Part shown: piece by piece, positions 1 to 64,000 of the stretch
Numbering within the stretch: the first letter of the stretch is position 1
How the letters are laid out: each line of letters starts with the position of its first letter
Assembly: GCA_017463615.1 (NCBI GenBank)
Contig: JAFTOU010000014.1
Coordinates: forward strand, 1-64,000
Direction of reading: 5' to 3'
Source: Alistipes sp.
GTDB lineage: Bacteria; Bacteroidota; Bacteroidia; Bacteroidales; Rikenellaceae
DNA length: 64,000 nucleotides
Translations under genes and position numbers: made by a program
Notes under the pieces: model-generated
Database searches by the model: none
Told to the model about the DNA's origin: nothing
What the model saw: the letters and a program-made list of their open reading frames with translations, nothing else

Positions 1-214
1 CTTCCAGAAGCATAAACTGCTCTGTCACAGGCAGAAAGGTGGGCTCAAGGAGCACCGAGAAGGTTAGATTTTCGCCCGCGCGGCTCTCCCAGCTATGTCC
101 TCGCTGTCCCCGCCCCGCCGTCTGAAAATCCGCCCACACAATATCCCCATCGTGATACTTCGCATCACGAGCAACATCGTTGGTAGAGGTAACGGTATCT
201 AAATGGTAAATCAT
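1..214 (-). CDS. birA: Biotin--[acetyl-CoA carboxylase] ligase, N-terminal part (cut by window edge)
   Basis: Translating the minus strand from the ATG at 214 gives a protein that begins MIYHLDTVTSTND and continues through a GRGQRGHSWES stretch and a NLTFSVLLEP stretch to the window edge. The T-S-T-N motif and the G-R-G-Q-R-G biotinyl-adenylate binding loop are the signature of biotin protein ligases, which attach biotin to the carrier subunit of acyl-CoA carboxylases. The DNA-binding domain of E. coli BirA is absent from the N-terminus, so this looks like the short, enzyme-only type. Only about 71 codons are visible and the rest lies left of the window. The start is the only ATG ahead of the motif. 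Confidence 0.88.
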   Translation of the reverse strand, partial: MIYHLDTVTSTNDVARDAKYHDGDIVWADFQTAGRGQRGHSWESRAGENLTFSVLLEPTFLPVTEQFMLLE

Positions 215-218
215 ACTT

Positions 219-335
219 TTGGCTGTTGGCCATTGGCTTTTTTAAGGTATCCGCTATGCGGATAGTGCTTAAGTTGCTTAAAATAAGTACATTAAAAACC
301 CATCGCCGCAGGCGATACCTTGATATAGCTAATGG
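219..335. repeat. Intergenic structured repeat between birA and dapD
   Basis: The segment starts with a GCTGTTGGCCATTGGCT tract that recurs in other intergenic regions here. An outer inverted repeat, AAGGTATC (244-251) against GATACCTT (314-321), encloses small hairpins such as CCGC-TAT-GCGG and ATCGCC-GCA-GGCGAT. A partly complementary GCTAATGGCTAA follows the right arm. It lies just 3' of dapD, like the other structured repeats in this window, and may be a diverged member of the same class. Confidence 0.5.
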
Positions 336-1160
336 CTAAACACTTACGCCGAAGTCGCGAAGTGCGTCGTTAAGGGTTGTTTTCTTGTCGGTAGACTCCT
401 TACGCTGGCCGATAATCAGGGCGCAGGAGACATTGTAAGTACCTGCAGGGAACTGCTTTGGATATGTACCTGGAATGACGATAGAGCGAGCAGGAACATA
501 GCCCTTATAAGTCTTTGGCTCACTGCCAGTTACATCAACAATATGGGTAGAGCCGGTAATTACGACATTTGAGCCGAGCACAGCCTCACGGCAGATATGC
601 GCGCCCTCAACGACGATAGCACGACTACCGATAAAGCAGTTATCCTCAATAATCACAGGTGCAGCCTGCACAGGCTCCAGCACACCACCGATACCAACGC
701 CACCGCTCAGGTGTACATTCTTGCCAATCTGGGCGCAAGAGCCGACGGTAGCCCATGTATCAACCATAGTACCGCTATCCACATAAGCGCCGATATTGAC
801 ATACGACGGCATCATAACCGCACCCGGAGCGATATAGGCGCCATAGCGGGCAATACCGTGTGGGACAACGCGCACGCCAAGTTCGTGGTAGTTATGCTTC
901 AGTTCCATCTTATCGTACCACTCCAGCTCGCCAGCGCGCATAGTGCGCATCTTCTGGATTGGGAAGTAGAGGATAATGGCCTTCTTAACCCACTCGTTCA
1001 CCTGCCAGAGGCTCTTCTCCAAATCAACAGGCTCGGCGCAGCGCAACTCGCCCTTATCTACAGCCTCAACAACGCGACGGATAGCCTCGCGTGTAGGCTC
1101 CTCATTCAGCAGCTCTCGGTTCTCCCAAGCTGCCTCTATAATACTCTGTAACTCCTTCAT
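336..1160 (-). CDS. dapD: 2,3,4,5-tetrahydropyridine-2,6-dicarboxylate N-succinyltransferase
   Basis: The 274-residue product succinylates tetrahydrodipicolinate in the succinylase branch of lysine and meso-diaminopimelate synthesis. The middle of the protein is a run of hexapeptide repeats (for example VGIGGVLEP and VIIEDNCFIGS) typical of the left-handed beta-helix acyltransferases, preceded by the helical N-terminal domain and followed by the short C-terminal domain. The length matches the family norm. It is divergently transcribed from the oligopeptidase gene that leads into the aspartokinase and cell-wall genes, so DAP supply and use are adjacent. A TACCTTTG box lies on the minus strand at 1178-1185, about 18 bases before the ATG. 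Confidence 0.96.
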   Translation of the reverse strand: MKELQSIIEAAWENRELLNEEPTREAIRRVVEAVDKGELRCAEPVDLEKSLWQVNEWVKKAIILYFPIQKMRTMRAGELEWYDKMELKHNYHELGVRVVPHGIARYGAYIAPGAVMMPSYVNIGAYVDSGTMVDTWATVGSCAQIGKNVHLSGGVGIGGVLEPVQAAPVIIEDNCFIGSRAIVVEGAHICREAVLGSNVVITGSTHIVDVTGSEPKTYKGYVPARSIVIPGTYPKQFPAGTYNVSCALIIGQRKESTDKKTTLNDALRDFGVSV

Positions 1161-1177
1161 AGTTTCTAAATTTTGTA

Positions 1178-1235
1178 CAAAGGTATAAAAAAGTTGGCAG
1201 TTATTAGGGCTGTTGCGAGAGTTTTTGTATATTTG
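1178..1235. promoter_or_regulatory. Divergent -7 boxes for dapD and the oligopeptidase gene
   Basis: The minus strand carries TACCTTTG at 1178-1185 and the plus strand carries TATATTTG at 1228-1235. Both match the Bacteroidota -7 consensus TAnnTTTG. The plus-strand box overlaps a possible GTG start at 1235, which argues that translation begins at the ATG at 1259. Confidence 0.6.
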
Positions 1236-1258
1236 TGCGCAAATATTATATATTTGGT

Positions 1259-3415
1259 ATGGCTAAGATTCTTAAAAGTGTGGTAACCGTCTTTGCTGTA
1301 GTGGCTATATGCTACGCGGTGGGGTATGGTTGCGGAGTATTGATTAGAGTTATGACAACAAAGAGCATTGAATATCCAACTACAGCACGCGAGGATGTTG
1401 TAGACAACTACTTTGGCACTCAGGTGGCCGACCCATATCGTTGGCTTGAGGATGATAATTCTGAGGCTACAGCCCAGTGGGTGGCGGCGCAGAACAAGGT
1501 TACCCTTGACTACCTGCACTCTCTTCCAGCGCGCGAGAAGATTAAGGCGCGATTAGAGACTCTGTGGGACTACCCTACGCAGAGTGCTCCAACAAAGCAC
1601 GGCGACTGGTACTACATCTCGCGCAACAGCGGCCTGCAGAATCAGAGCGTTATCTACCGCAAGCGCGACCTCAACTCAACCGAGGAGGAGCTATTCCTTG
1701 ACCCTAACGCCCTGTCGGAGGATGGTACAGTGGCACTCAACACGGCGACATTCAGCAAGGATGGAAAACTCTTTGCCTACTCGCTCGCCTCGGCAGGTAG
1801 CGACTGGGTAGAGATTTTCGTTATGGATGCCGAGAGTAAGACCCTACTCGCCGACCATATCAAGTGGGTGAAGTTCTCGGGAGCAAGCTGGGCGCCAGAT
1901 GGCAAGGGCTTCTACTATAGCGCCTACGACGCTCCGAAGGAGGGGGATGCGCTCTACTCGGCACAGAATACCAACCAGAAGGTCTACTACCACCGCATAG
2001 GCACTACCCAGAGCGAGGATAAGATTATCTATGCCGACCCATCGCGTCCGCTCCACTACTTCCACGGAGGCGAGAGCGAGGATGGCCGCTGGCTCTTTGT
2101 GACCGGCTCGGCAGGTACTTCGGGCACGGAGGTGCTCTATAAGCGTAAGGGCGAGAGCCGCTTCCAGACCCTCTTTGAGGGCTTTGAGTACGACTATATG
2201 ATACTCGACTGCTACGAGGATACCGCTCTGGTGCTTACAAATAACGACGCGCCGAACTATCGTCTGGTATCTGTAGACCTTGCCAAGCGCGAGTGCACAG
2301 ACCTCATTCCGCAGACCGAGCATCCGTTGGAGGGCGTTAGCACCGTTGGCGACCACCTCTTTGCCTTCTACCTGATAGATGCGCAGAATAAGGTGCTGCA
2401 GTACGACCGCAAGGGAACCCTTATCCGCGAGGTTGAGCTGCCGGCTATCGGTACTGTGGGTGGCTTTGACGGCCGTCGCGAGGATAAGGAGACCTACTAC
2501 GCCGTGGCAAACTACACCACGCCGGGAAATATCTACCACTACGACCCCGATACGGGTGTATCTACCCTCCACCACGCCTCGGAGGTTAAGTTTGACACCT
2601 CGGACTACACCACAACGCAGATATTCTTCACCAGCAAGGATGGTACTCGCGTGCCGATGTTCGTATCGCACCGCAAGGATATCAAGCTGGATGGCAAGAA
2701 TCCATGCTACCTCTATGGCTACGGTGGCTTCCAGATAAACCTCACCCCTTCGTTCAGCACTACGGCGGCGATGTTTATGGAGCAGGGTGGCATCTACTGC
2801 GTGGTAAACCTGCGCGGAGGCTCGGAGTATGGCGAGGATTGGCACAAGGCGGGCATGCTGGAGAATAAGCAGAATGTCTTTGACGACTTTATCGCCGCAG
2901 CCGAGTACCTTATCGCTGAGGGGTATACCTCTTCCGAGAAGCTCGCCATTGCGGGTGGCTCAAATGGCGGCCTGCTTGTGGGTGCTTGTATGACCCAGCG
3001 CCCAGAGCTCTATGCCGTAGCTCTGCCAGCGGTAGGTGTTATGGATATGCTCCGCTACCACCTCTTCACTATTGGCCACGGCTGGGTTGTGGAGTATGGC
3101 AGTTCGGAGAATGAGGAGCAGTTTGACTACCTATACAGATACTCGCCACTGCACAACCTGCGCGAGGGGGTATCATATCCTGCAACCCTCGTAACCACTG
3201 CCGACCACGACGACCGCGTAGTGCCGGCACACTCGTTTAAGTTTGCCGCAACGCTGCAGCACTGTCACGCGGGCAAGACACCTGTGCTTATCCGCATAGA
3301 TACCAATGCGGGGCATGGCGCAGGAAAGCCTACCGCTAAGCGTATTGAGGAGGCGGCAGATGTCTACGCATTTATCTTTGAGAATACAAACACGAAATAT
3401 AAGAGTATAAAGTGA
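1259..3415 (+). CDS. Prolyl oligopeptidase family (S9A) serine peptidase
   Basis: This 718-residue protein combines an N-terminal beta-propeller with a C-terminal alpha/beta-hydrolase domain and should cleave short proline-containing peptides. The catalytic set is visible: GGSNGG with the serine near residue 568, the aspartate in DHDDRVV near 650 and the histidine in NAGHGAG near 686. Residues 5-25 are hydrophobic, so it is probably exported or membrane anchored; no clear lipobox is present. The ATG at 1259 was chosen because an in-frame GTG at 1235 sits inside the predicted -7 box. The stop overlaps the aspartokinase ATG by one base, so the two genes are likely co-transcribed and translationally coupled. 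Confidence 0.92.
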   Translation: MAKILKSVVTVFAVVAICYAVGYGCGVLIRVMTTKSIEYPTTAREDVVDNYFGTQVADPYRWLEDDNSEATAQWVAAQNKVTLDYLHSLPAREKIKARLETLWDYPTQSAPTKHGDWYYISRNSGLQNQSVIYRKRDLNSTEEELFLDPNALSEDGTVALNTATFSKDGKLFAYSLASAGSDWVEIFVMDAESKTLLADHIKWVKFSGASWAPDGKGFYYSAYDAPKEGDALYSAQNTNQKVYYHRIGTTQSEDKIIYADPSRPLHYFHGGESEDGRWLFVTGSAGTSGTEVLYKRKGESRFQTLFEGFEYDYMILDCYEDTALVLTNNDAPNYRLVSVDLAKRECTDLIPQTEHPLEGVSTVGDHLFAFYLIDAQNKVLQYDRKGTLIREVELPAIGTVGGFDGRREDKETYYAVANYTTPGNIYHYDPDTGVSTLHHASEVKFDTSDYTTTQIFFTSKDGTRVPMFVSHRKDIKLDGKNPCYLYGYGGFQINLTPSFSTTAAMFMEQGGIYCVVNLRGGSEYGEDWHKAGMLENKQNVFDDFIAAAEYLIAEGYTSSEKLAIAGGSNGGLLVGACMTQRPELYAVALPAVGVMDMLRYHLFTIGHGWVVEYGSSENEEQFDYLYRYSPLHNLREGVSYPATLVTTADHDDRVVPAHSFKFAATLQHCHAGKTPVLIRIDTNAGHGAGKPTAKRIEEAADVYAFIFENTNTKYKSIK

Positions 3416-4671
3416 TGAAAGTTTATAAATTTGGAGGAGCATCGGTGCGCAATGCCGATGGCGTGCGTAACCTGAAGCATATTATTGAGGGAGAGAGCGA
3501 GCTGTTTATCATCGTCTCGGCTATGGGCAAGACCACAAATGCCCTTGAGGAGGTCTTTGACCTCTACCGCACTGGCGAGATTGAGGCCGCAGAGCGTAAG
3601 ATTGACGATATTGCAGCCTACCATCAGGCAATTATTGACGACCTGTTTGGCGAGCACCGCGTGCTGGGTCAGGTGGAGGCGCTGCTCAGCGAGCTGCACC
3701 GCTTCGTCACTACCGTGCCTTATGACGCCTCGCGTGCCGAGGAGCGTTACGACCGCACCGTAGCCTTCGGAGAGCTTATCTCAACGACTATCATCTCCGA
3801 GTGGCTCAACGCTGCCGGTGTGGAGAACCACTGGGTAGATATGCGCCGCTGCTTCGTCACTCAGTTCCGCCATAAGGATGCCAATGTGCTCATTGAGGAG
3901 TCAAGCCCACTGTTGCGCCGCGAGGTTGCAGGCTCGGCTGCCCGCGTATTTGTCGGTCAGGGATTTATCGGCTCGGCAGCAGATGGTAGCACTACGACCC
4001 TGGGTCGTGAGGGCTCGGACTACTCGGCAGCCGTTGTTGCACATATCCTGAATGCAGAGTCTATGACCGTATGGAAGGATGTGGACGGTATTCTGAATGC
4101 CGACCCTAAAATCTTCCCTGAGGCGCAGAAGATTGACGCCCTCAACTATGTTGATACCATTGAGCTGGCATATAGCGGTGCGCAGATTATCCACCCTAAG
4201 ACCATCAAGCCGCTGCAGAATAAGAATATCCCGCTCTTTGTCCGCCCATTTGGCAATAAGGAGGCTGCAGGTACTCGCATTGACGGCACGGCAGAGGATG
4301 TAAAGGTGCCAATCATCATCCTCAAGCGCAACCAGAGCCTGCTTACACTCCGCTCGCGCGACCTGTCGTTTGTCCTTGAGGAGAAGTTCCCGATAGTATT
4401 CTCTATCCTTGAGCGCTTCCGCATCAAGACAAACCTTATCCACAACTCGGCTGTAGACCTCAACCTCTGCACCGAGAGTAGCTGGCGTCTTGAGGAGGCA
4501 GCTGCCGCACTTCAGGCCGAGGGCTTTGATACCATCATCAACCCCGAGGTGGAGCTGCTCACCATCCGCAACCACAACGAGGAGGCTCTGAAGGTCCACA
4601 CCTTCTCCGAGCGCAACATCGTCAAGCAGATAGATATCCGCACCGTCCGCGTAGTACTAAGGAAAGAGTAA
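3415..4671 (+). CDS. lysC: Aspartate kinase (monofunctional)
   Basis: The product, 418 residues from the ATG, phosphorylates aspartate, the committed step towards lysine, DAP, methionine and threonine. It opens with the kinase motif KVYKFGGASV, contains an FGELIST segment and a GREGSDYSAA segment, and ends in a divergent region at the position of the ACT regulatory domains. There is no fused homoserine dehydrogenase. A GTG codon lies one triplet upstream; the ATG is preferred. The next gene, rsmH, starts on the base after the stop codon, so this DAP-pathway enzyme is joined to the division and cell-wall cluster. Confidence 0.92.
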   Translation: MKVYKFGGASVRNADGVRNLKHIIEGESELFIIVSAMGKTTNALEEVFDLYRTGEIEAAERKIDDIAAYHQAIIDDLFGEHRVLGQVEALLSELHRFVTTVPYDASRAEERYDRTVAFGELISTTIISEWLNAAGVENHWVDMRRCFVTQFRHKDANVLIEESSPLLRREVAGSAARVFVGQGFIGSAADGSTTTLGREGSDYSAAVVAHILNAESMTVWKDVDGILNADPKIFPEAQKIDALNYVDTIELAYSGAQIIHPKTIKPLQNKNIPLFVRPFGNKEAAGTRIDGTAEDVKVPIIILKRNQSLLTLRSRDLSFVLEEKFPIVFSILERFRIKTNLIHNSAVDLNLCTESSWRLEEAAAALQAEGFDTIINPEVELLTIRNHNEEALKVHTFSERNIVKQIDIRTVRVVLRKE

Positions 4672-5574
4672 ATGAGCACCTATCACACACCCGTCCTGCT
4701 GGAAGAGGCTATTGAACTGCTGGACATCAAGCCCGATGGCGTATATGCCGACCTTACATTTGGGGGAGGTGGGCACTCGCGTCGCATCCTTGAGTGTCTG
4801 GGCGAGGGCGGTCGTCTCTACAGCTTTGACCAGGACTCGGACACCAAGGCCAATGCCCCCGAGGATAGCCGATTCAACTATGTGGAGAGCAACTTCCGCT
4901 TTCTGCGCTCGGCGCTGCGATACCGTGGCGTAACAGAGGTAGATGGCATACTTGCCGACCTTGGCGTATCGTCGCACCACTTTGACGCCCTGCCGCGTGG
5001 CTTCTCGTTCCGCGGCGAGGCTCCGCTGGATATGCGTATGAACCAGCGCGGAGGCGAGACGGCTGCCGATGTGGTGAACAACCGCACCGAGGAGCAGATT
5101 GCCCTTATACTCTCGCAGTATGGCGAGCTGGAGACGACATGGAAGATTGCCGCCTGCATCGCTCGCGCAAAGGCCATAAAGCCTATACAGACCACTGCCG
5201 AGCTTGTTGCTGCCGTAGCACCTTGCACGCCGAAGAAGGATGAGTCTAAGTTCCTGACAAAGCTCTTCCAGGCGCTGCGCATAGAGGTCAATGGCGAGAT
5301 GGAGGCGCTCAAGATGGCGCTAGAGCAGAGTCTCAAGGTACTCAAGCCTGGTGGGCGACTGGTGGTGATATCCTACCACTCGTTAGAGGATAGAATTGTC
5401 AAAAACTTTATCCGCAGTGGCAACACCGAGGGTCGTATAGAGAAGGACTTTTTCGGTCGCAGCACCGCGCCATTTAACATCATCACCCGCAAAGCGGTAA
5501 CCCCATCGGCAGAGGAGCTGGAGCGCAACCCACGCTCACGCTCGGCGAAGATGAGGGCTGCCGAGAAGTTGTAA
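4672..5574 (+). CDS. rsmH: 16S rRNA (cytosine-1402-N4)-methyltransferase
   Basis: RsmH (MraW) uses S-adenosylmethionine to N4-methylate C1402 in the ribosomal P site. The 300-residue protein starts MSTYHTPVLLEEA, shows the SAM-binding loop DLTFGGGGHSRR near residue 26, then DLGVSSHHFD and PLDMRMNQ, and ends with the family segment SYHSLEDRIVKNF and an RSRSAKMRA tail. It begins directly after the aspartokinase stop. In many bacteria mraZ precedes this gene as the first dcw gene; here mraZ is absent and the aspartokinase takes that place. Confidence 0.96.
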   Translation: MSTYHTPVLLEEAIELLDIKPDGVYADLTFGGGGHSRRILECLGEGGRLYSFDQDSDTKANAPEDSRFNYVESNFRFLRSALRYRGVTEVDGILADLGVSSHHFDALPRGFSFRGEAPLDMRMNQRGGETAADVVNNRTEEQIALILSQYGELETTWKIAACIARAKAIKPIQTTAELVAAVAPCTPKKDESKFLTKLFQALRIEVNGEMEALKMALEQSLKVLKPGGRLVVISYHSLEDRIVKNFIRSGNTEGRIEKDFFGRSTAPFNIITRKAVTPSAEELERNPRSRSAKMRAAEKL

Positions 5575-5577
5575 GCC

Positions 5578-6039
5578 ATGAGTCAGAACGATATAGACCA
5601 GATAGATGTAGCTCCAGATGCCGCCGATGCCACTTCGGGCGATGCTGCTGATAGTCCCGCTCCGGAGATGGAGCAGGTGGTTATCACCATGCCCGCCAAG
5701 CTCAAGCGTGCGCTGATAGCTACGGTGGAGTTTTTCCGCAGCCTCTTTACGGGCGAGATTATCATCAATCCGACCGTATCTAAGGGCTACGACTACCTCG
5801 CCTATATCGCCCTGATGCTTCTTGTAAGTATCCTTACCCTCTTCTCGTCGCTCCACCTTCAGATTCGTGAAAATCGCCTCACGGAGCATGTTCGTCTGCT
5901 CGGCGAGCGTGCTGTGCGCGCCGAGGAGCAGCGCGTAAAGGCAACAACCCACTCGGCGATAGTCAAGACCTTAGAGCAGCGAGGTATTCCGCTCAAGGAT
6001 AGCGACGAGCCTGTAACAATTATCAAGAACGAGCAGTAG
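5578..6039 (+). CDS. ftsL: FtsL-like cell division protein
   Basis: This 153-residue bitopic membrane protein lies at the ftsL position between rsmH and ftsI. An acidic cytoplasmic N-terminus of about 65 residues is followed by one membrane segment (roughly 70-91) and a short extracytoplasmic region with coiled-coil character rich in Glu, Arg and Gln. FtsL proteins are poorly conserved and are recognised mainly by size, topology and position, as here. They form a septal complex with FtsB and FtsQ that activates FtsW-FtsI. The gene is three bases after rsmH and one base before ftsI. Confidence 0.8.
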   Translation: MSQNDIDQIDVAPDAADATSGDAADSPAPEMEQVVITMPAKLKRALIATVEFFRSLFTGEIIINPTVSKGYDYLAYIALMLLVSILTLFSSLHLQIRENRLTEHVRLLGERAVRAEEQRVKATTHSAIVKTLEQRGIPLKDSDEPVTIIKNEQ

Positions 6040-6040
6040 T

Positions 6041-8293
6041 ATGGAGACACTGAATAAGAAGTGGCAGAAGCAGATGCGCCGACGACTCAATGTCATCAAG
6101 TGGGCAATTATACTGTTCATAGTGCTCATCTTTGCCCGTCTTATATACATACAGTCCTACGACCCCAATATCGGCAAGCGCTCCATAGCTGTGCACAAGT
6201 CCCTTATCTCCAAGCAGAGCATCCCCGCCCTGCCTGGACGCATACTTGCGCGCGATGGTCGTCCTCTGGCCTCCTCGGTAGAGCGCTTTGAGATAGCCTT
6301 TGACATGGCGAGCCACGGCTTTGACCGCACCGAGCGATTTACAGAGCAGGCGGACTCGCTCAGCAAGCTGCTCAGCATCTATTTCGGGGAGAAGAGTGCC
6401 TCGTGGTACCGCGACACCATGCTGCGCATACACCGCCGAGCCGTGAAGCGCGACTCCATAGGCTTTGAGATTGTAGATAAGCGCTCGCTACTGGGTAAGC
6501 TATTCAACAGCAAGAGGAACATAGACACCGTAACCCTCTACAAGGTTACGCGCCACCACACCCATACGCACCTATTCCGCAATGTGGATGCCAATGAGTG
6601 GGAGCAGATTCGCCACTACCCTATCCTCAACGAGTCTATGGGTCTGGTCTACCACCAGACGCCGAAGCTCACGCGCATATATCCGCACGGCAACCTCGCT
6701 ATGCGAACTATCGGCCGCACGGATGTAAAGCACCCCTATGGCATTGAGTATGCCTACCGCGACTCGTTAGCGGGCAAGAAGGGAGTTGTCCACCTGCAGT
6801 ATATGGCGCCCAACTTCAAGGCCAAGATTGAGAACGATACGCTCAAGAGCATCCCTGCCGTCAATGGTGCAGATATATACACCACGCTGGATATGGAGCT
6901 TCAGGATGTTGCCGACCGTGCCCTGCGCGAGGTGCTGCGCGAGCAGAATGCCGAGTGGGGAACTACGGTGGTTATGGAGGTGGCTACGGGCGATATTCTG
7001 GCTATGGTAAACCTCTCGCGCACAAAGAGTGGCTACTACGAGGGTCCAAATCACGCCATAAATACCCCTATGGAGCCGGGCTCTACGATGAAATTGGCAA
7101 CTACGCTACTGCTGCTTGAGAAGGGGGGCATGTCGCCAAGCAAGGAGTACAACTCGGGCTATGGTCGCAAGGTTAAGGTGGGCAACTACAACGAGGTTGC
7201 CGACTCGCACCCTATAGGCACAAAGAAGGACCCGAGCATAGACCTGCGCACCGCCTTTGCCGAGTCTGCCAATGTCTACTTCCTCAAGGCGGTTATAGAC
7301 CACTTCAAGGGTCGCGAGATGGAGTACTACGAGGGGCTCTGCAGCCTGCAGTTCCACCGCCACACATCGCTTGAGCAGTTCAAGCCTCAGCTGCCATTCC
7401 TGCCTAAGCCAGGCAGTGCAAAGTGGTACGGCTCTACGCTGGGACTACTCAGCTACGGCTATGGACTGGAGATTACCCCTATGCAGACGCTGACCCTCTA
7501 TAACGCTGTGGCGAACAATGGCGTCATGGTCGCTCCGCGCCTTATTCGTCGCATAGAGCGCAACAAGGATATGGCTACCGACTTCCCCGTGAAGGTTGTA
7601 AACCCTAAGATATGCTCCGATGCAACGCTTACCCATCTGCGTAGCTTCTTGGAGCATGTGGCACTTACGGGTACTGCCAAGGAGTACTTCGGCGAGGATA
7701 AGACCCCATTCCGCGTGGGTGCTAAGACGGGTACGGCAAATACGGCTAAGGGAACAACCTACGCCGATGCCTACCACCTCGGCTCTATGGTCACCTACCT
7801 GCCTGCCGATGCTCCGCGCTACACCCTCATCACTGCGGTATACAAGAAGAAGGGCACAGGCTCTATCTTCGGTGCTAAGTTAGCAGGTCCGGTGCAGAAG
7901 CGCGTAGCTACATACCTCTACAACCGCGAGCGCGAGTGGGCTGAGAGGCTTGTTGTGAGCGATGTGCGCCAGCTGCCGACCGATGTTAAGGGCGGAAATA
8001 TAGAGCATATAGGCAATATCGCCAGCCACTTTGGCCTTGTAACCTCCTACACCTCCCCTACGGGTTGGGGTACGGCGACTACGGGCATAAGTAGCATAAC
8101 TATCAAATCTACCACTGCCGACCGTCGCCTCGTTCCCGATGTGCGGGGCATGGGACTCTCCGACGCACTCTACCTGCTTGAGTCGCGCGGCATGAAGGTC
8201 ACCTTTAGTGGTAGCGGCAAGGTTGTTCAGCAGAGCATTGAGGCGGGAAAGAGCTTTAAGCAGGGAGATAAAATAAGAATTAGATTGGAGTAA
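6041..8293 (+). CDS. ftsI: Septal peptidoglycan transpeptidase (PBP3/FtsI type) with PASTA domain
   Basis: The 750-residue class B penicillin-binding protein cross-links peptidoglycan at the septum. A single membrane segment near residues 18-38 anchors it. The catalytic motifs are present: the serine-lysine tetrad in MEPGSTMK, SAN in AESANVYF, and KTGT in GAKTGTANT. The last 60 residues form one PASTA module (VPDVRGMGLSDAL to the end). It follows ftsL by one base and precedes murE by four bases, in canonical dcw order. Confidence 0.95.
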   Translation: METLNKKWQKQMRRRLNVIKWAIILFIVLIFARLIYIQSYDPNIGKRSIAVHKSLISKQSIPALPGRILARDGRPLASSVERFEIAFDMASHGFDRTERFTEQADSLSKLLSIYFGEKSASWYRDTMLRIHRRAVKRDSIGFEIVDKRSLLGKLFNSKRNIDTVTLYKVTRHHTHTHLFRNVDANEWEQIRHYPILNESMGLVYHQTPKLTRIYPHGNLAMRTIGRTDVKHPYGIEYAYRDSLAGKKGVVHLQYMAPNFKAKIENDTLKSIPAVNGADIYTTLDMELQDVADRALREVLREQNAEWGTTVVMEVATGDILAMVNLSRTKSGYYEGPNHAINTPMEPGSTMKLATTLLLLEKGGMSPSKEYNSGYGRKVKVGNYNEVADSHPIGTKKDPSIDLRTAFAESANVYFLKAVIDHFKGREMEYYEGLCSLQFHRHTSLEQFKPQLPFLPKPGSAKWYGSTLGLLSYGYGLEITPMQTLTLYNAVANNGVMVAPRLIRRIERNKDMATDFPVKVVNPKICSDATLTHLRSFLEHVALTGTAKEYFGEDKTPFRVGAKTGTANTAKGTTYADAYHLGSMVTYLPADAPRYTLITAVYKKKGTGSIFGAKLAGPVQKRVATYLYNREREWAERLVVSDVRQLPTDVKGGNIEHIGNIASHFGLVTSYTSPTGWGTATTGISSITIKSTTADRRLVPDVRGMGLSDALYLLESRGMKVTFSGSGKVVQQSIEAGKSFKQGDKIRIRLE

Positions 8294-8297
8294 AACA

Positions 8298-9755
8298 ATG
8301 AATATCAGCACATTACTAAAGGGCGTAGAGTACACCGCAATATATGGGCAGCAGACGGCGGAGGTAGTATCGCTTACCTACGACTCGCGCACCGTAGAGG
8401 CAGGAAGTTGCTTCTTTGCCATTGTGGGAACGCTCACCGATGGACATAAATATATCGCAAGCGCCATTGAGCGCGGAGCTTCGGTTGTAGTCTGCCAGCA
8501 GCTACCCGAGGGTGTAGATACCGAGAGTGCGACCTTTGTCGTAACGGAGGATAGCGAGCGCGCCATGGCACTTATGGCGGCAAACTTCTACGGCAACCCG
8601 AGCCAGAAGTTGCAGGTTGTGGGCGTTACGGGCACAAATGGCAAGACCACTATTGCCACGCTGCTCTACGACCTTGTGCGACTGATGGGCTACAAGGCAG
8701 GACTTATCTCTACGGTGGTCTATAAGATTGATGATGAGCAGATTGCATCTACCCACACCACGCCCGACACTATCCGCCTCAACGCCATGCTTGCCCAGAT
8801 GGTAGAGCGCGGATGTAAGTACTGCTTTATGGAGTGTTCGTCGCACGCCATTGTTCAGCGACGCATACACGGCATACGCTTTGCGGGAGGACTGTTTACC
8901 AACATCACTCACGACCATCTGGACTATCACAAGACCTTTGCCGAGTATATCCGCGCCAAAAAGCTCTTCTTTGACAACCTGCCGAAGAGTAGCTTCGCCA
9001 TCGTAAACCGCGATGACCGCAATGGCGAGGTTATGCTGCAGAATACCGCTGCACGACCGCTGACCCTCTCCTGCCGCAGTAATGCAGACTTCTGCTGCAA
9101 GATTATGGAGAGCACTGCCGAAGGTATGCTGTTGCGCATAGACGGTGTAGACCTCTGGGTGGGCTTCCTCGGTCGCTTCAACGCCTACAACCTGCTGACC
9201 GTATACGCTGCGGCGGTAGAACTGGGCTTTGAGCGCGATGAGGTGCTGCGCTGCCTGAGCCTGCTGCGCCCTGTGGTTGGTCGCTTTGACATTGTCTACG
9301 CGGCAGATGGAACTATAGCCATCATTGACTACGCACACACCCCCGATGCGTTAGAGAATATCCTCAAGACCGTGGGCGAGATTGCCACAAAGAATCAGAG
9401 CGTTACCGTTGTCTGTGGCTGTGGTGGCGAGCGCGACAAGACCAAGCGCCCTGAGATGGCGCAGATAGCCGTAAAATACTCCTCGCGCGCTATCTTCACC
9501 TCCGACAACCCTCGCAGCGAGGACCCCGAGCAGATTCTGCGCGATATGGAGGCTGGCGTAGCTACGACGGACAACTATATGAAGATTTCCGACCGCGACA
9601 ACGCCATAAAGACCGCCATAATGCTCAGCTCGGCGGGCGATATTATCGTCGTTGCGGGCAAGGGTCACGAGACCTATCAAATTATCGGCGACCAGTCGCT
9701 GCCATTTAACGACAAGGAGCGCGTAACATATTGGTTTACAACATTTAACAGATAA
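8298..9755 (+). CDS. murE: UDP-MurNAc-tripeptide synthetase (meso-DAP adding)
   Basis: MurE adds the third amino acid to UDP-MurNAc-L-Ala-D-Glu in the cytoplasm. The 485-residue protein shows the ATP-binding GTNGKTT motif near residue 112 and the Mur-ligase segments ITHDHLDYH and IDYAHTPDALE. The motif DNPR (in TSDNPRSEDP, near residue 405) is the hallmark of meso-diaminopimelate-specific MurE enzymes, which agrees with dapD and lysC lying beside this cluster. It is the fourth gene of the cell-wall run and is followed by mraY after 18 bases. Confidence 0.96.
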   Translation: MNISTLLKGVEYTAIYGQQTAEVVSLTYDSRTVEAGSCFFAIVGTLTDGHKYIASAIERGASVVVCQQLPEGVDTESATFVVTEDSERAMALMAANFYGNPSQKLQVVGVTGTNGKTTIATLLYDLVRLMGYKAGLISTVVYKIDDEQIASTHTTPDTIRLNAMLAQMVERGCKYCFMECSSHAIVQRRIHGIRFAGGLFTNITHDHLDYHKTFAEYIRAKKLFFDNLPKSSFAIVNRDDRNGEVMLQNTAARPLTLSCRSNADFCCKIMESTAEGMLLRIDGVDLWVGFLGRFNAYNLLTVYAAAVELGFERDEVLRCLSLLRPVVGRFDIVYAADGTIAIIDYAHTPDALENILKTVGEIATKNQSVTVVCGCGGERDKTKRPEMAQIAVKYSSRAIFTSDNPRSEDPEQILRDMEAGVATTDNYMKISDRDNAIKTAIMLSSAGDIIVVAGKGHETYQIIGDQSLPFNDKERVTYWFTTFNR

Positions 9756-9773
9756 TAACTCAAACTACAGTAT

Positions 9774-10982
9774 ATGCTATACACATTATTTAAGTACCTT
9801 GACAAGGTATACGACCTCCCCGGTACTGGTATGTTCCAGTACATCTCTTTCAGAGGTGCGGTGGCATTTATTCTGGCTATGCTTATAGTCATCTATGTCG
9901 GTCTGCCCGTTATTCGCAAGTTGCAGAAGTTGCAGATTGGCGAGGAGATTCGCGACTTAGGCCTTGAGGGTCAGATGGCAAAGAAGGGCACGCCAACAAT
10001 GGGCGGCATACTTATCCTGCTGGCGATACTTGTGCCGGTGTTGCTTCTGGCGCGATTAGACAATATCTATGTGCTGCTGTTGCTTATCTCTACCGTCTGG
10101 TGTGGCGCTATCGGCTTTTTGGACGACTACATCAAGGTCTTCCGCCACAATAAGGAGGGTCTGAAGGGTAAGTTCAAGGTTGTAGGTCAGATTGGTCTGG
10201 GTATTATCGTGGGCACGGTGATGTGCTTCTCTGAGGATGTTGTTGTTCGCGAGAATACCACGGCGCAGAGCGATGCGGAGCATACCGTTACCATTGAGAG
10301 TTTTGAGGATGTAAAGACCACGCAGACCACAATTCCATTCTTCAAGGAGAACGAGTTTGACTACAGCTGGCTCACGGGTGGTAATCAGACGCTGGCGTGG
10401 GTTGTCTATGTGCTGATGGCTATCCTTATCGTTACGGCGGTATCTAATGCTGCGAACCTTACCGACGGCATTGACGGCCTGCTTACGGGCGTATCTATAC
10501 CTATTGTGGTGGTGCTCGGCGTGTTGGCGTACCTCTCGGGACATATCGTCTACGCCAACTACCTCAACATTATGTTTATCCCCGACAGTGGAGAGCTGCT
10601 GGTCTTTGCCCTTGCGATGATTGGTGCGCTGCTCGGCTTTCTGTGGTACAACTCCTTCCCTGCGCAGATATTTATGGGCGATACTGGCTCGCTAGCCATT
10701 GGTGGTATTATCGCCGTCTTTGCCCTCTGCATCCGCAAGGAGCTGCTGCTGCCGATAATGTGCGGTATCTTTGTCGTGGAGGCTCTGTCGGTAATCATCC
10801 AGCGCCGCTACTTCGCCTATACCAAGCGTAAGTATGGCGAGGGTCGTCGCATATTCCTTATGTCCCCTATCCACCACCACTTCCAGAAGCAGAATATCCC
10901 TGAGAGCAAGATTACTATGCGATTTATCATCATCTCGCTCCTGCTGGCTGCTGTAAGTCTTGTAACCCTCAAAATCAGATAG
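9774..10982 (+). CDS. mraY: Phospho-N-acetylmuramoyl-pentapeptide transferase
   Basis: MraY transfers phospho-MurNAc-pentapeptide to undecaprenyl phosphate, making lipid I in the inner membrane. The 402-residue polytopic protein contains KKGTPTMGG, FLDDYIK, NAANLTDGIDGL and the C-terminal MSPIHHHF stretch, all family signatures. It is longer than the roughly 360 residues of E. coli MraY because of a hydrophilic insert of about 50 residues between membrane segments (near residues 155-205), a feature I associate with Bacteroidota homologues. murD follows after two bases. Confidence 0.96.
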   Translation: MLYTLFKYLDKVYDLPGTGMFQYISFRGAVAFILAMLIVIYVGLPVIRKLQKLQIGEEIRDLGLEGQMAKKGTPTMGGILILLAILVPVLLLARLDNIYVLLLLISTVWCGAIGFLDDYIKVFRHNKEGLKGKFKVVGQIGLGIIVGTVMCFSEDVVVRENTTAQSDAEHTVTIESFEDVKTTQTTIPFFKENEFDYSWLTGGNQTLAWVVYVLMAILIVTAVSNAANLTDGIDGLLTGVSIPIVVVLGVLAYLSGHIVYANYLNIMFIPDSGELLVFALAMIGALLGFLWYNSFPAQIFMGDTGSLAIGGIIAVFALCIRKELLLPIMCGIFVVEALSVIIQRRYFAYTKRKYGEGRRIFLMSPIHHHFQKQNIPESKITMRFIIISLLLAAVSLVTLKIR

Positions 10983-10984
10983 TT

Positions 10985-12340
10985 ATGGCAAAGCGTATAG
11001 TTGTCCTCGGAGGAGGCATTAGCGGATATGGCAGCGCAATACTTGCAAAGAAGCAGGGGTTAGAGGTCTTTCTCTCGGATGCAGGGACCATCTCACCACT
11101 CTACCGTCAGCGCCTTGAGCAGTGGGGTGTGGAGTATGAGCAGGGCGGACACACCATGGAGCGCATCCTTGCCGCTACGGAGGTTATCAAGTCGCCCGGT
11201 ATTCCAGATACAGCACCCGTCGTTGTGGCTATCCGCGAGCGAGGCATACCTGTAATCTCGGAGATGGAGTTCGCCTGCAGATATATGGGCTCTGCGCGCA
11301 CTATCTGCATCACGGGCAGCAATGGCAAGACAACAACTACATCGCTGATTTTCAAGATATTATCCGATGCGGGTTACAATGTCTCCTTGGGCGGAAATAT
11401 CGGCGAGAGTTTTGCCTACAGCGTGGCTACGGGGAGCTACGACTGGTATGTGCTGGAGCTGAGCAGCTTCCAGTTAGACGGTATGTTTGACTTCCGCGCC
11501 AATATCGCGGTGCTGATGAACATCACCCCCGACCATCTGGACCGCTACGGCTACTGCTTCCAGAACTATGTGGATAGCAAGATGCGCATCGTCCAGAATC
11601 AGAAGAGCAACGACTACTTCATCTACTCCGCCGATGACGAGGTTATCGTCCGCGAGTTAGATAAGCATCCACTCCGCTCGCGCGAGCTGCCATTTATGGC
11701 GCACTCGGCAGTGGCAAGTGGTGCTGGCGACGCCTTCCTTGCGGGTGGCAGCTTTACCGCTCGCGTGGGGGATAGCAGCGTGGAGATAGCGACCGACAAG
11801 ATGCAGATTAAGGGTCTGCACAACGCCTACGACGCCATGGCAGCGGCATTGGCAGCCCTTGCCGCAGGTGTTGAGGGCAGTCAGGTGGCAGAGTCTATAT
11901 ACAACTTCTCGCCCGTGGAGCACCGCCTTGAGCCAGTGGCAGAGGTGGGTGGTGTGCTCTACATCAACGACTCCAAGGCTACAAATGTAGACTCTGTATG
12001 GTATGCCCTTGAGAGTATGACCCGCCCGGTAGTTTGGATTGCTGGCGGTACGGACAAGGGCAACGACTACACCCCACTCAAGGAGTTTGCTGCCGAGAAG
12101 GTGCATACCCTCGTATGTATGGGATTGGACAACGACAAGCTGATGCGCGAGTTCAAGGATATCGTTCCGAATATCATCTCCACAGATAGCCTTGAGGCGG
12201 CTATGGAGGCAGCTCGCGGAGCTGCAAAGGCGGGCGATGCGGTGCTACTCTCCCCTGCCTGCGCAAGTTTTGACCTCTTTAAGAACTACTGCCAGCGCGG
12301 AGAGCTATTCAAGGCGTGGGTGGTAGAGAATGTGAAGTAA
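10985..12340 (+). CDS. murD: UDP-N-acetylmuramoyl-L-alanine--D-glutamate ligase
   Basis: MurD adds D-glutamate to UDP-MurNAc-L-alanine. The 451-residue protein begins with a nucleotide-binding VVLGGGISGYG motif, carries the ATP-binding GSNGKTTTTS loop near residue 114, MNITPDHLDRY, and a VEHRLEPV segment that starts the C-terminal domain. Near the C-terminus, LLSPACASFDLF is the family signature. It is closely packed between mraY and ftsW and is expressed as part of the dcw transcript. Confidence 0.96.
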   Translation: MAKRIVVLGGGISGYGSAILAKKQGLEVFLSDAGTISPLYRQRLEQWGVEYEQGGHTMERILAATEVIKSPGIPDTAPVVVAIRERGIPVISEMEFACRYMGSARTICITGSNGKTTTTSLIFKILSDAGYNVSLGGNIGESFAYSVATGSYDWYVLELSSFQLDGMFDFRANIAVLMNITPDHLDRYGYCFQNYVDSKMRIVQNQKSNDYFIYSADDEVIVRELDKHPLRSRELPFMAHSAVASGAGDAFLAGGSFTARVGDSSVEIATDKMQIKGLHNAYDAMAAALAALAAGVEGSQVAESIYNFSPVEHRLEPVAEVGGVLYINDSKATNVDSVWYALESMTRPVVWIAGGTDKGNDYTPLKEFAAEKVHTLVCMGLDNDKLMREFKDIVPNIISTDSLEAAMEAARGAAKAGDAVLLSPACASFDLFKNYCQRGELFKAWVVENVK

Positions 12341-12358
12341 TAGGAGTTGAAGTAAAAT

Positions 12359-13633
12359 ATGGAAGATAATAGAAGCTCTGTGCCCTCGATACTCTCCAAG
12401 GTGAGTATCTTCAATGGCGACAAGGTGTTGATGGTAATAGTTCCGATACTCTTTGTCATCTCTGCCCTGACGGTCTACTCCTCGGTGGCAAAGATGGGCT
12501 ATGCCCACATGGGAACGGAGACAAATGCCATATTTACCAAGCACCTGATAGTAATCTTCGTCTCGGTGGTAACGCTGCTCTGCTGCTACTTTATGGGCGC
12601 CAAGTTCCTCTACCGCATAGCCCCATGGGCGTATGGAGCCTGCTGGTTCTTCACCTTGGGTGTCTACTTCTGGGGTGCAAATACCAACGATGCAGCGCGC
12701 TGGTACGACTTCGGCTTCTCCGTACAGCCGTCGGAGCTGCTCAAGGTGGCTACCATACTTATGCTCGCGCGCGTGCTGGACGATGCGCAGGCAACCATAG
12801 GCAACCAGCAGCTTATCCCCTCGCTCAACCCGTGGCGGTGGGACAAGAAGGGGCGCAAGAGTCAGCTATCCATACTCTGGGAGGGGTCGGTGAAGATTCT
12901 GCTCCCGATAGTAGCCTCTACCGCCGTGATTATCAAGGCGCACAACTCCACAGCGCTGCTGGTCTTCGGCATCGGCTTTGTAATGCTCTTCATAGCACGG
13001 GCAAAGAAGATGGAGCTGGCGAAGTTCCTGCTGCTCGTAATCGCCGCAGGGGCGCTCTACTTCGCCGCAGGAGGTGGTCGTAGCCATACGGCAACAAGTC
13101 GTATATCCAACTTCGTAAACTCCTGGACAACACCTGCCGACACTACAGCCACACGCCCTCTTTCAGATGTGGACTACGCGATGATTGCCATCTACGACGG
13201 TGGTGTGGTTGGCGTAGGTGCTGGACACTCGGTGATGCGTGCGAAGATTACCCACCCCGAGAGCGACTATATCTTCTCATTCTTCGTAGAGGAGTACGGC
13301 ATAGTTATGGGTATGATTCTGATAATCCTCTACGCCTGGATATTCGCCCGCGCGCTACATATCTTCCGCAGCAGCCGCTGGTTCTTCGGGGGTATGCTTG
13401 CCCTGGGACTGGCGCTGATGATTACCGTGCAGGCGCTGCTCCACTTTATGGTCTCCACAAACCTATTTATGGAGACGGGACAGAACCTGCCACTTATCTC
13501 CCACGGCGGAACATCTATGGTCTGCACCGCCGCAGCATTAGGCCTGATACTGAGCATCAGCCGCCAGATAAATAATAGAACCCTTGAGCCTCCGCAGGGC
13601 ATTGCAACAATGACCCCCAAGGAGGATGAATAG
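12359..13633 (+). CDS. ftsW: Septal peptidoglycan polymerase (SEDS family)
   Basis: FtsW polymerises lipid II at the septum together with FtsI. The 424-residue polytopic protein has about ten membrane segments, the WARWYD-like segment DAARWYDFG and the FSVQPSELLK motif in the middle, and the C-terminal ETGQNLPLISHGGTS signature of FtsW/RodA proteins. It is assigned to FtsW rather than RodA because of its dcw position. In most Bacteroidales maps I know, murG and murC come next; here an S4-domain gene follows after six bases and the cluster stops. Confidence 0.93.
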   Translation: MEDNRSSVPSILSKVSIFNGDKVLMVIVPILFVISALTVYSSVAKMGYAHMGTETNAIFTKHLIVIFVSVVTLLCCYFMGAKFLYRIAPWAYGACWFFTLGVYFWGANTNDAARWYDFGFSVQPSELLKVATILMLARVLDDAQATIGNQQLIPSLNPWRWDKKGRKSQLSILWEGSVKILLPIVASTAVIIKAHNSTALLVFGIGFVMLFIARAKKMELAKFLLLVIAAGALYFAAGGGRSHTATSRISNFVNSWTTPADTTATRPLSDVDYAMIAIYDGGVVGVGAGHSVMRAKITHPESDYIFSFFVEEYGIVMGMILIILYAWIFARALHIFRSSRWFFGGMLALGLALMITVQALLHFMVSTNLFMETGQNLPLISHGGTSMVCTAAALGLILSISRQINNRTLEPPQGIATMTPKEDE

Positions 13634-13639
13634 AATAGT

Positions 13640-14044
13640 ATGGATGTAAGATTGGATAAATACCTGTGGGCAGTGCGTATCTTCAAGACACGCAGCGACG
13701 CCGCCGACGCCATTCGTAACAATAAGGTTACCGTAAATGGCAGCTACGCCAAACCCTCGCGCGAGGCTAAGATTGGCGATAAAATAGAGGTCAAACGAGG
13801 ACTTATAACCTACTCATACCTCATTACCGAACTGGTCGCTAACCGCCAACCAGCTAAAAATGTGACACTCTACTGCCAAAATATCACCCCGCAAAGCGAA
13901 CTGGATAAACTAAATGTCCCTCGCGAAACTATCTTCGTCTTCCGCGAACGAGGCACCGGCCGCCCAACCAAAAAAGAACGCCGCGAAATCGACGCCGTCA
14001 TGGACGAAATGTTCCTTGATGACTGGGACGACGACGAGTTTTAG
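13640..14044 (+). CDS. hslR: S4-domain RNA-binding protein (Hsp15/HslR family)
   Basis: The 134-residue protein starts with an S4 RNA-binding fold, MDVRLDKYLWAVRIFKTRSDA through NKVTVNGSYAKPSREAKIGD, typical of Hsp15, which in E. coli binds 50S subunits carrying a stalled nascent chain and helps recycle them. The C-terminal third is acidic and ends DDWDDDEF. Codon use shifts mildly towards AT in the second half. It ends the long plus-strand operon and is immediately followed by a structured repeat. Confidence 0.85.
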   Translation: MDVRLDKYLWAVRIFKTRSDAADAIRNNKVTVNGSYAKPSREAKIGDKIEVKRGLITYSYLITELVANRQPAKNVTLYCQNITPQSELDKLNVPRETIFVFRERGTGRPTKKERREIDAVMDEMFLDDWDDDEF

Positions 14045-14390
14045 GCGATTAAGCACCTTCGTAAGATAACACCACTCCTCCCAAAAAACTTTTGGAGAAA
14101 CATCGTTTCTCTTCCATTCGCCGCGGAAATAGGCGTTGTCTACGACAATACAAAAACAGCTACAGCACATCACTTTCAAGCCAGCTTGAGTGAGTGATGT
14201 AGCTATTTTTAGTATCCTGCGGATACCAGCCTCTTTCCGAATAAAATCAAAAATCTGTCGCGCAGCGACACCTCTGAAAAGCCAACCGACGCTGCGGAGC
14301 GAGAGCAGAGACTGCTTGCAGACTATGCCGAGCCGCGAGGAGGAAGGGTCGCCGTAGGCGAGCCAATAGCCAACAGCCAGCACAGCTAAT
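14045..14390 (+). repeat. Cloverleaf-like intergenic repeat, copy A (after hslR)
   Basis: A hairpin GAGAAAC-ATC-GTTTCTC (14095-14111) leads into a closing stem GGAAATAGGC (14125-14134) pairing with GCCTCTTTCC (14229-14238). Inside are three arms: TTGTC-TAC-GACAA (14136-14148), a long central arm from AGCTAC to GTAGCT (14158-14204) with a CAAGC/GCTTG tip, and GTATCC-TGC-GGATAC (14212-14226). The same fold with different stem bases follows rpoD, sppA and bglX. The end of this region (14361-14378) carries the AGCCAATAGCCAACAGCC tract. No gene is seen in the gap. Confidence 0.75.
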
Positions 14391-14401
14391 TTTCTCTATT
14401 A

Positions 14402-14433
14402 TTTGTTTTTTTAGGATATTTTACTTAACTTTG
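14402..14433 (+). promoter_or_regulatory. Promoter of mtlD
   Basis: TTTG at 14402-14405 and TAACTTTG at 14426-14433 are separated by 20 bases, an exact match to the Bacteroidota primary-sigma promoter layout. The mtlD ATG follows 42 bases after the -7 box. Confidence 0.75.
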
Positions 14434-14475
14434 TGAGTTAGCGAATAATTTATCCCAAAAAAATATAAAGAAATT

Positions 14476-15633
14476 ATGAAAAAAGCTATTCAATTCGGTG
14501 CTGGCAACATTGGTCGCGGATTTATCGGCGCAGTGTTGGAACAGGCGGGCTATCACGTGGTTTTTGCCGATGTGAATGCCACTGTAATTGACAAGATTAA
14601 CGAGGACAAGTGCTACACCGTACATGTTATGGATGTAGAGTGCGTGGAGCAGAAGATTACAAACATCTCGGGCGTAAACTCCACTACCGACGCTGTGATT
14701 GACCAGATTGTCGGCGCACAGATTATCACCACCGCTGTAGGTGTTGTTATCCTGCCTCGTATTGCCCCAGCGATTGCTAAGGGTATTGCCGCTCGTCGCG
14801 CTGCAGGCGTGGAGGAGCCACTCAACATCATCGCGTGCGAGAACGCTGTACGCGCATCGTCGCAGCTCAAGGAGCATGTCCTCGCGCTGCTGGAGGGTGA
14901 GGATAAGGAGTACTGCACAAAGTGGGTAGGCTTCCCAGACTGTTCGGTAGACCGCATCGTGCCACCAGTGCGCAGCGAGAACCCTATTGATGTTGTTGTA
15001 GAGGCATTCTACGAGTGGAATGTAGAGCAGGCATCTTTCGTGGGTGAGGTTCCACAGATTGCAGGTATGAACCTTGCCGATAACCTTCTGGCTTATGTTG
15101 AGCGCAAGCTCTTCACCCTCAACACCGGTCACGCTATTACCGCCTACACCGGCTGTATGAAGGGTCTGAAGACCATTGACCAGAGCATTGCTGACCCTCA
15201 GATTTACCAGATTGTCAAGGCTGCTATGCAGCAGAGCGGTCTGGGTCTTGTGGCAAAGCACGGCTTTGACAAGGAGGCTCACTTTAAGTATATTGACAAG
15301 ATTATCAGCCGCTTCAAGAACCCTTACCTCAAGGACGATGTTACCCGTGTGGGTCGTGAGCCACTGCGTAAGCTCTCGGCAGCTGACCGCCTTATCAACC
15401 CAACCCTTACCGCACAGGGTGCTGGCGTAGAGACTCCAGACCTGCTGCTCGGTATCGGTGCGGCACTCCACTACAACAACCCTGAGGACCCTCAGAGCGT
15501 AACTATGCAGGCTCGCATCGCAGAGCTCGGTCTCAAGGCTGCCGTAGCAGAGTTCGCATCTCTGGAGGCTGACGCTCCAATCCTTGACCAGATTGTCGCA
15601 GCTTATGCCGAGGTAGAGAAGCGCCTCAACTAA
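14476..15633 (+). CDS. mtlD: Mannitol-1-phosphate 5-dehydrogenase
   Basis: The enzyme interconverts mannitol 1-phosphate and fructose 6-phosphate with NAD(H). The 385-residue protein opens with the dinucleotide-binding motif KKAIQFGAGNIGRGFIG and keeps the long-chain polyol dehydrogenase core, including a central KLFTLNTGHA segment near residue 210 with the conserved lysine and histidine region. No mannitol PTS gene is nearby. Instead an organophosphate:phosphate antiporter gene follows after 25 bases, so the pair may import and use a hexitol or hexose phosphate. Codon use is strongly biased to C/G-ending codons, suggesting high expression. Confidence 0.93.
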   Translation: MKKAIQFGAGNIGRGFIGAVLEQAGYHVVFADVNATVIDKINEDKCYTVHVMDVECVEQKITNISGVNSTTDAVIDQIVGAQIITTAVGVVILPRIAPAIAKGIAARRAAGVEEPLNIIACENAVRASSQLKEHVLALLEGEDKEYCTKWVGFPDCSVDRIVPPVRSENPIDVVVEAFYEWNVEQASFVGEVPQIAGMNLADNLLAYVERKLFTLNTGHAITAYTGCMKGLKTIDQSIADPQIYQIVKAAMQQSGLGLVAKHGFDKEAHFKYIDKIISRFKNPYLKDDVTRVGREPLRKLSAADRLINPTLTAQGAGVETPDLLLGIGAALHYNNPEDPQSVTMQARIAELGLKAAVAEFASLEADAPILDQIVAAYAEVEKRLN

Positions 15634-15658
15634 TTGTTCACTAAAAACCTAACATAAA

Positions 15659-17101
15659 ATGACAGCAGAACAGCAAAAAAAGTTTAAGTATTGGCAGTGG
15701 AGAACCATTGCTGGTACAATGATTGGCTACATCTTCTTCTACCTGATTCGCAAGAACTTCTCGTTTGCGATGCCAGGTCTTACAGCCGATTTGGGTATTA
15801 CCAAGGCTACATTGGGAGGTGTGCTCTCAGCAGCAGGTTTCCTCTATGGCCTCTCTAAGCTGCTCAACGGTATGCTCGCAGACCGCATCAATGGTCGCTG
15901 GCACATGGTTACAGGTCTGGCAGTAAGTACTGCAACCGCATTTATTATCGGTTATGGTGCCGAGATTATCACAGCACTCACAGGTGTGCCCGAGGGCTCT
16001 ACTCCAGAGTTCGTGGGTAAGTTTACAATCCTGCTCTCAGCACTCTGGATTGTGAATAACATCTTCCAGGGCTGCGGTTTCCCTCCATGCTCTCGTCTGA
16101 TACCTCGTTGGGTGCCTGCAAATGAGCTCTCAACAAAGATGTCTATCTGGAACACCTCGCACTCTATCGGTGCAGGTCTTGCAGGTGTACTCTGCGGTGT
16201 GGTAATTATGTCTACCATGGGTACAGATATGTCTGGCAACCCAGAGATTGTTAATATGATTGCCGCTAACCTCAACGAGTCTCCAGAGAGCGCCGAGGTT
16301 ATCGCTAAGGCTCAGCACTATGGCGCATGGAAGTGGGCATTTATCATCCCTGGTATCATCGCTGCTATAGGCGTATTTGTTACAATGGCCATCCTGCGCG
16401 ATACTCCAAAGAGCGTAGGTCTTCCAGAGCTTGAGGATGGCAGCAAGAAGGGCGACGAGCCTCAGGAGAGCCAGGCAGAGATCTCTGCATTTATCCGCAA
16501 GCATGTATGGCAGAACCCTGTTATCTGGGCTCTTGCTCTTGCAGACTTCTTCGTATACATCATCCGCTTCGCAGTCCTTGACTGGGGTCCAACATTCCTC
16601 CAGGAGCACTGCGGTATGACTCCAGGCTGGGCAGCATCTACAGTTATTATCTTTGAGCTCTTCGGTGTTGTGGGTATGCTCGCAGCAGGTTGGATCTCTG
16701 ATAAGGTATTCGGCGGTCGCGCAACTCGTACCTGCCTGTTCTGTATGCTCGGTGCTCTGCTCTCTATCGCTGGCTTTATCGCCCTGCAGACCTCTGGCGC
16801 AGATGCTGTAGTACTCCTCTTCGTACTCGCTCTGGCTGGTATGTTCATCTATGGTCCTCAGGCGCTTATCGGTGTTATCGCCTCTAACCACGCAACTCGC
16901 AAGGCTTCTGCTACCGCTAACGGTATCATCGGCTTTGTAAGCTATGTCAGCGTTCTGGTTTCAGGCTGGGGCTTCGGTCTTATCGCCGACTCTAAGTACG
17001 GCTGGCACGGCGTATTCGTGGCTATGGTCGTTATGGCTATCATCGGCGCTCTTATCTTCGTTCCAATGTGGAAGATGAAGCGCGACGCTTACGAGGAGTA
17101 G
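15659..17101 (+). CDS. Organophosphate:phosphate antiporter family MFS transporter (GlpT/UhpC-like)
   Basis: The 480-residue membrane protein has the twelve-helix pattern of the major facilitator superfamily. The N-terminus (YIFFYLIRKNFSFAMP, then GLSKLLNGMLADR) and the CGFPPCSRLIPRW segment place it with the OPA family, which exchanges glycerol-3-phosphate or hexose phosphates for inorganic phosphate across the inner membrane. The exact substrate cannot be read from sequence. The gene is paired with mtlD and closed by an intrinsic terminator, so the two form a discrete two-gene unit. A sensor role, as for UhpC, is less likely because no uhpAB genes are present. Confidence 0.85.
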   Translation: MTAEQQKKFKYWQWRTIAGTMIGYIFFYLIRKNFSFAMPGLTADLGITKATLGGVLSAAGFLYGLSKLLNGMLADRINGRWHMVTGLAVSTATAFIIGYGAEIITALTGVPEGSTPEFVGKFTILLSALWIVNNIFQGCGFPPCSRLIPRWVPANELSTKMSIWNTSHSIGAGLAGVLCGVVIMSTMGTDMSGNPEIVNMIAANLNESPESAEVIAKAQHYGAWKWAFIIPGIIAAIGVFVTMAILRDTPKSVGLPELEDGSKKGDEPQESQAEISAFIRKHVWQNPVIWALALADFFVYIIRFAVLDWGPTFLQEHCGMTPGWAASTVIIFELFGVVGMLAAGWISDKVFGGRATRTCLFCMLGALLSIAGFIALQTSGADAVVLLFVLALAGMFIYGPQALIGVIASNHATRKASATANGIIGFVSYVSVLVSGWGFGLIADSKYGWHGVFVAMVVMAIIGALIFVPMWKMKRDAYEE

Positions 17102-17121
17102 AAATTCCTTAAATAGCTGAG

Positions 17122-17149
17122 GGAGGGCAATTTAAGCCCTCCTTTTTTT
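17122..17149 (+). terminator. Intrinsic terminator of mtlD-transporter operon
   Basis: GGAGGGC (17122-17128), a seven-base loop, GCCCTCC (17136-17142) and seven T form a strong rho-independent terminator. Confidence 0.9.
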
Positions 17150-17177
17150 GTTCTATAGCAAATAATTACTAACTTTG
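17147..17177 (+). promoter_or_regulatory. Promoter of the secreted four-module gene
   Basis: TTTG at 17147-17150 and TAACTTTG at 17170-17177 are 19 bases apart. The -33 box overlaps the T-run of the preceding terminator. The ATG follows at 17204. Confidence 0.7.
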
Positions 17178-17203
17178 TTATGTAATCCCTAATCCGTACC
17201 GCT

Positions 17204-20200
17204 ATGAAACGACTCGCACTTCTGATTCTCACCACACTATTCGGCATAAATCTTTCGCTGGCGCAGGAGCGACACTACTCTTTTCGCTACATCGGCACAG
17301 CATACAAGACTCAAAGTGGCGGAACAACGACAATGACGGACAAAAGCTCGTCGTGCAAGTTGCCAAGCAACTTTACTGCCAGCTTCCTGCCCGACCACAA
17401 GACCGTATGGCTCTATGGCAGCGGCATAAACGAGAAGCTCACCGGATCGGGAAAGCTCTCCTCGGGCGGCTATGACTTCTCCTCGGGTGCAAGTTGGGAT
17501 GAGATATTGGGTATGATGGCGGCAGTAGATCTGCCTACCTCCTCCTATACGCTATTTACACCGGGCGACTACAGCAAAATAATGGTCACCTCTTTTGAGA
17601 TTAACAGCTCCAATAGCGACTACTACCGCACCCGCTTTGACTACTACAATCGTGTTGCTACGGTCTCAGCTCCACACAACAGCAAGCGCATAGAGGCGGA
17701 ACGCAAGGAGGCGGAGCAAAAGGCGCGTAGCGAGCAGTTCCAGCGGGAGAGTGCCGAGCGCGAAGCAAGGGAGAGTGCTGCGATGGAGGCTCACGACAGG
17801 GCTCTCAAGAACTCTATAGGCAAGCCGTTCCCAATGGCGTACTTCGTTGATTCTCACGGAAATAGAGTAAACAGCTCCTACTTCAAGCGCGGCAAGAAGA
17901 TGCTGGTTGTAACATACAAACCAGGATGCAAACCTAACCTGCTACTCAAGGAGTTACTCAAGGGTTATCCCGAGATTGCATCGCAGGTGCTACATATATA
18001 CCGTGCTGAGTGGAGATACAGCGAGCATCAATTTGACACAAGCGCACCGCTCAGAACGGACCGCATCTATTATAACCCAAGTGAGGAGAACAACCGCAAC
18101 TGGATTTATGCCGGCACCTACCCTTGCATCATCCTGCTTGACGAGTGGGGCAATGTGCTGAGCTACAAGTTTGGCTACAGCAGGGAGGAGGATATGGGCT
18201 ATATGATGCGCATTATCAACCAGTTACGCGGAAGAGATAGCAGCGGTGCTCCATATCAGATTGGCGACTACTACTCTGACGGCAAAACCGAGGGCATAGT
18301 ATTTGAGGTATACAACAACGGCTACAGCGGCAAGATTGTAAGCCTCAAGCATTCAGACAATATTAAACGCTGGAGAGAGAGGGGCTTGCTTGATATCGGC
18401 AAGAGCTTCGGCGTAACTGACGGCAGAGATATTATGTACTACAGAGAGGTGGCTGAAAGTGTCACCGAGGACGACGCCTTTGGTTGGTGTTATCGTCTTG
18501 GTAAGGACTGGTATCTGCCGACCATTGACGAGCTGAAGGCTATATACAAGAACAAGTCTATCATTGAGCCTAAGCTCATACACAAACTTGAGCGTTACTG
18601 GTCCTGCACCGAGCAGAGTGCCGAAAAGGCATACTATATAGAGAAGGGCAGCGGCGTTGTATTTGCCAGCGAGAAGTACTATGGTTGCCGTATTCGTGCC
18701 GTAAAGTGTTTCGGCAATGTTCCTCGCAAAGAGCAGAAGTCCACCTCTGCGCCATACAAGGTTGGTGACTTCTACAACGAGAATGGTAAGTGCGGCGTGG
18801 TCTTTGAGGTAAACGCCGACGGCACAAGTGGCAAGATTTCAACTATTAAACCTCTACCATCCCGCCTACGCTGGGCATCAGACGAGGATGAGGCCTCTCG
18901 CATCGTAGGCGCAAACAGCACAACAGATGGCGCTTACAATATGGCAGCTGTGCAGCGCATACCTAATTGGCAGAGTAAGTATCCACTCTTTGAAACCTGC
19001 GCAAATTTGGGCAAGGGGTGGTATATCCCGGCAATCAATGAGGTAACAGCTATCTATGAAAGTCGCCACAATGGAGCTGTTCCTATTAGCAATGCGATAA
19101 TATGGAGCTCTACTGAGAGTTACAACTATAAAATTTATGCAAATGCCATTGATTTTTATAATGGAAGAAATAATAGCACCGAAAAGGATGTTTCAAATTG
19201 TGCTTATGCCGTCACAACCTTTGGAGATATAGAGTCTAAATCGACCCCGGCTATCACCCACAAGCCAACCTCTGCCCCATACAAGGTTGGTAGTCTCTAC
19301 AACGAGGATGGCAAACAGGGCGTTGTAATTGAGGTGTGGGACAATGGCTGCAGTGGTAAGATTATAAGCCTTACAGAGTCTTTAATGCCGTGGTCTGAGG
19401 CCAAAGAGAGCTGCAAGGCGCTGGGCGAGGGGTGGTATCTCCCCTCTGCAGAGGAGCTAAGGCTACTATCATACGACAAATCGGATTATGAGGCGATAAG
19501 TGAGGCTCTGAAGCAGCATGGCTCTCCACTTAGTACAAAGTCTAACTACTGGAGCTCAACAGCTACTGGAGAGACCATTCACCGCGTCTACCCTACAGCA
19601 TATACTATTAAAATAGGTGGGAAGTGCTCACAAGAGCCTACCTGCAATGGCTATTACATCCGCGCCATGGCGACCTTTGGCACTACTCCGCGCCCGACCA
19701 CCACGCTTATTCGCCCGAAGACCTCCGCGCCATACAATGTTGGCGACTACTACAACGACGGTGTAAAGGACGGCATTGTATTTGAAGCTACCGCGGGCGG
19801 TTTCCAGGGCAAGATTGTGAGTATCAACGAGTCTATGAGCAAGATTTGTTGGGCAAAAGATTGGTACACATACTATGGTGCAAAGAGCAAGACCGATGGC
19901 GCTTATAATATGAAGGTAATAAAGTCGGCGACTAACAATTTGGAGGACTTACCTGCCTTTAAGTGGTGTGCCGACTTGGGCGAGGAGTGGTATCTGCCGT
20001 CGGCAAAGGAGCTGCAGGCTATCTACAAGTGTCGTAAGATTGTCAATAAAAATAGTTCGCACTGGTCATCCACAGAGAGCAAGATGGCTGATAAGTCCTA
20101 CAAAGAGTACTCCGACTACGATAGAAGACCTGGTGCTTTTTCAGTCTATAAGGATGAGGGCAAGGTCAATAGTATTGCAAAGCTACGAAATCATCGCAAC

Positions 20201-20227
20201 TCTGTCCGCGCCGTAGCAAAATTTTAG
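17204..20227 (+). CDS. Secreted protein: thioredoxin-like region plus four tandem DUF1566-like modules
   Basis: The 1007-residue protein has a signal peptide ending near LSLAQ at residue 20, a region with no recognised family, an Arg/Glu/Ala-rich helical linker (about 165-200) and a thioredoxin-like segment near 205-340. In the last, GKPFPMAYFVDSHGNRV and LVVTYKPGCKPN resemble TlpA-type proteins, but the second cysteine of the redox pair is absent, so it is probably not a disulfide reductase. From residue 346 on, four modules (about 346, 513, 687 and 839 to the end) each start APYxVGxxYxxG, carry a GWYLP(S/T)xxEL core and a W-S-S/C-T motif, and end in RAxxxFG. This pattern matches DUF1566/Fibrobacter major paralogous domains with a C-type-lectin-like fold. 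Function is unknown; surface binding is a guess. Confidence 0.7.
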   Translation: MKRLALLILTTLFGINLSLAQERHYSFRYIGTAYKTQSGGTTTMTDKSSSCKLPSNFTASFLPDHKTVWLYGSGINEKLTGSGKLSSGGYDFSSGASWDEILGMMAAVDLPTSSYTLFTPGDYSKIMVTSFEINSSNSDYYRTRFDYYNRVATVSAPHNSKRIEAERKEAEQKARSEQFQRESAEREARESAAMEAHDRALKNSIGKPFPMAYFVDSHGNRVNSSYFKRGKKMLVVTYKPGCKPNLLLKELLKGYPEIASQVLHIYRAEWRYSEHQFDTSAPLRTDRIYYNPSEENNRNWIYAGTYPCIILLDEWGNVLSYKFGYSREEDMGYMMRIINQLRGRDSSGAPYQIGDYYSDGKTEGIVFEVYNNGYSGKIVSLKHSDNIKRWRERGLLDIGKSFGVTDGRDIMYYREVAESVTEDDAFGWCYRLGKDWYLPTIDELKAIYKNKSIIEPKLIHKLERYWSCTEQSAEKAYYIEKGSGVVFASEKYYGCRIRAVKCFGNVPRKEQKSTSAPYKVGDFYNENGKCGVVFEVNADGTSGKISTIKPLPSRLRWASDEDEASRIVGANSTTDGAYNMAAVQRIPNWQSKYPLFETCANLGKGWYIPAINEVTAIYESRHNGAVPISNAIIWSSTESYNYKIYANAIDFYNGRNNSTEKDVSNCAYAVTTFGDIESKSTPAITHKPTSAPYKVGSLYNEDGKQGVVIEVWDNGCSGKIISLTESLMPWSEAKESCKALGEGWYLPSAEELRLLSYDKSDYEAISEALKQHGSPLSTKSNYWSSTATGETIHRVYPTAYTIKIGGKCSQEPTCNGYYIRAMATFGTTPRPTTTLIRPKTSAPYNVGDYYNDGVKDGIVFEATAGGFQGKIVSINESMSKICWAKDWYTYYGAKSKTDGAYNMKVIKSATNNLEDLPAFKWCADLGEEWYLPSAKELQAIYKCRKIVNKNSSHWSSTESKMADKSYKEYSDYDRRPGAFSVYKDEGKVNSIAKLRNHRNSVRAVAKF

Positions 20228-20291
20228 GTAGATAGTACAATATTACGCAGACGCCTTGCGTTTGTTTTGCGACAAAAAGAACAACACAACT

Positions 20292-21755
20292 ATGAGAAGA
20301 ACACTATCAGTTATCGCTCTTACGCTGCTCTCAGCCGTAGCAGGTGCCGTAGCAGCCGTATATGTAATATCTAAAGGTACAGAGAGCAATGTACAGATTG
20401 TAGAGAAGATTATCGACAACACCCCGCAGCTCGGGACACACTTTACATCCTTTGAGCAGGGTAACTATCCCGACCTGACATACGCAGCCGAGAATGCGGT
20501 AAAGGCGGTGGTAAATATTGAGGTCATCTCCGAGGTTGCCGTACAGAGTGGCTACAACCCATTCTTTGACTTCTTCGGCATTCCTCAGCAGCAAGGTATG
20601 CAGAAGCGCGAGCAGCGCTCAGGTGGCTCGGGTGTGATTATCTCGCCTGATGGATATATCGTTACCAACAACCATGTTGTAGAAAACTCCACAAAGCTGC
20701 GCGTGAAGCTCAACGACGGTCGCACCTTTGACGCACGCCGCATTGGCACCGACCCCGCTACAGATGTGGCGCTGATAAAGATTGATGGCGAGAATCTCCC
20801 AACCCTCGCCTTCGGTAGCTCAGACGCCCTGCGTCTGGGTGAGTGGGTGCTGGCTATCGGCTCGCCATTTGACCTCCAGTCTACAATCACTGCGGGTATC
20901 GTAAGCGCAAAGGCTCGCCAGCTGGATGTTATCCCTGACGACTTCCGCCTTGAGTCTTTCATCCAGACCGATGCAGCCGTAAACCCTGGTAACTCTGGCG
21001 GTGCGCTGGTAAATGCACGCGGCGAGCTGGTGGGTATCAACACCGTAATCAAGTCATCTACAGGTAGTTATATCGGTTACTCCTTTGCCGTACCTGAGAC
21101 CATCGTGCGTAAGGTTGTAGACGACCTTAAGGAGTATGGCGTAGTACAGCGAGCACTCCTTGGCGTGACATATCGCTACATAGATCAGGACTTTGTAGAC
21201 AATATGGGCGAGCAGACCGGCATCACACAGGTAGGTGGAGCCTATGTAGCATCGGTTGTAGAGGGTGGTGCTGCCTCCGAGGCGGGACTGCGCAAGGGCG
21301 ATGTTATAGTCTCTATTGACGGCGTGGCTATTGACGGTCCGTCAAAGCTCGGCGAGCAGATTGGCAAGCACCGACCAAACGACAAAGTGAATATTTCTGT
21401 AAAAAGAGGCGAAAATGTGAAACATTTTGAGGTCACTTTGCGTAATAAGGCGGGGAAGGCAGAGTTGCTGCCTGCAGATGCGATAGATGTAGTCAAGGTA
21501 CTTGGCGGTCGCTTCAGCGATGCAGATGCTAAGTTGTGCAAGAGGCTTGATATCCGCGGTGGCGTGCAAGTGGTGCAGGTTAGCGCCGAGGGACTACTGG
21601 CAAGAGCAAGGGTTAGAGAGGGTTTTGTAATCACTCATATCAACGATACGGCTATCTCTTCTGTCACAGACCTCAATACTATTACAAGCAAGGTGCGCAG
21701 CATAGACGGCGTCTACCCAGATGGCAGAGCCGCAAGCTATATGGTAGTTGAGTAA
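20292..21755 (+). CDS. degP: DegP/HtrA periplasmic serine protease (Do family)
   Basis: This periplasmic chaperone-protease removes or refolds damaged envelope proteins. From the ATG at 20292 it has 487 residues: a signal or membrane segment (MRRTLSVIALTLLSAVAG), a trypsin-like domain with histidine in GYIVTNNHVVE, aspartate in DPATDVALIKID and serine in NPGNSGGALV, then two PDZ domains (the first around GLRKGDVIVSIDG, the second around ARVREGFVITHIND). A TTG codon 36 bases upstream would add 12 residues before the signal peptide and is rejected. It is followed by a terminator and lies just upstream of the primary sigma gene. Confidence 0.93.
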   Translation: MRRTLSVIALTLLSAVAGAVAAVYVISKGTESNVQIVEKIIDNTPQLGTHFTSFEQGNYPDLTYAAENAVKAVVNIEVISEVAVQSGYNPFFDFFGIPQQQGMQKREQRSGGSGVIISPDGYIVTNNHVVENSTKLRVKLNDGRTFDARRIGTDPATDVALIKIDGENLPTLAFGSSDALRLGEWVLAIGSPFDLQSTITAGIVSAKARQLDVIPDDFRLESFIQTDAAVNPGNSGGALVNARGELVGINTVIKSSTGSYIGYSFAVPETIVRKVVDDLKEYGVVQRALLGVTYRYIDQDFVDNMGEQTGITQVGGAYVASVVEGGAASEAGLRKGDVIVSIDGVAIDGPSKLGEQIGKHRPNDKVNISVKRGENVKHFEVTLRNKAGKAELLPADAIDVVKVLGGRFSDADAKLCKRLDIRGGVQVVQVSAEGLLARARVREGFVITHINDTAISSVTDLNTITSKVRSIDGVYPDGRAASYMVVE

Positions 21756-21763
21756 TCCGATCC

Positions 21764-21799
21764 ATAGCCCTTGTGAGTCAAACCACAGGGGCTATTTTT
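21764..21799 (+). terminator. Intrinsic terminator after degP
   Basis: ATAGCCCTTGTG (21764-21775) pairs with CACAGGGGCTAT (21784-21795) with one G-T wobble, followed by TTTTA. The end of the stem, GGCTATTTTTATA, is repeated once directly downstream. Confidence 0.8.
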
Positions 21800-21835
21800 A
21801 TAGTCTGTGGCTATTTTTATAACGGGAGAATATTT

Positions 21836-21915
21836 AGGTAGGTTCTATAAATTAGGACAAGGCAATAGAATCTACTGAAAATGATAAAGAGTTTAACTAT
21901 TTATAGAACATACCT
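21836..21915 (+). promoter_or_regulatory. Inverted-repeat leader element of rpoD
   Basis: AGGTAGGTTCTATAAATTAG (21836-21855) is an imperfect inverted copy of CTATTTATAGAACATACCT (21897-21915), which ends five bases before the rpoD ATG. Between them lies GCAATAGAATCTA (21862-21874), 22 bases before the right arm. The same layout, with the same 22-base spacing, precedes kbl, and the right arm alone precedes the DUF3467 gene. Confidence 0.65.
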
Positions 21916-21920
21916 ACAGG

Positions 21921-22781
21921 ATGCGTCAATTAAAAATTACAAAGTCCATCACCAATCGCGAGAGTGCGTCGCTTGACAAGTATCTCCAGGAGATTGGCAA
22001 GGAGGATCTTATCACCGTTGAGGAGGAGGTAGAACTCGCCCAGCGAATCCGCAAAGGCGACCAGGAAGCTCTGGAGAAGCTCACAAAGGCCAACCTCCGC
22101 TTCGTTGTATCCGTTGCAAAACAGTATCAGAATCAGGGACTTAGCCTGCCTGACCTTATCAACGAGGGTAACCTCGGCCTTATCAAGGCTGCCGAGAAGT
22201 TTGACGAAACCCGAGGCTTTAAGTTTATCTCTTACGCCGTATGGTGGATTCGCCAGTCTATCCTCCAGGCTCTGGCAGAGCAGAGCCGTATCGTGCGTCT
22301 GCCACTAAACCAGGTGGGCTCACTCAATAAGATTAACAAGGCCTTCGCTCGCTTTGAGCAGGAGCACGAGCGCGTACCATCTCCAGAGGAGCTGGCGCAG
22401 GAGCTTGAGCTGCCGCGCGAGAAGGTTACCGATACCCTCCGCGTAGCAGGTCGCCACATCTCCGTAGATGCACCGTTTGCCGACGGCGAGGATAACTCAC
22501 TGCTCGATGTGCTGGTAAACCCAGACTCCCCTAACGCCGACCGCGGACTTATCAACGAGTCCCTGGCTACAGAGGTGGACCGCGCCCTTGAGACCCTCAC
22601 CGAGCGCGAGCGCGATATCATCCGCTACTTCTTCGGCATCGGCTGCTCCGAGATGACCCTCGAGGAGATTGGCGAGAAGTTCGACCTCACCCGCGAGCGC
22701 GTACGCCAAATCAAGGAGAAGGCTATCCGCCGCCTCCGCCACTCATCCCGCAGCAAACTGCTGAAGTCGTACCTCGGCTAA
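21921..22781 (+). CDS. rpoD: Primary RNA polymerase sigma factor (sigma-70)
   Basis: The 286-residue sigma factor directs RNA polymerase to housekeeping promoters. It lacks region 1.1 and starts at region 1.2 ([28 protein letters not shown]), continues with region 2 ([15 protein letters not shown] and [13 protein letters not shown]), region 3 and region 4.2 ([17 protein letters not shown]-type helix-turn-helix, here [15 protein letters not shown]). About 286 residues is the normal size of the Bacteroidota primary sigma, whose -33/-7 promoters are seen throughout this window. The start codon sits directly behind the inverted-repeat leader, so its translation may be controlled by that hairpin. 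Confidence 0.95.
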
Positions 22782-23044
22782 CGCCTCGGTAAGACGATAG
22801 TACCGCCGCTTTTTGAAAAAAGCGGCACCAAAAACTTTTGGAGAAACTCCGTTTCTCTTCTATGCGCTGCGGATTTAGGATAACTGAAGTTATTGAAACA
22901 AAAAATAGACCTTTCAGTCTTCAAGTAAACTTGAACTGAAGGTCTATTTTTCATTTCACCGCCTTCGGCAGTAGCCCCAAATCCGAAAAAAGTTCTACTG
23001 CGTCAGCCAGCCAATGGCCAATAGCTAACAGCCAATAGCCAATT
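22782..23044 (+). repeat. Cloverleaf-like intergenic repeat, copy B (after rpoD)
   Basis: The copy begins with GCCGCTTTTT-GA-AAAAAGCGGC, then CAAAAACTTTTGGAGAAACTCC as in copy A. The closing stem is CGGATTT (22870-22876) with AAATCCG (22979-22985). Arms: ATAACT-GA-AGTTAT (22880-22893), a long arm AGACCT to AGGTCT (22907-22945) with a CAAG-TAAA-CTTG tip, and a short GCC-TTC-GGC arm (22961-22969). The AGCCAATGGCCAATAGCTAA tract follows at 23005-23044. Confidence 0.75.
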
Positions 23045-23168
23045 TGTTGTCAGAGTGCGCCAGGTACGGTGCATCGTGCAAAAAATCAGTCGCGGATAGT
23101 ACTAAAAGCGTACAGCCGCGACTGATTTTTAAGGGATGTGCCGTAGATGGCGTACTATCACGACAAAT
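23044..23168. repeat. Long-hairpin intergenic repeat, copy 1 (after DUF3467 gene)
   Basis: AAAAATCAGTCGCGG (23081-23095) pairs perfectly with CCGCGACTGATTTTT (23116-23130). The tip is GTAC-TAAAAGC-GTAC. Flanks GTCAGAGTGCG on the left and CGTACTATCACGAC on the right are shared with the copies at 31016-31143 and 36415-36535. The right flank overlaps the stop codon of the DUF3467 gene. Confidence 0.75.
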
Positions 23169-23436
23169 TTGGTTTGAAGCCACCCTGAGGTAATTTTATA
23201 GCTCCAAACTTGCTCTCGTAATTGTGCAAATTCTCCTGCAGGGAGAGCAGAAGTCGCTTTGCGTGCTCGGGGGTGAGGATGATGCGAGAGCCGACCTTTG
23301 CCTTTGGCATGCCAGGGAGGGCAGAGGCGAAGTCAAGGATAACCTCACTTGGAGAGTGAGCGATGATAACAAAGTTAGAATAGTGACCCTGAGCGGTCTG
23401 TGGGTCAATCTCAAATTCAATCTTATTCTCAGCCAT
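23158..23436 (-). CDS. DUF3467 family protein
   Basis: The 92-residue protein (MAENKIEFEIDPQ, then YSNFVIIAHSPSEVILDFA and SRIILTPEHAKRLL) is a textbook DUF3467 member, a small cytosolic family common in Bacteroidota with no known function. It follows the DeoR-type regulator by 35 bases on the same strand. Its start lies three bases after the right-arm motif CTAATTTATAGAACATACCT shared with rpoD and kbl. A structured repeat overlaps its stop codon. Confidence 0.88.
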   Translation of the reverse strand: MAENKIEFEIDPQTAQGHYSNFVIIAHSPSEVILDFASALPGMPKAKVGSRIILTPEHAKRLLLSLQENLHNYESKFGAIKLPQGGFKPNLS

Positions 23437-23439
23437 ATA

Positions 23440-23473
23440 AGGTATGTTCTATAAATTAGTAAATTATTCTATT
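23440..23473 (-). promoter_or_regulatory. Shared start-codon-proximal motif before the DUF3467 gene
   Basis: Read on the minus strand, AATAGAAT is followed after six bases by CTAATTTATAGAACATACCT, which ends three bases before the ATG. The last 20 bases match the right arm of the rpoD and kbl leader elements almost exactly; no left arm is seen. Confidence 0.6.
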
Positions 23474-24245
23474 AAACAGTTATCAACTCAATACCTGCCT
23501 CCTCAATGATTTCCACCATCTCTGGAGAGATATCGGAGTCGGTGATAATCACATCCACCTCGTCAATAGAGGCGATGCGGCCAAAGCCGTGGTGGCCGAA
23601 CTTTGAGGAGTCGGCGATAACGATAGTCTTTGCGGCGGCGGCCATCATACGGCGGGAGAGGAGGGTCTCCTCTATTGTAGATGTCGTGATGCCGAAGTCG
23701 GGGTCAAAGCCATCCACGCCGACGAAGAACTTGGAGCAGACCATATCGCCCAGAGTCAGGCAGGCATTCTCGCCGCGGGTAGCAAACGACTTCTTATAGA
23801 CTCTGCCGCCGAGCTGCTCTACCTGTATGGTCTCCACCTCGTTGAGCAGGGCTGAGACCTTAAGGAATGGCGTAACGACATTGATTGTTGGCGAGGGCTG
23901 CAGGGCGTGTATAGCCTCTGCAAGGGCGTAGGCGGTAGAACCTGCCGAGATCATAATAGAGTCGCCCTCCTCAATCATCTGCGCGGCACGCTCGGCGATG
24001 CGATGTTTAGCCTCGCGGTTGAGCGTAGACTTGGTCATAAGGTCGCGGTCGGCGATATGTGGGTTTGCCAATCGGGCACTACCATGCACCTTATAGAGCA
24101 GACCTTTGCTCTCAAGAATCTTAACATCCTTGCGTATAGTAACCTTTGTGACGCCAAGCTCCTGTGCCACATCGGTGATACGGATAAAGCCGTACTTCTC
24201 CAGTTTCTCAAGGATATATTTATGTCTCTCTGCGATACTAAGCAT
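23472..24245 (-). CDS. DeoR/GlpR family transcriptional regulator
   Basis: The 257-residue repressor has an N-terminal winged helix-turn-helix (ERHKYILEKLEKYGFIRI, then VTKVTIRKDVKILESKGL) and a C-terminal sugar-phosphate-binding DeoR domain (DSIMISAGSTAYALAEAI; FVGVDGFDPDFGITT; VIVADSSKFGHHGFG). Such proteins usually sense a phosphorylated sugar and repress a nearby operon. Its ATG overlaps the last base of the PHP phosphoesterase stop codon (TAATG), so it is translationally coupled to it and likely controls this phosphatase operon. The two extra codons upstream are not used in this reading. Confidence 0.9.
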   Translation of the reverse strand: MLSIAERHKYILEKLEKYGFIRITDVAQELGVTKVTIRKDVKILESKGLLYKVHGSARLANPHIADRDLMTKSTLNREAKHRIAERAAQMIEEGDSIMISAGSTAYALAEAIHALQPSPTINVVTPFLKVSALLNEVETIQVEQLGGRVYKKSFATRGENACLTLGDMVCSKFFVGVDGFDPDFGITTSTIEETLLSRRMMAAAAKTIVIADSSKFGHHGFGRIASIDEVDVIITDSDISPEMVEIIEEAGIELITV

Positions 24246-25378
24246 TACCAAATCTCCTTTTTAACGGTTTGACGACCTGCATAGCAGTTGATAAAATCAA
24301 GAACTGTACCCTTAGGTATAGTTATACGGATAGCCTTGCGAGGGTGGAACACTACGGGGTTCATACGCTCGCCAAAGAGTGTGCGGAACTCAATATCGGA
24401 GATATTTGTAACCTCCAGCACCCCCTTCTTAGCATCTATAACACGCACCTTGAGCGAAGCGTCAATAAGCTGGCTGATAAAGGCACTATCGCCCGCCAGC
24501 GTATTGTCCCACAGCGCCAGCATACGACCTGCAAACAGCGCCTCACGCAGGGACTCAAGGGTATACTCCTTAGCAAAGACGAGGGTCATAGGGCGCACCT
24601 GGTCGCCATAAGCGAAGCGAGAGGTCTCGTGAATATCCGAGTTTGCCATCATCGGCAGCTTATACTCGTCAAACCAATCAAGCACCTTTGGGTACCACTC
24701 AATGCTGTTGAAAATCTCTACGGCATCAATTCTGCCCTCCTTGATAAGCTGCTTCTGGAGTGGATAGAGCGTACACTTCTTATCTGGCCAACCTGGGTGG
24801 TTCCAAATAATAAAGCAGCCCTGCTCCTCAGCCTTGCGGAAGTCGTCCATCTCCGTAGGGTTAGGGATGCGGTTGCCATCCTTATCGCGCAGCAGCTTGC
24901 CATTCTCATCCACCTTGTAGCGTGTCTCCTCAAAGACATTCGGATCCTTGATAAAGAGCGCATTCATGTGGCCAAAAGGCTTTGTGCGGGTAATCTCAAC
25001 ACCTGGAACAACCATAAGCCCCCACTTCTTACCCTCCTTAACTGCCTGATTGATAGGCGTATTGTAGTCCTTGAGCTTAATGCCCGGGCTCTTATGCACA
25101 GCGATATGCTCGGTCATGGCGATAACATCCAGTCCATCCTGCCAAGCCTCTCGCACGCGACCTACTGGCGACACCTGCGCGTCGGCAAAGACGGTGTGCA
25201 TGTGGAAGTCGCACTTGAGGGTCTTGTACTCGCCAATGTCTGGGATGGAGATAACGCGGCGCACAGCCTTCTCAATCTGATAACAGAACATACGGTCGTC
25301 GGAGTTCTCCGGCGGGTTCTTTGCTCCGGCCGTTGCAGCTACTGCAACAAGTCCGAAAAGTAATACTAACTTTCTCAT
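24245..25378 (-). CDS. Secreted PHP-domain phosphoesterase
   Basis: The 377-residue protein has a signal peptide (MRKLVLLFGLVAVAATAGA) and a PHP metal-dependent phosphoesterase domain: KCDFHMHTVFADAQV gives the first HxH pair, AMTEHIAVH the next histidine, and ANSDIHET a late aspartate-histidine pair. Relatives in Bacteroidota are annotated as Sb-PDE-type phosphodiesterases. It should act in the periplasm on phosphodiesters or phosphomonoesters; the substrate is not known. It lies nine bases after the second histidine phosphatase, which supports a role in phosphate-ester scavenging. Confidence 0.82.
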   Translation of the reverse strand: MRKLVLLFGLVAVAATAGAKNPPENSDDRMFCYQIEKAVRRVISIPDIGEYKTLKCDFHMHTVFADAQVSPVGRVREAWQDGLDVIAMTEHIAVHKSPGIKLKDYNTPINQAVKEGKKWGLMVVPGVEITRTKPFGHMNALFIKDPNVFEETRYKVDENGKLLRDKDGNRIPNPTEMDDFRKAEEQGCFIIWNHPGWPDKKCTLYPLQKQLIKEGRIDAVEIFNSIEWYPKVLDWFDEYKLPMMANSDIHETSRFAYGDQVRPMTLVFAKEYTLESLREALFAGRMLALWDNTLAGDSAFISQLIDASLKVRVIDAKKGVLEVTNISDIEFRTLFGERMNPVVFHPRKAIRITIPKGTVLDFINCYAGRQTVKKEIW

Positions 25379-25386
25379 ACTACTAT

Positions 25387-26724
25387 CTATTTATCTAATA
25401 ATTTCTCCAGTTTGTTGTAGCATCCAATCTCGTACATCTGCGGGATAAGCTCGCGGTAGAAGCTGAGCACATCCTCCCAGCGGTAGTATGGAGCCATAAA
25501 GCCATCTATCTGCTTCGGGAAGGCAATCTCCTCCTCATTGAGGAGCATCTTTACCAGCACCTCGCCCTTTTTGTTACGATAGAAAATCCACTGCAGGTTG
25601 CAACCCATAGGGATGTTGTAGTCCTGCCAAACCTTCTCTATCTCCTCGTAGGACGATACCTCCTCGCTCCAGCCCGGAACGCGCATAGTGTTTAGCAGAC
25701 CCATAATATTTCCGTCGTGACCAAAGCGCAAATCTACGGCATACTTACCTGCCGCCACGCGAGCCTCTGCCTCGTTAATAATCTGCTCCAACAGCGGCGT
25801 GGAGACACCATTTAGGAACTTACCCTCAATGCCCGAAGGACCCTTCTCGTGGTAGAAGAGGATGTTTACCAGTCGCCACTGCTCGTAGAGCTCCTGATTG
25901 GTAAAGATATCCAGAATGCTCTCCTCGGTAGGTGTACCTGGCAGCGATGTGGCGGTCTTAAAGAGGTGGAAGACAAAGTCGTGCGGGAATGGCATACTCT
26001 TCACATAGTCTGGCTTGAAGAGCGAGTTCAGCAGACGCGAAATATCTACATTCTCGCGACGATACTTACGCCACTGCTGCATCCACTCGCAGTTGGTGTT
26101 GTGACGATAGAGGTCTATATATGCCGCCAGACGAGGGTCGTTGTCCTTGTAGTAAGGGTTGAGCCACTTCTGGAACGGCTTGCCGCACTCGTAGTGGATG
26201 TCCAACTTATTATCGTGGCGCATCAGCTCATCACAGAAGGCGGTCATACTCATCAGCACGCGCGGCACGATGGTCGCCTTAGCGTCTATATACTCAGCCT
26301 TGTCAAATACCTGCTTGTAGTTGCTGTACATACGGCGGGCAATCTGACGATGCTGCTCCTGACCCTTGAGCGAGAGCTCGCCACCGCGACCATAAGCACC
26401 CTCCTTAGCCCTTGTCAGACGGTCGTAAATCTCTTTGCCATAGTCTGTTAGCTTGCCGAAGTAGGCTGCATCGGCAAAGACATTGTAGGCGCGGTCAAAC
26501 TTCTCGTCGCGCAACACATAACGCGAACCGTGGCGACCGTAGTGGCTGATGTAAAAGGGTTTATAACCCTTTGGTACAGGGGTCTGCTCCTTAAACTGAG
26601 TAGGATAGAGGCGGTAGACACCCAGTGCATAGCTCGGGTCGTTCTGAATCTTCTCGCGGGCGCTCTGTGCCGAAGTGGTAAAGGCGATAAAAAGCGCCGA
26701 TGTAAGTATTAACAATCGTTTCAT
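25387..26724 (-). CDS. Secreted histidine-type phosphatase (paralogue 2)
   Basis: The 445-residue exported enzyme (signal peptide MKRLLILTSALFIAFTTSAQ) belongs to the histidine acid phosphatase clan. SHYGRHGSRY carries the RHG catalytic histidine near residue 68, and LRFGHDGNIMGLL carries the HD proton-donor pair late in the protein. The clan includes phytases and other phosphomonoesterases; the substrate here is not known. It is a paralogue of the next gene upstream in transcription, with the same motif order. ATG at 26724 is chosen over an upstream TTG, and the signal peptide follows it directly. Confidence 0.88.
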   Translation of the reverse strand: MKRLLILTSALFIAFTTSAQSAREKIQNDPSYALGVYRLYPTQFKEQTPVPKGYKPFYISHYGRHGSRYVLRDEKFDRAYNVFADAAYFGKLTDYGKEIYDRLTRAKEGAYGRGGELSLKGQEQHRQIARRMYSNYKQVFDKAEYIDAKATIVPRVLMSMTAFCDELMRHDNKLDIHYECGKPFQKWLNPYYKDNDPRLAAYIDLYRHNTNCEWMQQWRKYRRENVDISRLLNSLFKPDYVKSMPFPHDFVFHLFKTATSLPGTPTEESILDIFTNQELYEQWRLVNILFYHEKGPSGIEGKFLNGVSTPLLEQIINEAEARVAAGKYAVDLRFGHDGNIMGLLNTMRVPGWSEEVSSYEEIEKVWQDYNIPMGCNLQWIFYRNKKGEVLVKMLLNEEEIAFPKQIDGFMAPYYRWEDVLSFYRELIPQMYEIGCYNKLEKLLDK

Positions 26725-26739
26725 ATTCAATAGGTTAGG

Positions 26740-28047
26740 TTATTTCAAATCTCTATAATTGTAGACCACCGACTCGCGCAGTCGTCCTATGCAGTAACTA
26801 CGCACATCCTGCCAGCGGTAGTATGGTGCAATGTCGCTCTGTATCGGGAAGGTTATCGGCTGCTCGTTCAACAACATCTTAACGATAATCTCGCCCCGCT
26901 TATTGCTGTAGAATACCCACTGCACATTTGCCGCCATCGGCACAGTAAAGTCGCACGCCCTATCCTCCACCGCCTCAAAACTCTCCACGCGCTCTGCCCA
27001 GCCAGTAACGCCCATAGAGTTTAGCAGGCCTATCACATTGCCATCGTGCCCAAAACGGAGCGTAGCACCTCGCTCGCCCCGCGCTATATAACGGTCTGCC
27101 TCATCAACAAAATTTTTGAGCAGTATATCCGACACATCGCTAATAAAACCTCCGCCAATGCCCGAGTTGCCCTTCTCCACATAGTAGAATAGGTTTATCA
27201 CTCGCCACCATCGGTATCGCTCCTCTGGGGTAAATATCTCCTCTATATCCACCCCTGTGCCCGTGCCTGCAAAGCAGATGGCGTTGCGAAAAAGGTTCAT
27301 CACAAACTCCATAGGCGCTGCAATGGAGGCTATATACTCCTCCTTAAAGAGCGAGGATAGCAGGCGGCTGTTGTCAATATTTGCATCCCTAAAGTCGTAC
27401 CACCTCTTTGACCACTCCGCCTCGGGGAAGCGGTAGCAAGCCACGCGGCGCGAGAGTTCAGGGTCGTTATCTGGCGAGTAGGGGTTTATGTAGCCCATAT
27501 ATCTACGCCCCGTCTCGGTCTGAATCTCCAGCTTGGGGTTCATCCGCACCAACTGCTGCGTAAATGCCGTCATACTAAGTATTACACGCGGCACTACGGT
27601 ACTTGTTGCCGTAACCTTCGCGCCACGACCAAAGAGCGCGGGATGGGCAGCGTACATCCTCTCCGCTATGCCCCTCTGCTGCGCCACACCTACAGCCGTA
27701 AGCTCGCCCGCACGCCGAGCGCAAGTACCACTTGCAGCCATAAACTGGGCGTATACACTCTCGCCTAATGGTGTCAGAGCACCCTTTGATGCCGCATCCG
27801 AGAGCTGTGCCACAACCGTATCAAACTGCTCGTTGGTCTGTATAAACCGCGAGCCGTGACGACCATAGTGGCTGATATAGAAGGCTTTATAGCCGCGTGG
27901 CGCTGGGCTCTGAACATCTATCGGTACTGGATAGAGCGAGTATGTTCCACGCGCCAGAGTAGGGTTCTCAATAATTCGTTCCCTTGTACTCTGTGCCGTG
28001 GCTGTAAACGACAGCGCAAGCGCAACTATAGACAGTAGCCATCTCAT
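26740..28047 (-). CDS. Secreted histidine-type phosphatase (paralogue 1)
   Basis: The 435-residue exported enzyme (MRWLLSIVALALSFTATAQ signal) has the same plan as its neighbour: SHYGRHGSRF with the catalytic histidine and LRFGHDGNVIGLL with the HD pair. The ATG is one base past the polA stop codon, so translation is probably coupled to polA. A TTG start five codons upstream would overlap polA and is not used in this call. The two phosphatases differ enough that the duplication is not recent. Confidence 0.88.
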   Translation of the reverse strand: MRWLLSIVALALSFTATAQSTRERIIENPTLARGTYSLYPVPIDVQSPAPRGYKAFYISHYGRHGSRFIQTNEQFDTVVAQLSDAASKGALTPLGESVYAQFMAASGTCARRAGELTAVGVAQQRGIAERMYAAHPALFGRGAKVTATSTVVPRVILSMTAFTQQLVRMNPKLEIQTETGRRYMGYINPYSPDNDPELSRRVACYRFPEAEWSKRWYDFRDANIDNSRLLSSLFKEEYIASIAAPMEFVMNLFRNAICFAGTGTGVDIEEIFTPEERYRWWRVINLFYYVEKGNSGIGGGFISDVSDILLKNFVDEADRYIARGERGATLRFGHDGNVIGLLNSMGVTGWAERVESFEAVEDRACDFTVPMAANVQWVFYSNKRGEIIVKMLLNEQPITFPIQSDIAPYYRWQDVRSYCIGRLRESVVYNYRDLK

Positions 28048-28048
28048 A

Positions 28049-30937
28049 CTAATGTGCCTCAAGCCAGTTCTTTCCTACGCCTATATCCACCACAAGCGGC
28101 ACTGCAAGCTCTGCAGCCCCCTCCATCTGCGTGCGAACAATACGCTCCACAGCCTCGCGCTCCGATGGGATAAGGTCTACAACAATCTCGTCGTGCACCT
28201 GCAGTATGAGCTTTGAGCGGATGCCCTGCTCCTTGAATGCGCGAGCGACACCCACCATTGCAATCTTCATAATATCCGCCGCACTGCCCTGTATCGGTGC
28301 ATTTATAGCATTTCGCTCGGCAAGGGCGCGGGTGTTGGCGTTGCGCGAATCTATACCCTCAAGGTATCGGCGACGCGAGAATATGGTCTCCACCCAACCC
28401 ATCTGCACAGCATCCGAGACGGTGCGCTCCATATAGTGCTTAACCTTCGGGTAGGATGCAAAGTAGCCATCAATCAGCGCCTTAGCCTCCGAGCGCGGAA
28501 TATCTAATCGCTGCGCAAGGCCGAAAGGCGATATGCCGTATATAATGCCGAAGTTTGCCGTCTTGGCACGACGACGCTCCTCCGATGTAACCTCCTCTAT
28601 AGCCTTTCCAAAAATCTTCGCCGCCGTAGCTGCGTGGATATCCTCTCCATTGCGGAACGCCTCACAGAGCGACTCGTCACCACTCAGATGAGCCATAAGC
28701 CTCAGCTCCACCTGCGAGTAGTCCGCCGAGAGCAGCAGCCTATCACTCTGCGAAGGGATAAACGCCTCGCGGATAGGACGACCTATAGCCTCGCGGATAG
28801 GGATATTCTGCAGGTTAGGGTTTGACGACGAAAGTCTACCCGTAGCCGTAACCGCCTGATTATAAGAGGTGTGAATATGTCCCGTAACAGGATTTACCAG
28901 CTCTGGCAGTGCATCTATATATGTTGAGAGCAGCTTCTTCACTCCGCGATACTCAAGGATAACCCTCACAATCTCGTGGTCGGCAGCAAAGCCCTTGAGA
29001 TACTCCTCATCGGTGCAGAACTGCTTGGTCTTGGTCATCTTTGGCTTCTCGGCAATGCGCATCTTTGTAAATAACACATCTCCAATCTGTCGCCCTGAGT
29101 TCACATTGAGTAGCGGCTCGTCTGCCAACTCGCGGATCTGCTGCTCAAGGGCGAGGAGCTCCACACCAAGGGTCTGCGAGTAGCTCTTCAGCGCTGCGCT
29201 ATCTATCTTCACGCCCGTAAACTCCATATCCGCCAGCACCTCAATCATCGGCTCCTCAATGGTGCAGTATAGATTCCAGAGCGACTGCTCAACGACCAGA
29301 GGCTTGAGCACATGGTAGAGCTGCAGGGTTATATCTGCATCCTCGCAGGCGTACTCCGATATGCGGTCAAGACCCACCATATCCATCGTAATCTGCTGCG
29401 CACCCTTGCCTATCAGGCTCTCTATAGCCACTGGCGAATAGTTTAGGTATCGCTCCGCCAGAGCATTCATACCGTGGCGCGCCTCAGGGTCAAGCAGATA
29501 GTGGAGCAACATAGTGTCGCACTTCAACCCCTTGACCTCTATGCCTAATGTGCGCAGGAAGAGGATGTCAAACTTCATATTCTGCCCCACCTTCACCGAG
29601 TTAGGGCACTCAAAGAGTGGCTTTAGTATGGCAGCATACTCGCACTCCGTACGATTTCTATCTGCCGAGAGGGTAAATGGCACATACCACGCCTTGTGAG
29701 GCTCTACGGCAAGCGAAAGACCCACTATGCGACTGCCGAAGATGTCAAATCCCGAGGTCTCAAGGTCAAAACATACCGCGTCGTAACCCATGCACTGCGC
29801 CACCACATCCCGCAGCGTCGCTGCATCCGAAACCACGCTGTAGTTATGCGCCACAGTGGCTATGGTCTGGAAAACATCCGACTCCTCCGTAGCCTCTGCC
29901 GCCGCAACCACTGGAGCTGCTGGGGCGGTCGGTACATTTGGCTCGCCGAACATATCAAAGAGCGTTCCCTGCCCCTCGTTAGCCCTACGCTGAGCCGCGC
30001 CAGCCTTCATACGCGCCATATTGGCAAGCTGCGTCTGCTCTGCCTGACGGGGCACAGAGGTATCCTCCACAGGCGCCATATTCTGCACATCGTAGAGGAA
30101 GGCCTTGAAGTCCAACTCCGTAAAGAGCGACTTGAGCATATCTATCTTGGGACAGCATACCGTCAGCGCCGCAGCATCAAAGGCTATAGGCACATCGGTG
30201 CATATCTTTGTCAGGGTCTTGGAGAGCCTGAGCTGCTCTGCCGAGGCTGTAATATTCGCCCCTGCCTTGCCACCAATCTGCTCGGCGTTGGCAATAATCG
30301 CCTCCACATCGCCCCACTTCTGCACCAGCTTGCTCGCACCCTTCTCGCCTATGCCCGCCACGCCGGGGATATTATCCGACGCATCGCCCCATAGTGCCAG
30401 GATGTCGCTCACAAGCGTTGGGTCGTCAATGCCGTACTTCTCCTTTATCGCCGCCGTGTCTATAATCTCTATATTGTCGCCCTTCTGCTTGTATATTTTA
30501 CGATTTACACCCACCAGCTGACCGTAGTCCTTGTCGGGCGTAACCATATAGACCTCATAGCCCGCCTCCGAACCCTTGTAGGCAAGCGTTCCAATTACAT
30601 CGTCAGCCTCATAGCCCTCAACCTCCAGAATAGGTATGCACATAGCCTCCACAATGCGCTTGACATAGGGCACTGAGGTGATAATATCCTCTGGCGTTGC
30701 CGGACGATTAGCCTTGTACTGCTCAAAAATCTGCTTGCGGAACGAGCCCCCCGGAGGGTCAAACGCCACACCGAGCAGGTCGGGCTTCTCGCGCTTCTGA
30801 ATATCCCTCAGAAACTTCGTAAAGCCGTAGACTATCGATGTATTCATACCACTACGATTACGCATCGGCCTACCATAAAAGGCATAGTAGTACTTGAATA
30901 TCAACGCATAGGCGTCTATAAGGAATAGTTTTTTCAT
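28049..30937 (-). CDS. polA: DNA polymerase I
   Basis: The 962-residue enzyme fills gaps and removes RNA primers. It has an N-terminal 5'-3' exonuclease (MKKLFLIDAYALIFKYYYAF; GYEADDVIGTLA; DNIPGVAGIGEKGA), a 3'-5' exonuclease with the intact CFDLETSGFD active site, and the C-terminal polymerase (LLSADYSQVELR; RRAKTANFGIIYGIS; LILQVHDEIVVDL). The linker around residues 285-365 is Ala/Pro-rich and longer than usual. It is the first gene of a minus-strand run into two phosphatases, the phosphoesterase and the regulator, which are functionally unrelated to replication. Confidence 0.97.
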   Translation of the reverse strand: MKKLFLIDAYALIFKYYYAFYGRPMRNRSGMNTSIVYGFTKFLRDIQKREKPDLLGVAFDPPGGSFRKQIFEQYKANRPATPEDIITSVPYVKRIVEAMCIPILEVEGYEADDVIGTLAYKGSEAGYEVYMVTPDKDYGQLVGVNRKIYKQKGDNIEIIDTAAIKEKYGIDDPTLVSDILALWGDASDNIPGVAGIGEKGASKLVQKWGDVEAIIANAEQIGGKAGANITASAEQLRLSKTLTKICTDVPIAFDAAALTVCCPKIDMLKSLFTELDFKAFLYDVQNMAPVEDTSVPRQAEQTQLANMARMKAGAAQRRANEGQGTLFDMFGEPNVPTAPAAPVVAAAEATEESDVFQTIATVAHNYSVVSDAATLRDVVAQCMGYDAVCFDLETSGFDIFGSRIVGLSLAVEPHKAWYVPFTLSADRNRTECEYAAILKPLFECPNSVKVGQNMKFDILFLRTLGIEVKGLKCDTMLLHYLLDPEARHGMNALAERYLNYSPVAIESLIGKGAQQITMDMVGLDRISEYACEDADITLQLYHVLKPLVVEQSLWNLYCTIEEPMIEVLADMEFTGVKIDSAALKSYSQTLGVELLALEQQIRELADEPLLNVNSGRQIGDVLFTKMRIAEKPKMTKTKQFCTDEEYLKGFAADHEIVRVILEYRGVKKLLSTYIDALPELVNPVTGHIHTSYNQAVTATGRLSSSNPNLQNIPIREAIGRPIREAFIPSQSDRLLLSADYSQVELRLMAHLSGDESLCEAFRNGEDIHAATAAKIFGKAIEEVTSEERRRAKTANFGIIYGISPFGLAQRLDIPRSEAKALIDGYFASYPKVKHYMERTVSDAVQMGWVETIFSRRRYLEGIDSRNANTRALAERNAINAPIQGSAADIMKIAMVGVARAFKEQGIRSKLILQVHDEIVVDLIPSEREAVERIVRTQMEGAAELAVPLVVDIGVGKNWLEAH

Positions 30938-30946
30938 TTTCTGACT

Positions 30947-31143
30947 ATTAGCTGTTAGCTATTGGCTATTGGCTTTTTAGTGGTGTCGGCAAGCCGACAG
31001 TGTTTTATTCCCCCCGTTTTATCGTCAGAGTGGTGCAGTTACAACGCTCGCCCTGAGCAACAGCGATGGGTTGTACTAATGCGTACTACCCATTGCTGGG
31101 GCGAAGGGTAGCGGTAGTAAATGCGCCGCTATCACGATAAAAC
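30947..31143. repeat. Intergenic repeats between polA and queD (tract plus long-hairpin copy 2)
   Basis: A tract containing TTAGCTGTTAGCTATTGGCT starts at 30948 and is followed by the hairpin TGTCGGC-AA-GCCGACA. Then GTTTTATCGT (31016-31025) pairs perfectly with ACGATAAAAC (31134-31143), enclosing CAGCGATGGGT (31061-31071) paired with ACCCATTGCTG (31088-31098) and a GTAC-TAATGC-GTAC tip. The frame and tip match the hairpins at 23081 and 36449 although the stem bases differ. The outer stem overlaps the queD stop codon. Confidence 0.75.
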
Positions 31144-31586
31144 TAATTTTCGTCGGCGTACCACTCAGCATACGATGTCGCCGTCTCGTGCAGTCGCAAG
31201 CTGTGCAACTTAACCCTCTCGGGCAGAGCAGCCTGCAAACGGGAGGCGAAGTCTAAAAGCATATTCTCGCAGGTGGGCTGGTAGTCCACAAGGATAACAT
31301 TGGTAAACTGGCTCTGCATACTTGCAGCCAGCGCCTCGGCCTCGGCGGTGCGACGCATAACGAAGGAGTGGTCCAGGCGGTCGGTAATCTCGCGGGCGAC
31401 GATAGCCTTCAGCTCGCCGAAGTCCATAACCATACCCAGCTTTGGGTCGGCAGGGTCGGAGATTGGCTCGCCCTTAATGGTGACAAAGAGGCGGTAGGAG
31501 TGGCCGTGAACCTCACGGCACTTACCGTCGTAGCCCCACAGTGCGTGTGCCGACTCAAACGAAAACTCTTTGGTCAGGCGAATCAT
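31143..31586 (-). CDS. queD: 6-carboxytetrahydropterin synthase
   Basis: QueD converts dihydroneopterin triphosphate to 6-carboxy-tetrahydropterin in queuosine and 7-deazapurine synthesis. The 147-residue protein shows the zinc-binding histidines in FESAHALWGYDGKC and EVHGHSYRLF, and the catalytic cysteine in YQPTCENMLLDFA. The ATG overlaps the stop of the Lrp gene by four bases (ATGA), so the two are coupled. A structured repeat overlaps its stop codon. No other queuosine genes are in the window. Confidence 0.92.
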   Translation of the reverse strand: MIRLTKEFSFESAHALWGYDGKCREVHGHSYRLFVTIKGEPISDPADPKLGMVMDFGELKAIVAREITDRLDHSFVMRRTAEAEALAASMQSQFTNVILVDYQPTCENMLLDFASRLQAALPERVKLHSLRLHETATSYAEWYADEN

Positions 31587-32074
31587 CTGTGCACCATTTT
31601 ATCAAGGTAATCAATATACGGCTCGCGCTGGAACGCCTCGTTAAGCGAGATGTATGTCTGGGTGGTAGAGATGCCCGGAATACGCAGGATGCCATCAAAG
31701 ATGGTACGCATAAGGTGGTCATTATCAACGCAGTAGAGCTTAAGCATAGCGTTGTAAGTACCAGTGATAAAGTGGCACTCCACAACCTCCTGGATAGTCT
31801 TTATCTTCTCCGCCACAGCAGCACTCATAATTGGGTCCTGAATACGGATGCTGATAAATGCGCAGACATCAAAGCCCAGCACCTTAGGGTTTACAATCAT
31901 ACGGCTGCCGAGGATGATACCGCACTCCTCCAACTTCTTGATACGCTGATGGATAGCCGCGCCAGAGATACCGCACTCGCGGGCAATCTCGAGGTATGGC
32001 ATACGGGCATTCTTAATCAAAAACTTGAGAATCTTACGATCCGTAGCGTCTAACATAATCTTATGGTTGCTCAT
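31583..32074 (-). CDS. Lrp/AsnC family transcriptional regulator
   Basis: The 163-residue protein has the AsnC helix-turn-helix (LDATDRKILKFLIKNARMPY, then ISGAAIHQRIKKLEECGII) and the C-terminal RAM ligand domain (VVECHFITGTYNAMLKLYC). These regulators respond to amino acids and often control their own neighbours. It lies eight bases after kbl, which acts on a threonine catabolite, so regulation of threonine or glycine metabolism is plausible but not shown. The queD gene overlaps its end. Confidence 0.92.
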   Translation of the reverse strand: MSNHKIMLDATDRKILKFLIKNARMPYLEIARECGISGAAIHQRIKKLEECGIILGSRMIVNPKVLGFDVCAFISIRIQDPIMSAAVAEKIKTIQEVVECHFITGTYNAMLKLYCVDNDHLMRTIFDGILRIPGISTTQTYISLNEAFQREPYIDYLDKMVHR

Positions 32075-32082
32075 AGCTTCGT

Positions 32083-33270
32083 CTATTTCAATACATTAAG
32101 TTCCTTACCAACCTCAATAAAGGCATCTACGCAACGCTGCAGCTGCTCGGTAGTATGACCTGCCGACACCTGCACGCGGATACGAGCCAGACCCTTTGGC
32201 ACTACCGGATAGTAGAAGCCCGTAACAAATACGCCACGCTGCTGCAGTGCCGCTGCAAACTCCTGCGACAGCTTCGCATCGTAGAGCATCACGGCGCAGA
32301 TAGCCGAGTCTGTAGGCTTGATATCAAAGCCCGCCTCCACCATCTTGCTGCGGAAGTACTCCACATTGGCAACAAGGCGGTCGTGGTGCTCGTTGCTCTC
32401 CTCCAGCATCTTGAACATCTCAATACCTGCGCCCACTACTGCTGGTGGCAGAGAGTTTGAGAACAGATAAGGGCGAGAGCGCTGGCGGAGCATATCAATA
32501 ATCTCCTTGCGACCAGTGGTAAAGCCACCCACAGCGCCACCAAATGCCTTACCCAGCGTGCCAGTGATGATATCCACCTCGCCACGAAGGTTGTACAGCT
32601 CGGTAATACCGCGACCCGTAGCGCCCAGAACACCCGCCGAGTGGCACTCGTCCACCATAACCAGCGCGTGGTACTTCTTTGCCAGCTCGCAAATCTTATC
32701 CAGCGGAGCGGCGTTGCCATCCATAGAGAATACACCGTCGGTGCAGATGATTCTAAATCGCTGCGCCTGAGCACGCTTCAGACAATCCTCCAACGACTCC
32801 ATATCGGCATTTGCATAGCGATAACGCACCGCCTTGCAGAGGCGCACACCGTCAATAATAGAGGCGTGGTTGAGCGCATCGGAGATAATTGCATCCTGCT
32901 CGGTAAACAGAGGCTCAAACACACCACCATTAGCATCAAAGCAAGCGGCGTAGAGGATAGTATCCTCAGTGCCAAAGTAGTCGGCAATAGCCTTCTCCAG
33001 CTGCTTGTGAATATCCTGACAGCCGCAGATAAAGCGCACCGACGACATACCGTAACCACGGCTGTCCATAGCGCTCTTTGCCGCCTCAATCAGGCGCGGA
33101 TTGTCCGAAAGACCTAAATAGTTGTTGGCACAGAAGTTAAGACAAGGCTTGCCTGCCACCTCAATCTCTGCTCGCTGCGGAGAGCAGATTACTCGCTCGG
33201 TCTTGTAAAGACCGGCCTCCTTGATAGCCTGAAGCTCCTGCTCCAGATGCTCCTTAAAGTTCCCGTACAT
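32083..33270 (-). CDS. kbl: Glycine C-acetyltransferase (2-amino-3-ketobutyrate CoA ligase)
   Basis: Kbl cleaves 2-amino-3-ketobutyrate with CoA to glycine and acetyl-CoA, the second step of threonine breakdown. The 395-residue alpha-oxoamine synthase shows FCANNYLGLSDNP at the N-terminus, DALNHASIIDG, MVDECHSAGVLG and the pyridoxal-lysine segment TGTLGKAFGGAVGG. Other family members (8-amino-7-oxononanoate synthase, serine palmitoyltransferase) are less likely given the MYGNFKEHLEQEL N-terminus. Its promoter lies about 280 bases upstream, leaving a long leader that contains the inverted-repeat element directly before the ATG. Confidence 0.9.
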   Translation of the reverse strand: MYGNFKEHLEQELQAIKEAGLYKTERVICSPQRAEIEVAGKPCLNFCANNYLGLSDNPRLIEAAKSAMDSRGYGMSSVRFICGCQDIHKQLEKAIADYFGTEDTILYAACFDANGGVFEPLFTEQDAIISDALNHASIIDGVRLCKAVRYRYANADMESLEDCLKRAQAQRFRIICTDGVFSMDGNAAPLDKICELAKKYHALVMVDECHSAGVLGATGRGITELYNLRGEVDIITGTLGKAFGGAVGGFTTGRKEIIDMLRQRSRPYLFSNSLPPAVVGAGIEMFKMLEESNEHHDRLVANVEYFRSKMVEAGFDIKPTDSAICAVMLYDAKLSQEFAAALQQRGVFVTGFYYPVVPKGLARIRVQVSAGHTTEQLQRCVDAFIEVGKELNVLK

Positions 33271-33274
33271 AATA

Positions 33275-33466
33275 AGATATGTTCTATAAATTAGTTATTA
33301 GTTTTTCGCTTTTGAATAGATTCTATTGCGGTCGCTTTTGGGCTTATTTTGGCATCTTTTCCTGCTTTTCGCGGTTATAATCGGCGATTACGCCCTTAAA
33401 AGAGCAGAAAAACCTGCCCAAAATAACCTCCAAAATCACCTCGCCCTAATTTATAGAACCTATCCT
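33275..33466 (-). promoter_or_regulatory. Inverted-repeat leader element of kbl
   Basis: On the plus strand AGATATGTTCTATAAATTAG (33275-33294) mirrors CTAATTTATAGAACCTATCC (33446-33465), bounding 151 bases. TAGATTCTATTGC (33317-33329) lies 22 bases inside the start-proximal arm, the same spacing as in front of rpoD. The arm ends four bases before the kbl ATG. The element is inside the predicted kbl leader RNA, so it could fold and affect translation. Confidence 0.65.
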
Positions 33467-33551
33467 TCTGTTTATATTGTTTTGTCTTGATTTTCAACAC
33501 TTTAGCTATTTCATCCGCTAAAAAAGTTACATTTATTAACTTTTCCCTACG

Positions 33552-33583
33552 CAAAGATAACATTTTTGCGCTATTTATCGCAA
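33552..33583 (-). promoter_or_regulatory. Promoter of kbl
   Basis: The minus strand has TTG (33581-33583), 21 bases, then TATCTTTG (33552-33559), a good -33/-7 pair. Transcription from here would give a leader of about 275 bases holding the inverted-repeat element. Confidence 0.6.
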
Positions 33584-33621
33584 TAAAATGACATCTTTTT
33601 AAGAGTTAAGTTACATTTTGC

Positions 33622-33653
33622 AAACAAAAAAGAGTTCGGCACAACCGAACTCT
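33622..33653 (-). terminator. Intrinsic terminator of the exported hypothetical gene
   Basis: On the minus strand AGAGTTCGG pairs with CCGAACTCT (33631-33653) and is followed by TTTTTTG. Confidence 0.85.
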
Positions 33654-33671
33654 CCTAACTATAAGCCCATA

Positions 33672-34208
33672 TCAGGGCTTAGGAGCAAGGATATCATCTG
33701 GAATATCAATATCCCAGATCCTAACCTCCACAACTTTCATCATATCGGGCTCGTCCAATGCAGGGTCAGACTTGTAGAACTTATTGGTATCTATCACATA
33801 GAGCTTTGTCCTAATCTCATTATAGTAGTACATCTCTCTGCTGACCGCCGTAAACGCCTCCATCATCCAACTATACGCCGACTCAGCATCCTTAAACTCC
33901 AGCAACTGCTCGGCAGGGACAACCTCATCAAACTGCTCAAGCTCCGATATCGGCATATCAAGGATAACAGGATCTGTTGGCCTATTGAGGTATGAAAAGT
34001 GATTCAAGGCAATTTTATACTTAGGATTGCCACTTGTTATCAAAAAGATAATTGACTCTCCATCAATCCTATTCAGCCCCTCTTTCCAAACCGTATCTGT
34101 CTGTGACAATTCGCTGAAAGCGCCCACAAAGTATTTGTTAGATACGGTCTGAGCACTAACGACTATTGCAAAATTAGCGACTATTGCAAAAAGTATAATC
34201 CTTCTCAT
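33672..34208 (-). CDS. Hypothetical exported protein
   Basis: The 178-residue protein has a signal peptide (MRRIILFAIVANFAIVVSAQ) and no family I can recognise. The mature part is a mixed alpha/beta sequence with WKEGLNRIDGESIIFLI and an acidic C-terminal half ending DIDIPDDILAPKP; it has no cysteines, membrane segments or repeats. The ATG at 34208 is chosen over one at 34220 because a TAAATTTG -7 box at 34226-34233 would place the transcription start close to 34220. It is monocistronic, with its own terminator. Confidence 0.7.
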   Translation of the reverse strand: MRRIILFAIVANFAIVVSAQTVSNKYFVGAFSELSQTDTVWKEGLNRIDGESIIFLITSGNPKYKIALNHFSYLNRPTDPVILDMPISELEQFDEVVPAEQLLEFKDAESAYSWMMEAFTAVSREMYYYNEIRTKLYVIDTNKFYKSDPALDEPDMMKVVEVRIWDIDIPDDILAPKP

Positions 34209-34225
34209 AGATATCACCATCTCTA

Positions 34226-34336
34226 CAAATTTAGCTAAAAATACCCAATTCCAAACATCGTAACGCCAAATATTTAGTCAAAACTGTGGTTAATTTATGG
34301 ATAATGGTATAAATTCCCATTTTTTTATTACTTTTG
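34226..34336. promoter_or_regulatory. Divergent -7 boxes for the exported hypothetical gene and sppA
   Basis: TAAATTTG lies on the minus strand at 34226-34233 with TTTG 18 bases upstream. On the plus strand TACTTTTG lies at 34329-34336, 26 bases before the sppA ATG. No good -33 box is seen for sppA. Confidence 0.5.
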
Positions 34337-34362
34337 TACATAAACATTAAAATTTTTGAGCT

Positions 34363-36171
34363 ATGAAATTTTCAAAAGTATTCTTGGCAGCGCTGCTCGC
34401 CGTAGTTGTGGGCAGTGTCGTTTCGGGGCTATTTTGGCTCTTCACATTTCTGGGCATAGCGGGCTCTATGGGCAGCAGCAATGCCGTTGCCGTATTGCCA
34501 AACTCTATACTCAAGATAGATTTGACAGACAACATCGTAGACTCGCCAGCCATAAATCCATTCTCAAGCATGGACTTTACCAGCATGTCTACAACCCGCA
34601 CCCTGCCGCTCCTCAAGGTGTTGCGTGCCATTGAGAGTGCCGCAGCGGATGAGCGCATAAAGGGTATCTACATCAACATCAACTACTCTGGCGCGGGCTC
34701 AATAACCTCTGCAGGCCTTGAGGAGCTACGCGAGGCGTTGGTGCAGTTCAAGAGCAGCGGTAAGTTTATCGTTGCCTTCAACGACGCCTACTCGCAGACC
34801 GCCTACTACCTCTGCACCGTGGCAGACAAGATTTACCTCCAGCCTGAGGGTAGCTTCAGCTGGCGGGGTATGAGCTCAACGCTCCTATTCTACAAGGGCG
34901 CCTTAGACAAGCTCGGCATACACACCGAGGTCTTCCGCCCAACAGCCTGCAAGTACAAGAGCGCCGTGGAGCCATACATCCTCAATAAGATGTCCGACGC
35001 CAACCGCAAGCAGATGGAGGAGCTGGGCGAGAGTATGTGGAACACCATCTGCACCACCGTGGCTGAGGCGCGTGGCATAACCGTAGCCGAGCTAAACAAG
35101 ATTGCCGACACAACCCCCACCCTCTTCCCAGAACAGGCACTGGAGCGTAAGCTCATTGACGGCATAATCTACCGCGACCAGATGGAGGATGTATTTGCCG
35201 AGTATGGCGTGGAGCGCAACTTTATGGACGAGTACGAGTATATCTCGCTGGGTGACTACTGCGCAAACATCGGCACAAACACCGACAACCTCTCTGCTCC
35301 AAAGATTGGCATCATCTACGCCGAGGGTAGCATCGTAGATGGCGAGAACAAAGCTATAGATGGCAATATCTACGGCACAACCCTGGCAAACACCATCGCC
35401 AAGGCACGTAAAGACCAGAATATCAAGGCGGTAGTGCTGCGAGTAAACTCCCCAGGCGGCAGCGCACTGGCAAGCGACATCATCTGGCGCGAGGTAGAGC
35501 TGCTCAAGAAGGAGAAGCCGGTAATCGTATCTATGGGTGCCTACGCAGCCAGCGGTGGCTACTACATCTCCGCCCCTGCAGATGCGATTGTGGCAAACAA
35601 ACTCACCCTAACAGGCTCTATAGGCGTGTTCGGACTGATGCTTGAGGGTGGCGATATGCTCCGCAATAAGCTCGGCATAACCTCCGATGTTGCCAAAACA
35701 AACCCATCTGCCGACTTCGGCGTGGGCGTGCTCGGCATGAACCTCCGCAAGTCTACAGCCGCTGAGCGTGCACTGCTCATCAGCTCCGTAGATAGGGTCT
35801 ACGAGGCATTTACAACAAAGGTTGCCGCAGGTCGTAACCTTGAGCTGCAGAAGGTTCTCAACATCGCCGAGGGTCGCGTATGGAGCGGCACAGAGGCTGT
35901 GAATAATGGTCTGGCAGACGCCAACGGAGGCCTGAAAACTGCGATAGCAATAGCTGCCGATAAGGCGGGCATAGCAGATAACTTCCGCGTGGAGGAGATT
36001 CTGAACGAGCTTGACCCATTCACCGCAATGCTCCAAAGCCTCGGTATGCAGATGAAAACACTCACCATGGACAACGAACTCCAAACTATCTGCTCCGACT
36101 ACCAAACCCTCCGCAACGACCTGCTCCGCTCTGGAACTCAAGCATACTGCCCTTACCGCGTATCCTTCTAA
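34363..36171 (+). CDS. sppA: Signal peptide peptidase SppA (long, 67K type)
   Basis: SppA degrades cleaved signal peptides in the membrane. The 602-residue protein has an N-terminal membrane segment (residues 5-28) and two ClpP-like repeats: one around residues 95-250 with the lysine-bearing VADKIYLQPEG segment, and a second from IGIIYAEGSIVDGENK with VLRVNSPGGSALASDII and MGAYAASGGYYISAPAD, where the catalytic serine lies. The double-domain layout and length match the 67K type of E. coli rather than the short SppA36. A cloverleaf-like repeat follows its stop codon. Confidence 0.92.
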   Translation: MKFSKVFLAALLAVVVGSVVSGLFWLFTFLGIAGSMGSSNAVAVLPNSILKIDLTDNIVDSPAINPFSSMDFTSMSTTRTLPLLKVLRAIESAAADERIKGIYININYSGAGSITSAGLEELREALVQFKSSGKFIVAFNDAYSQTAYYLCTVADKIYLQPEGSFSWRGMSSTLLFYKGALDKLGIHTEVFRPTACKYKSAVEPYILNKMSDANRKQMEELGESMWNTICTTVAEARGITVAELNKIADTTPTLFPEQALERKLIDGIIYRDQMEDVFAEYGVERNFMDEYEYISLGDYCANIGTNTDNLSAPKIGIIYAEGSIVDGENKAIDGNIYGTTLANTIAKARKDQNIKAVVLRVNSPGGSALASDIIWREVELLKKEKPVIVSMGAYAASGGYYISAPADAIVANKLTLTGSIGVFGLMLEGGDMLRNKLGITSDVAKTNPSADFGVGVLGMNLRKSTAAERALLISSVDRVYEAFTTKVAAGRNLELQKVLNIAEGRVWSGTEAVNNGLADANGGLKTAIAIAADKAGIADNFRVEEILNELDPFTAMLQSLGMQMKTLTMDNELQTICSDYQTLRNDLLRSGTQAYCPYRVSF

Positions 36172-36400
36172 GGATGCGCGGGCTACGCAGTACTGCCCGC
36201 TTTTTGAAAAAAGCAGGGCGTGCAAAAACTTTTGGCAAAACTCCGTTTCTCTTCTATGCGCTGCGGAAATAGTCTGTTGTCTACAACAATACAAAATCAG
36301 AGAGATACTTCGCTTTCAAACAAGTTTGAGCGAGTATCTCTCCGCTTTTTGTATCCTTACGGATACCAGTCTATTTCCGAATAGAATCAGTTTTATACAC
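36172..36400 (+). repeat. Cloverleaf-like intergenic repeat, copy C (after sppA)
   Basis: The copy starts with a GCCCGCTTTTT-GA-AAAAAGCAGGGC hairpin and CAAAAACTTTTGGCAAAAC. The closing stem CGGAAATAG (36264-36272) pairs perfectly with CTATTTCCG (36371-36379). Arms: TTGT-CTACA-ACAA (36277-36289), AGAGATACT to AGTATCTCT (36301-36341) with a TCAAAC-AA-GTTTGA tip, and GTATCC-TTAC-GGATAC (36351-36366). Confidence 0.75.
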
Positions 36401-36414
36401 ATCGCATCTGTTTG

Positions 36415-36535
36415 TCGTCAAAAGTGCGTAGTTGCGGTGCATCGTGCAAAAAATCAGTCGCGGATAGTACTAAAACGTACAGCCGCGACTGATTTTTAAG
36501 GGATGTGCGGCTAATGCCGTATTTTCACGGCAAAG
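36415..36535. repeat. Long-hairpin intergenic repeat, copy 3
   Basis: AAAAATCAGTCGCGG (36449-36463) pairs with CCGCGACTGATTTTT (36483-36497) around a GTAC-TAAAAC-GTAC tip. The central 50 bases are nearly identical to the copy at 23081-23130. GTGCATCGTGC on the left and GGGATGTGC on the right are also shared. Confidence 0.75.
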
Positions 36536-36540
36536 AACAC

Positions 36541-36569
36541 AAAAAAGGAGGCATAGTTGCCTCCTTTTT
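36541..36569 (-). terminator. Intrinsic terminator of the exbBD operon
   Basis: GGAGGC-ATAGTT-GCCTCC (36547-36564) is flanked by A-rich and T-rich runs, so it can act on both strands; on the minus strand it ends the exbD transcript. Confidence 0.8.
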
Positions 36570-36587
36570 GTACAGCACTGGGTCTTT

Positions 36588-37058
36588 TTAGTAACCCAAT
36601 ACCTTTGACGACGCATAAGAGATCTTGAGTGCATTTGCACGACGAAGCTCCTGCTTAACATCGGCAATGATACCCATCTTCGTATTTCCGTCCGCCTTAA
36701 GGCAGATGGTCATTGAAGCACGGTCAACCTCTGACAGCTTATCGCGCTCTGCAGCAGCGAAGTCAAGGATGTCCTTAGTTGTCTTATACGAGTCGTTGAG
36801 CTGAATCAGTGGTGCGGTACCATACTTTGCCTGCATATGCAGAACTGGTACACCAATGTGAATGTAGCTCACAAGATTCTTCTTCTCAAGTTTCTGAACC
36901 TCTGTAGCCTCAGGGAGCTTGTATCTAACCATAAGCTCCTGGTCGCGCATTGAGGTAGAGAGCATAAAGAAGAACAGGATGATATAAACCACATCGGGCA
37001 GTGAGGTTGTTGACATTGCAGGAACCTCGCGCTCGCCCTTTTTCTTCATTACTGCCAT
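36588..37058 (-). CDS. exbD: ExbD/TolR family biopolymer transport protein (second copy)
   Basis: The 156-residue protein has a short basic cytoplasmic N-terminus, a membrane helix (DVVYIILFFFMLSTSM, residues 25-40) and a periplasmic domain. ExbD proteins form a proton-driven motor with ExbB that powers TonB-dependent outer-membrane uptake, the main route for glycans and iron in Bacteroidota. The conserved membrane aspartate of ExbD corresponds to the D in LPDVVYII. It lies one base after the other ExbD gene and ends the operon before a terminator. Confidence 0.9.
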   Translation of the reverse strand: MAVMKKKGEREVPAMSTTSLPDVVYIILFFFMLSTSMRDQELMVRYKLPEATEVQKLEKKNLVSYIHIGVPVLHMQAKYGTAPLIQLNDSYKTTKDILDFAAAERDKLSEVDRASMTICLKADGNTKMGIIADVKQELRRANALKISYASSKVLGY

Positions 37059-37059
37059 A

Positions 37060-37650
37060 TTACTTACCCATTTTACGCGGCTCAGCCTCTGAAATCTTCA
37101 AAGGTACTGCCTTGGTTATTACTTTTCTCTCCTCCTCGGCAAGGTCTGCGAACTTCTTGCCGAACTTGGTCATTGAGACATCATCACGCACCTCGTTAAA
37201 TGCGCGAGTAAGCTCGTTCTGTACGCGGATATAAACCTGATAATCAGTGTCACGGGTATTCTGAAGTGAGATTACACCCTCGCTTACTGGGAAGGTCCAC
37301 TTTGAGCCATCTGGCATATCAAAGGTCTGCTCCTTCTTCTCTGGGAGGTTCTCATCATCGTAAGGGTTAAGGATAAACTCCTTTGCCTTATCCTTCAGAT
37401 AATGAAGATCCATGACCTGACCACCCGCCATAAGCTGACCGCTACCAGATACGAATACAAGGAAGAGGTTACGCTCTTTAACCTTGATATCCTCCTGCTT
37501 TACATTTGGATCTGGCATTGGTGGAAGCACGCGCACGATACCGGTATCAACATCCATTGTAGAAACCACAAGGAAGAAGATAAGCACTGTAAACGCGATA
37601 TCCGCCTGTGACGAAGCGTTGATTTCAGGTATTTTCTTACTTTTTGCCAT
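37060..37650 (-). CDS. exbD: ExbD/TolR family biopolymer transport protein (first copy)
   Basis: The 196-residue protein has the ExbD N-terminus MAKSKKIPEINASSQADIAFTVLIFFLVVSTMDVDTG, with the membrane aspartate in SQADIAF and one helix, followed by a longer periplasmic domain than its neighbour. Two ExbD paralogues per ExbB are common in Bacteroidota. It lies 12 bases after the small membrane protein gene and overlaps no other gene. Confidence 0.92.
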   Translation of the reverse strand: MAKSKKIPEINASSQADIAFTVLIFFLVVSTMDVDTGIVRVLPPMPDPNVKQEDIKVKERNLFLVFVSGSGQLMAGGQVMDLHYLKDKAKEFILNPYDDENLPEKKEQTFDMPDGSKWTFPVSEGVISLQNTRDTDYQVYIRVQNELTRAFNEVRDDVSMTKFGKKFADLAEEERKVITKAVPLKISEAEPRKMGK

Positions 37651-37662
37651 AAATTACTACTT

Positions 37663-38085
37663 CTATTTGAACAGGTTACGAACCTCGGTATAGAGTGTTA
37701 CAATGATTGAAGCTGCTGCTACAACATAAGTAACAAGAATACCTACCTCCGAAATAACCAACTCGAATGGATCATCGAATACACCACCTGCTGAGTTAGG
37801 AATTGTAAGACCATCGTGACCAAGTGCAATGAATAGTGCAGCACCTACTACAACTACTACAAGCACAATAGCAAACATTGTCTTCTTCAAACCGGCAGGA
37901 TTAGTAATCGTACCCTTGATAGCAGAGAGCAAGACGCTCAGCACTGCACCTACGAGCAGGGCATAGCCCCAAACGAGGTTCCAGCTGATGGCAACCTCTG
38001 ATCCGCCAGATACTACTGCCCAGCCTACCATAGCGGCAGTAATTGCGAAGAGAAGTCCCAACAGTATGTTTAAGAACTTTTTCAT
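37663..38085 (-). CDS. Small polytopic membrane protein of the exbBD operon
   Basis: The 140-residue protein has four predicted membrane segments (about 5-28, 38-60, 68-90 and 112-136) with short loops and no known motif. I recognise it only as the small membrane protein found between exbB and exbD in many Bacteroidota loci; its role in the motor complex is not established. Its position in the operon suggests a partner of ExbB/ExbD. Codon use is the highly expressed type seen for exbB. Confidence 0.75.
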   Translation of the reverse strand: MKKFLNILLGLLFAITAAMVGWAVVSGGSEVAISWNLVWGYALLVGAVLSVLLSAIKGTITNPAGLKKTMFAIVLVVVVVGAALFIALGHDGLTIPNSAGGVFDDPFELVISEVGILVTYVVAAASIIVTLYTEVRNLFK

Positions 38086-38121
38086 AATTTCTTTTTATGT
38101 ACGATTATTGTTTAGGTCTAA

Positions 38122-38931
38122 TTATTTCTTGTAAACTGTAAGGATATCCATCAGGGTGATAGAAGCATCCTCCATCTCATTTACAATACCGTCAATCTTT
38201 ACGATTACGTAGTTGTAGAACACCTGAAGAACCATTGCAGCAATCAGACCCAACAATGTTGTAAGCAGCGCCACCTTCATACCACCTGCTACGAGTGCTG
38301 GAGAGATGTCACCTGCAGCCTGGATAGAGTCGAATGACTGTACAAGACCTACTACAGTACCCATAAATCCGAGTGATGGAGAAAGGGCAATGAAGAGTGA
38401 CAACCAACCAAGACCGCTCTCAAGCTGACCTGTCTGAACTGAACCGTAAGATACAACTGCCTTCTCAACTGCATCAAGACCCTGCTCATAACGGTCAAGA
38501 CCCTGCCAGTAGATAGAAGCGATTGGACCCTTAGTGTCACGGCAAACTGCCTTTGCAGCCTCAATACCACCCTCGTTAAGAGCCTTCTCAACAGCAGCAA
38601 TAAACTTCTTTGTGTTGATAGTAGAAAGACCGAGGAAAAGGATACGCTCGATTGCAATAGCAAGACCGAGAACGAGTACGATAAGGATTGGGAGCATCCA
38701 TCCCCAACCACCCTCGAGGAACTTCTGCATAAGAACGTGGTGGAGTGACTCACCAGCGATCTCAACCTCAGGATTAATAGCCTCCTCAACAACAGCCTCC
38801 TCAGCAACTGGTGCAGCCTCAGCGTTCTCTACGGTTGCCTCTTCAGCAGGTGCTGCTGCAGCAGCGTCCTGTGCGATTGCAGTGCTGAACGACAGAGCAG
38901 CAACTGCCAAAACCAAAAATAATTTTTTCAT
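38122..38931 (-). CDS. exbB: MotA/TolQ/ExbB proton channel family protein
   Basis: The 269-residue protein starts with a cleavable signal-like segment (MKKLFLVLAVAALSFSTAIAQ), then an Ala/Glu-rich stretch to about residue 55, then the three-helix ExbB core: GWGWMLPILIVLVLGLAIAI, and the later GWLSLFIALSPSLGFMGTVVGLVQ and KVALLTTLLGLIAAMVLQVF segments. It is the proton-conducting part of the TonB-energising motor. It is the first gene of a four-gene operon with the small membrane protein and two ExbDs. Confidence 0.93.
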   Translation of the reverse strand: MKKLFLVLAVAALSFSTAIAQDAAAAAPAEEATVENAEAAPVAEEAVVEEAINPEVEIAGESLHHVLMQKFLEGGWGWMLPILIVLVLGLAIAIERILFLGLSTINTKKFIAAVEKALNEGGIEAAKAVCRDTKGPIASIYWQGLDRYEQGLDAVEKAVVSYGSVQTGQLESGLGWLSLFIALSPSLGFMGTVVGLVQSFDSIQAAGDISPALVAGGMKVALLTTLLGLIAAMVLQVFYNYVIVKIDGIVNEMEDASITLMDILTVYKK

Positions 38932-39168
38932 AGTGTTTTTAATAAGTTAAAAAATTTGAATAGTTTTTGTTAAAAATTTCTCTCTATTAGTATTTTTAGT
39001 TGTTTTTATGCCCAATGCACGATTTCTGACATCCGCCAAAAATCTGAGCTAAAAAGCGTATAACTGACAATGTATCAGCACGATACGGGCGTGAAATGGG
39101 TCTAATTGTGTCATTTCGCACACCTTATCAGTCCGAAATATACAAAAAATTTTTTGTTTGTGCAAAGG

Positions 39169-40215
39169 CTAACTGCCAAATTCTCCATTTTTTGATATCA
39201 ACATACTCTGTGCGACCCCATCTTTTTGTGGGCAATTACCAAGAAGGAGCATCAATTTTGTTACGGCGGCCTCTGTGGTCATATCGTGTCCGCTAATAAC
39301 GCCCGCCTGTTGCAGTCGCTTGCCAGTCTCGTAAAGTTCCATAGCCACGCCACCACCTACGCACTGGGTGACATTGACAATTGTCACTCCGCGAGCAATA
39401 GTCTCACTGAGCAGGTTGATAAACCAGTCGGCGGTAGGGGCATTACCTGTGCCAAAGGTCTCAAGGATTACTCCGCGAAGACCATCTACCGACAATACCG
39501 CTTTGAGCGTAGTCTCCGAGATGCCCGGGAAAATCTTTAATATCACGACATTTGTATCAAAGCCCTCGGTGACTTGTAGTGGCTCTGGGTTAAACTGACC
39601 CTCAAACCAACCATCTTCGTAGTGTATGTAGGCGGTATTGTAGTTGATGTTCACGCCGACCTCTGCCAGTGGCGGATAGTTGCGCGAGTCAAAGGCATTG
39701 AGTGCCTCGGCCGAGAGCTTAGAGGTACGATTTGCCCTGAAGAGCCTATTCTGGAAGTAGAGGCAGACCTCGGGCACCATAGGGTAGCCATTCTTCTGCG
39801 CTGCGGCAATCTCTATCGCCGTGATAAGGTTTTCGCGACCATCTGTGCGCATGATACCCATCGGAATCTGGCTACCTGTAAAGACCACGGGCTTGCAGAG
39901 GTTGTCAAACATAAAACTCAGCGCCGAGGCTGTGTAGGACATCGTATCTGTGCCGTGCAGCACTACAAAACCACTATATTTGTGGTAGTTATCCCGCACA
40001 GTATGCGCCAGCTCCGCCCACAGCTCCGGGGTTACATTTGAGGAGTCTATAGGCGTCATCTTGTGGACATCTATGTGGACATTGAGGTGGCGCACCGATG
40101 GAAACTCCTTCTCTATAGAGTTGAAGTCAAACGGTATCAGCGTGCCGCTCTCATCCCTCTGCATACCGATTGTACCACCGGTATAGATAATCAAAATTGA
40201 TGGTTTTGTGCTCAT
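39169..40215 (-). CDS. ansA: Type I (cytosolic) L-asparaginase
   Basis: The enzyme hydrolyses asparagine to aspartate and ammonia. The 348-residue protein shows both asparaginase signatures: IIYTGGTIGMQRDE with the nucleophilic threonine near residue 14, and FVVLHGTDTMSYTASAL with the second threonine. No signal peptide is present, so it is the low-affinity cytosolic type I. The start is two bases after the tatD stop codon, so tatD and ansA are co-transcribed with dprA upstream. Confidence 0.93.
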   Translation of the reverse strand: MSTKPSILIIYTGGTIGMQRDESGTLIPFDFNSIEKEFPSVRHLNVHIDVHKMTPIDSSNVTPELWAELAHTVRDNYHKYSGFVVLHGTDTMSYTASALSFMFDNLCKPVVFTGSQIPMGIMRTDGRENLITAIEIAAAQKNGYPMVPEVCLYFQNRLFRANRTSKLSAEALNAFDSRNYPPLAEVGVNINYNTAYIHYEDGWFEGQFNPEPLQVTEGFDTNVVILKIFPGISETTLKAVLSVDGLRGVILETFGTGNAPTADWFINLLSETIARGVTIVNVTQCVGGGVAMELYETGKRLQQAGVISGHDMTTEAAVTKLMLLLGNCPQKDGVAQSMLISKNGEFGS

Positions 40216-40217
40216 AG

Positions 40218-41006
40218 TTATAGGTTAAATATTCTCTTTGCATTTGCCGTTGTCTGCGCCGCAACCGTTTGATAATCAACACCCTTCAGCTCGGCAACCT
40301 TGGCGCAGATATACTTCACATAGCTCGACTCGTTACGCTCGCCACGATGCGGTGCCGGGGTCAAGTATGGGCAGTCTGTCTCAAGGACAATATCCTGCAG
40401 CACCATCTGCTCCACCACGGGCGCGAGCTTGCTCTTCTTGAAGGTCACAACGCCCCCGATACCGAAGAGGAAGTCGCCGCACTTTTTCAGCCTCTCGTAG
40501 CTCTGCACATCGTCCGAGAAGGCGTGGAAGATACCCCTGACGCCACGGCCTGCGTAGCCCTCCATAACGCTACACATATCCTCCCACGCATTGCGCGTGT
40601 GGACAACTATCGGCAGGTCGTAGCGGAGCGACATCTCCACCTGCGCCCTGAAGGCCTCAATCTGCTGCTCGCGGTAGTCGCTGCTCCAGTAGAGGTCAAG
40701 CCCTATCTCGCCCACGCCCCAGAAGCGCGAAATACCCTCTGGAGGCTGCTGTAGGTAGGCCTCTACCCTCTCCAAGTCCTGCTGCCAGTGCGGATTTTCG
40801 TTCACCGAGGTGGGGTGCAGACCCATCATCGGGCGCACCATCTGAGGGTAGGCACGCGCAAGGTCAAACATCCGCTCGTAGCTCTCGCCATCTATCGCGG
40901 GGAGCATCAGCAGCTCCACCTCCGCCTGACGACAACGCTCTAAGGCTTGGTCGCGGTCGGCATCAAACTCTGGCTCGTAAATATGTGAATGTGTATCTAT
41001 TAGCAT
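40218..41006 (-). CDS. tatD: TatD family metal-dependent DNase
   Basis: The 262-residue TIM-barrel hydrolase carries the TatD metal ligands: DTHSHIYEPEFD at the start, GEIGLDLYW, VVHTRNAWED, FHAFSDD and LETDCPYLTPAPHRG. TatD proteins are 3'-5' exodeoxyribonucleases or deacylase-like hydrolases and are not part of the Tat export machine. It lies between dprA and ansA with gaps of 10 and 2 bases. Confidence 0.93.
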   Translation of the reverse strand: MLIDTHSHIYEPEFDADRDQALERCRQAEVELLMLPAIDGESYERMFDLARAYPQMVRPMMGLHPTSVNENPHWQQDLERVEAYLQQPPEGISRFWGVGEIGLDLYWSSDYREQQIEAFRAQVEMSLRYDLPIVVHTRNAWEDMCSVMEGYAGRGVRGIFHAFSDDVQSYERLKKCGDFLFGIGGVVTFKKSKLAPVVEQMVLQDIVLETDCPYLTPAPHRGERNESSYVKYICAKVAELKGVDYQTVAAQTTANAKRIFNL

Positions 41007-41016
41007 AATCTTCGTT

Positions 41017-41892
41017 CTAACTCTGCTCTAAAATCTCGGCAATATCTCGCCCCGTGCAGACCATCTGCGCCAACCCCGAGGCTATCATCCTATTTGCACC
41101 CCACGACATTGAGTCCGTAGCGCGCCCAGGCACCGCGCAGAGCGTTCTGCCATAGCTGTCGGCACAGCGGGCAATATCCAACATCTGCCCACACTCCACA
41201 ATCACCATGGCGTCGCACATCCCCGCCACAATGCGCTCCGAGGCGGAGTATATATCCCTATCTGCCGCCGACATAACGCCCACCTGGCTAACTATCGCTC
41301 CTCCAGCCTCCAGTATCTCCGTCGCAAGGTGACGCCCACTCTCTACAGTCATCTGCGCAAGTGGAACGGTCGCCACACCTATGGCCCTCATGCCGCAGTT
41401 CACAGCATACCGCAACGCTAAACCATCCACAGCACCCTCCAACATCCCGACAATAACCACCTCGGGCATAAGGTCTGCAAGCTGCTCAATGGTCCGCAAC
41501 ACCATCTTGTTGGCATAGCTACTCATGCTCTCCCTCTCGCCCACTAACGAGATTACGGACGGGCTATCCGCCAACGACACATCCCCTACCATATATATAA
41601 TGTGCGGATAGTCGCTTGTATACCTCAACCTGTTGGGATAACCCTCTTGCGAGGCGCAGAGCACCGTAACTCCCTCACTCTCACAGTGTTTCAACTCTTT
41701 TGCCGCCGCATCCAAACCTGTACCAGACGCAATACTTCGGGCAATATCCGCCCTCAAGCCGGCTCTGCTAACCAACTCCGCCTCCGAGCAGGCATATATC
41801 GCCCCAGCATCCCCAAATAGCTCCAGAAGATGCACAATCGCCCTCGGCTCTAAATTGGGCACAAAAGATAACGCAAGTTCCTCAATTTTCAT
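41017..41892 (-). CDS. dprA: DprA-like DNA-processing protein (short, divergent)
   Basis: DprA loads RecA onto incoming single-stranded DNA in natural transformation. The 291-residue protein has an N-terminal helix-hairpin-helix/SAM-like part and a Rossmann domain with SLVGERESMSSYAN, VGMLEGAVDGLAL and the C-terminal PGRATDSMSWGAN-RMI segment. These match the DprA motifs at the same positions but with several substitutions: the usual glycine-rich SGxAxGID loop is GMLEGAVDG here. The C-terminal winged-helix domain of longer DprAs is absent. It starts the dprA-tatD-ansA operon divergently from tRNA-Cys. Confidence 0.82.
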   Translation of the reverse strand: MKIEELALSFVPNLEPRAIVHLLELFGDAGAIYACSEAELVSRAGLRADIARSIASGTGLDAAAKELKHCESEGVTVLCASQEGYPNRLRYTSDYPHIIYMVGDVSLADSPSVISLVGERESMSSYANKMVLRTIEQLADLMPEVVIVGMLEGAVDGLALRYAVNCGMRAIGVATVPLAQMTVESGRHLATEILEAGGAIVSQVGVMSAADRDIYSASERIVAGMCDAMVIVECGQMLDIARCADSYGRTLCAVPGRATDSMSWGANRMIASGLAQMVCTGRDIAEILEQS

Positions 41893-41950
41893 CGGTTACA
41901 ACGGCAAAAAGAGAAAAAATTTCAAATTTTCACCGTAAAGATACAATTTT

Positions 41951-41983
41951 TTTTGGATATGAAATAAAAACTCCCTATATTTG
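41951..41983 (+). promoter_or_regulatory. Promoter of tRNA-Cys
   Basis: TTTTG (41951-41955), 20 bases, then TATATTTG (41976-41983) is a near-ideal -33/-7 promoter 33 bases ahead of the tRNA. Confidence 0.8.
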
Positions 41984-42015
41984 CACACCCAAACGGATAA
42001 AACCGTTCATCTTAT

Positions 42016-42086
42016 GGTCTGATGGCCGAGTGGCTAGGCAGAGGTCTGCAAAACCTCGTACAGCGGTTCGAATCCGCTTCAGACCT
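42016..42086 (+). tRNA. tRNA-Cys (GCA)
   Basis: The acceptor stem GGTCTGA pairs with TCAGACC, with U as the discriminator base as in other tRNA-Cys. The anticodon arm GAGGT-CTGCAAA-ACCTC gives anticodon GCA, and the T arm is AGCGG-TTCGAAT-CCGCT. The 71-base length and lack of an encoded CCA are normal for this phylum. Confidence 0.95.
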
Positions 42087-42089
42087 CTA

Positions 42090-42116
42090 AACGCTACCAA
42101 AAAGGTAGCGTTTTTT
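42090..42116 (+). terminator. Intrinsic terminator of tRNA-Cys
   Basis: AACGCTACC-AAAAA-GGTAGCGTT followed by TTTT lies three bases after the tRNA. Confidence 0.9.
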
Positions 42117-42149
42117 GTTGCAGATTCTCCCGATGGTTACATACAAGCA

Positions 42150-42178
42150 TAAAAAACGCCCCTGATTGAGGGGCGTTT
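42150..42178 (-). terminator. Intrinsic terminator of glnA
   Basis: On the minus strand AAACGCCCCT-CAATC-AGGGGCGTTT is followed by TTTT, 19 bases after the glnA stop codon. Confidence 0.9.
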
Positions 42179-42196
42179 GTGGTTATTGATTGGTGG

Positions 42197-43702
42197 TTAG
42201 CCGCAGTGGAAGTACTGCTCTACCAGGGCGAGCATCTGCTCGGGGTGGGCAGTGAGGTGCTGGCGGAGGGATTGGTCTTGGTAGGACTCAAGGCGGCGGA
42301 TGATGCCGTCAATCATCGCTGGGCTAAAGACGCCGTGAGCCTCGTAGATAGCGCGCTGAGAGTCAAGGCATTCTGCCGAAGCGGCACAGCTATCTGGAAG
42401 GGTTGCAAGGGCTGCCAACTTATCTGCATTCTCTGCCTGATGGATATTGACATTGACATAGGTCTTCTCTGCCACCTCCAGTCCATTCTCAATCTCAAAG
42501 CCATGTCGGCAAGCAACAGCAAGTCCTGCGATAAGCTGATAGATATCTGCGCTTCCATCTGGCGAGCGCATCTCCACGGTCTGCTTCTGCGTTGTATCGT
42601 AGTGCGAAGTTGGCTCCAACGGGTTAGCGATATGGCACATATCGGCATCGGCTGTCCAGCCCAGAGGCACGCGTACGAGCACCGAGCGGTTGCGGTCGCC
42701 CCAGCAGATATTTGTCGGTGCCTCCTGATGCGGCACAAGGCGGAAGTATGAGGTCGGATTGGTATTTCCGAAGGCGGTGATTGACGGTGCCAGCTCCATC
42801 ATTCCGGCGATAGCCTTGCGAGCCGTAGCCGAGAGCACGCCGCCCTCAAGCATCTGATTTACACCATCTTTGACAATGCGCATGTGGATATGCAGACCCG
42901 AGCCGGCCTTGCCCGTAGTAATCTTCGGCGCGAAGGTTATGTCGTATCCCATCTGGCTTGCCAAGTTGCGAATAATCCACTTAGCCACCATAAGCTGGTC
43001 GGCAGCATCGCAAGCGGGTACGGGCAGGAACTCAATCTCGTTCTGCTCGTATATCATCTCCCCGATAGTGAAGTTACCCACCTCCGAGTGGCCATACTTC
43101 ACCTGACCGCCCGCCTGAGCAATATAGTCCATACAGCGCGCACGAAACTGGTTGAACTTCGCAAATGGAGCCGACTCGTGGTAGCCCTTCTGGTCGGTTG
43201 CAGGGTAGAGTCCATCGCTGGCAGCTACAACATAGTACTCCAGCTCGCCCATAGCCTCAAACTCCATACCCGTAACTGCACGGAACGCCTCGCACGCCTT
43301 GCGCAGCGTATTCTCGGGCGAGCTCTCAAGCATCTGGCCATCCTTGTTGAAGAAGGAGCAGAGCATCGTGAGCGTAGGAATCTCGGCAAATGGGTCTACA
43401 AAGGCGGTTGAGAATCGCGGCACAACATAGAGGTCGCTACTGCCCGCCTCAATAAATGGGAAGAGGCTGCTGCCATCCACGCGCTCGCCGCAGGTGAGGA
43501 TGGTGTCAAGATACTCTGCGTTGTTAATCACAAAGTTGAGCGTCTTGAGCCTACCATCCGCCGCAGGGTACATAAAGTTTACCATGCGGATGCCGTTCTG
43601 GCTGATAAACTCTACAATATCGGCCTTTGTAAACTGCTTGCAAGGCTTGCCCAGAAAGGCAACGACCTTGTTAGGATTGAGTGATAACTGCTTGTCTGTC
43701 AT
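42197..43702 (-). CDS. glnA: Glutamine synthetase (type I-like)
   Basis: The 501-residue protein joins ammonia to glutamate. It has the beta-grasp N-terminal domain and the catalytic domain with GELEYYVVAAS, KITTGKAGSGLHIHMRI (ATP-binding histidine region), the AFGNTNPTSYFRLVPHQEAPTNI-like segment and RSPDGSADIYQLIAG. The usual MPKP in type I enzymes (KPxxGxxGSGMHxHQS) is present here in variant form. It ends a run nrdD-nrdG-mntP-glnA with short gaps, so it may be transcribed from the riboswitch-controlled promoter as well as from a promoter of its own. Confidence 0.88.
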   Translation of the reverse strand: MTDKQLSLNPNKVVAFLGKPCKQFTKADIVEFISQNGIRMVNFMYPAADGRLKTLNFVINNAEYLDTILTCGERVDGSSLFPFIEAGSSDLYVVPRFSTAFVDPFAEIPTLTMLCSFFNKDGQMLESSPENTLRKACEAFRAVTGMEFEAMGELEYYVVAASDGLYPATDQKGYHESAPFAKFNQFRARCMDYIAQAGGQVKYGHSEVGNFTIGEMIYEQNEIEFLPVPACDAADQLMVAKWIIRNLASQMGYDITFAPKITTGKAGSGLHIHMRIVKDGVNQMLEGGVLSATARKAIAGMMELAPSITAFGNTNPTSYFRLVPHQEAPTNICWGDRNRSVLVRVPLGWTADADMCHIANPLEPTSHYDTTQKQTVEMRSPDGSADIYQLIAGLAVACRHGFEIENGLEVAEKTYVNVNIHQAENADKLAALATLPDSCAASAECLDSQRAIYEAHGVFSPAMIDGIIRRLESYQDQSLRQHLTAHPEQMLALVEQYFHCG

Positions 43703-43717
43703 ATATTTATGCTATTT

Positions 43718-44272
43718 TTACAATGTATGCTCTACAACTATTTTTATACCAATGAGTATCAGCACCGCGCCACCCATAAACTCCGCCTTGGAGCGGTAGC
43801 GACATCCAACAGCCTTGCCGACATAAAGCCCTATAGCTGAGAGGGTTGCCGTGATGACACCTATCGCCGCAGCGGCTGTAAATATATCCTCCTTCAGAAA
43901 GGCGAGCGAGACACCTACCGCCAGTGCATCAATGCTTGTTGCCACAGCAAGCGGGAACATAGCCTTAATGCCGAAGTCGTCGTTGCTCTTGTCGCAATCC
44001 TTTGAGAGCGACTCGTGAATCATATTAAAACCTATAACGCCCAGCAGGCAGAAGGCTATCCAGTGGTCCACACTCTCCACAAAGTCGGCAAAGCTGACAC
44101 CCAAGAAGTAGCCGACAACGGGCATAAGCGCCTGAAAACCACCGAACCACACAGCCACAGCAAGAGCCTGCTTCGGCTGCACCTTAGCAACCGACAAACC
44201 CTTGCCTATAGCCACCGCAAAGGCATCCATAGATAGCCCCACGGCAATAAGTACTAACTCTACTGTACCCAT
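43718..44272 (-). CDS. mntP: Manganese efflux pump MntP
   Basis: The 184-residue membrane protein has six helices and the two conserved aspartate motifs of MntP: VGLSMDAFAVAIGKGL and ATSIDALAVGVSL. MntP exports Mn(II). The ATG at 44272 is preferred over a TTG four codons upstream. It lies between nrdG and glnA with gaps of 18 and 15 bases; glutamine synthetase and several radical or oxygen-stress functions depend on divalent metals, but a link is only inferred. Confidence 0.9.
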   Translation of the reverse strand: MGTVELVLIAVGLSMDAFAVAIGKGLSVAKVQPKQALAVAVWFGGFQALMPVVGYFLGVSFADFVESVDHWIAFCLLGVIGFNMIHESLSKDCDKSNDDFGIKAMFPLAVATSIDALAVGVSLAFLKEDIFTAAAAIGVITATLSAIGLYVGKAVGCRYRSKAEFMGGAVLILIGIKIVVEHTL

Positions 44273-44290
44273 AATAAACTCCAATATACC

Positions 44291-44800
44291 CTACTCCTGC
44301 TGCCAGAGGACAACCTCCGAGAGCTGGAGCGACTTGCGAACATCTATAATGCGCTGGTTGCCACTGCCACGAAAGTGGAGCGACAAGTCGCGCTCAGCCT
44401 CAACATAACGCCCATCCACAACCACATCGCATAGCTCTACCAACTGTCGGCGCAGAGGGTGGCGCAGCAGCTGCTCAAAACAATATCCCGTATAGCACCA
44501 TATACTCTTATCCGTCTGCTGTCTAATCCTCTGAGACAGAGCGATAAAGCCCTCGGGGTGCAACATCGGGTCGCCACCGGTATAGGTTACATTCATATCT
44601 GCATCCACGATGCGAGCGAATAGCTCCTCTACCGACACCTCCTCGCCAGCCGCCTCGTCCCACGACTGCGGGTTATGACACCCCGGGCAGTGGTGCTCAC
44701 ACCCCGCCGTATAGAGCGAGGTGCGAAGGCCTACACCGTCTACCGATGTACCATATTTAATATCTAATATGCGAATACTATTTGTGGATGACACGGTCAT
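44291..44800 (-). CDS. nrdG: Anaerobic ribonucleotide reductase activating protein
   Basis: NrdG is the radical-SAM enzyme that installs the glycyl radical on NrdD. The 169-residue protein has the CxxxCxxC cluster motif in TAGCEHHCPGCHNPQSWD and the GGDP SAM-binding motif in NVTYTGGDPM. The ATG overlaps the end of nrdD by 23 bases in another frame, implying translational coupling. Confidence 0.94.
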   Translation of the reverse strand: MTVSSTNSIRILDIKYGTSVDGVGLRTSLYTAGCEHHCPGCHNPQSWDEAAGEEVSVEELFARIVDADMNVTYTGGDPMLHPEGFIALSQRIRQQTDKSIWCYTGYCFEQLLRHPLRRQLVELCDVVVDGRYVEAERDLSLHFRGSGNQRIIDVRKSLQLSEVVLWQQE

Positions 44801-46985
44801 TTAGCTCTGCCAGTTTTGCTCTATTCCAACGCTCGGTAGTACCCACAAGGTAGCCCGTAATACGCTGCAACTTGTCAATATTATCGCTACCGCACTTAGG
44901 ACACTGCGCAAGCTGCTGCTGTGCATCCTCATAGCCACAGTTCATACAGCGGTTACGGTTGTGATTTACCGAGCAGTAGCCGATATTATTCTTATCCATC
45001 AAATCAACAATTTCCATTATCGCCTGCGGGTTGTGCGTAGCGTCGCCGTCAATCTCAATGTAGAAGATATGGCCTCCGCGCGTAAGCTCGTGATAAGGGG
45101 CCTCCACCTCAGCCTTATGCTTTGGCGAGCACTTGTAGTATACAGGGATATGGTTTGAGTTGGTGTAGTAAATCTTGTCGGTAATGCCTGCAATCTCGCC
45201 GAACTTCTGGCGGTCTATGCGAGTAAATCTGCCCGACAGACCCTCGGCAGGGGTTGCCAGAATACTGAAGTTGTGCTGATACTGCTCCGAGAACTCGTTT
45301 GCACGGTCGCGCATATAGGATATAATGCGCAGACCCAGCGCCTGAGCCTCCTCCGACTCGCCGTGGTGCTTACCTACAAGGGCTATAAGGGTCTCTGCAA
45401 GACCTATAAAGCCGATGCCGAGCGTACCCTGGTTGATTACTCTGCCCACAGTGTCGTTAGGCTTCAGCTCCTCGCAGCCCACCCACAGTGCCGACATAAG
45501 GAGTGGGAACTGCTTTGCCAATGCCGTCTTCTGGAAGTCGTAGCGGTCGCAGAGCTGCTTGGCTGCAATCTCCAGAATCTCGTCCAACTTGGCAAAGAAG
45601 CGCTCAATACGCTGCGACTTATCCTCTATGCCCATGCACTCAATGGCTATGCGCACAATGTTTATCGTTGTAAACGAGAGGTTTCCGCGGGCGATAGATG
45701 TCTTCTCGCCATAGCGGTTCTCAAATACGCGGGTACGGCAACCCATAGTCGCCACCTCGTACTTGTAACGCATCGGATCATTAGGGTTCCACTTCTCGTG
45801 GTGGTTGAATGTAGCGTCCAGATTCACGAAGTTCGGGAAGAAACGACGAGCCGCCACCTTGCAGGCAAACTGATAGAGGTCGTAGTTGCGGTCCTCAGGC
45901 AGGTAGCTCACGCCGCGCTTCTTCTTCCAAATCTGAATAGGGAATATAGCCGTAGAGCCACCACCTACACCCTCGTATGTAGATTGCAACAGCTCGCGGA
46001 TGATACAACGACCCTCGGCAGAGGTGTCTGTGCCGTAGTTGATAGAGGAGAATACCACCTGATTACCACCACGCGAGTGTATGGTGTTCATATTGTGGAT
46101 AAACGCCTCCATAGATTGATGTACGCGGTTGATGGTGCGGTTGATGGCGTGCTGCTTAAATCGCTCATCGCCCTGCAGGAAGTCCAAGTCGCGATAGATA
46201 TAGTCCTCAATCGGAGCATCGTAGAGATGCTTGAGCTCCAGACCTGCAAGACGCTCTATGGTCTTCACCTCCTCAATATAGCTGCGGCGCACATAAGGGG
46301 CAAGGTAGAAGTCAAATGCCGGAATTGCCTGACCGCCGTGCATCTCGTTCTGAACGGTCTCCATAGAGATACACGCCATGATAGAGGCCGTCTCAATACG
46401 CTTTGTCGGACGACTCTCGCCATGTCCCGCCTGGAAGCCGTGCTCCAAAATCTTATCCAACGGATGCTGGATGCAGGTGAGCGACTTAGTCGGATAGTAG
46501 TCCTTGTCGTGGATGTGGATATAGTTGTTTCTCACCGCCCACAGCGTCTGCTCCGAGAGTAGATAATCGTCCACAAATGGCTTTGTAGTCTCCGATGCGA
46601 ACTTCATCATCATACCCGCAGGGGTATCGGCGTTCATGTTGGCATTCTCGCGCGTAACATCGTTAGACTTCGCCTCCACAATCTCCAGGAACATCTCGCG
46701 CGTCTTCGCCTTGCGGGCGATGCTGCGGCGGTTACGATAGGCGATATAGCTCTTGGCAACCTCCTTGCGAGGCGATGCCATAAGCTCCATCTCCACCATA
46801 TCCTGAATCTCCTCTACCGACGACTGTTCCTTGCCACGGAACTCTATGCGGTCCACAATTTTGTAGACGAGAACCTCATCCTCGCCCGACTCGGTCGTAA
46901 GCATCGCCTTGCGAATAGCGGCAGCTATCTTCTCGCGATTGAAACCCACAATGCGACCATCTCTCTTTACTACTGTCTGTATCAT
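44778..46985 (-). CDS. nrdD: Anaerobic ribonucleoside-triphosphate reductase (class III)
   Basis: NrdD reduces ribonucleoside triphosphates to deoxynucleotides under anaerobic conditions without cobalamin. The 735-residue protein has an N-terminal ATP-cone (VVKRDGRIVGFNREKIAAAI), the catalytic barrel, a C-terminal zinc site (CMNCGY and CPKCGS) and the glycyl-radical loop RITGYLVGT. Its leader contains a cobalamin riboswitch, so it should be made when cobalamin is scarce, probably because a B12-dependent class II reductase is encoded elsewhere. Confidence 0.96.
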   Translation of the reverse strand: MIQTVVKRDGRIVGFNREKIAAAIRKAMLTTESGEDEVLVYKIVDRIEFRGKEQSSVEEIQDMVEMELMASPRKEVAKSYIAYRNRRSIARKAKTREMFLEIVEAKSNDVTRENANMNADTPAGMMMKFASETTKPFVDDYLLSEQTLWAVRNNYIHIHDKDYYPTKSLTCIQHPLDKILEHGFQAGHGESRPTKRIETASIMACISMETVQNEMHGGQAIPAFDFYLAPYVRRSYIEEVKTIERLAGLELKHLYDAPIEDYIYRDLDFLQGDERFKQHAINRTINRVHQSMEAFIHNMNTIHSRGGNQVVFSSINYGTDTSAEGRCIIRELLQSTYEGVGGGSTAIFPIQIWKKKRGVSYLPEDRNYDLYQFACKVAARRFFPNFVNLDATFNHHEKWNPNDPMRYKYEVATMGCRTRVFENRYGEKTSIARGNLSFTTINIVRIAIECMGIEDKSQRIERFFAKLDEILEIAAKQLCDRYDFQKTALAKQFPLLMSALWVGCEELKPNDTVGRVINQGTLGIGFIGLAETLIALVGKHHGESEEAQALGLRIISYMRDRANEFSEQYQHNFSILATPAEGLSGRFTRIDRQKFGEIAGITDKIYYTNSNHIPVYYKCSPKHKAEVEAPYHELTRGGHIFYIEIDGDATHNPQAIMEIVDLMDKNNIGYCSVNHNRNRCMNCGYEDAQQQLAQCPKCGSDNIDKLQRITGYLVGTTERWNRAKLAELNDRVIHK

Positions 46986-47084
46986 AGCTCTAATTTTTAA
47001 TATTTACAGCGTAAACGCCTAAGGGGAGGAGATTGCACTACTGCAGCCTATCCCGACGCTCTACCTCCCGAAAGCACCAAGTTG

Positions 47085-47265
47085 CAGACAAAGGCAGGTC
47101 TTCTGACTCGTCTCGCCCGTGCGGCCTTCCCACCAAAAGCAGTGACCATTAAGAATGCACGAAGCCTTTAGAGACTCACAGCTACGGGTATAGTCTCGGA
47201 TTTGCACCGATGTTCCCTTTTCATCCACTGTAGCGTCGCTACAGCAAACACCCTTATCCAGTTAC
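47085..47265 (-). promoter_or_regulatory. Cobalamin riboswitch upstream of nrdD
   Basis: On the minus strand the region contains AAAAGGGAACATCGGTGCAA, then AATCCGAGAC, GTCACTG, TGGGAAGGCCGC and the B12 box AGTCAGAAGACCTGCC (47093-47108). These blocks match the conserved core of cobalamin riboswitches in order. The expression platform between 46986 and 47085 contains GGGAGG able to pair with CCTCCC near the ribosome-binding region, suggesting control by start-site masking or termination. Confidence 0.88.
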
Positions 47266-47339
47266 AAATGTAGTAAAAAATGATACAATATCTACTATAA
47301 AAAAAGAAAATTTTTTCAGCGACTTTGGAATTTTATTCC

Positions 47340-47347
47340 TATATTTG
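47340..47347 (+). promoter_or_regulatory. -7 box of the lipoprotein gene
   Basis: TATATTTG matches TAnnTTTG and lies 40 bases before the ATG at 47388. A -33 box at the usual distance is not convincing. Confidence 0.5.
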
Positions 47348-47387
47348 TGGTAGAGATTGAAAACTAACCATTTAATACCACCTCAAT

Positions 47388-47996
47388 ATGAAACGCCTAC
47401 TTACACTCCTCGCCCTCACAGCCCTGCTCTGTAGCTGCCAGCCTAAGGCCGATAGGGCCGCTGCTCTTATCTCTCAGCAGTTCTCCGCCGCAGATAACTA
47501 TACCCCAGTTAGCACCGTGGTCACTAAGGCTAAGGCCTCTATCTATAACGACGCTACAACCCTCGCCGAGGCTCAGCAGGCACTGTCGGTCTATAACCAG
47601 TCTAAGACAATGACCGCCCAAGCCGTTGAGGCTAAACAACTTATGGACGCCCTCGGTACCCCTGCAAAGGGTTCTAAGGAGTACCAGACATACCAAACCT
47701 ACCGCCAGCAGTACCTTGAGAAGACCGCCGAGGCTATCATCTACTGGGAGACACTCAAGCCATCCCTCAACCTGCTCCGCGAGGCAAATGAGAATCTCAA
47801 CCCACGCCAAACCATCGGCTGGGAGGTCCTTCATAGCTACACCACACAATCTGCCGACGGCTCTACCACCACCTCCACCACCCGCTATATTGTAGATAAG
47901 GATTTCCAGCAAATCCTCCTCTCAGAGCCCGCCGACACCGAGTCCTACACCACCCTCCGCGAATTCATCACCACCTCCCTCCACCCCGTGGAGTAA
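47388..47996 (+). CDS. Hypothetical lipoprotein
   Basis: The 202-residue protein starts MKRLLTLLALTALLCSCQPK, a type II signal with the lipidated cysteine at residue 17 (LCSC). The mature part is mostly helical and rich in Ala, Gln and Thr (for example KTMTAQAVEAKQLMDALG), followed by a short beta-like C-terminal part. No family is recognised. Base composition and codon use are those of the chromosome, so it lies outside the integrated element that starts about 90 bases downstream. Confidence 0.75.
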   Translation: MKRLLTLLALTALLCSCQPKADRAAALISQQFSAADNYTPVSTVVTKAKASIYNDATTLAEAQQALSVYNQSKTMTAQAVEAKQLMDALGTPAKGSKEYQTYQTYRQQYLEKTAEAIIYWETLKPSLNLLREANENLNPRQTIGWEVLHSYTTQSADGSTTTSTTRYIVDKDFQQILLSEPADTESYTTLREFITTSLHPVE

Positions 47997-48054
47997 CCAA
48001 CACCCCATAACCCCAAAAGAGAGGCCCGAGTGAAGTGACCTCGGCTCTGGGTAC

Positions 48055-48085
48055 AAAAAAAAAGAGAGAAACTCTCGTTTCTCTC
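48055..48085 (-). terminator. Orphan minus-strand terminator at the left end of the element
   Basis: On the minus strand GAGAGAAAC-GAGA-GTTTCTCTC is followed by nine T. No minus-strand gene ends here. It is preceded by GGGTACTGAAG, almost the same as the GGGTACAGAAG that ends tRNA-Leu ahead of its present terminator, so it is probably the tRNA's original terminator left behind by integration. Confidence 0.7.
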
Positions 48086-48095
48086 TTCAGTACCC

Positions 48096-48479
48096 CTTGA
48101 CGTTCTATTTTCGAACGAATTCCTAAGAGACTTATCCCGTCTTTGGGAGTTAAGAACCATTGTTCCCGACCCATCTAATCCAACATTAGTAATACGATAA
48201 TCAATGGTTTGGATGTATTTTCAACACCTTGGAAAAGGAGGTGTGCTCGCTAATTAAATTGGGGCACACCCCTCCCTACACCCCGTAATTCAACAAGTTA
48301 CAGTCGTAAGCGCCCTTTATTTAATGCCCCTGGGGGTAGGTTTTGTAGGCATACGCCTGTTGCTTGTAATAATTTCACTTGATTTTTTACCGAATTCAAG
48401 TATTATCTTAATAAACATATCAGTATTTCCAATCTTACTGATATTTACTTATAAATAACTACATATAAATTAGATTAAC
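48096..48479 (+). other. Hairpin-rich region ahead of the rep genes, candidate replication origin
   Basis: No gene is seen. It contains GGTGTGC (about 48230) paired with GCACACC (about 48266), a GCCCC-T-GGGG palindrome, AGGC-ATAC-GCCT, and ATCAGTA (48418) paired with TACTGAT (48437). Hairpin clusters directly upstream of rep are usual for rolling-circle double-strand origins, but no nick site is identified. Confidence 0.35.
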
Positions 48480-48671
48480 ATGGAAAAGAAATTCAAAAGA
48501 CAGTATCGTGAAAGAGATGAAATCACGAAAATGAAGATAAGTAACAGTCTTCGCAACCGCACAAAGAGTGCAACGCATCGCCAAGCCATATCGCAAGGCT
48601 TGAAAAATTATTGGGAGGGTGTTCCTTCAATGCAGAATAATGCGAAGGAAAACACCCAAAACAATGGCTAA
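48480..48671 (+). CDS. Small basic protein with NUMOD3-like motif
   Basis: The 63-residue basic protein contains MKISNSLRNRTKSATHRQAI followed by SQGLKNYW, which resembles the NUMOD3-type DNA-binding repeats (paired I-S-x-S/G-L-K segments) found in homing endonucleases and phage proteins. No nuclease domain is attached. Its stop codon overlaps the start of the rep gene by eight bases, so the two are translationally coupled and a role in replication or copy control is plausible. The family call is tentative. Confidence 0.55.
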   Translation: MEKKFKRQYRERDEITKMKISNSLRNRTKSATHRQAISQGLKNYWEGVPSMQNNAKENTQNNG

Positions 48672-49524
48672 GAAAGATTTAGGACGTACAATTATTGACG
48701 AATTAAGACTCTGTTATACAGCCGAGTCCTCCTTCTTTGAAGAATTATCAAGTATAGAGTTTGGCGATTGGAAGAATTATGGAGATTTCTCTCTGTTTCG
48801 TGTTGTTAGTCGCCATTTTCAATATGCTTATGACGTATTGTATGGCTCAACATTTGAGACTCGCACAAAAGTTGCAACTCTCCGTTTCGGTCATTATGGT
48901 GGGCAAGAACATGCCTCCTATGTTTATTACCGAATTGAGAATGAAGTGTTGTATGACCAAAAACTATTGACCACGACACTAATTTTGCCGGATTTACTTG
49001 AAATGACTTTTCAGCATATCACATCAATAGATTTAGCTCGTGATTTCAAATTTAATGTCGTGCAACGTATTAGAAAGACTGCCAAGGATGATGCAATAAA
49101 GGTGATTGTAAATGGTAATGCCATAGATAAAGAAAAAGATGTAGCGGAGGGGATGTTTGTATTTTCTTTGAATTTCAAGAAATTAAGCAACCCTACGATA
49201 GCAGTCAAACAAGCAAAGGCAGTGAAAGATAAAACCAAAGGGCTCACCCTATGCGGTTACAACAAGAATAAAGAGATTGAAACAGCCTCTCACAAGGGTT
49301 ATATCAAAGAGTTCTACGGCAATCCCAAATCGTTGCATAGGTTGGAAGTCCATCAGAACAATGAGGAGATTAAAGATTTCTGTCGAAAAAATGGCATTGT
49401 TCAAGATGTGAATTTGATATTCAATCAGGACTTCTTGGATACAATGTACGATGCTCATTTATCGTCGTTACTCCGATTTACAAAGGGCAGAACGAAACTT
49501 GATTGGCGAGATATTTTGCAATGA
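48664..49524 (+). CDS. Putative replication initiation protein (Rep_trans-like)
   Basis: From the ATG at 48664 the protein has 286 residues (MAKKDLGRTIIDELRLCYTA). The middle and C-terminal parts, with HITSIDLARDFKFNV, LTLCGYNKNKEIE and LHRLEVHQN, resemble the replication initiation factors of rolling-circle plasmids and filamentous phages, where a Y-x-K-x-x-E segment precedes an R-L-E-hydrophobic strand. The similarity is judged by eye and could be wrong. Hairpins upstream and a terminator downstream fit a compact replication module. AT-rich codon use differs sharply from the flanking chromosome. Confidence 0.5.
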   Translation: MAKKDLGRTIIDELRLCYTAESSFFEELSSIEFGDWKNYGDFSLFRVVSRHFQYAYDVLYGSTFETRTKVATLRFGHYGGQEHASYVYYRIENEVLYDQKLLTTTLILPDLLEMTFQHITSIDLARDFKFNVVQRIRKTAKDDAIKVIVNGNAIDKEKDVAEGMFVFSLNFKKLSNPTIAVKQAKAVKDKTKGLTLCGYNKNKEIETASHKGYIKEFYGNPKSLHRLEVHQNNEEIKDFCRKNGIVQDVNLIFNQDFLDTMYDAHLSSLLRFTKGRTKLDWRDILQ

Positions 49525-49604
49525 TAGGTAATGATAACAACACTCCCTCCGACTGCACCATTGCAGGCGAAAAGCAGGGTAAAGCCAATGGCAATTCGGC
49601 TTAG
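49521..49604 (+). CDS. Possible 27-residue peptide coupled to rep
   Basis: The ATG overlaps the rep stop codon as ATGA, and the frame runs MIGNDNNTPSDCTIAG to a TAG at 49602-49604. There is no homology I can name; the only support is the coupled start, so this may be chance. It is followed by a small AGGGGT-GCA-ACCCCT hairpin. Confidence 0.2.
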   Translation: MIGNDNNTPSDCTIAGEKQGKANGNSA

Positions 49605-49714
49605 GGGTGCAACCCCTGATGAGATTTGCAACCAACAAAAGAAAAAGCATTATGACTTTGAAGTTAATGCTAATAGCACCAATCATACAAATGACTTTGG
49701 TGTTATATAACGAA

Positions 49715-49750
49715 GATGAGGCTTTCCATAATAGAGAGCCTCATCATTTT
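49715..49750 (+). terminator. Intrinsic terminator of the rep module
   Basis: GATGAGGCT (49715-49723) pairs with AGCCTCATC (49737-49745), followed by ATTTT. Confidence 0.75.
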
Positions 49751-49846
49751 GTAACATAGCTGTTTTGTGCTATTTTTATGTTAATAGAGTAGTGTCACGG
49801 TGTGACATTCTTGTTCTTTTAGATAAAAATTACATAGTTTGCTTCT

Positions 49847-50482
49847 TTAATTATGTGGTTCAGATGAAAGCATTCTAACACACCAAATTCCACTGGCAGC
49901 TGCAACTATCGCCGCAATAATGTATTCAGTATCTTCAAACTCTATCCAAGACCAAAAGAGAAATATTGTAGCCGCAACAAGAAGGATAATTACGCCTACA
50001 ATGTAAGCCTTCGTAGGGTTATTGGTTGAACTAATATCTTTGATATGCGAAATTTTAAGAGTAATCTGATTTGAAAATGCACCAAAAATATTCACTGACA
50101 AATATTGGATTACACGACAAATTAATTCTGCATCGTGGTGTAAATATACACAATCTACTTCGTCAAAATAAGACCGCAAATCACATTCATCATAAGCATC
50201 GATTTCGTCTTCTGACATAATATCAGTATACATTTGAAGATAGACCCCAGATGGATTGTTTTCATCTTCCTCTCTATAAATAAGTCTTAAAGCCTCAGAA
50301 TTTTCCAATATAGTTATTTCCAAGCATTCCTTTGTCTCTGTCGAATTTTGCTTTACCCTGTTCAAATAATCTTCAATTGTAACAAGCATATCCGTATCTA
50401 AATCTATTTTTAGATTGTCTATTATTGTTTTTAAGGGACTCTTTTCAATGGAAACCTGAGTAAAATAATTATATCTGCTCAT
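49847..50482 (-). CDS. Hypothetical protein with two C-terminal membrane helices
   Basis: The 211-residue protein has an acidic, soluble N-terminal part of about 155 residues (for example NNPSGVYLQMYTDIMSEDE) and two membrane segments near 158-177 and 186-204. No family is recognised. It is the last gene of a five-gene minus-strand operon inside the integrated element, with no cysteines arranged as a metal site. Together with the two upstream membrane proteins it suggests a membrane-associated complex. Codon use is AT-rich like its neighbours. Confidence 0.6.
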   Translation of the reverse strand: MSRYNYFTQVSIEKSPLKTIIDNLKIDLDTDMLVTIEDYLNRVKQNSTETKECLEITILENSEALRLIYREEDENNPSGVYLQMYTDIMSEDEIDAYDECDLRSYFDEVDCVYLHHDAELICRVIQYLSVNIFGAFSNQITLKISHIKDISSTNNPTKAYIVGVIILLVAATIFLFWSWIEFEDTEYIIAAIVAAASGIWCVRMLSSEPHN

Positions 50483-50522
50483 ATATTATTAATCTTTAAT
50501 AAGTTAAATAAATGAATTTTAT

Positions 50523-51647
50523 TTAGAAATATACCCTGTAGAGTATATATAGAATAACACCTATTATACATATAATCCATTCAATCTTTGAATAGCCCAA
50601 TATGGTTCCATCATCGTCCTGAACTTCTTGTTCTACATAATCATTATCTTCTTCCCACTCCTCACTTCCTGTTTCTGGTATTTGTTTACCTATTGCCTTA
50701 CACCATTCGTTGTATATTTTGTCGAAATCATTGCTGTTCCAACCAGTATCTCCATATTTCTTTGTTGCTAATGTTAAAGGCACATCTATACCAGAAGAAG
50801 TGCGTACAACAATTTGAATTATTATGTTATTTGCTTTAATAGTATATTTATCTTGTATTCCTTCTAATACACACATTGGAAATGTCGGATTTGCTTCTAA
50901 AGCTTTCTCTTCATCATTTCTGGAGATGCCAATACTTTCGAAATAGTCAGAATCTATAAAGACATTATAAAGAATCCATAGCGAACATTCATTGCCGTGA
51001 TGTAAAAGGTATAGTTTTCTTCTCCTGTAAACATCTTTATCACTGTTTGATAAAAGAATCTGTTCTGCATAGTCATATGAATGTACTTCTCCGTCAAGGT
51101 TTGTATAAGTATTCATTGGTTTCCAACCATTATATACATCAACACGGTATAATTTTCCAGGATTCTCTTTATCTTCAATAAAACCTAGTTTATCTGCATG
51201 CATACCAGTGTTAAGATTCCAATAGCTCGTCAGGTTAAATTTCGTACTAGTCCTTGCTTCTTGATGCTTCCATTCATATCCATTCCAATATGTAGTAGCA
51301 TCTCTCCATGTTTCCTCATATGTACGCCCTAATCCGATAGTATCTTTAGACACTAAACATATTTCATCGTTTCCTAAAGGATATATTATGTCTCCATTAA
51401 GATTAATAAGTCCATACATTTTTCCGATAGAAACCATTGTAAGCCCATCTCCTAAAGACTTAACATTATGGTAAATGGAAATTTTATCTGCATACTGTTG
51501 GGCACTTATCGTTCTTTGTCTAACGATACGTGCATCAGAAATTACTGAGCCTTCTTTTGATACAATAATTGTTCCGCAAAATAGACATCTTTTGTCGATT
51601 TCGCCGACTGCTCCGCAGGCAGGACATGGTGTAAATTGCTTAGACAT
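50523..51647 (-). CDS. Zinc-ribbon, tail-anchored protein of the SPFH operon
   Basis: The 374-residue protein begins with a zinc ribbon (CPACGAVGEIDKRCLFCG, two CxxC knuckles), has a WG-like propeller strand (MYGLINLNGDIIYPL) near residue 80, a long region with no clear family and an acidic stretch before a single C-terminal membrane helix (IEWIICIIGVILYILYRVYF), so it is probably tail-anchored with its bulk in the cytoplasm. Zinc-ribbon partners are common next to SPFH proteins of the YdjI/virion-core type, as here. The function is unknown. Confidence 0.6.
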   Translation of the reverse strand: MSKQFTPCPACGAVGEIDKRCLFCGTIIVSKEGSVISDARIVRQRTISAQQYADKISIYHNVKSLGDGLTMVSIGKMYGLINLNGDIIYPLGNDEICLVSKDTIGLGRTYEETWRDATTYWNGYEWKHQEARTSTKFNLTSYWNLNTGMHADKLGFIEDKENPGKLYRVDVYNGWKPMNTYTNLDGEVHSYDYAEQILLSNSDKDVYRRRKLYLLHHGNECSLWILYNVFIDSDYFESIGISRNDEEKALEANPTFPMCVLEGIQDKYTIKANNIIIQIVVRTSSGIDVPLTLATKKYGDTGWNSNDFDKIYNEWCKAIGKQIPETGSEEWEEDNDYVEQEVQDDDGTILGYSKIEWIICIIGVILYILYRVYF

Positions 51648-51664
51648 ATATCGTTGAAATTTAA

Positions 51665-51919
51665 TTACTTGGTTCTATGGCTATTTTCTATCCAATCGCA
51701 AGCTTCTTCTCTATTAAGAAATAGATTATAGCTGCGAGTATATTCTAATCCAATATATTTCTGGAAAGACTTAGATGGAGACATAGTCGTACGCATCTCG
51801 TCAACATCAAGGACTTTTAACTCCTCAATTTCATAGACTTGATTTTCTCTATCAAAATGTGGATAATAAAGAATATCGCCTACCTCAAAATACATTTTAC
51901 CATTTTCACGTGTAATCAT
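51665..51919 (-). CDS. Small hypothetical protein of the SPFH operon
   Basis: From the ATG at 51919 the product has 84 residues (MITRENGKMYFEVGDILYYP). A longer frame extends upstream but overlaps the previous gene and lacks a good start; with this ATG the gap to that gene is 11 bases. The sequence looks like a small beta-rich cytosolic protein ending in a helix (LFLNREEACDWIENSH). No family is recognised. Confidence 0.55.
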   Translation of the reverse strand: MITRENGKMYFEVGDILYYPHFDRENQVYEIEELKVLDVDEMRTTMSPSKSFQKYIGLEYTRSYNLFLNREEACDWIENSHRTK

Positions 51920-51930
51920 AATACTTAAAT

Positions 51931-52275
51931 TTACTTGATTTTCTTCGATGTAACATTTGTAGCGGTTAAAAGTACCAATTGGAAGGCTACGATTACAATC
52001 AGTAGTACATAGAACCAATTGTTGGACATGTCATTTTTTGCTATCAAGGCAATGATGTACTCAATGATTCCGCAGAATGAGTTTATTACGTACAAGGGGA
52101 CTTTAAAACCATCTTTCATCTTAATTAGCTCGATAGACATTAGGATTATAGTCGTGAATATAATCGCTCCACTACTCATAAGAAGGTTAAATAAGTCATA
52201 AGAATCTAGCACTAGACCAAATGCAAGATTGGCGAATAAAAATATTACACCAAGTGTTACAACAATCTGTTTCAT
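51931..52275 (-). CDS. Small four-helix membrane protein of the SPFH operon
   Basis: The 114-residue protein has four hydrophobic segments (about 4-22, 27-48, 57-78 and 86-106) with short polar loops and a lysine-rich end. No family is recognised. Its small size and position between the SPFH protein and the zinc-ribbon protein suggest a membrane anchor or channel partner in the same system. Eleven bases separate it from the SPFH gene. Confidence 0.55.
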   Translation of the reverse strand: MKQIVVTLGVIFLFANLAFGLVLDSYDLFNLLMSSGAIIFTTIILMSIELIKMKDGFKVPLYVINSFCGIIEYIIALIAKNDMSNNWFYVLLIVIVAFQLVLLTATNVTSKKIK

Positions 52276-52286
52276 AATAAATTGGT

Positions 52287-53381
52287 TTATAATGTCGGAA
52301 TAGGCGGTGGAACTTGTTTGAAATATGCTTGAAATTCAGGAAGCGTTGATAATGCGCCCCAGTTAGACATTCCTTCTTTCCATACATACGTGTCAGCAGT
52401 AACCATATTAGCTGCAATCATTTGTCTAATCTGCTCAGCGTTATATGGACCTTGCTGTGCGCCATTTATTACCAAATAGTATGATGCAACTGGAATCGGG
52501 GGAATTGTCGTTGGATTGACATTAAGATGTCCAGATGCTATATTTCCTACCTGAGTACCAACTGCTAATCCTGCTCCAAGTTGAAGCGATGACCCCATAA
52601 TGCCTGCACCATTGGCTGCTGCTTTATCAAGGACACCGAAACTACGCTCCATTTGGTAGTTCTGTGTACCTACAACCGAGATTTTAGCTGCCAAGTCTTT
52701 GGCTTCTTTGAGTTTCTTGAAGCTCTCGTCGTCATCTTTGACCGATATTGACATTATGGTGAAATTGCTTAGCGTAACACCATATCTAAGGAAAAACTCA
52801 TTAAGAGCCATCTCACTATATTGTGATAACTCGTCAACATAATTGCTGATACTAAGGACAGAAACATCATCTTGGGTTAATTTCTTTGAGATAATGCTTG
52901 TAAGTTTAGATATGATAATGCCTTTGAAATATTCCCTCAGCCTCTCAGTTGAGAAGGAAGACATGTTACCTACGAATGATTCCAAAAATACCCTAGGATT
53001 AGATATGGTAAATCCGTATTGTCCATATGCTCTTACAGGAACAATGATTTTGTATTTAGGGTCTTCAATGTGTATATTGTTTGCAGTACCCCATTTACAA
53101 TCGAGAATAGAGACTTGATTTACAAACCAAACCTCGGCGTTAAAAGGACTCTCATCGTTGAAAACTTTGTTTAACAACTTGCCCAGAATAGGAATATTCT
53201 CGGACTTAATGGTATGTGTGCCACTTTGAAACTCATCTGCAATAACGCCGCCCTTAACAAAAAAAGCTGTTTGACTTGGGTAAACAATAAGTTGTGAACC
53301 TAGTCTCAGGGCGTCTGATTCAAATTTGTGTACAAGTTCATCTGTGTTAACTTGCCAAGAAATGACATCTGCAATGTTCAT
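52287..53381 (-). CDS. SPFH (YdjI/virion core-like) protein with C-terminal GYF_2 domain
   Basis: The 364-residue protein starts MNIADVISWQVNTDELVHKF and has the SPFH features SQTAFFVKGGVI, TIKSENIPILGKLL and a long coiled region (DDESFKKLKEAKDLAAKI), then a Gly/Ala-rich linker. Residues about 298-350 form a GYF_2 domain (YYLVINGAQQGPYNAEQI, then ADTYVWKEGMSNWGAL). SPFH proteins assemble into membrane-associated scaffolds; GYF_2 domains bind proline-rich peptides. The ATG at 53381 is used; a TTG nine codons upstream is not. As first gene of the operon it lies behind a highly structured leader. Confidence 0.75.
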   Translation of the reverse strand: MNIADVISWQVNTDELVHKFESDALRLGSQLIVYPSQTAFFVKGGVIADEFQSGTHTIKSENIPILGKLLNKVFNDESPFNAEVWFVNQVSILDCKWGTANNIHIEDPKYKIIVPVRAYGQYGFTISNPRVFLESFVGNMSSFSTERLREYFKGIIISKLTSIISKKLTQDDVSVLSISNYVDELSQYSEMALNEFFLRYGVTLSNFTIMSISVKDDDESFKKLKEAKDLAAKISVVGTQNYQMERSFGVLDKAAANGAGIMGSSLQLGAGLAVGTQVGNIASGHLNVNPTTIPPIPVASYYLVINGAQQGPYNAEQIRQMIAANMVTADTYVWKEGMSNWGALSTLPEFQAYFKQVPPPIPTL

Positions 53382-53409
53382 ATCTTTAAAAGGATGCCCC
53401 AATTCCAAA

Positions 53410-53650
53410 GGATTCCTATTGGTTTATACAAAGAGAGCGTGGAACTGTATGCTCCACCTCTTAACGTACAGGCCCTAGGAAAACCTTTGTGAACAGATGT
53501 GGGAATAACAGCCCCACGCATATGCGTGGAGACCATTACACCTTCTCTTGTTCACTATATTGAAGTTTCCTAGGCTTCGTACGTACAAGAAGAAGACATA
53601 ACGCCTCTATATCGTTTTCAAATGTCTTGGACAGATTTTTCCATCCAAAC
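53410..53650 (-). ncRNA. Structured RNA or leader upstream of the SPFH operon
   Basis: A minus-strand TAACTTTG box at 53652-53659 could start an RNA of about 265 bases before the SPFH ATG. Nested complementary pairs run inward: GTACGT (53579-53584) with ACGTAC (53464-53469), GCCTAGGAAA with the TTTCCTAGGG side (53471-53481 against 53567-53576), GTGAACA with TGTTCAC, and the perfect tip CCACGCATATGCGTGG (53514-53529). A further hairpin GTGGA/TCCAC near 53438-53458 flanked by AGAG/CTCT follows and is then succeeded by TTTG. It could be an attenuating leader or a stand-alone 6S-like small RNA; I cannot tell which. Confidence 0.55.
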
Positions 53651-53742
53651 GCAAAGTTATAAAAAAAATCGCAACAATAACCAATAGAAGGCTATTAATT
53701 ACGATTTACAATGTTTTAATTCTATTATAGTTACTAACATCT

Positions 53743-54327
53743 TTACCAGACTCTGCCTATCTCATAAGCGGATTCAATCTGAGACAGTATCTGTTCTACA
53801 AAAAGTCTAATATCTATATCGGTAGAGGGTTCGAATGTGTTGAATTTTATCTCACCGTTACCAATACACTGTGTAAGGCTAAATCTTTTCGATTCAGAGT
53901 CGAATGATAGCGTAAAGACTTCATTAACACCGTATCGCATCATTATCGCACCGCTTTCTCCTTTGTTAATCGAAGAACTGCAAAAATCCATGATGGTATT
54001 CTTGAACGCATCTTGTCTTGGCGAGGATGGAATGTGAACAATGCCATCTACCTTATCTATTATACCGATGAACTGGTCTCTGCTTTTGACAGGGTATATA
54101 TTATCTCCAGTCTCAATATATCCGTTGATGTACGAGAAATCCTGACCGAACAAATCCATAACATCCACTCCTATTACATTCGCTATCCTTTCAAGCTGTT
54201 GAATTGAGGGGTTGGGATTTGCTAATAATTGAGATACAGCAGATGGAGTTACGCCCATTCCTGCAGCCAATTCTTTAATAGAGATTCCCTTCTCTTTTAG
54301 TATCTCTCTTACGATAATTTTTGCCAT
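53743..54327 (-). CDS. XRE-family transcriptional regulator
   Basis: From the ATG at 54327 the protein has 194 residues with an N-terminal Cro/C1-type helix-turn-helix (IVREILKEKGISIKELAAGM, then TPSAVSQLLANPNPSIQQLE) and a C-terminal domain of about 110 residues that I do not recognise. A frame extending 28 codons upstream runs through the promoter and is rejected. It faces the small-gene operon across an intergenic region with three TTAG-N6-CTAA operators, one of which overlaps its own promoter area, so it probably controls both transcripts and the element's state. Confidence 0.85.
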   Translation of the reverse strand: MAKIIVREILKEKGISIKELAAGMGVTPSAVSQLLANPNPSIQQLERIANVIGVDVMDLFGQDFSYINGYIETGDNIYPVKSRDQFIGIIDKVDGIVHIPSSPRQDAFKNTIMDFCSSSINKGESGAIMMRYGVNEVFTLSFDSESKRFSLTQCIGNGEIKFNTFEPSTDIDIRLFVEQILSQIESAYEIGRVW

Positions 54328-54346
54328 AGCGATGTCTATTTGAGTG

Positions 54347-54436
54347 CAAAGATAGTCAAATAAATTAGAAAACACTAAATTTTGCGAAAATAATTTAGGA
54401 AATACTTGCATAATAAATTAGAATACACTAACTTTG
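54347..54436. promoter_or_regulatory. Divergent promoters with three XRE operators
   Basis: -7 boxes: TATCTTTG on the minus strand (54347-54354) and TAACTTTG on the plus strand (54429-54436). Operators with the pattern TTAG-N6-CTAA lie at 54365-54378, 54395-54408 (last half CTTG) and 54418-54431. The third overlaps the plus -7 box and the first covers the -33 area of the minus promoter, as expected for a Cro/C1-like switch. Confidence 0.65.
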
Positions 54437-54477
54437 CATCATAAAAATAAGCGATAACTAAATATGGGGTTATAACA

Positions 54478-54672
54478 ATGAAAGCAGAAGTTGGTAAATA
54501 CAAGTTTGGACGCCATCGCTCAATGTGGGGCATTTGGCAGTACGATTGGGTAAGTGAAACAGGTTCAACTGCACGCTTCGTTAAGGATGTCAGAAGCTAC
54601 GAAGAGGCAGTAGTCGAAGTTTACCGCTTGAATGGCTGGGGAACTCCCAAATATATAAAGAGAGTATTTTAA
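54478..54672 (+). CDS. Small hypothetical protein
   Basis: The 64-residue protein is rich in aromatic residues (HRSMWGIWQYDWVSETG) and has a helix EEAVVEVYRLNGWG. I recognise no family, though small W/Y-rich proteins of this sort occur in Bacteroidota phages and mobile elements. It is the first gene after the XRE-controlled promoter and is followed by the DUF2693-like gene after 27 bases. Confidence 0.6.
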   Translation: MKAEVGKYKFGRHRSMWGIWQYDWVSETGSTARFVKDVRSYEEAVVEVYRLNGWGTPKYIKRVF

Positions 54673-54699
54673 CAAGGTATAATAAAAAATCTTACAGTT

Positions 54700-55029
54700 A
54701 TGGAGACAATGGTAGTAGTAAACAACAAAACACAGCGTAGGGCAAATGTTATATACACTCGCACAAACTCAATGGAGATGGGTATGATTAAGGCGTTGAT
54801 GATTGATGCTCTGAAGGCAAAGTTGCGTAGTGGTATTGCTCATTTTTGCTTTTTGAAAAAGGATGATACTCTTAGAGAGGCGTGGGGTACAACTGCTCAC
54901 AATCTGATTAAAGCAAATGTTAATGGTAATGGCATAGATAGAGATTCTGTAAACTGCGTTTGCTATTGGGATGTAGAGAAGGGTGGTTTTAGAAGTTTAC
55001 GCTTTGAGAACTTAGTTCAAGTGTTCTAA
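54700..55029 (+). CDS. SH3-like (DUF2693-type) small protein
   Basis: The 109-residue protein contains the segment HFCFLKKDDTLREAWGTTAH, which matches the core of the small SH3 beta-barrel family (DUF2693) widespread on Bacteroidota mobile elements: a phenylalanine-rich strand, a K-K-D/x-G/T turn, then R-x-A-x-G-T. The function is unknown. The surrounding genes are co-directional with gaps of 27 and 2 bases. Confidence 0.6.
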   Translation: METMVVVNNKTQRRANVIYTRTNSMEMGMIKALMIDALKAKLRSGIAHFCFLKKDDTLREAWGTTAHNLIKANVNGNGIDRDSVNCVCYWDVEKGGFRSLRFENLVQVF

Positions 55030-55031
55030 TT

Positions 55032-55340
55032 ATGGCAGAGTATATTTTACAGATTCTTCGTAGTCAGTTGATGGTGGTGTTCAGTTGGGGGTTAAATTCC
55101 CCAACATCACTACCTTGTGATAAGGGGTTGGCGTTTAGGGTTGATGGTTTTATGTTTCAGGGTGAGGTGAAGGTTATCTATAACGATGGAGCAGATTTGT
55201 TTGAAGTCCACCTAAGCAATGGTCATATCGAAGAGGATGTCTATGCTGATTGTCTTGTAGATGTTATTGACGGCTTGGTTGAGCGCACAGATGACTATTG
55301 TGAACGAGTTAAGAAAGAGTATGGACTTATCAATGGGTAG
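55032..55340 (+). CDS. Hypothetical protein
   Basis: The 102-residue protein starts MAEYILQILRSQLMVVFSWG and has a beta-rich middle (LAFRVDGFMFQGEVKVIYND) and a helical acidic C-terminus (VDVIDGLVERTDDYCERV). No family is recognised. It begins two bases after the previous gene and ends four bases before the resolvase start, so all three share a transcript. Confidence 0.6.
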   Translation: MAEYILQILRSQLMVVFSWGLNSPTSLPCDKGLAFRVDGFMFQGEVKVIYNDGADLFEVHLSNGHIEEDVYADCLVDVIDGLVERTDDYCERVKKEYGLING

Positions 55341-55344
55341 AGGT

Positions 55345-55977
55345 ATGAAGAAGGTTTGTTTGCTATTAAGATGTTCTACATCCGTGCAAGACTATGAATA
55401 TCAACGTAACACTTTGACGGATATATGCAATCGCAATGGATGGGAGATTGTACATACAGTTGAAAATAAGGTATCAGGTGCAAAGAAGAACGAGGAACGA
55501 GAGGAAATAATCGAGTTGCTTGATTATGTAAAGCACAATGATGTTGATATTGTAGTGGCAACTGAGGTTAGCCGATTAGGGCGTGATACCTTGGAAGCCT
55601 TGAAGATTATTGAAATTCTCAACGAGAACAAGGTTAATCTATACTTTGCGAACTATGGCATTGAGACATTATTGCCTGATGGCACGGTGAATCCAATAGC
55701 ACGTCTGATACTTACCATCTGCCTTGAAATCTCAGCTTACGAGCGAAATCTCATTAAGTATCGCATGAAAGCGGGCTACGAGGATTACCTTAAAAAACGC
55801 AAGGAAAATCCAGAACTCCGCCTTGGGCGACAAGGCTACAAGAAGGATGAACAGTCGTACAGGGAGGATTATGCACAGGAACTCTCGCTGTTGAGAAAAG
55901 GCATCAGCCTACGCAACATCCAGAAGCTAACAGGAACAAGCGTTGGCACATTGCAGAAAATTAAGAAATACATATAG
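55345..55977 (+). CDS. Small serine recombinase (resolvase/invertase type)
   Basis: The 210-residue protein has the serine recombinase catalytic domain (CLLLRCSTSVQDYEYQRNTL with the catalytic serine near residue 10, VVATEVSRLGRDTLEAL, and LILTICLEISAYERNLI) followed by a short helix-turn-helix region (GISLRNIQKLTGTSVGTLQK). The start at 55345 is preferred because an upstream frame overlaps the previous gene. Enzymes of this size resolve multimers or invert DNA rather than integrate it. It may act on the element's circular form or on an inversion site I could not identify. Confidence 0.88.
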   Translation: MKKVCLLLRCSTSVQDYEYQRNTLTDICNRNGWEIVHTVENKVSGAKKNEEREEIIELLDYVKHNDVDIVVATEVSRLGRDTLEALKIIEILNENKVNLYFANYGIETLLPDGTVNPIARLILTICLEISAYERNLIKYRMKAGYEDYLKKRKENPELRLGRQGYKKDEQSYREDYAQELSLLRKGISLRNIQKLTGTSVGTLQKIKKYI

Positions 55978-56168
55978 TTTTGGTTTAAGTAAGATTGAAA
56001 AGCATGAATAGCAGTTAGAGCATAAGAGATATAGCATATCTAATGCAAGGGTTTTACGCTTATCCCTGCCATACAAGGACATCAAAAAACGGTGGGCGAA
56101 AAACAAATAACCTCTATGCCTTAAATAGCGTATAGGGGAGTGCCAAGAGCACAGAATACTCAATATCA
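55978..56168 (+). other. Gap between the two recombinase genes
   Basis: No coding region is supported. It has a GATAT-AGC-ATATC palindrome and no TAnnTTTG promoter that I can see. A recombination site for the small resolvase could lie here, but nothing identifies one. Confidence 0.3.
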
Positions 56169-56333
56169 ATGCTGAGTATAGAGAAATGTCGAGATATTCT
56201 TAAATCACATAATTACGATTTGACTAATGAAGAAATAAAACAAGTTAGAGAATTTCTATATCTATTCGCTGAAATTCAGATAAATGCAGAAAAAGAATTA
56301 TTAAAAGATGAAGAATGTAATACTATATTGTAG
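56169..56333 (+). CDS. 54-residue helical protein overlapping the recombinase start
   Basis: The frame begins MLSIEKCRDILKSHNYDL and ends NTIL before a TAG at 56331-56333. It is strongly helical and charged (EEIKQVREFLYLFAEIQINA). The stop lies 26 bases inside the large recombinase gene, so the two are translationally coupled. Small helical proteins in this position are common ahead of integrase genes; no function is assigned. Confidence 0.55.
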   Translation: MLSIEKCRDILKSHNYDLTNEEIKQVREFLYLFAEIQINAEKELLKDEECNTIL

Positions 56334-57879
56334 GGTCAGTTCAGACGAGCAAAAAACAAATACGTCACTTGAATTCCAAGAGAAGAAGCTGAGACACTAC
56401 TGTAATGAACATGGTTACAATGTAATTGCTTGTTACCACGAAGATTTCTCAGGCAAACATCATGATTTTGCCCGTCCTGAGATGAAGAAGATTCGTGATT
56501 ACTGCAAAAAGCATAAGCATGAGGTTGATTTAATCCTGTTTCTCCGATGGGATAGGTTTAGTCGTAATCCCGAATTTGCATATATGTTCAAGCGAATGTT
56601 CTTGGACGATTGGGGTATTGAATTTAATGCCATCGAGAGCCCTATTGATTTTGGCGCAACTGAATGGTCGTCATTGCTGAGTAGTTATTGTGCGGCTGCA
56701 CATACCGAGAATAATAAGATTAGTCGAAGAACAAGAGATGGTGTTCGTGAAACGCTACTCTCCGGTAGACTTGCAAATAAAGCACCAAGAGGCTACAAGA
56801 ATGTACACATTACGGATGAAAATGGTAAAACCATATCCAAGACAGTTGAAATTGATGAAGGGAAAGCGTCTCTTATTAGGACTATATTCAACGAAGTGGC
56901 AAAAGGTATTGAAGCCCCGTGTGCCATTCGAAGAAGAATTGCGCCTGATATTCCTGAGAGCACCTTCCTCGATATATTACGTAATATATTCTATAAAGGT
57001 AAAATCCGAGTTCCTGCGACTAAAACAGAACCTGAGGTTATTGTTGAAGGATTGCACGAACCATTGGTGACTGAGGCGGTTTTTGATACAGTGCAGGATA
57101 TTTTGGATGGCAAACGAAAGAAGAACCCCAAACTCACAAAGCCGATAAGGTCCGAATTTTATCTACGCAAGTTTTTGGTTTGTCCTCATTGTGGTAGAGC
57201 AATAACAGGAGCGACAAGTAAGGGTGGAAGCGGTGGAAAATATCCATACTACTTCTGTCCGACAACAGGGAAGCATATACGAATAAAAGCAGATGCGCTT
57301 AATTCCGCTTTTGTTGATTACGTTGGCAGCCTCCGCCCAAATCAGGCGATTATGCAGTTATATAAAGAGGTATTGCTTGATTTGCGTAAAGATAATGCAA
57401 GAGATATTAGGGCTATGATTGATGGCATAGATAAGGATATTTTGGAGATTAACGAACGAATGGATAAGATTGAGGACAAGTATCTTGATGGAGAGATTGA
57501 CAACGATGCTTATAACCGAATGATTACGAGACAGAAGAACCAATTGAATACGCTGGTAAGCAGGAGAGAATTGCTCGAAACGTCCAATCGAGAAAAAATC
57601 GAACCGCAGTTAAAGTACTCTATTAACTTGATAGACAATATAGATAGGTTCTTTCAATACGCTCCCGCTGAGGCTAAGATAAAGGCATTAAGTTCGATTT
57701 TTCCTGAAAAAATTGAATTTGACGGAAATAATTTTCGAACTGTTAGTATGAATAGCGTACTTAGTCTAATATATCAGCAAACCAATGAGTTACGAGGATT
57801 AAATAAAAAAAGCGAGGAAAGTTTTTCAACTTTCCCCGCTTCTGTACCCGGAGCCGGGGTCGAACCGGCACAGGGGTGA
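56308..57879 (+). CDS. Large serine recombinase (integrase)
   Basis: The 523-residue protein has the N-terminal serine recombinase domain (VILYCRVSSDEQKTNTSLEF with the catalytic serine near residue 9, and LILFLRWDRFSRNPEF), the recombinase domain with APRGYKNV, a zinc ribbon (CPHCGRAITGATSKGG to YYFCP) and a coiled-coil C-terminus (IDKDILEINERMDKIEDKYL). This is the architecture of large serine integrases. The last roughly 25 residues, including VPGAGVEPAQG, are encoded by the tRNA-Leu terminator and the tRNA itself, so the natural tail probably differs in the excised form. Confidence 0.9.
   Translation: MKNVILYCRVSSDEQKTNTSLEFQEKKLRHYCNEHGYNVIACYHEDFSGKHHDFARPEMKKIRDYCKKHKHEVDLILFLRWDRFSRNPEFAYMFKRMFLDDWGIEFNAIESPIDFGATEWSSLLSSYCAAAHTENNKISRRTRDGVRETLLSGRLANKAPRGYKNVHITDENGKTISKTVEIDEGKASLIRTIFNEVAKGIEAPCAIRRRIAPDIPESTFLDILRNIFYKGKIRVPATKTEPEVIVEGLHEPLVTEAVFDTVQDILDGKRKKNPKLTKPIRSEFYLRKFLVCPHCGRAITGATSKGGSGGKYPYYFCPTTGKHIRIKADALNSAFVDYVGSLRPNQAIMQLYKEVLLDLRKDNARDIRAMIDGIDKDILEINERMDKIEDKYLDGEIDNDAYNRMITRQKNQLNTLVSRRELLETSNREKIEPQLKYSINLIDNIDRFFQYAPAEAKIKALSSIFPEKIEFDGNNFRTVSMNSVLSLIYQQTNELRGLNKKSEESFSTFPASVPGAGVEPAQG
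57804..57840 (-). terminator. Intrinsic terminator of tRNA-Leu
   Basis: On the minus strand AGCGGGGAAAGTT-GAAA-AACTTTCCTCGCT is followed by TTTTTTATTT. It lies inside the recombinase reading frame, so it was brought by the element and replaced the original terminator. Confidence 0.85.
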
Positions 57880-57928
57880 ACCTACTGGTGTTTGAGACCA
57901 GCGCGTCTACCGATTCCGCCATCCGGGC
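57845..57928 (-). tRNA. tRNA-Leu (CAA)
   Basis: The acceptor stem GCCCGGA pairs with TCCGGGT (G-U at the first pair), and the discriminator is A. The anticodon arm CTGGT-CTCAAAC-ACCAG gives anticodon CAA, with a leucine-type variable arm and a T arm GCCGG-TTCGACC-CCGGC. No CCA is encoded. Its 3' end is the integration target of the adjacent element. Confidence 0.95.
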
Positions 57929-57946
57929 TGATGCTTTTTGCGGGAG

Positions 57947-57976
57947 CAAAGGTAGATATTTTTTTTTGATTTACAA
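57947..57976 (-). promoter_or_regulatory. Promoter of tRNA-Leu
   Basis: On the minus strand TTG (57974-57976), 19 bases, then TACCTTTG (57947-57954) lies 18 bases ahead of the tRNA. Confidence 0.75.
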
Positions 57977-58035
57977 TAGTTTGTCAAAAAAAATCACTAC
58001 CTTCGTATCTATATTTGACCAAACCTTAAACTACT

Positions 58036-58455
58036 ATGGGAAATTTAACTTTTACGATGATTAAGCCCGACGCTGTTCGTGCTTCCAACCACGCCAAGAT
58101 TCTGCAGCACCTTGTAGATGCTGGATTCCGCATTGTCGCTCTGCGTATGTGGTGTATGTCGCGCAATGACGCTAAGCGTTTCTACGCCGTACACACTGGC
58201 AAGCCATTCTTTGATGGTCTGATTGACTTTATGACTTCAGGACCGATTGTTGCAGCGGTGCTGGAGAAGGAGGATGCCGTTGCCGAGCTGCGCAAGACCG
58301 TCGGCGCAACCAACCCTGAGGCAGCCGAGGCAGGCACTGTCCGCGCACTCTATGGCACCAATGTTCAGCAGAATGCCATCCACGCTTCAGATAGCGACGA
58401 GAACGCAAAAATTGAGTGGCAACTCCACTTCAAGGATAGCGATATTATGCTCTAA
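58036..58455 (+). CDS. ndk: Nucleoside diphosphate kinase
   Basis: Ndk equalises nucleoside triphosphate pools by passing phosphate through a phosphohistidine. The 139-residue protein shows TFTMIKPDAVR at the start and the active-site segment QQNAIHASDS with the catalytic histidine. Chromosomal codon use returns here after the element, so this gene was downstream of tRNA-Leu before integration. It is divergent from tRNA-Leu. The accessory methyltransferase operon follows. Confidence 0.96.
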   Translation: MGNLTFTMIKPDAVRASNHAKILQHLVDAGFRIVALRMWCMSRNDAKRFYAVHTGKPFFDGLIDFMTSGPIVAAVLEKEDAVAELRKTVGATNPEAAEAGTVRALYGTNVQQNAIHASDSDENAKIEWQLHFKDSDIML

Positions 58456-58610
58456 CAGAGATTGAACAACTTTATAAAACACCTAATAACAGCGTATACG
58501 AAACAGATATAGTATAACGACATATTATTAACGAGCTTTTAGCTCTTATTCCTGCTTCCAGAAATCCGCCAAATTTCAAGAAAGCCAAATGGGAATAAGT
58601 TTTGGAAGTT

Positions 58611-58711
58611 CACACCGTGTGGTGTGGGCTATCTATGCTTATACATTTGGTAGGGTCTTGGCGGAGCCTCTGGAAGATATAGGCAACAGGATAGTTTCAC
58701 ACCCTTTTTTT
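58611..58711 (+). promoter_or_regulatory. Possible attenuator ahead of the methyltransferase operon
   Basis: Two pairings compete for the same strand. CACACC (58611-58616) can pair with GGTGTG (58621-58626). Alternatively GGTGTGGGCTATC (58621-58633) pairs with GATAGTTTCACACC (58690-58703), followed by CTTTTTTT. The second fold is a terminator with a long loop; the first would prevent it. It ends 37 bases before the methyltransferase ATG. Confidence 0.5.
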
Positions 58712-58747
58712 GCCTTACGGATAGAGCTATGGCGCAACACTACAGCT

Positions 58748-59731
58748 ATGGCAAACGCAAACCTCACTCAAGCGAAGAAGGCGAAAAAGGATGAGTTCTA
58801 CACTCAACTATCTGACATTGAGCGTGAGCTCTCCCACTACAAAGAGCACTTCCGTGGCAAAACAGTCTTGTGTAACTGCGACGACCCTCGCGTAAGCAAC
58901 TTCTTCCACTATTTCGCCTACAATTTTGAACATCTTGGTCTCAAACGACTGATTACCACCTGCTACAAAAGTCAAGATATAGACTTGTTCAGTATGAATA
59001 GTAGCGAACAAGCCGTATACCTTATTTATGAGGGCGATATAGACGGAGACAAACTGCCATCGCCTGATGAGATAGGCGTACATCCACTCAAGGGGGACGG
59101 CGATTTTCGCAGTCAAGAGTGCATAGAGCTACTCAAGCAGGCTGATATTGTCGTTACAAATCCGCCATTCTCGCTCTTTCGTGAGTATGTTGCACAGCTA
59201 ATAGCGTATGATAAGAAGTTCATTATCATAGGTCATCAAAATGCAATCACTTATAAAGAGATATTTCCGCTCATACGTGACAATAAGTTGTGGCTTGGCT
59301 ACGGGTTTAAGGGAGGAGCTGCACATTTCATATCCAAGTATGAGGATGTTGCTACATCATCCAACCATAAAGCGGGTATGATAAGAGTGTCAGGAGTTGT
59401 TTGGTTTACAAATCTTGACCATAACAAACGCCACGAAGATTTAATCCTCTATAAAAGGTATACTCCTAACGAGTACCCAAAATATGACAACTATGATGCA
59501 ATTGAGGTTTCAAAAACGGCAGACATTCCGCATGATTATAATGGAGTTATGGGTGTGCCAATTACATTTCTTGACAAGTATAATCCAGGGCAGTTTGAAC
59601 TGGTAGGTATGGCAGAAGATAATGGTAAAGGATTTTCATTTGATGCAAATTGGGATGGTAAAAATCCTCACTGTGTTATAAATGGCAGAAATATGTTTAA
59701 AAGAATATTTATCCGCAGAATCAAAAAATAG
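58748..59731 (+). CDS. EcoRI-type adenine-specific DNA methyltransferase
   Basis: From the ATG at 58748 the protein has 327 residues (MANANLTQAKKAKKDEFYTQ), the N-terminus typical of the EcoRI methylase family. The catalytic motif NPPF is present in DIVVTNPPFSLF, and the SAM-binding region is near KTVLCNCDDPRVSNF. These enzymes methylate adenine at N6 to protect DNA from a partner nuclease. A frame extending 53 codons upstream runs through the structured leader and is rejected. The partner here is a DUF262-HNH protein six bases downstream, not an EcoRI-like nuclease. The recognition site cannot be read from sequence. Confidence 0.88.
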   Translation: MANANLTQAKKAKKDEFYTQLSDIERELSHYKEHFRGKTVLCNCDDPRVSNFFHYFAYNFEHLGLKRLITTCYKSQDIDLFSMNSSEQAVYLIYEGDIDGDKLPSPDEIGVHPLKGDGDFRSQECIELLKQADIVVTNPPFSLFREYVAQLIAYDKKFIIIGHQNAITYKEIFPLIRDNKLWLGYGFKGGAAHFISKYEDVATSSNHKAGMIRVSGVVWFTNLDHNKRHEDLILYKRYTPNEYPKYDNYDAIEVSKTADIPHDYNGVMGVPITFLDKYNPGQFELVGMAEDNGKGFSFDANWDGKNPHCVINGRNMFKRIFIRRIKK

Positions 59732-59737
59732 AGACTT

Positions 59738-60820
59738 ATGAAAATAGAGCTAACAAAAATAACCGTTAGGGAGCTGACAAAGGGCTATCGTGACAGCAAC
59801 GAGGAGGGTATTGTCGGCTATAGTGGCTTGCTGAATATTCGTCCGAAGTATCAGCGCGAGTTTGTATACAACGACAAACAGCGAGATGCTGTGATAACGA
59901 CCATAAACAACGGCTTCCCGCTCAATGTGATGTATTGGGCGGTGTGTGACGATGGTACTTTTGAGATTATAGACGGTCAGCAACGAACAGTGTCTGTGTG
60001 TCAGTATGTTGCGGGAGACTTCGCCTATAATTTTCGCTATTTCCACAACTTGCAACAAGATGAGCAAGAGAAAATTTTGGATTACGAGCTGATGATATAC
60101 CTATGTAGCGGCACAGATAAAGAGAAGTTAGATTGGTTTAAGACCATCAACATTGCAGGTGCTAAACTGACAGACCAAGAGTTGCGTAATGCCGTATACT
60201 CAGGCTCGTGGGTTAGTGATGCAAAGCGTTACTTTAGCAAAAGCGGATGTGCTGCATACAAAGTTGGGGGCGACTATATGACAGGTTCTGCTATTCGTCA
60301 AGAGTATCTTGAGACCGCCATATCGTGGATATCCGAGGGCAATATTGATATATACATGGCAAAACATCAGAACGATGCCAATGCTGCTGAACTATGGTTA
60401 TATTTCCAAGCCGTGATAAATTGGGTCAAAATGGTATTCCCAAAGTATCGCAAAGAGATGAAAGGCGTTGATTGGGGTGCTCTATATAACAGATATGGCA
60501 AACAACCATTTGATTCTCTGGCAATAGAGGAGGTGGTGGCGAAACTGATGCAGGACGAGGATGTAACCAATAAAAAGGGAATCTACAGCTACATCTTTGA
60601 CCACAATCAACGACATTTGAATATCCGCGCCTTCTCAGAGAGGATGAAACGAGTCGCTTATGAACGCCAATTAGGCGTATGTCCTCTGTGTAATGAATAT
60701 TTCCTCTTTGAGCAGATGGAGGGTGACCACATCACTCCGTGGAGCGAGGGCGGTATGACTATTGCCGAAAATTGCCAGATGCTCTGTCGCGATTGCAACC
60801 GTCACAAGAGTAATAAATAG
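59738..60820 (+). CDS. DUF262 (GmrS-like) protein with C-terminal HNH nuclease
   Basis: The 360-residue protein has an N-terminal DUF262/ParB-like domain with the diagnostic EIIDGQQRTVSV motif near residue 70, and RPKYQREFVYN ahead of it. The last 50 residues form a classical HNH fold with zinc CxxC pairs: CPLCNEYFLFEQMEGDHITP and LCRDCNRHK, the D-H pair being catalytic. DUF262 proteins in GmrSD-type systems use nucleotide to cut modified DNA. Fused to HNH and next to a DNA methyltransferase, this is likely the restriction partner of that enzyme. Confidence 0.82.
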   Translation: MKIELTKITVRELTKGYRDSNEEGIVGYSGLLNIRPKYQREFVYNDKQRDAVITTINNGFPLNVMYWAVCDDGTFEIIDGQQRTVSVCQYVAGDFAYNFRYFHNLQQDEQEKILDYELMIYLCSGTDKEKLDWFKTINIAGAKLTDQELRNAVYSGSWVSDAKRYFSKSGCAAYKVGGDYMTGSAIRQEYLETAISWISEGNIDIYMAKHQNDANAAELWLYFQAVINWVKMVFPKYRKEMKGVDWGALYNRYGKQPFDSLAIEEVVAKLMQDEDVTNKKGIYSYIFDHNQRHLNIRAFSERMKRVAYERQLGVCPLCNEYFLFEQMEGDHITPWSEGGMTIAENCQMLCRDCNRHKSNK

Positions 60821-61114
60821 CATTCGTGCTCAATTTGGCAACAAAAATGTTCACTTTGAGCATATCGCACAATTTTAACCCAAGCCACTCGTTATTGGTA
60901 TGAAGATTGCACTTCAAAACAACAGCTGCGGTGGAAACTGCAAGCCGCAGTGAGGTTTCTTCATTTATTTAAGTTTGGGTTAGTAGTTTAGGGGAGCAAT
61001 CCCCGAGGTAAGAGGTCGTTGAGAAACGCCCTCTTATTTTTTTGTAGCTCCCCTAAACTACTAACCCACATTTGTCCCATACATTTCCCATAATCGTGGT
61101 TTATTATTTATCAA
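60821..61114. repeat. 22-base perfect inverted repeat around a terminator
   Basis: TGGGTTAGTAGTTTAGGGGA plus GC (60976-60997) is perfectly repeated in inverse at 61047-61068. Between the arms, AAGAGG and CCTCTT flank a loop and are followed by TTTTTTT. Upstream, CTGCGG and CCGCAG form another hairpin near 60930. No gene is seen in this gap. Confidence 0.8.
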
Positions 61115-61204
61115 TCAGCACAAATCGGGTGGTGCGGCTATATTAGCTTTAGCGGTCACGGTCAATGCCGCAACCGCTAAAATCAGTGTCAAAATACACT
61201 TCAT
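61115..61204 (-). CDS. Possible 29-residue exported peptide
   Basis: The frame reads MKCILTLILAVAALTVTAKA then NIAAPPDLC before TGA. It looks like a signal peptide with a short mature tail and a lone cysteine. It could be a small exported peptide or the remnant of a longer gene. No database family is claimed. Confidence 0.3.
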   Translation of the reverse strand: MKCILTLILAVAALTVTAKANIAAPPDLC

Positions 61205-61296
61205 TACTCTATCACAAATGCACGTTATTCCCAAATATTTGTACTGCGTCAGCCGTACTGCGTAGCAAGGTGCCGACATCTATTCGCGCACCCGGA

Positions 61297-61358
61297 GCAG
61301 AAAGGGTCAGATTTTTCTGACCCTTTCTGCGACTAAGTCCCCCTTTGACAAAGGGGGA
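61297..61358. repeat. Two adjacent perfect hairpins
   Basis: GCAGAAAGGGTCAGA-TTTT-TCTGACCCTTTCTGC (61297-61330) is a 15-bp perfect stem, directly followed by TCCCCCTTT-GAC-AAAGGGGGA (61338-61358) with a GGGGG repeat after it. Confidence 0.7.
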
Positions 61359-61410
61359 TTTAGGGGGAATGTCAATATTTTTTACTAAAAAGTAGGTCAG
61401 TCGCTATACT

Positions 61411-61514
61411 CAACTTTCAGACCTCTGAAGGAGGCGCACGACAGATAGTCTGACTGCAAGTTTACTTGCAAAGTCAGCACTATCTGTTGGGCGGCAGCTT
61501 GCTGCTGAAAGTTG
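61411..61514 (-). repeat. Cloverleaf-like intergenic repeat, copy D (after bglX)
   Basis: The closing stem CAACTTTCAG (61411-61420) pairs perfectly with CTGAAAGTTG (61505-61514). Arms: CCTC-TGAAG-GAGG (61422-61434), ACAGATAG to CTATCTGT (61441-61487) with TGACT/AGTCA and a GCAAG-TTTA-CTTGC tip, and a small GCAGC/GCTGC arm. The fold matches copies A-C although the sequence differs outside the CAAG/CTTG tip. Confidence 0.7.
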
Positions 61515-61521
61515 CAGCGCA

Positions 61522-63861
61522 CTACTCTATATACAGTTTGCCGTCTGTTGGCTTAAGCACATCGGTAACCTTGCGGGTGGTGGTTTGTGGGATGAACAGC
61601 TCCTTGTAGCAGCGCAGGTCCTCGCAGCTGAAGCCAAGCGAGAGGCGGTAGTCGCCAGCTACGGTCTTCCATGCCGACTCCTGCTCGCTGAAGATTGCAA
61701 GGTCGTGGTCGCTGATGGCGATTGTCACCTCGCAGCTCTGGCCAGGCTGGAGCAGAGGTGTCTTGCTATATCCGCGCAGCTCCACCAGTGGGCGCTCGTG
61801 GTCTGGGTAGAGGGCTGTGGAGTAGAGTTGCACAACCTGCTTAGCCTCGCGCGAGCCGACATTCTTCACGCGGCAGCTAACGGTAATCTGCTCGTTCTGA
61901 CGGCGGAGTTTCATATCGCTAAGCTCAAAGTCGCTATAGGTTAGACCGTGTCCAAATGGGTAGGCAACAGCGACCTTGCGGGTAGAGAAGTGGCGATAGC
62001 CGACAAATATATCCTCGGTATAGTTTGTATAGTCGATATTTGGCTGGTCGTAGTACTTATACTTGGTGCTATAGTTCTCGTAGGACTGGTTCAGACCCGT
62101 CTCAGGAACATTTACAGGGAAGTTCTGCGACGGCACATCGGCATACGACATTGGGAAGCTCATAGGCAGGTGACCCGAAGGGGATACCTTGCCCAGCAGA
62201 GCATCGGCAACAGAGTTTCCGCCCTCCTGACCAGGCATCCAGCAGACAAGGATAGCATCTACCTTATCGCGCCACGACGCCACCTCTACAGGACCGCTGA
62301 TGTTGAGCACTACGACAACCTTCTTGCCCGCCGCGCGGAACTGACGGCTCACCTCGTTGAGCAGAGCGGTCTCGTCTATGCGCAGGTTAAAGTCGCGCTC
62401 CACATGGCGGTCAAAGCCCTCTGCCGAGTGGCGCGAGAATGTTATCACAGCAATATCTGCACGCTCGGCACTACCCTCAACAAGCTGACGAGGGTCCTTA
62501 ACCTCATTAGGGCGCAGGGTGTAGTGCGTCCAGCGGCGGTGCTCATCCAGCGGAGCTATACGCTTGCGCTCCTTTGCCATGTGCTGCAGGTAGTAGTCGT
62601 CCAACTTCTTGTCAAGCACAATGCCGTTGGAGGTCATACCCTCGTGCATATCAACCACATAGGCCTTATTCACATCGCCCGAGCCGCGACCACCAGCGAT
62701 GAAGTCGTAGCTACCCACGCCAAAGAGCGCAACCTTCTGACTTACAGCCATTGGCAGCGTTGCGTTGTCGTTCTTGAGCAGTACAAAACCCTCGCTTGCC
62801 ACCTCGCGCGTAACGGCAGCGTGAGCCTTCAGGTCGGGCTTGTTGCTGAACTTATAACCCTTGAAGCGCGGAGTCTTGACAATAAGCTCCAGTATGCGAG
62901 TCACGCACTTATCAAGGTCTGCCTCCTTGAGCGAGCCATTTTTCACAGCATCCATAATCATGCCGATATGCTCCTTCTCGCCCGGCTGTATCATATCGTT
63001 TCCTGCCGCCATCTGCGCCGCAGGGTCTAAGCCGCCACCCCAGTCGGTGACAATCATACCCTGGAAGCCAAACTCGCCACGCAGCACATCCTCCAGCAGA
63101 CCCTTGTCCTCAGAGGTGTAGCGACCATTCAGATAGTTGTACGAGGTCATGATGGTCCACGGCTGAGCCTCACGCACAGCAATCTCAAAGTTGCGGAGGT
63201 ATATCTCGCGCAACGCACGCTGAGAGATGCGGGCGTCGTTTGCCAAACGGTTAATCTCCTGATTATTAGCGCAGAAGTGCTTCAGCGAAGTACCCACATC
63301 CTGACTCTCCACGCCATTGATAATCGCCGCAGCGGTCTTACCTGCCAGCAACGGGTCCTCGGAGTAGTACTCAAAGTTACGACCACAGAGCGGGTTGCGC
63401 ATGATATTCACACCCGGCGCAAGCAGAATGTCTACGCCATACTCCTTAACCTCGTTACCCATCGCCTGACCTACGCGATAGATAATATCGTCGTTCCATG
63501 TCGCCGCAAGGTGCGTACCTACAGGGAAGCCGGTGCAGTAGTAGGTGTTAGGGTCGCCCTCGCGCGTAGGCTTTATGCGCAACCCCGCAGGACCATCCGC
63601 CATAACTATAGACGGAATACCCAGACGCGGAATTGGAAAGGTAATGCCCGCAGCACCAGGGACAATATGCTGAGTATCACCCACTTCGCCAGCAAAATTT
63701 ATCTCCTTCATATCGGCACCAACAACAAGTTGCGCCTTCTCCTGCAGAGTCATCGCGCCGACAATCTGCGGAATGTTATCCTCGCGGAGCTTCAGCTCCT
63801 CTGCCACTGCCACACCACAAAAAAGTGCCACGGCTGTAATAAATATAGGTAATCGCTTCAT
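61522..63861 (-). CDS. bglX: Exported GH3 family beta-glucosidase
   Basis: The 779-residue protein starts MKRLPIFITAVALFCGVAVA, a signal peptide, and has the GH3 catalytic TIM barrel (PRLGIPSIVMADGPAG; KHFCANNQE; MIVTDWGGGLDP with the nucleophile aspartate), the second alpha/beta domain (VVVLNISGPVE) and a C-terminal fibronectin III-like domain (EAKQVVQLYSTALYPD). It should hydrolyse beta-linked glucosides or related glycans in the periplasm. The ATG at 63861 is chosen because the upstream GTG at 63879 lies inside the -7 box. A regulator gene probably starts divergently at the right edge. Confidence 0.92.
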   Translation of the reverse strand: MKRLPIFITAVALFCGVAVAEELKLREDNIPQIVGAMTLQEKAQLVVGADMKEINFAGEVGDTQHIVPGAAGITFPIPRLGIPSIVMADGPAGLRIKPTREGDPNTYYCTGFPVGTHLAATWNDDIIYRVGQAMGNEVKEYGVDILLAPGVNIMRNPLCGRNFEYYSEDPLLAGKTAAAIINGVESQDVGTSLKHFCANNQEINRLANDARISQRALREIYLRNFEIAVREAQPWTIMTSYNYLNGRYTSEDKGLLEDVLRGEFGFQGMIVTDWGGGLDPAAQMAAGNDMIQPGEKEHIGMIMDAVKNGSLKEADLDKCVTRILELIVKTPRFKGYKFSNKPDLKAHAAVTREVASEGFVLLKNDNATLPMAVSQKVALFGVGSYDFIAGGRGSGDVNKAYVVDMHEGMTSNGIVLDKKLDDYYLQHMAKERKRIAPLDEHRRWTHYTLRPNEVKDPRQLVEGSAERADIAVITFSRHSAEGFDRHVERDFNLRIDETALLNEVSRQFRAAGKKVVVVLNISGPVEVASWRDKVDAILVCWMPGQEGGNSVADALLGKVSPSGHLPMSFPMSYADVPSQNFPVNVPETGLNQSYENYSTKYKYYDQPNIDYTNYTEDIFVGYRHFSTRKVAVAYPFGHGLTYSDFELSDMKLRRQNEQITVSCRVKNVGSREAKQVVQLYSTALYPDHERPLVELRGYSKTPLLQPGQSCEVTIAISDHDLAIFSEQESAWKTVAGDYRLSLGFSCEDLRCYKELFIPQTTTRKVTDVLKPTDGKLYIE

Positions 63862-63878
63862 AGGTTTGGTATTTTTCA

Positions 63879-63886
63879 CAAATATA
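63879..63886 (-). promoter_or_regulatory. -7 box of bglX
   Basis: The minus strand carries TATATTTG here, 17 bases before the ATG at 63861. Confidence 0.55.
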
Positions 63887-63906
63887 ACAATTTTTTTCGG
63901 AAATTA

Positions 63907-63961
63907 TTTGCATTTATCATTTTTGTCATTACCTTTGCAGTGTATTACTACACTAATACAC
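63907..63961 (+). promoter_or_regulatory. Promoter and palindromic operator of the next gene
   Basis: TTTG (63907-63910), 19 bases, then TACCTTTG (63930-63937) is a complete promoter. The perfect palindrome GTGTATTA-CTACAC-TAATACAC (63940-63961) sits at the expected transcription start, as for a self-repressing regulator of the GntR kind. An ATG at 63991 may start that gene; only ten bases are in the window. Confidence 0.7.
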
Positions 63962-64000
63962 TAAATGAACCTTAAAATTTTATATGCTTTATGATTGATG

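Follow-up and report, generated by a model that had tools for sequence, protein, structure and literature searches.

A family of cloverleaf-folding intergenic repeats with variable sequence in Alistipes

Four cloverleaf elements in the window

What are the four intergenic structures that follow genes in this 64,000-nucleotide stretch of an Alistipes genome (the window), and is it as RNA or as DNA that their fold matters? The initial annotation described them as one family and proposed either an RNA structure at transcript 3' ends or a REP-like mobile repeat. All four structures, each with a closing stem and arms, are present, and their RNA folding beats every shuffled control (z-scores of -6.9, -6.9, -8.1 and -7.2 for elements 1 to 4; 0 of 200 shuffles fold equally well in each case).

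Element 1 (14124..14239, forward strand) is a member of subfamily B that begins 79 nt after the stop codon (14044) of hslR, which encodes an Hsp15/S4-domain protein. Its closing stem, CGGAAATAGGC/GCCTCTTTCCG, has one mismatch, its tip reads TCAAG-CCAG-CTTGA (14176-14189) with a TT bulge at 14174-14175, and a partial 5' module (14082..14123) containing the GAGAAACATCGTTTCTC hairpin (14095-14111) precedes it. Element 2 (22870..22985, forward strand; subfamily A) lies 88 nt past the rpoD stop codon and runs from CGGATTTAGG to CCCAAATCCG, again with one mismatch; the tip TCAAG-TAAA-CTTGA (22921-22934) is accompanied by a CT bulge (22919-22920), and the 5' module (22805..22869) holds the hairpins GCCGCTTTTTGAAAAAAGCGGC (22805-22826) and GAGAAACTCCGTTTCTC (22841-22857). 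Element 3 (36264..36379, forward strand; subfamily B), 92 nt past the sppA stop codon, is bounded by CGGAAATAG and CTATTTCCG and carries the tip TCAAA-CAAG-TTTGA (36316-36329) and a TT bulge (36314-36315). Upstream of it on the same strand, the outer end motif GGCTACGCAGTA (36181-36192) opens a part spanning 36181..36263, within which the 5' module consists of a hairpin (36195-36219) followed by an imperfect one. Element 4 (61411..61514, reverse strand; subfamily C) runs from CAACTTTCAG to CTGAAAGTTG on the strand of a bglX-like GH3 glycosidase gene (61522-63879), 7 nt past its stop codon; its tip, GCAAG-TAAA-CTTGC, lies inside 61455-61470, and it has neither a 5' module nor a T-tract.

The extents first proposed for the structures at 14124, 22870 and 36264 thus partly took in the preceding module of one or two hairpins, and element 4 represents a third subfamily, which lacks the module of the other three. 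Just before the module of element 1, the string AACACCACTCC (around 14068-14079, forward strand) resembles the terminus of another palindromic element; the same string terminates an element of ~190 bp elsewhere in this genome, and a similar one occurs in genome G027.

The elements have no Rfam match at gathering score. Rfam yields three matches in the window, none at any element, and at six loci searched at E ≤ 1 it yields seven. Two of these are tRNAs that lie outside the elements; the other five fall short of the gathering score, and one of the five (MIR319, E 0.41) overlaps an element. No published description of the cloverleaf family was found in the open-access literature searched.

Family size, distribution and genomic position

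A covariance model seeded with element 2 and seven other copies recovers the remaining three window elements. The family occupies 36 places in this genome (34 found by the structure model, window element 4 and one contig-end fragment). Of 180 genomes of the genus, 28 have it, with 12-20 matches in 11 of these and 1-6 in the other 17, counting both strands of the palindrome and scoring at most 20 candidates per genome. Among 294 other genomes of the order, none has a match at the threshold applied. The window elements are therefore members of a larger, real family that extends beyond the four originally noted.

Most copies were retrieved with the structure model. In relatives, 106 stretches were found, of which 80 were listed and 68 used, the other 12 being omitted as coming from genomes already sampled. 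The counts on 101 copies follow the exclusion of two copies from this genome cut by contig ends and of 5 duplicates among 106 sequences. The unit is a four-way cloverleaf of 104-125 nt, often set within a larger nested palindrome that has the ends GGCTACGCAG...CTGCGT(C/T)AGCC and the 5' hairpin module, which is common to most copies of subfamilies A and B and missing from the 7 subfamily C copies of this genome.

Copies are intergenic, mostly 3' of genes and rare between divergent genes, a REP-like placement judged from raw counts. In this genome, 18 of the 36 copies lie between convergent genes, 14 are in tandem and sense, 2 in tandem and antisense, none is between divergent genes and 2 sit where a contig starts; the 72 in relatives comprise 40 convergent, 6 tandem-sense, 9 tandem-antisense (four of them at one orthologous site), 1 divergent and 16 of undetermined context. 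The placement first described, after a stop codon on the coding strand, holds for the four window elements but not as a strict rule, given the antisense and other contexts, and for the 18 of 36 copies that lie between convergent genes it holds by default. At queA, the copy sits on the 5' side of the gene in 8 of 8 loci inspected. A count of 32 of 33 same-strand upstream genes, based on longest-ORF calls, was set aside as overstated, since any convergent pair adds to it automatically and queA itself had been overlooked.

Compensatory change, tip features and strand preference

Compensation was measured in other Alistipes on 67 distinct copies, whose alignment by a model of the same structure favours that structure: 96.2% of cells are paired and 30 of 46 pairs have changed on both sides; pairing reaches 100% at 10 pairs partly by construction, because copies were fetched using the fixed closing stem. 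The covariation score in these copies is 0.388, compared with 0.143 after shuffling and no more than 0.08 when partners are slid. Every shuffle is exceeded in four of five compensation measures, and the fifth, further pair types, stands at 62 against 58.9 in shuffles, 58 of 500 of which are as high. Closing stems likewise vary among genomes yet pair (CGGATTTAGG, CGGAAATAG, CAACTTTCAG, CCGCCTTTCG and TAGCCTTTCG, as well as CGTGTTGGGG with one mismatch), and those of subfamilies A, B and C in this genome pair with some mismatches and one truncated copy. The observation that stems are kept while bases change is thereby borne out, with strong covariation. None of the outcomes that the initial annotation named as refuting was seen, since further copies are many, covariation is strong and Rfam has no match at the elements. 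The conclusion drawn from the paired changes, that they speak for folding being selected, goes too far, because template switching within a palindrome or swapping between copies also alters both arms together.

Several features recur across copies. Under the CAAG/CTTG tip, 99 of 100 copies have an extrahelical bulge on the 5' side (a further copy, whose tip is unpaired, was left out); it is mostly TT, and 75 copies have 2 nt versus 0. The first and last bases of the tip loop are complementary in all 100 copies scored, which leave out one copy without the tip pattern. Loops of the GNA or GNNA type occur in arm 3 on the antisense strand in 86 of 100 copies and on the sense strand in none, and in arm 1 on the antisense strand in 52 of 93 and on the sense strand in 5 of 93; among control hairpins, TNC or GNA loops occur in 7 of 44. 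GNA and GNNA mini-hairpins are described as exceptionally stable DNA structures in PMC4686876.

DNA parameters give the antisense strand the greater stability in 94 of 101 copies. RNA parameters give it to the sense strand in only 18 of 101; RNA folding thus also disfavours the sense strand, and the antisense preference alone is no pointer to DNA. Among mismatches, G·T and A·C occupy 24 and 25 cells when three helix-end pairs, picked post hoc, are excluded, and 57 and 42 when these are included, in copies that are not independent. Taken together, mismatch parity, the antisense loop bias, differences in site and subtype between genomes, and copies at 5' ends or in antisense lean the balance of evidence towards DNA rather than RNA.

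Mobility, rival explanations and meaning

Orthologous sites differ in content between genomes. In a single clean pair, L140:386 is occupied and L106 is empty, with flanks that are 93% and 88.5% identical; no target-site duplication is recognised in this one pair, and L106 carries a GGCTATTAGCC-rich array where the insert would be, so replacement is possible instead of insertion. The same site can also hold different subtypes, as at queA, at sppA and in L141:1365 compared with L195:1014. MITE-like palindromes of other kinds are nested beside cloverleaf copies, and genome G005 contains three inverted pairs 73 bp apart.

A REP-type transposase, expected if the elements were REP-like, is missing: its Y1 domain (PF01797) is found in 0 of 20 Alistipes genomes including this one, several of them incomplete (this one 93%), and in 5 of 14 controls. 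A reverse transcriptase was considered as mobiliser and rejected, since RVT_1, present in 10 of the 20, does not track copy number; it is missing from the high-copy genome G027 and present in five genomes that gave no cloverleaf match (G002, G013, G014, G022 and G029). No recurrent transposase is recognisable near copies among the 25 largest clusters of 988 predicted locus proteins, judged from the first 80 residues.

On a modest balance of probability, the elements belong to the REP/MITE class, as copies of a mobile palindrome that is non-autonomous, defined by its structure, and spread and swapped as folded DNA. They resemble the REP/BIME palindromes mobilised by RAYT proteins (TnpA-REP, Y1 HUH) in being high-copy, intergenic, downstream of genes in convergent or unidirectional settings, bulged, and in one genome (G005) arranged in part as inverted pairs (such REP/BIME features appear in PMC3733652 and PMC6006769). 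PMC6006769 also describes 'atypical secondary structures' next to a Bacteroidetes subclass (2.6) of REP transposases. A 104-125 nt cloverleaf differs from a REP hairpin, for which the same papers give 20-65 nt, and the Y1 domain is absent from the 20 genomes. By inspection and without a count, no REP tag, GT[AG]G (GTAG/GTGG) or CGTC, is seen at the hairpin foot; the bases 5' of the cloverleaf foot include GCGCTG, CGTTG, TGATG and CTGTGG, and on its 3' side some copies of this genome have AGTAG and others AATAG. The likeness to MITEs lies in non-coding content, terminal inverted repeats, high copy number, patchy distribution and the other MITE-like palindromes nested alongside, and the difference in terminal repeats that vary among genomes yet pair and in the unseen target-site duplication; no parent insertion sequence was encountered either. 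Against a REP/MITE origin stand the failure of the searches to turn up a mobilising enzyme (PF01797 missing, RVT_1 uncorrelated), the lack of a recognised target-site duplication and the retrieval of most copies by a structure model, and the 14:2 excess of tandem-sense copies in this genome is unexpected under purely DNA-level insertion.

That excess fits better with an RNA element of the 3' UTR, either an elaborate intrinsic terminator or an mRNA-stabilising cloverleaf, whose sense RNA is selected and which spreads by gene conversion; we regard this as rather unlikely, although the short, regular distance of most copies in this genome from a stop codon also speaks for it. The central arm, with an A-tract in 95 and a T-tract in 96 of 101 copies (the latter a sequence feature, scored as four or more consecutive T no further than 38 nt past the tip), recalls a bidirectional intrinsic terminator, from which it differs in being embedded in a cloverleaf, in its fixed tip and bulge, and in the 5 of 101 copies, window element 4 among them, that have no T-tract. 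Relatives carry plain hairpins after rpoD, one tipped TCAAG-GAGA-CTTGA (among 26 of 30 loci listed), but a terminator scan over 22700-23200 made a single call on the sense strand, a stem of 5 pairs that belongs to the 5' module, and passed over the central arm of element 2. Beyond these terminator-like tracts, the RNA half of the original proposal fares less well than the mobile half: away from helix ends G·U is no commoner than A·C, the GNA/GNNA bias falls on the antisense strand, tandem copies in relatives are 6 sense against 9 antisense, and queA and similar copies lie on the 5' side. An improbable alternative dispenses with selection on the fold altogether, template switching within the hairpin keeping the arms complementary while recombination spreads copies passively. 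Template switching has been proposed (PMC8794818) to create and maintain hairpins through both arms, and it would accommodate the blockwise exchange of inner parts between copies and the shortened or simplified ones (the sppA site of L112; L226 and L236). Such a process should tend to remove asymmetry, yet the tip bulge is kept almost throughout, and tip and loop identities last while the stem sequence turns over.

Recombination at an integron attC-type site, in which a tyrosine recombinase recognises the bottom strand in its folded form with extrahelical bases, is highly improbable. In attC sites, sequence varies while structure stays, extrahelical bases are present, the bottom strand folds better and the position is after genes, all of which the cloverleaf copies share; they depart from attC in their three-arm fold with a four-way junction instead of one hairpin, and none of the neighbouring genes checked is a cassette. 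The attC boxes are RYYYAAC/GTTRRRY, and by inspection these are not conserved across copies, the single subfamily C copies that fit presumably doing so by chance. Integron integrase (TIGR02249) above cut-off is found in 0 of 20 Alistipes genomes and in 0 of 14 controls, a search thus without a positive control; weaker matches, presumably other tyrosine recombinases, occur in 20 of 20 genomes and 14 of 14 controls.

Under the favoured REP/MITE reading, the unit would be recognised in a folded state, as single-stranded DNA or as a cruciform, and copied in that state, probably from the antisense strand, whose GNA/GNNA loops are of the unusually stable DNA type. A hairpin-recognising enzyme other than a Y1/HUH transposase would act on it, and inner parts of copies may then be traded by gene conversion. 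The central arm, judged from its A-tract, stem and T-tract, may act as a putative bidirectional terminator, a role through which copies could be tolerated at gene ends. Only tentatively do we raise a novel class of mobile repeat, in which an enzyme of neither HUH/Y1 nor integron type would recognise and move a single DNA strand folded into a cloverleaf, its CAAG/CTTG tip bulged and its side arms capped by GNA loops. Almost the whole sequence would then be free to vary, and genomes within one genus would have one shape in different sequences.

Among repeats that keep shape over sequence, REPs and attC sites are the best known, and neither system's enzyme was found in the 20 Alistipes genomes searched. 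Some gut Alistipes genomes contain dozens of cloverleaf copies, mostly just 3' of genes, and the constancy of the fold while its letters change suggests that the folded shape is recognised or copied. Because fast sequence turnover is combined with persistent asymmetric features, the family is a natural case in which to separate selection on folding from template switching. If sense RNA is what is selected, dozens of genes would share a common, unusually elaborate 3'-end signal; if instead the folded strand is copied, these Alistipes would possess an as yet undescribed activity that recombines or transposes DNA hairpins.

The window elements and the extent of the family

All four window elements, matched by the covariance model at 14124-14239 (+), 22870-22985 (+), 36264-36379 (+) and 61411-61514 (-), can fold as three arms enclosed by a closing stem, as the initial annotation had described, with elements 2 and 3 joining their side arms in the predicted minimum-energy fold instead of forming the cloverleaf. 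The upstream genes it had named (hslR, rpoD, sppA and bglX) are borne out by profile as an Hsp15/S4 domain, RpoD, SppA and a GH3 glycosidase. The window also carries a cobalamin riboswitch (RF00174, 90 bits) at 47076-47270 (-), a tRNA-Cys at 42016-42087 and a tRNA-Leu at 57844-57928.

Within the genome holding the window (2.38 Mb, 67 contigs, 93% complete), element 2 used as a DNA similarity query returned 30 matches. A covariance model trained on element 2 and seven related copies, all of subfamily A, gave 53 matches at 34 places, 19 of which the palindrome matches on the opposite strand as well; with element 4 and one fragment at a contig end, the total is 36 copies. By sequence these form subfamilies A (CGGATTTAGG, with two arm types), B (CGGAAATAG) and C ((G)CAACTTTCAG), and the model recovered B and C from training on A alone. 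Other Alistipes genomes carry the closing stems CGTGTTGGGG/CCCCAACCCG, with one mismatch (G005), CCGCCTTTCG/CGAAAGGCGG (G026) and TAGCCTTTCG/CGAAAGGCTA (G007). Extending the model search to other genomes, as had been suggested, yielded a match at E<=1e-6 in 28 of 180 genomes of the genus, 11 of them with 12-20 matches and the other 17 with 1-6, where both strands are counted and at most 20 candidates per genome were scored. Among 295 genomes across the order, with 12 candidates scored per genome under strict filters that may miss weak relatives, only the genome of the window gave a match. An exact DNA pattern search of the genome collection found 106 stretches; the 80 of them that were listed all carry Alistipes or Rikenellaceae MAG titles, and many come from ruminant gut samples.

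Conserved anatomy and paired change

The tip of the central arm follows the consensus (T)CAAG-N4-CTTG(A). Its loop is CAAG in 37 of 100 copies, CGAG in 28, TAAA in 20, CCAG in 10, CACG in 4 and CTTG in 1, and the first and last loop bases are complementary in all 100. Directly under the tip helix, 99 of 100 copies bear unpaired bases on the sense strand with the opposite side shorter or empty (2 nt versus 0 in 75, TT in 58); copies were oriented by model score, which makes the side of this bulge, though not its presence, partly a matter of definition. Of the three common tip loops, two read CTTG and TTTA on the antisense strand, and DNA loops of this kind have two-residue character. In the side arms, the sense strand mostly shows C(TNC)G or C(TNNC)G loops, which read as GNA or GNNA on the antisense strand. 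Such antisense loops occur in 86 of 100 copies for arm 3 and 52 of 93 for arm 1, versus 0 and 5 on the sense strand. Of 87 triloop hairpins in the upstream 60 nt, which is mostly the 5' module, 64 are CTNCG, and control triloop hairpins outside the elements are of either kind in 7 of 44. GNA and GNNA loops are reported to form DNA mini-hairpins of extraordinary stability (PMC4686876). Under DNA parameters the antisense strand folds more stably in 94 of 101 copies; under RNA parameters the sense strand is the stabler one in just 18 of 101.

Stems are indeed kept while bases change: in a set of 72 copies from named relatives, 67 of them distinct, 96.2% of cells are paired and 30 of 46 pairs have changed on both sides, with pairing inflated by the choice and alignment of copies by a structure model. 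The covariation score is 0.388 versus 0.143 when shuffled (none of 500 shuffles as high) and 0.05-0.08 with slid partners; further pair types showed no excess over shuffles (62 versus 58.9, 58 of 500 as high). The exact DNA pattern used to fetch these copies constrains the closing stem and tip alone. This leaves arm 1, arm 3 and the greater part of the central arm free to vary, and most changes fall in these parts. The initial annotation took paired change to argue for selection on folding. The compensation is confirmed, but template switching, which is proposed to create and maintain hairpins (PMC8794818), is a serious alternative to selection as its origin, albeit one that does not readily explain the persisting asymmetric bulge under the tip.

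Placement, terminator features and neighbouring repeats

According to dicodon-scored gene calls, 18 of the 36 copies are convergent, 14 tandem-sense and 2 tandem-antisense, and the last 2 stand at contig starts. Among relatives, 72 copies divide into 40 convergent, 6 tandem-sense, 9 tandem-antisense (four of them at queA), 1 divergent and 16 at contig ends, whose context is not assignable. In these raw counts, copies are common at gene 3' ends and rare between divergent genes. The earlier placement on the coding strand after a stop codon holds for the four window elements, but not as a strict strand rule. At queA, the element lies on the gene's 5' side in this genome and in seven other inspected loci.

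Selection on a sense RNA would tolerate G·U and eliminate A·C. All pairs together hold 57 G·T versus 42 A·C cells, and 24 versus 25 without helix-end pairs 12-31, 32-108 and 39-100, which contain most cells of either kind; the rows are related, and these three pairs were picked after the counts were seen. Neither strand shows signs of RNA selection in these mismatch counts. The central arm has an A-tract in 95 and a T-tract in 96 of 101 copies, flanking likewise found in bidirectional terminators, and the element may be used as a terminator. Element 4 is without the T-tract, and the central arm of element 2 escaped a generic terminator scan.

Several other repeats adjoin the family. A second dispersed repeat, at ~23050-23166 and 36412-36533 (+), forms a long, imperfectly paired hairpin (apex GGATAGTAC...GTACAGCC) in which bulges recur and the stems, too, differ from copy to copy; the surrounding 180-nt segments have folding energies of -80 and -74 kcal/mol, and the fetched loci hold 64 distinct strings, perhaps including the window's own two. 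Degenerate runs of a GCCAATAGCC/GCTAACAGCC unit often follow the cloverleaf compounds (~14358-14390 and ~23008-23045). ATTGACATTCCCCCTAAATCCCCC or a near variant lies within 70 nt after all seven subfamily C copies of this genome (~61340-61385, -), and similar strings adjoin low-copy variants in G026 and G007. The apparent end of another palindromic element of ~190 bp (GGAGTAGTATTAACC...TTAACACCACTCC) lies at ~14060-14079; this element, noted also at loci L229 and L241, interrupts 5' modules elsewhere in this genome and in G027.

Exchange, mobility and known systems

Among 25 relatives' loci displayed on the 3' side of rpoD, one ends at the gene and most of the remainder have a plain hairpin; by eye, no cloverleaf lies within the next 330 nt in 24 of them. 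After rpoD in G005 (locus L068) stands a plain terminator-like hairpin with the family tip TCAAG-GAGA-CTTGA and bulge, without side arms. One pair is similar enough to reveal an occupied and an empty site, with a cloverleaf compound present in L140:386 (assigned to G085 by its coordinates) and absent from G028 (L106), with flank identities of 93% and 88.5%. The empty site has a GCCAATAGCC/GCTAACAGCC-type run where the insert would be. Eight queA loci with the same closing stems and similar flanks enclose three or more clearly distinct inner sequences, and their 5' modules vary independently of these. The sppA site holds subfamily B in this genome, A in G028 and a truncated copy in G027, and loci L141:1365 and L195:1014 have outer flanks in common and a different 5' module and cloverleaf. 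In synteny between G028:C26 and G027:C4, both compared cloverleaf sites carry a copy in each genome, and at one of them the inner sequence differs.

The larger palindrome that often surrounds the cloverleaf ends in GGCTACGCAG and CTGCGT(C/T)AGCC. The left end was counted 28 times in this genome, against 1 for the control; 17 further places displayed include some inside genes and some after stops before plain terminators or other repeats. Two loci of this genome (L226 and L236) combine GGCTACGCAG, a plain terminator-like hairpin, an apparent 3' closing-stem strand and the usual downstream module, and these simplified copies are possibly decay or precursor forms.

What is observed directly is the copy number, the fold, the bulge, the biased loops, the swapping and one empty site; beyond these, the folded element would be recognised as a single strand, with the antisense strand as the putative substrate of an enzyme acting on the fold. 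The REP-like mobilised repeat of the initial annotation is upheld in placement and behaviour, which resemble REP/BIME (PMC3733652, PMC6006769), but not in the three defining features tested, Y1 transposase, foot tag and size. Foot tag and size are the softer differences, since atypical structures are on record for one Bacteroidetes subclass (PMC6006769). In G005 (contigs C16, C25 and C27), four pairs of cloverleaves face in opposite directions, three pairs with 73 bp and one with 193 bp between the two copies, an arrangement like that of BIMEs. The family resembles attC sites in its kept structure and extrahelical bases; a profile search found no integron integrase over its cut-off in 20 genomes, and none in 14 control genomes either. 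On these comparisons there is a real chance that the mobilising activity is new.
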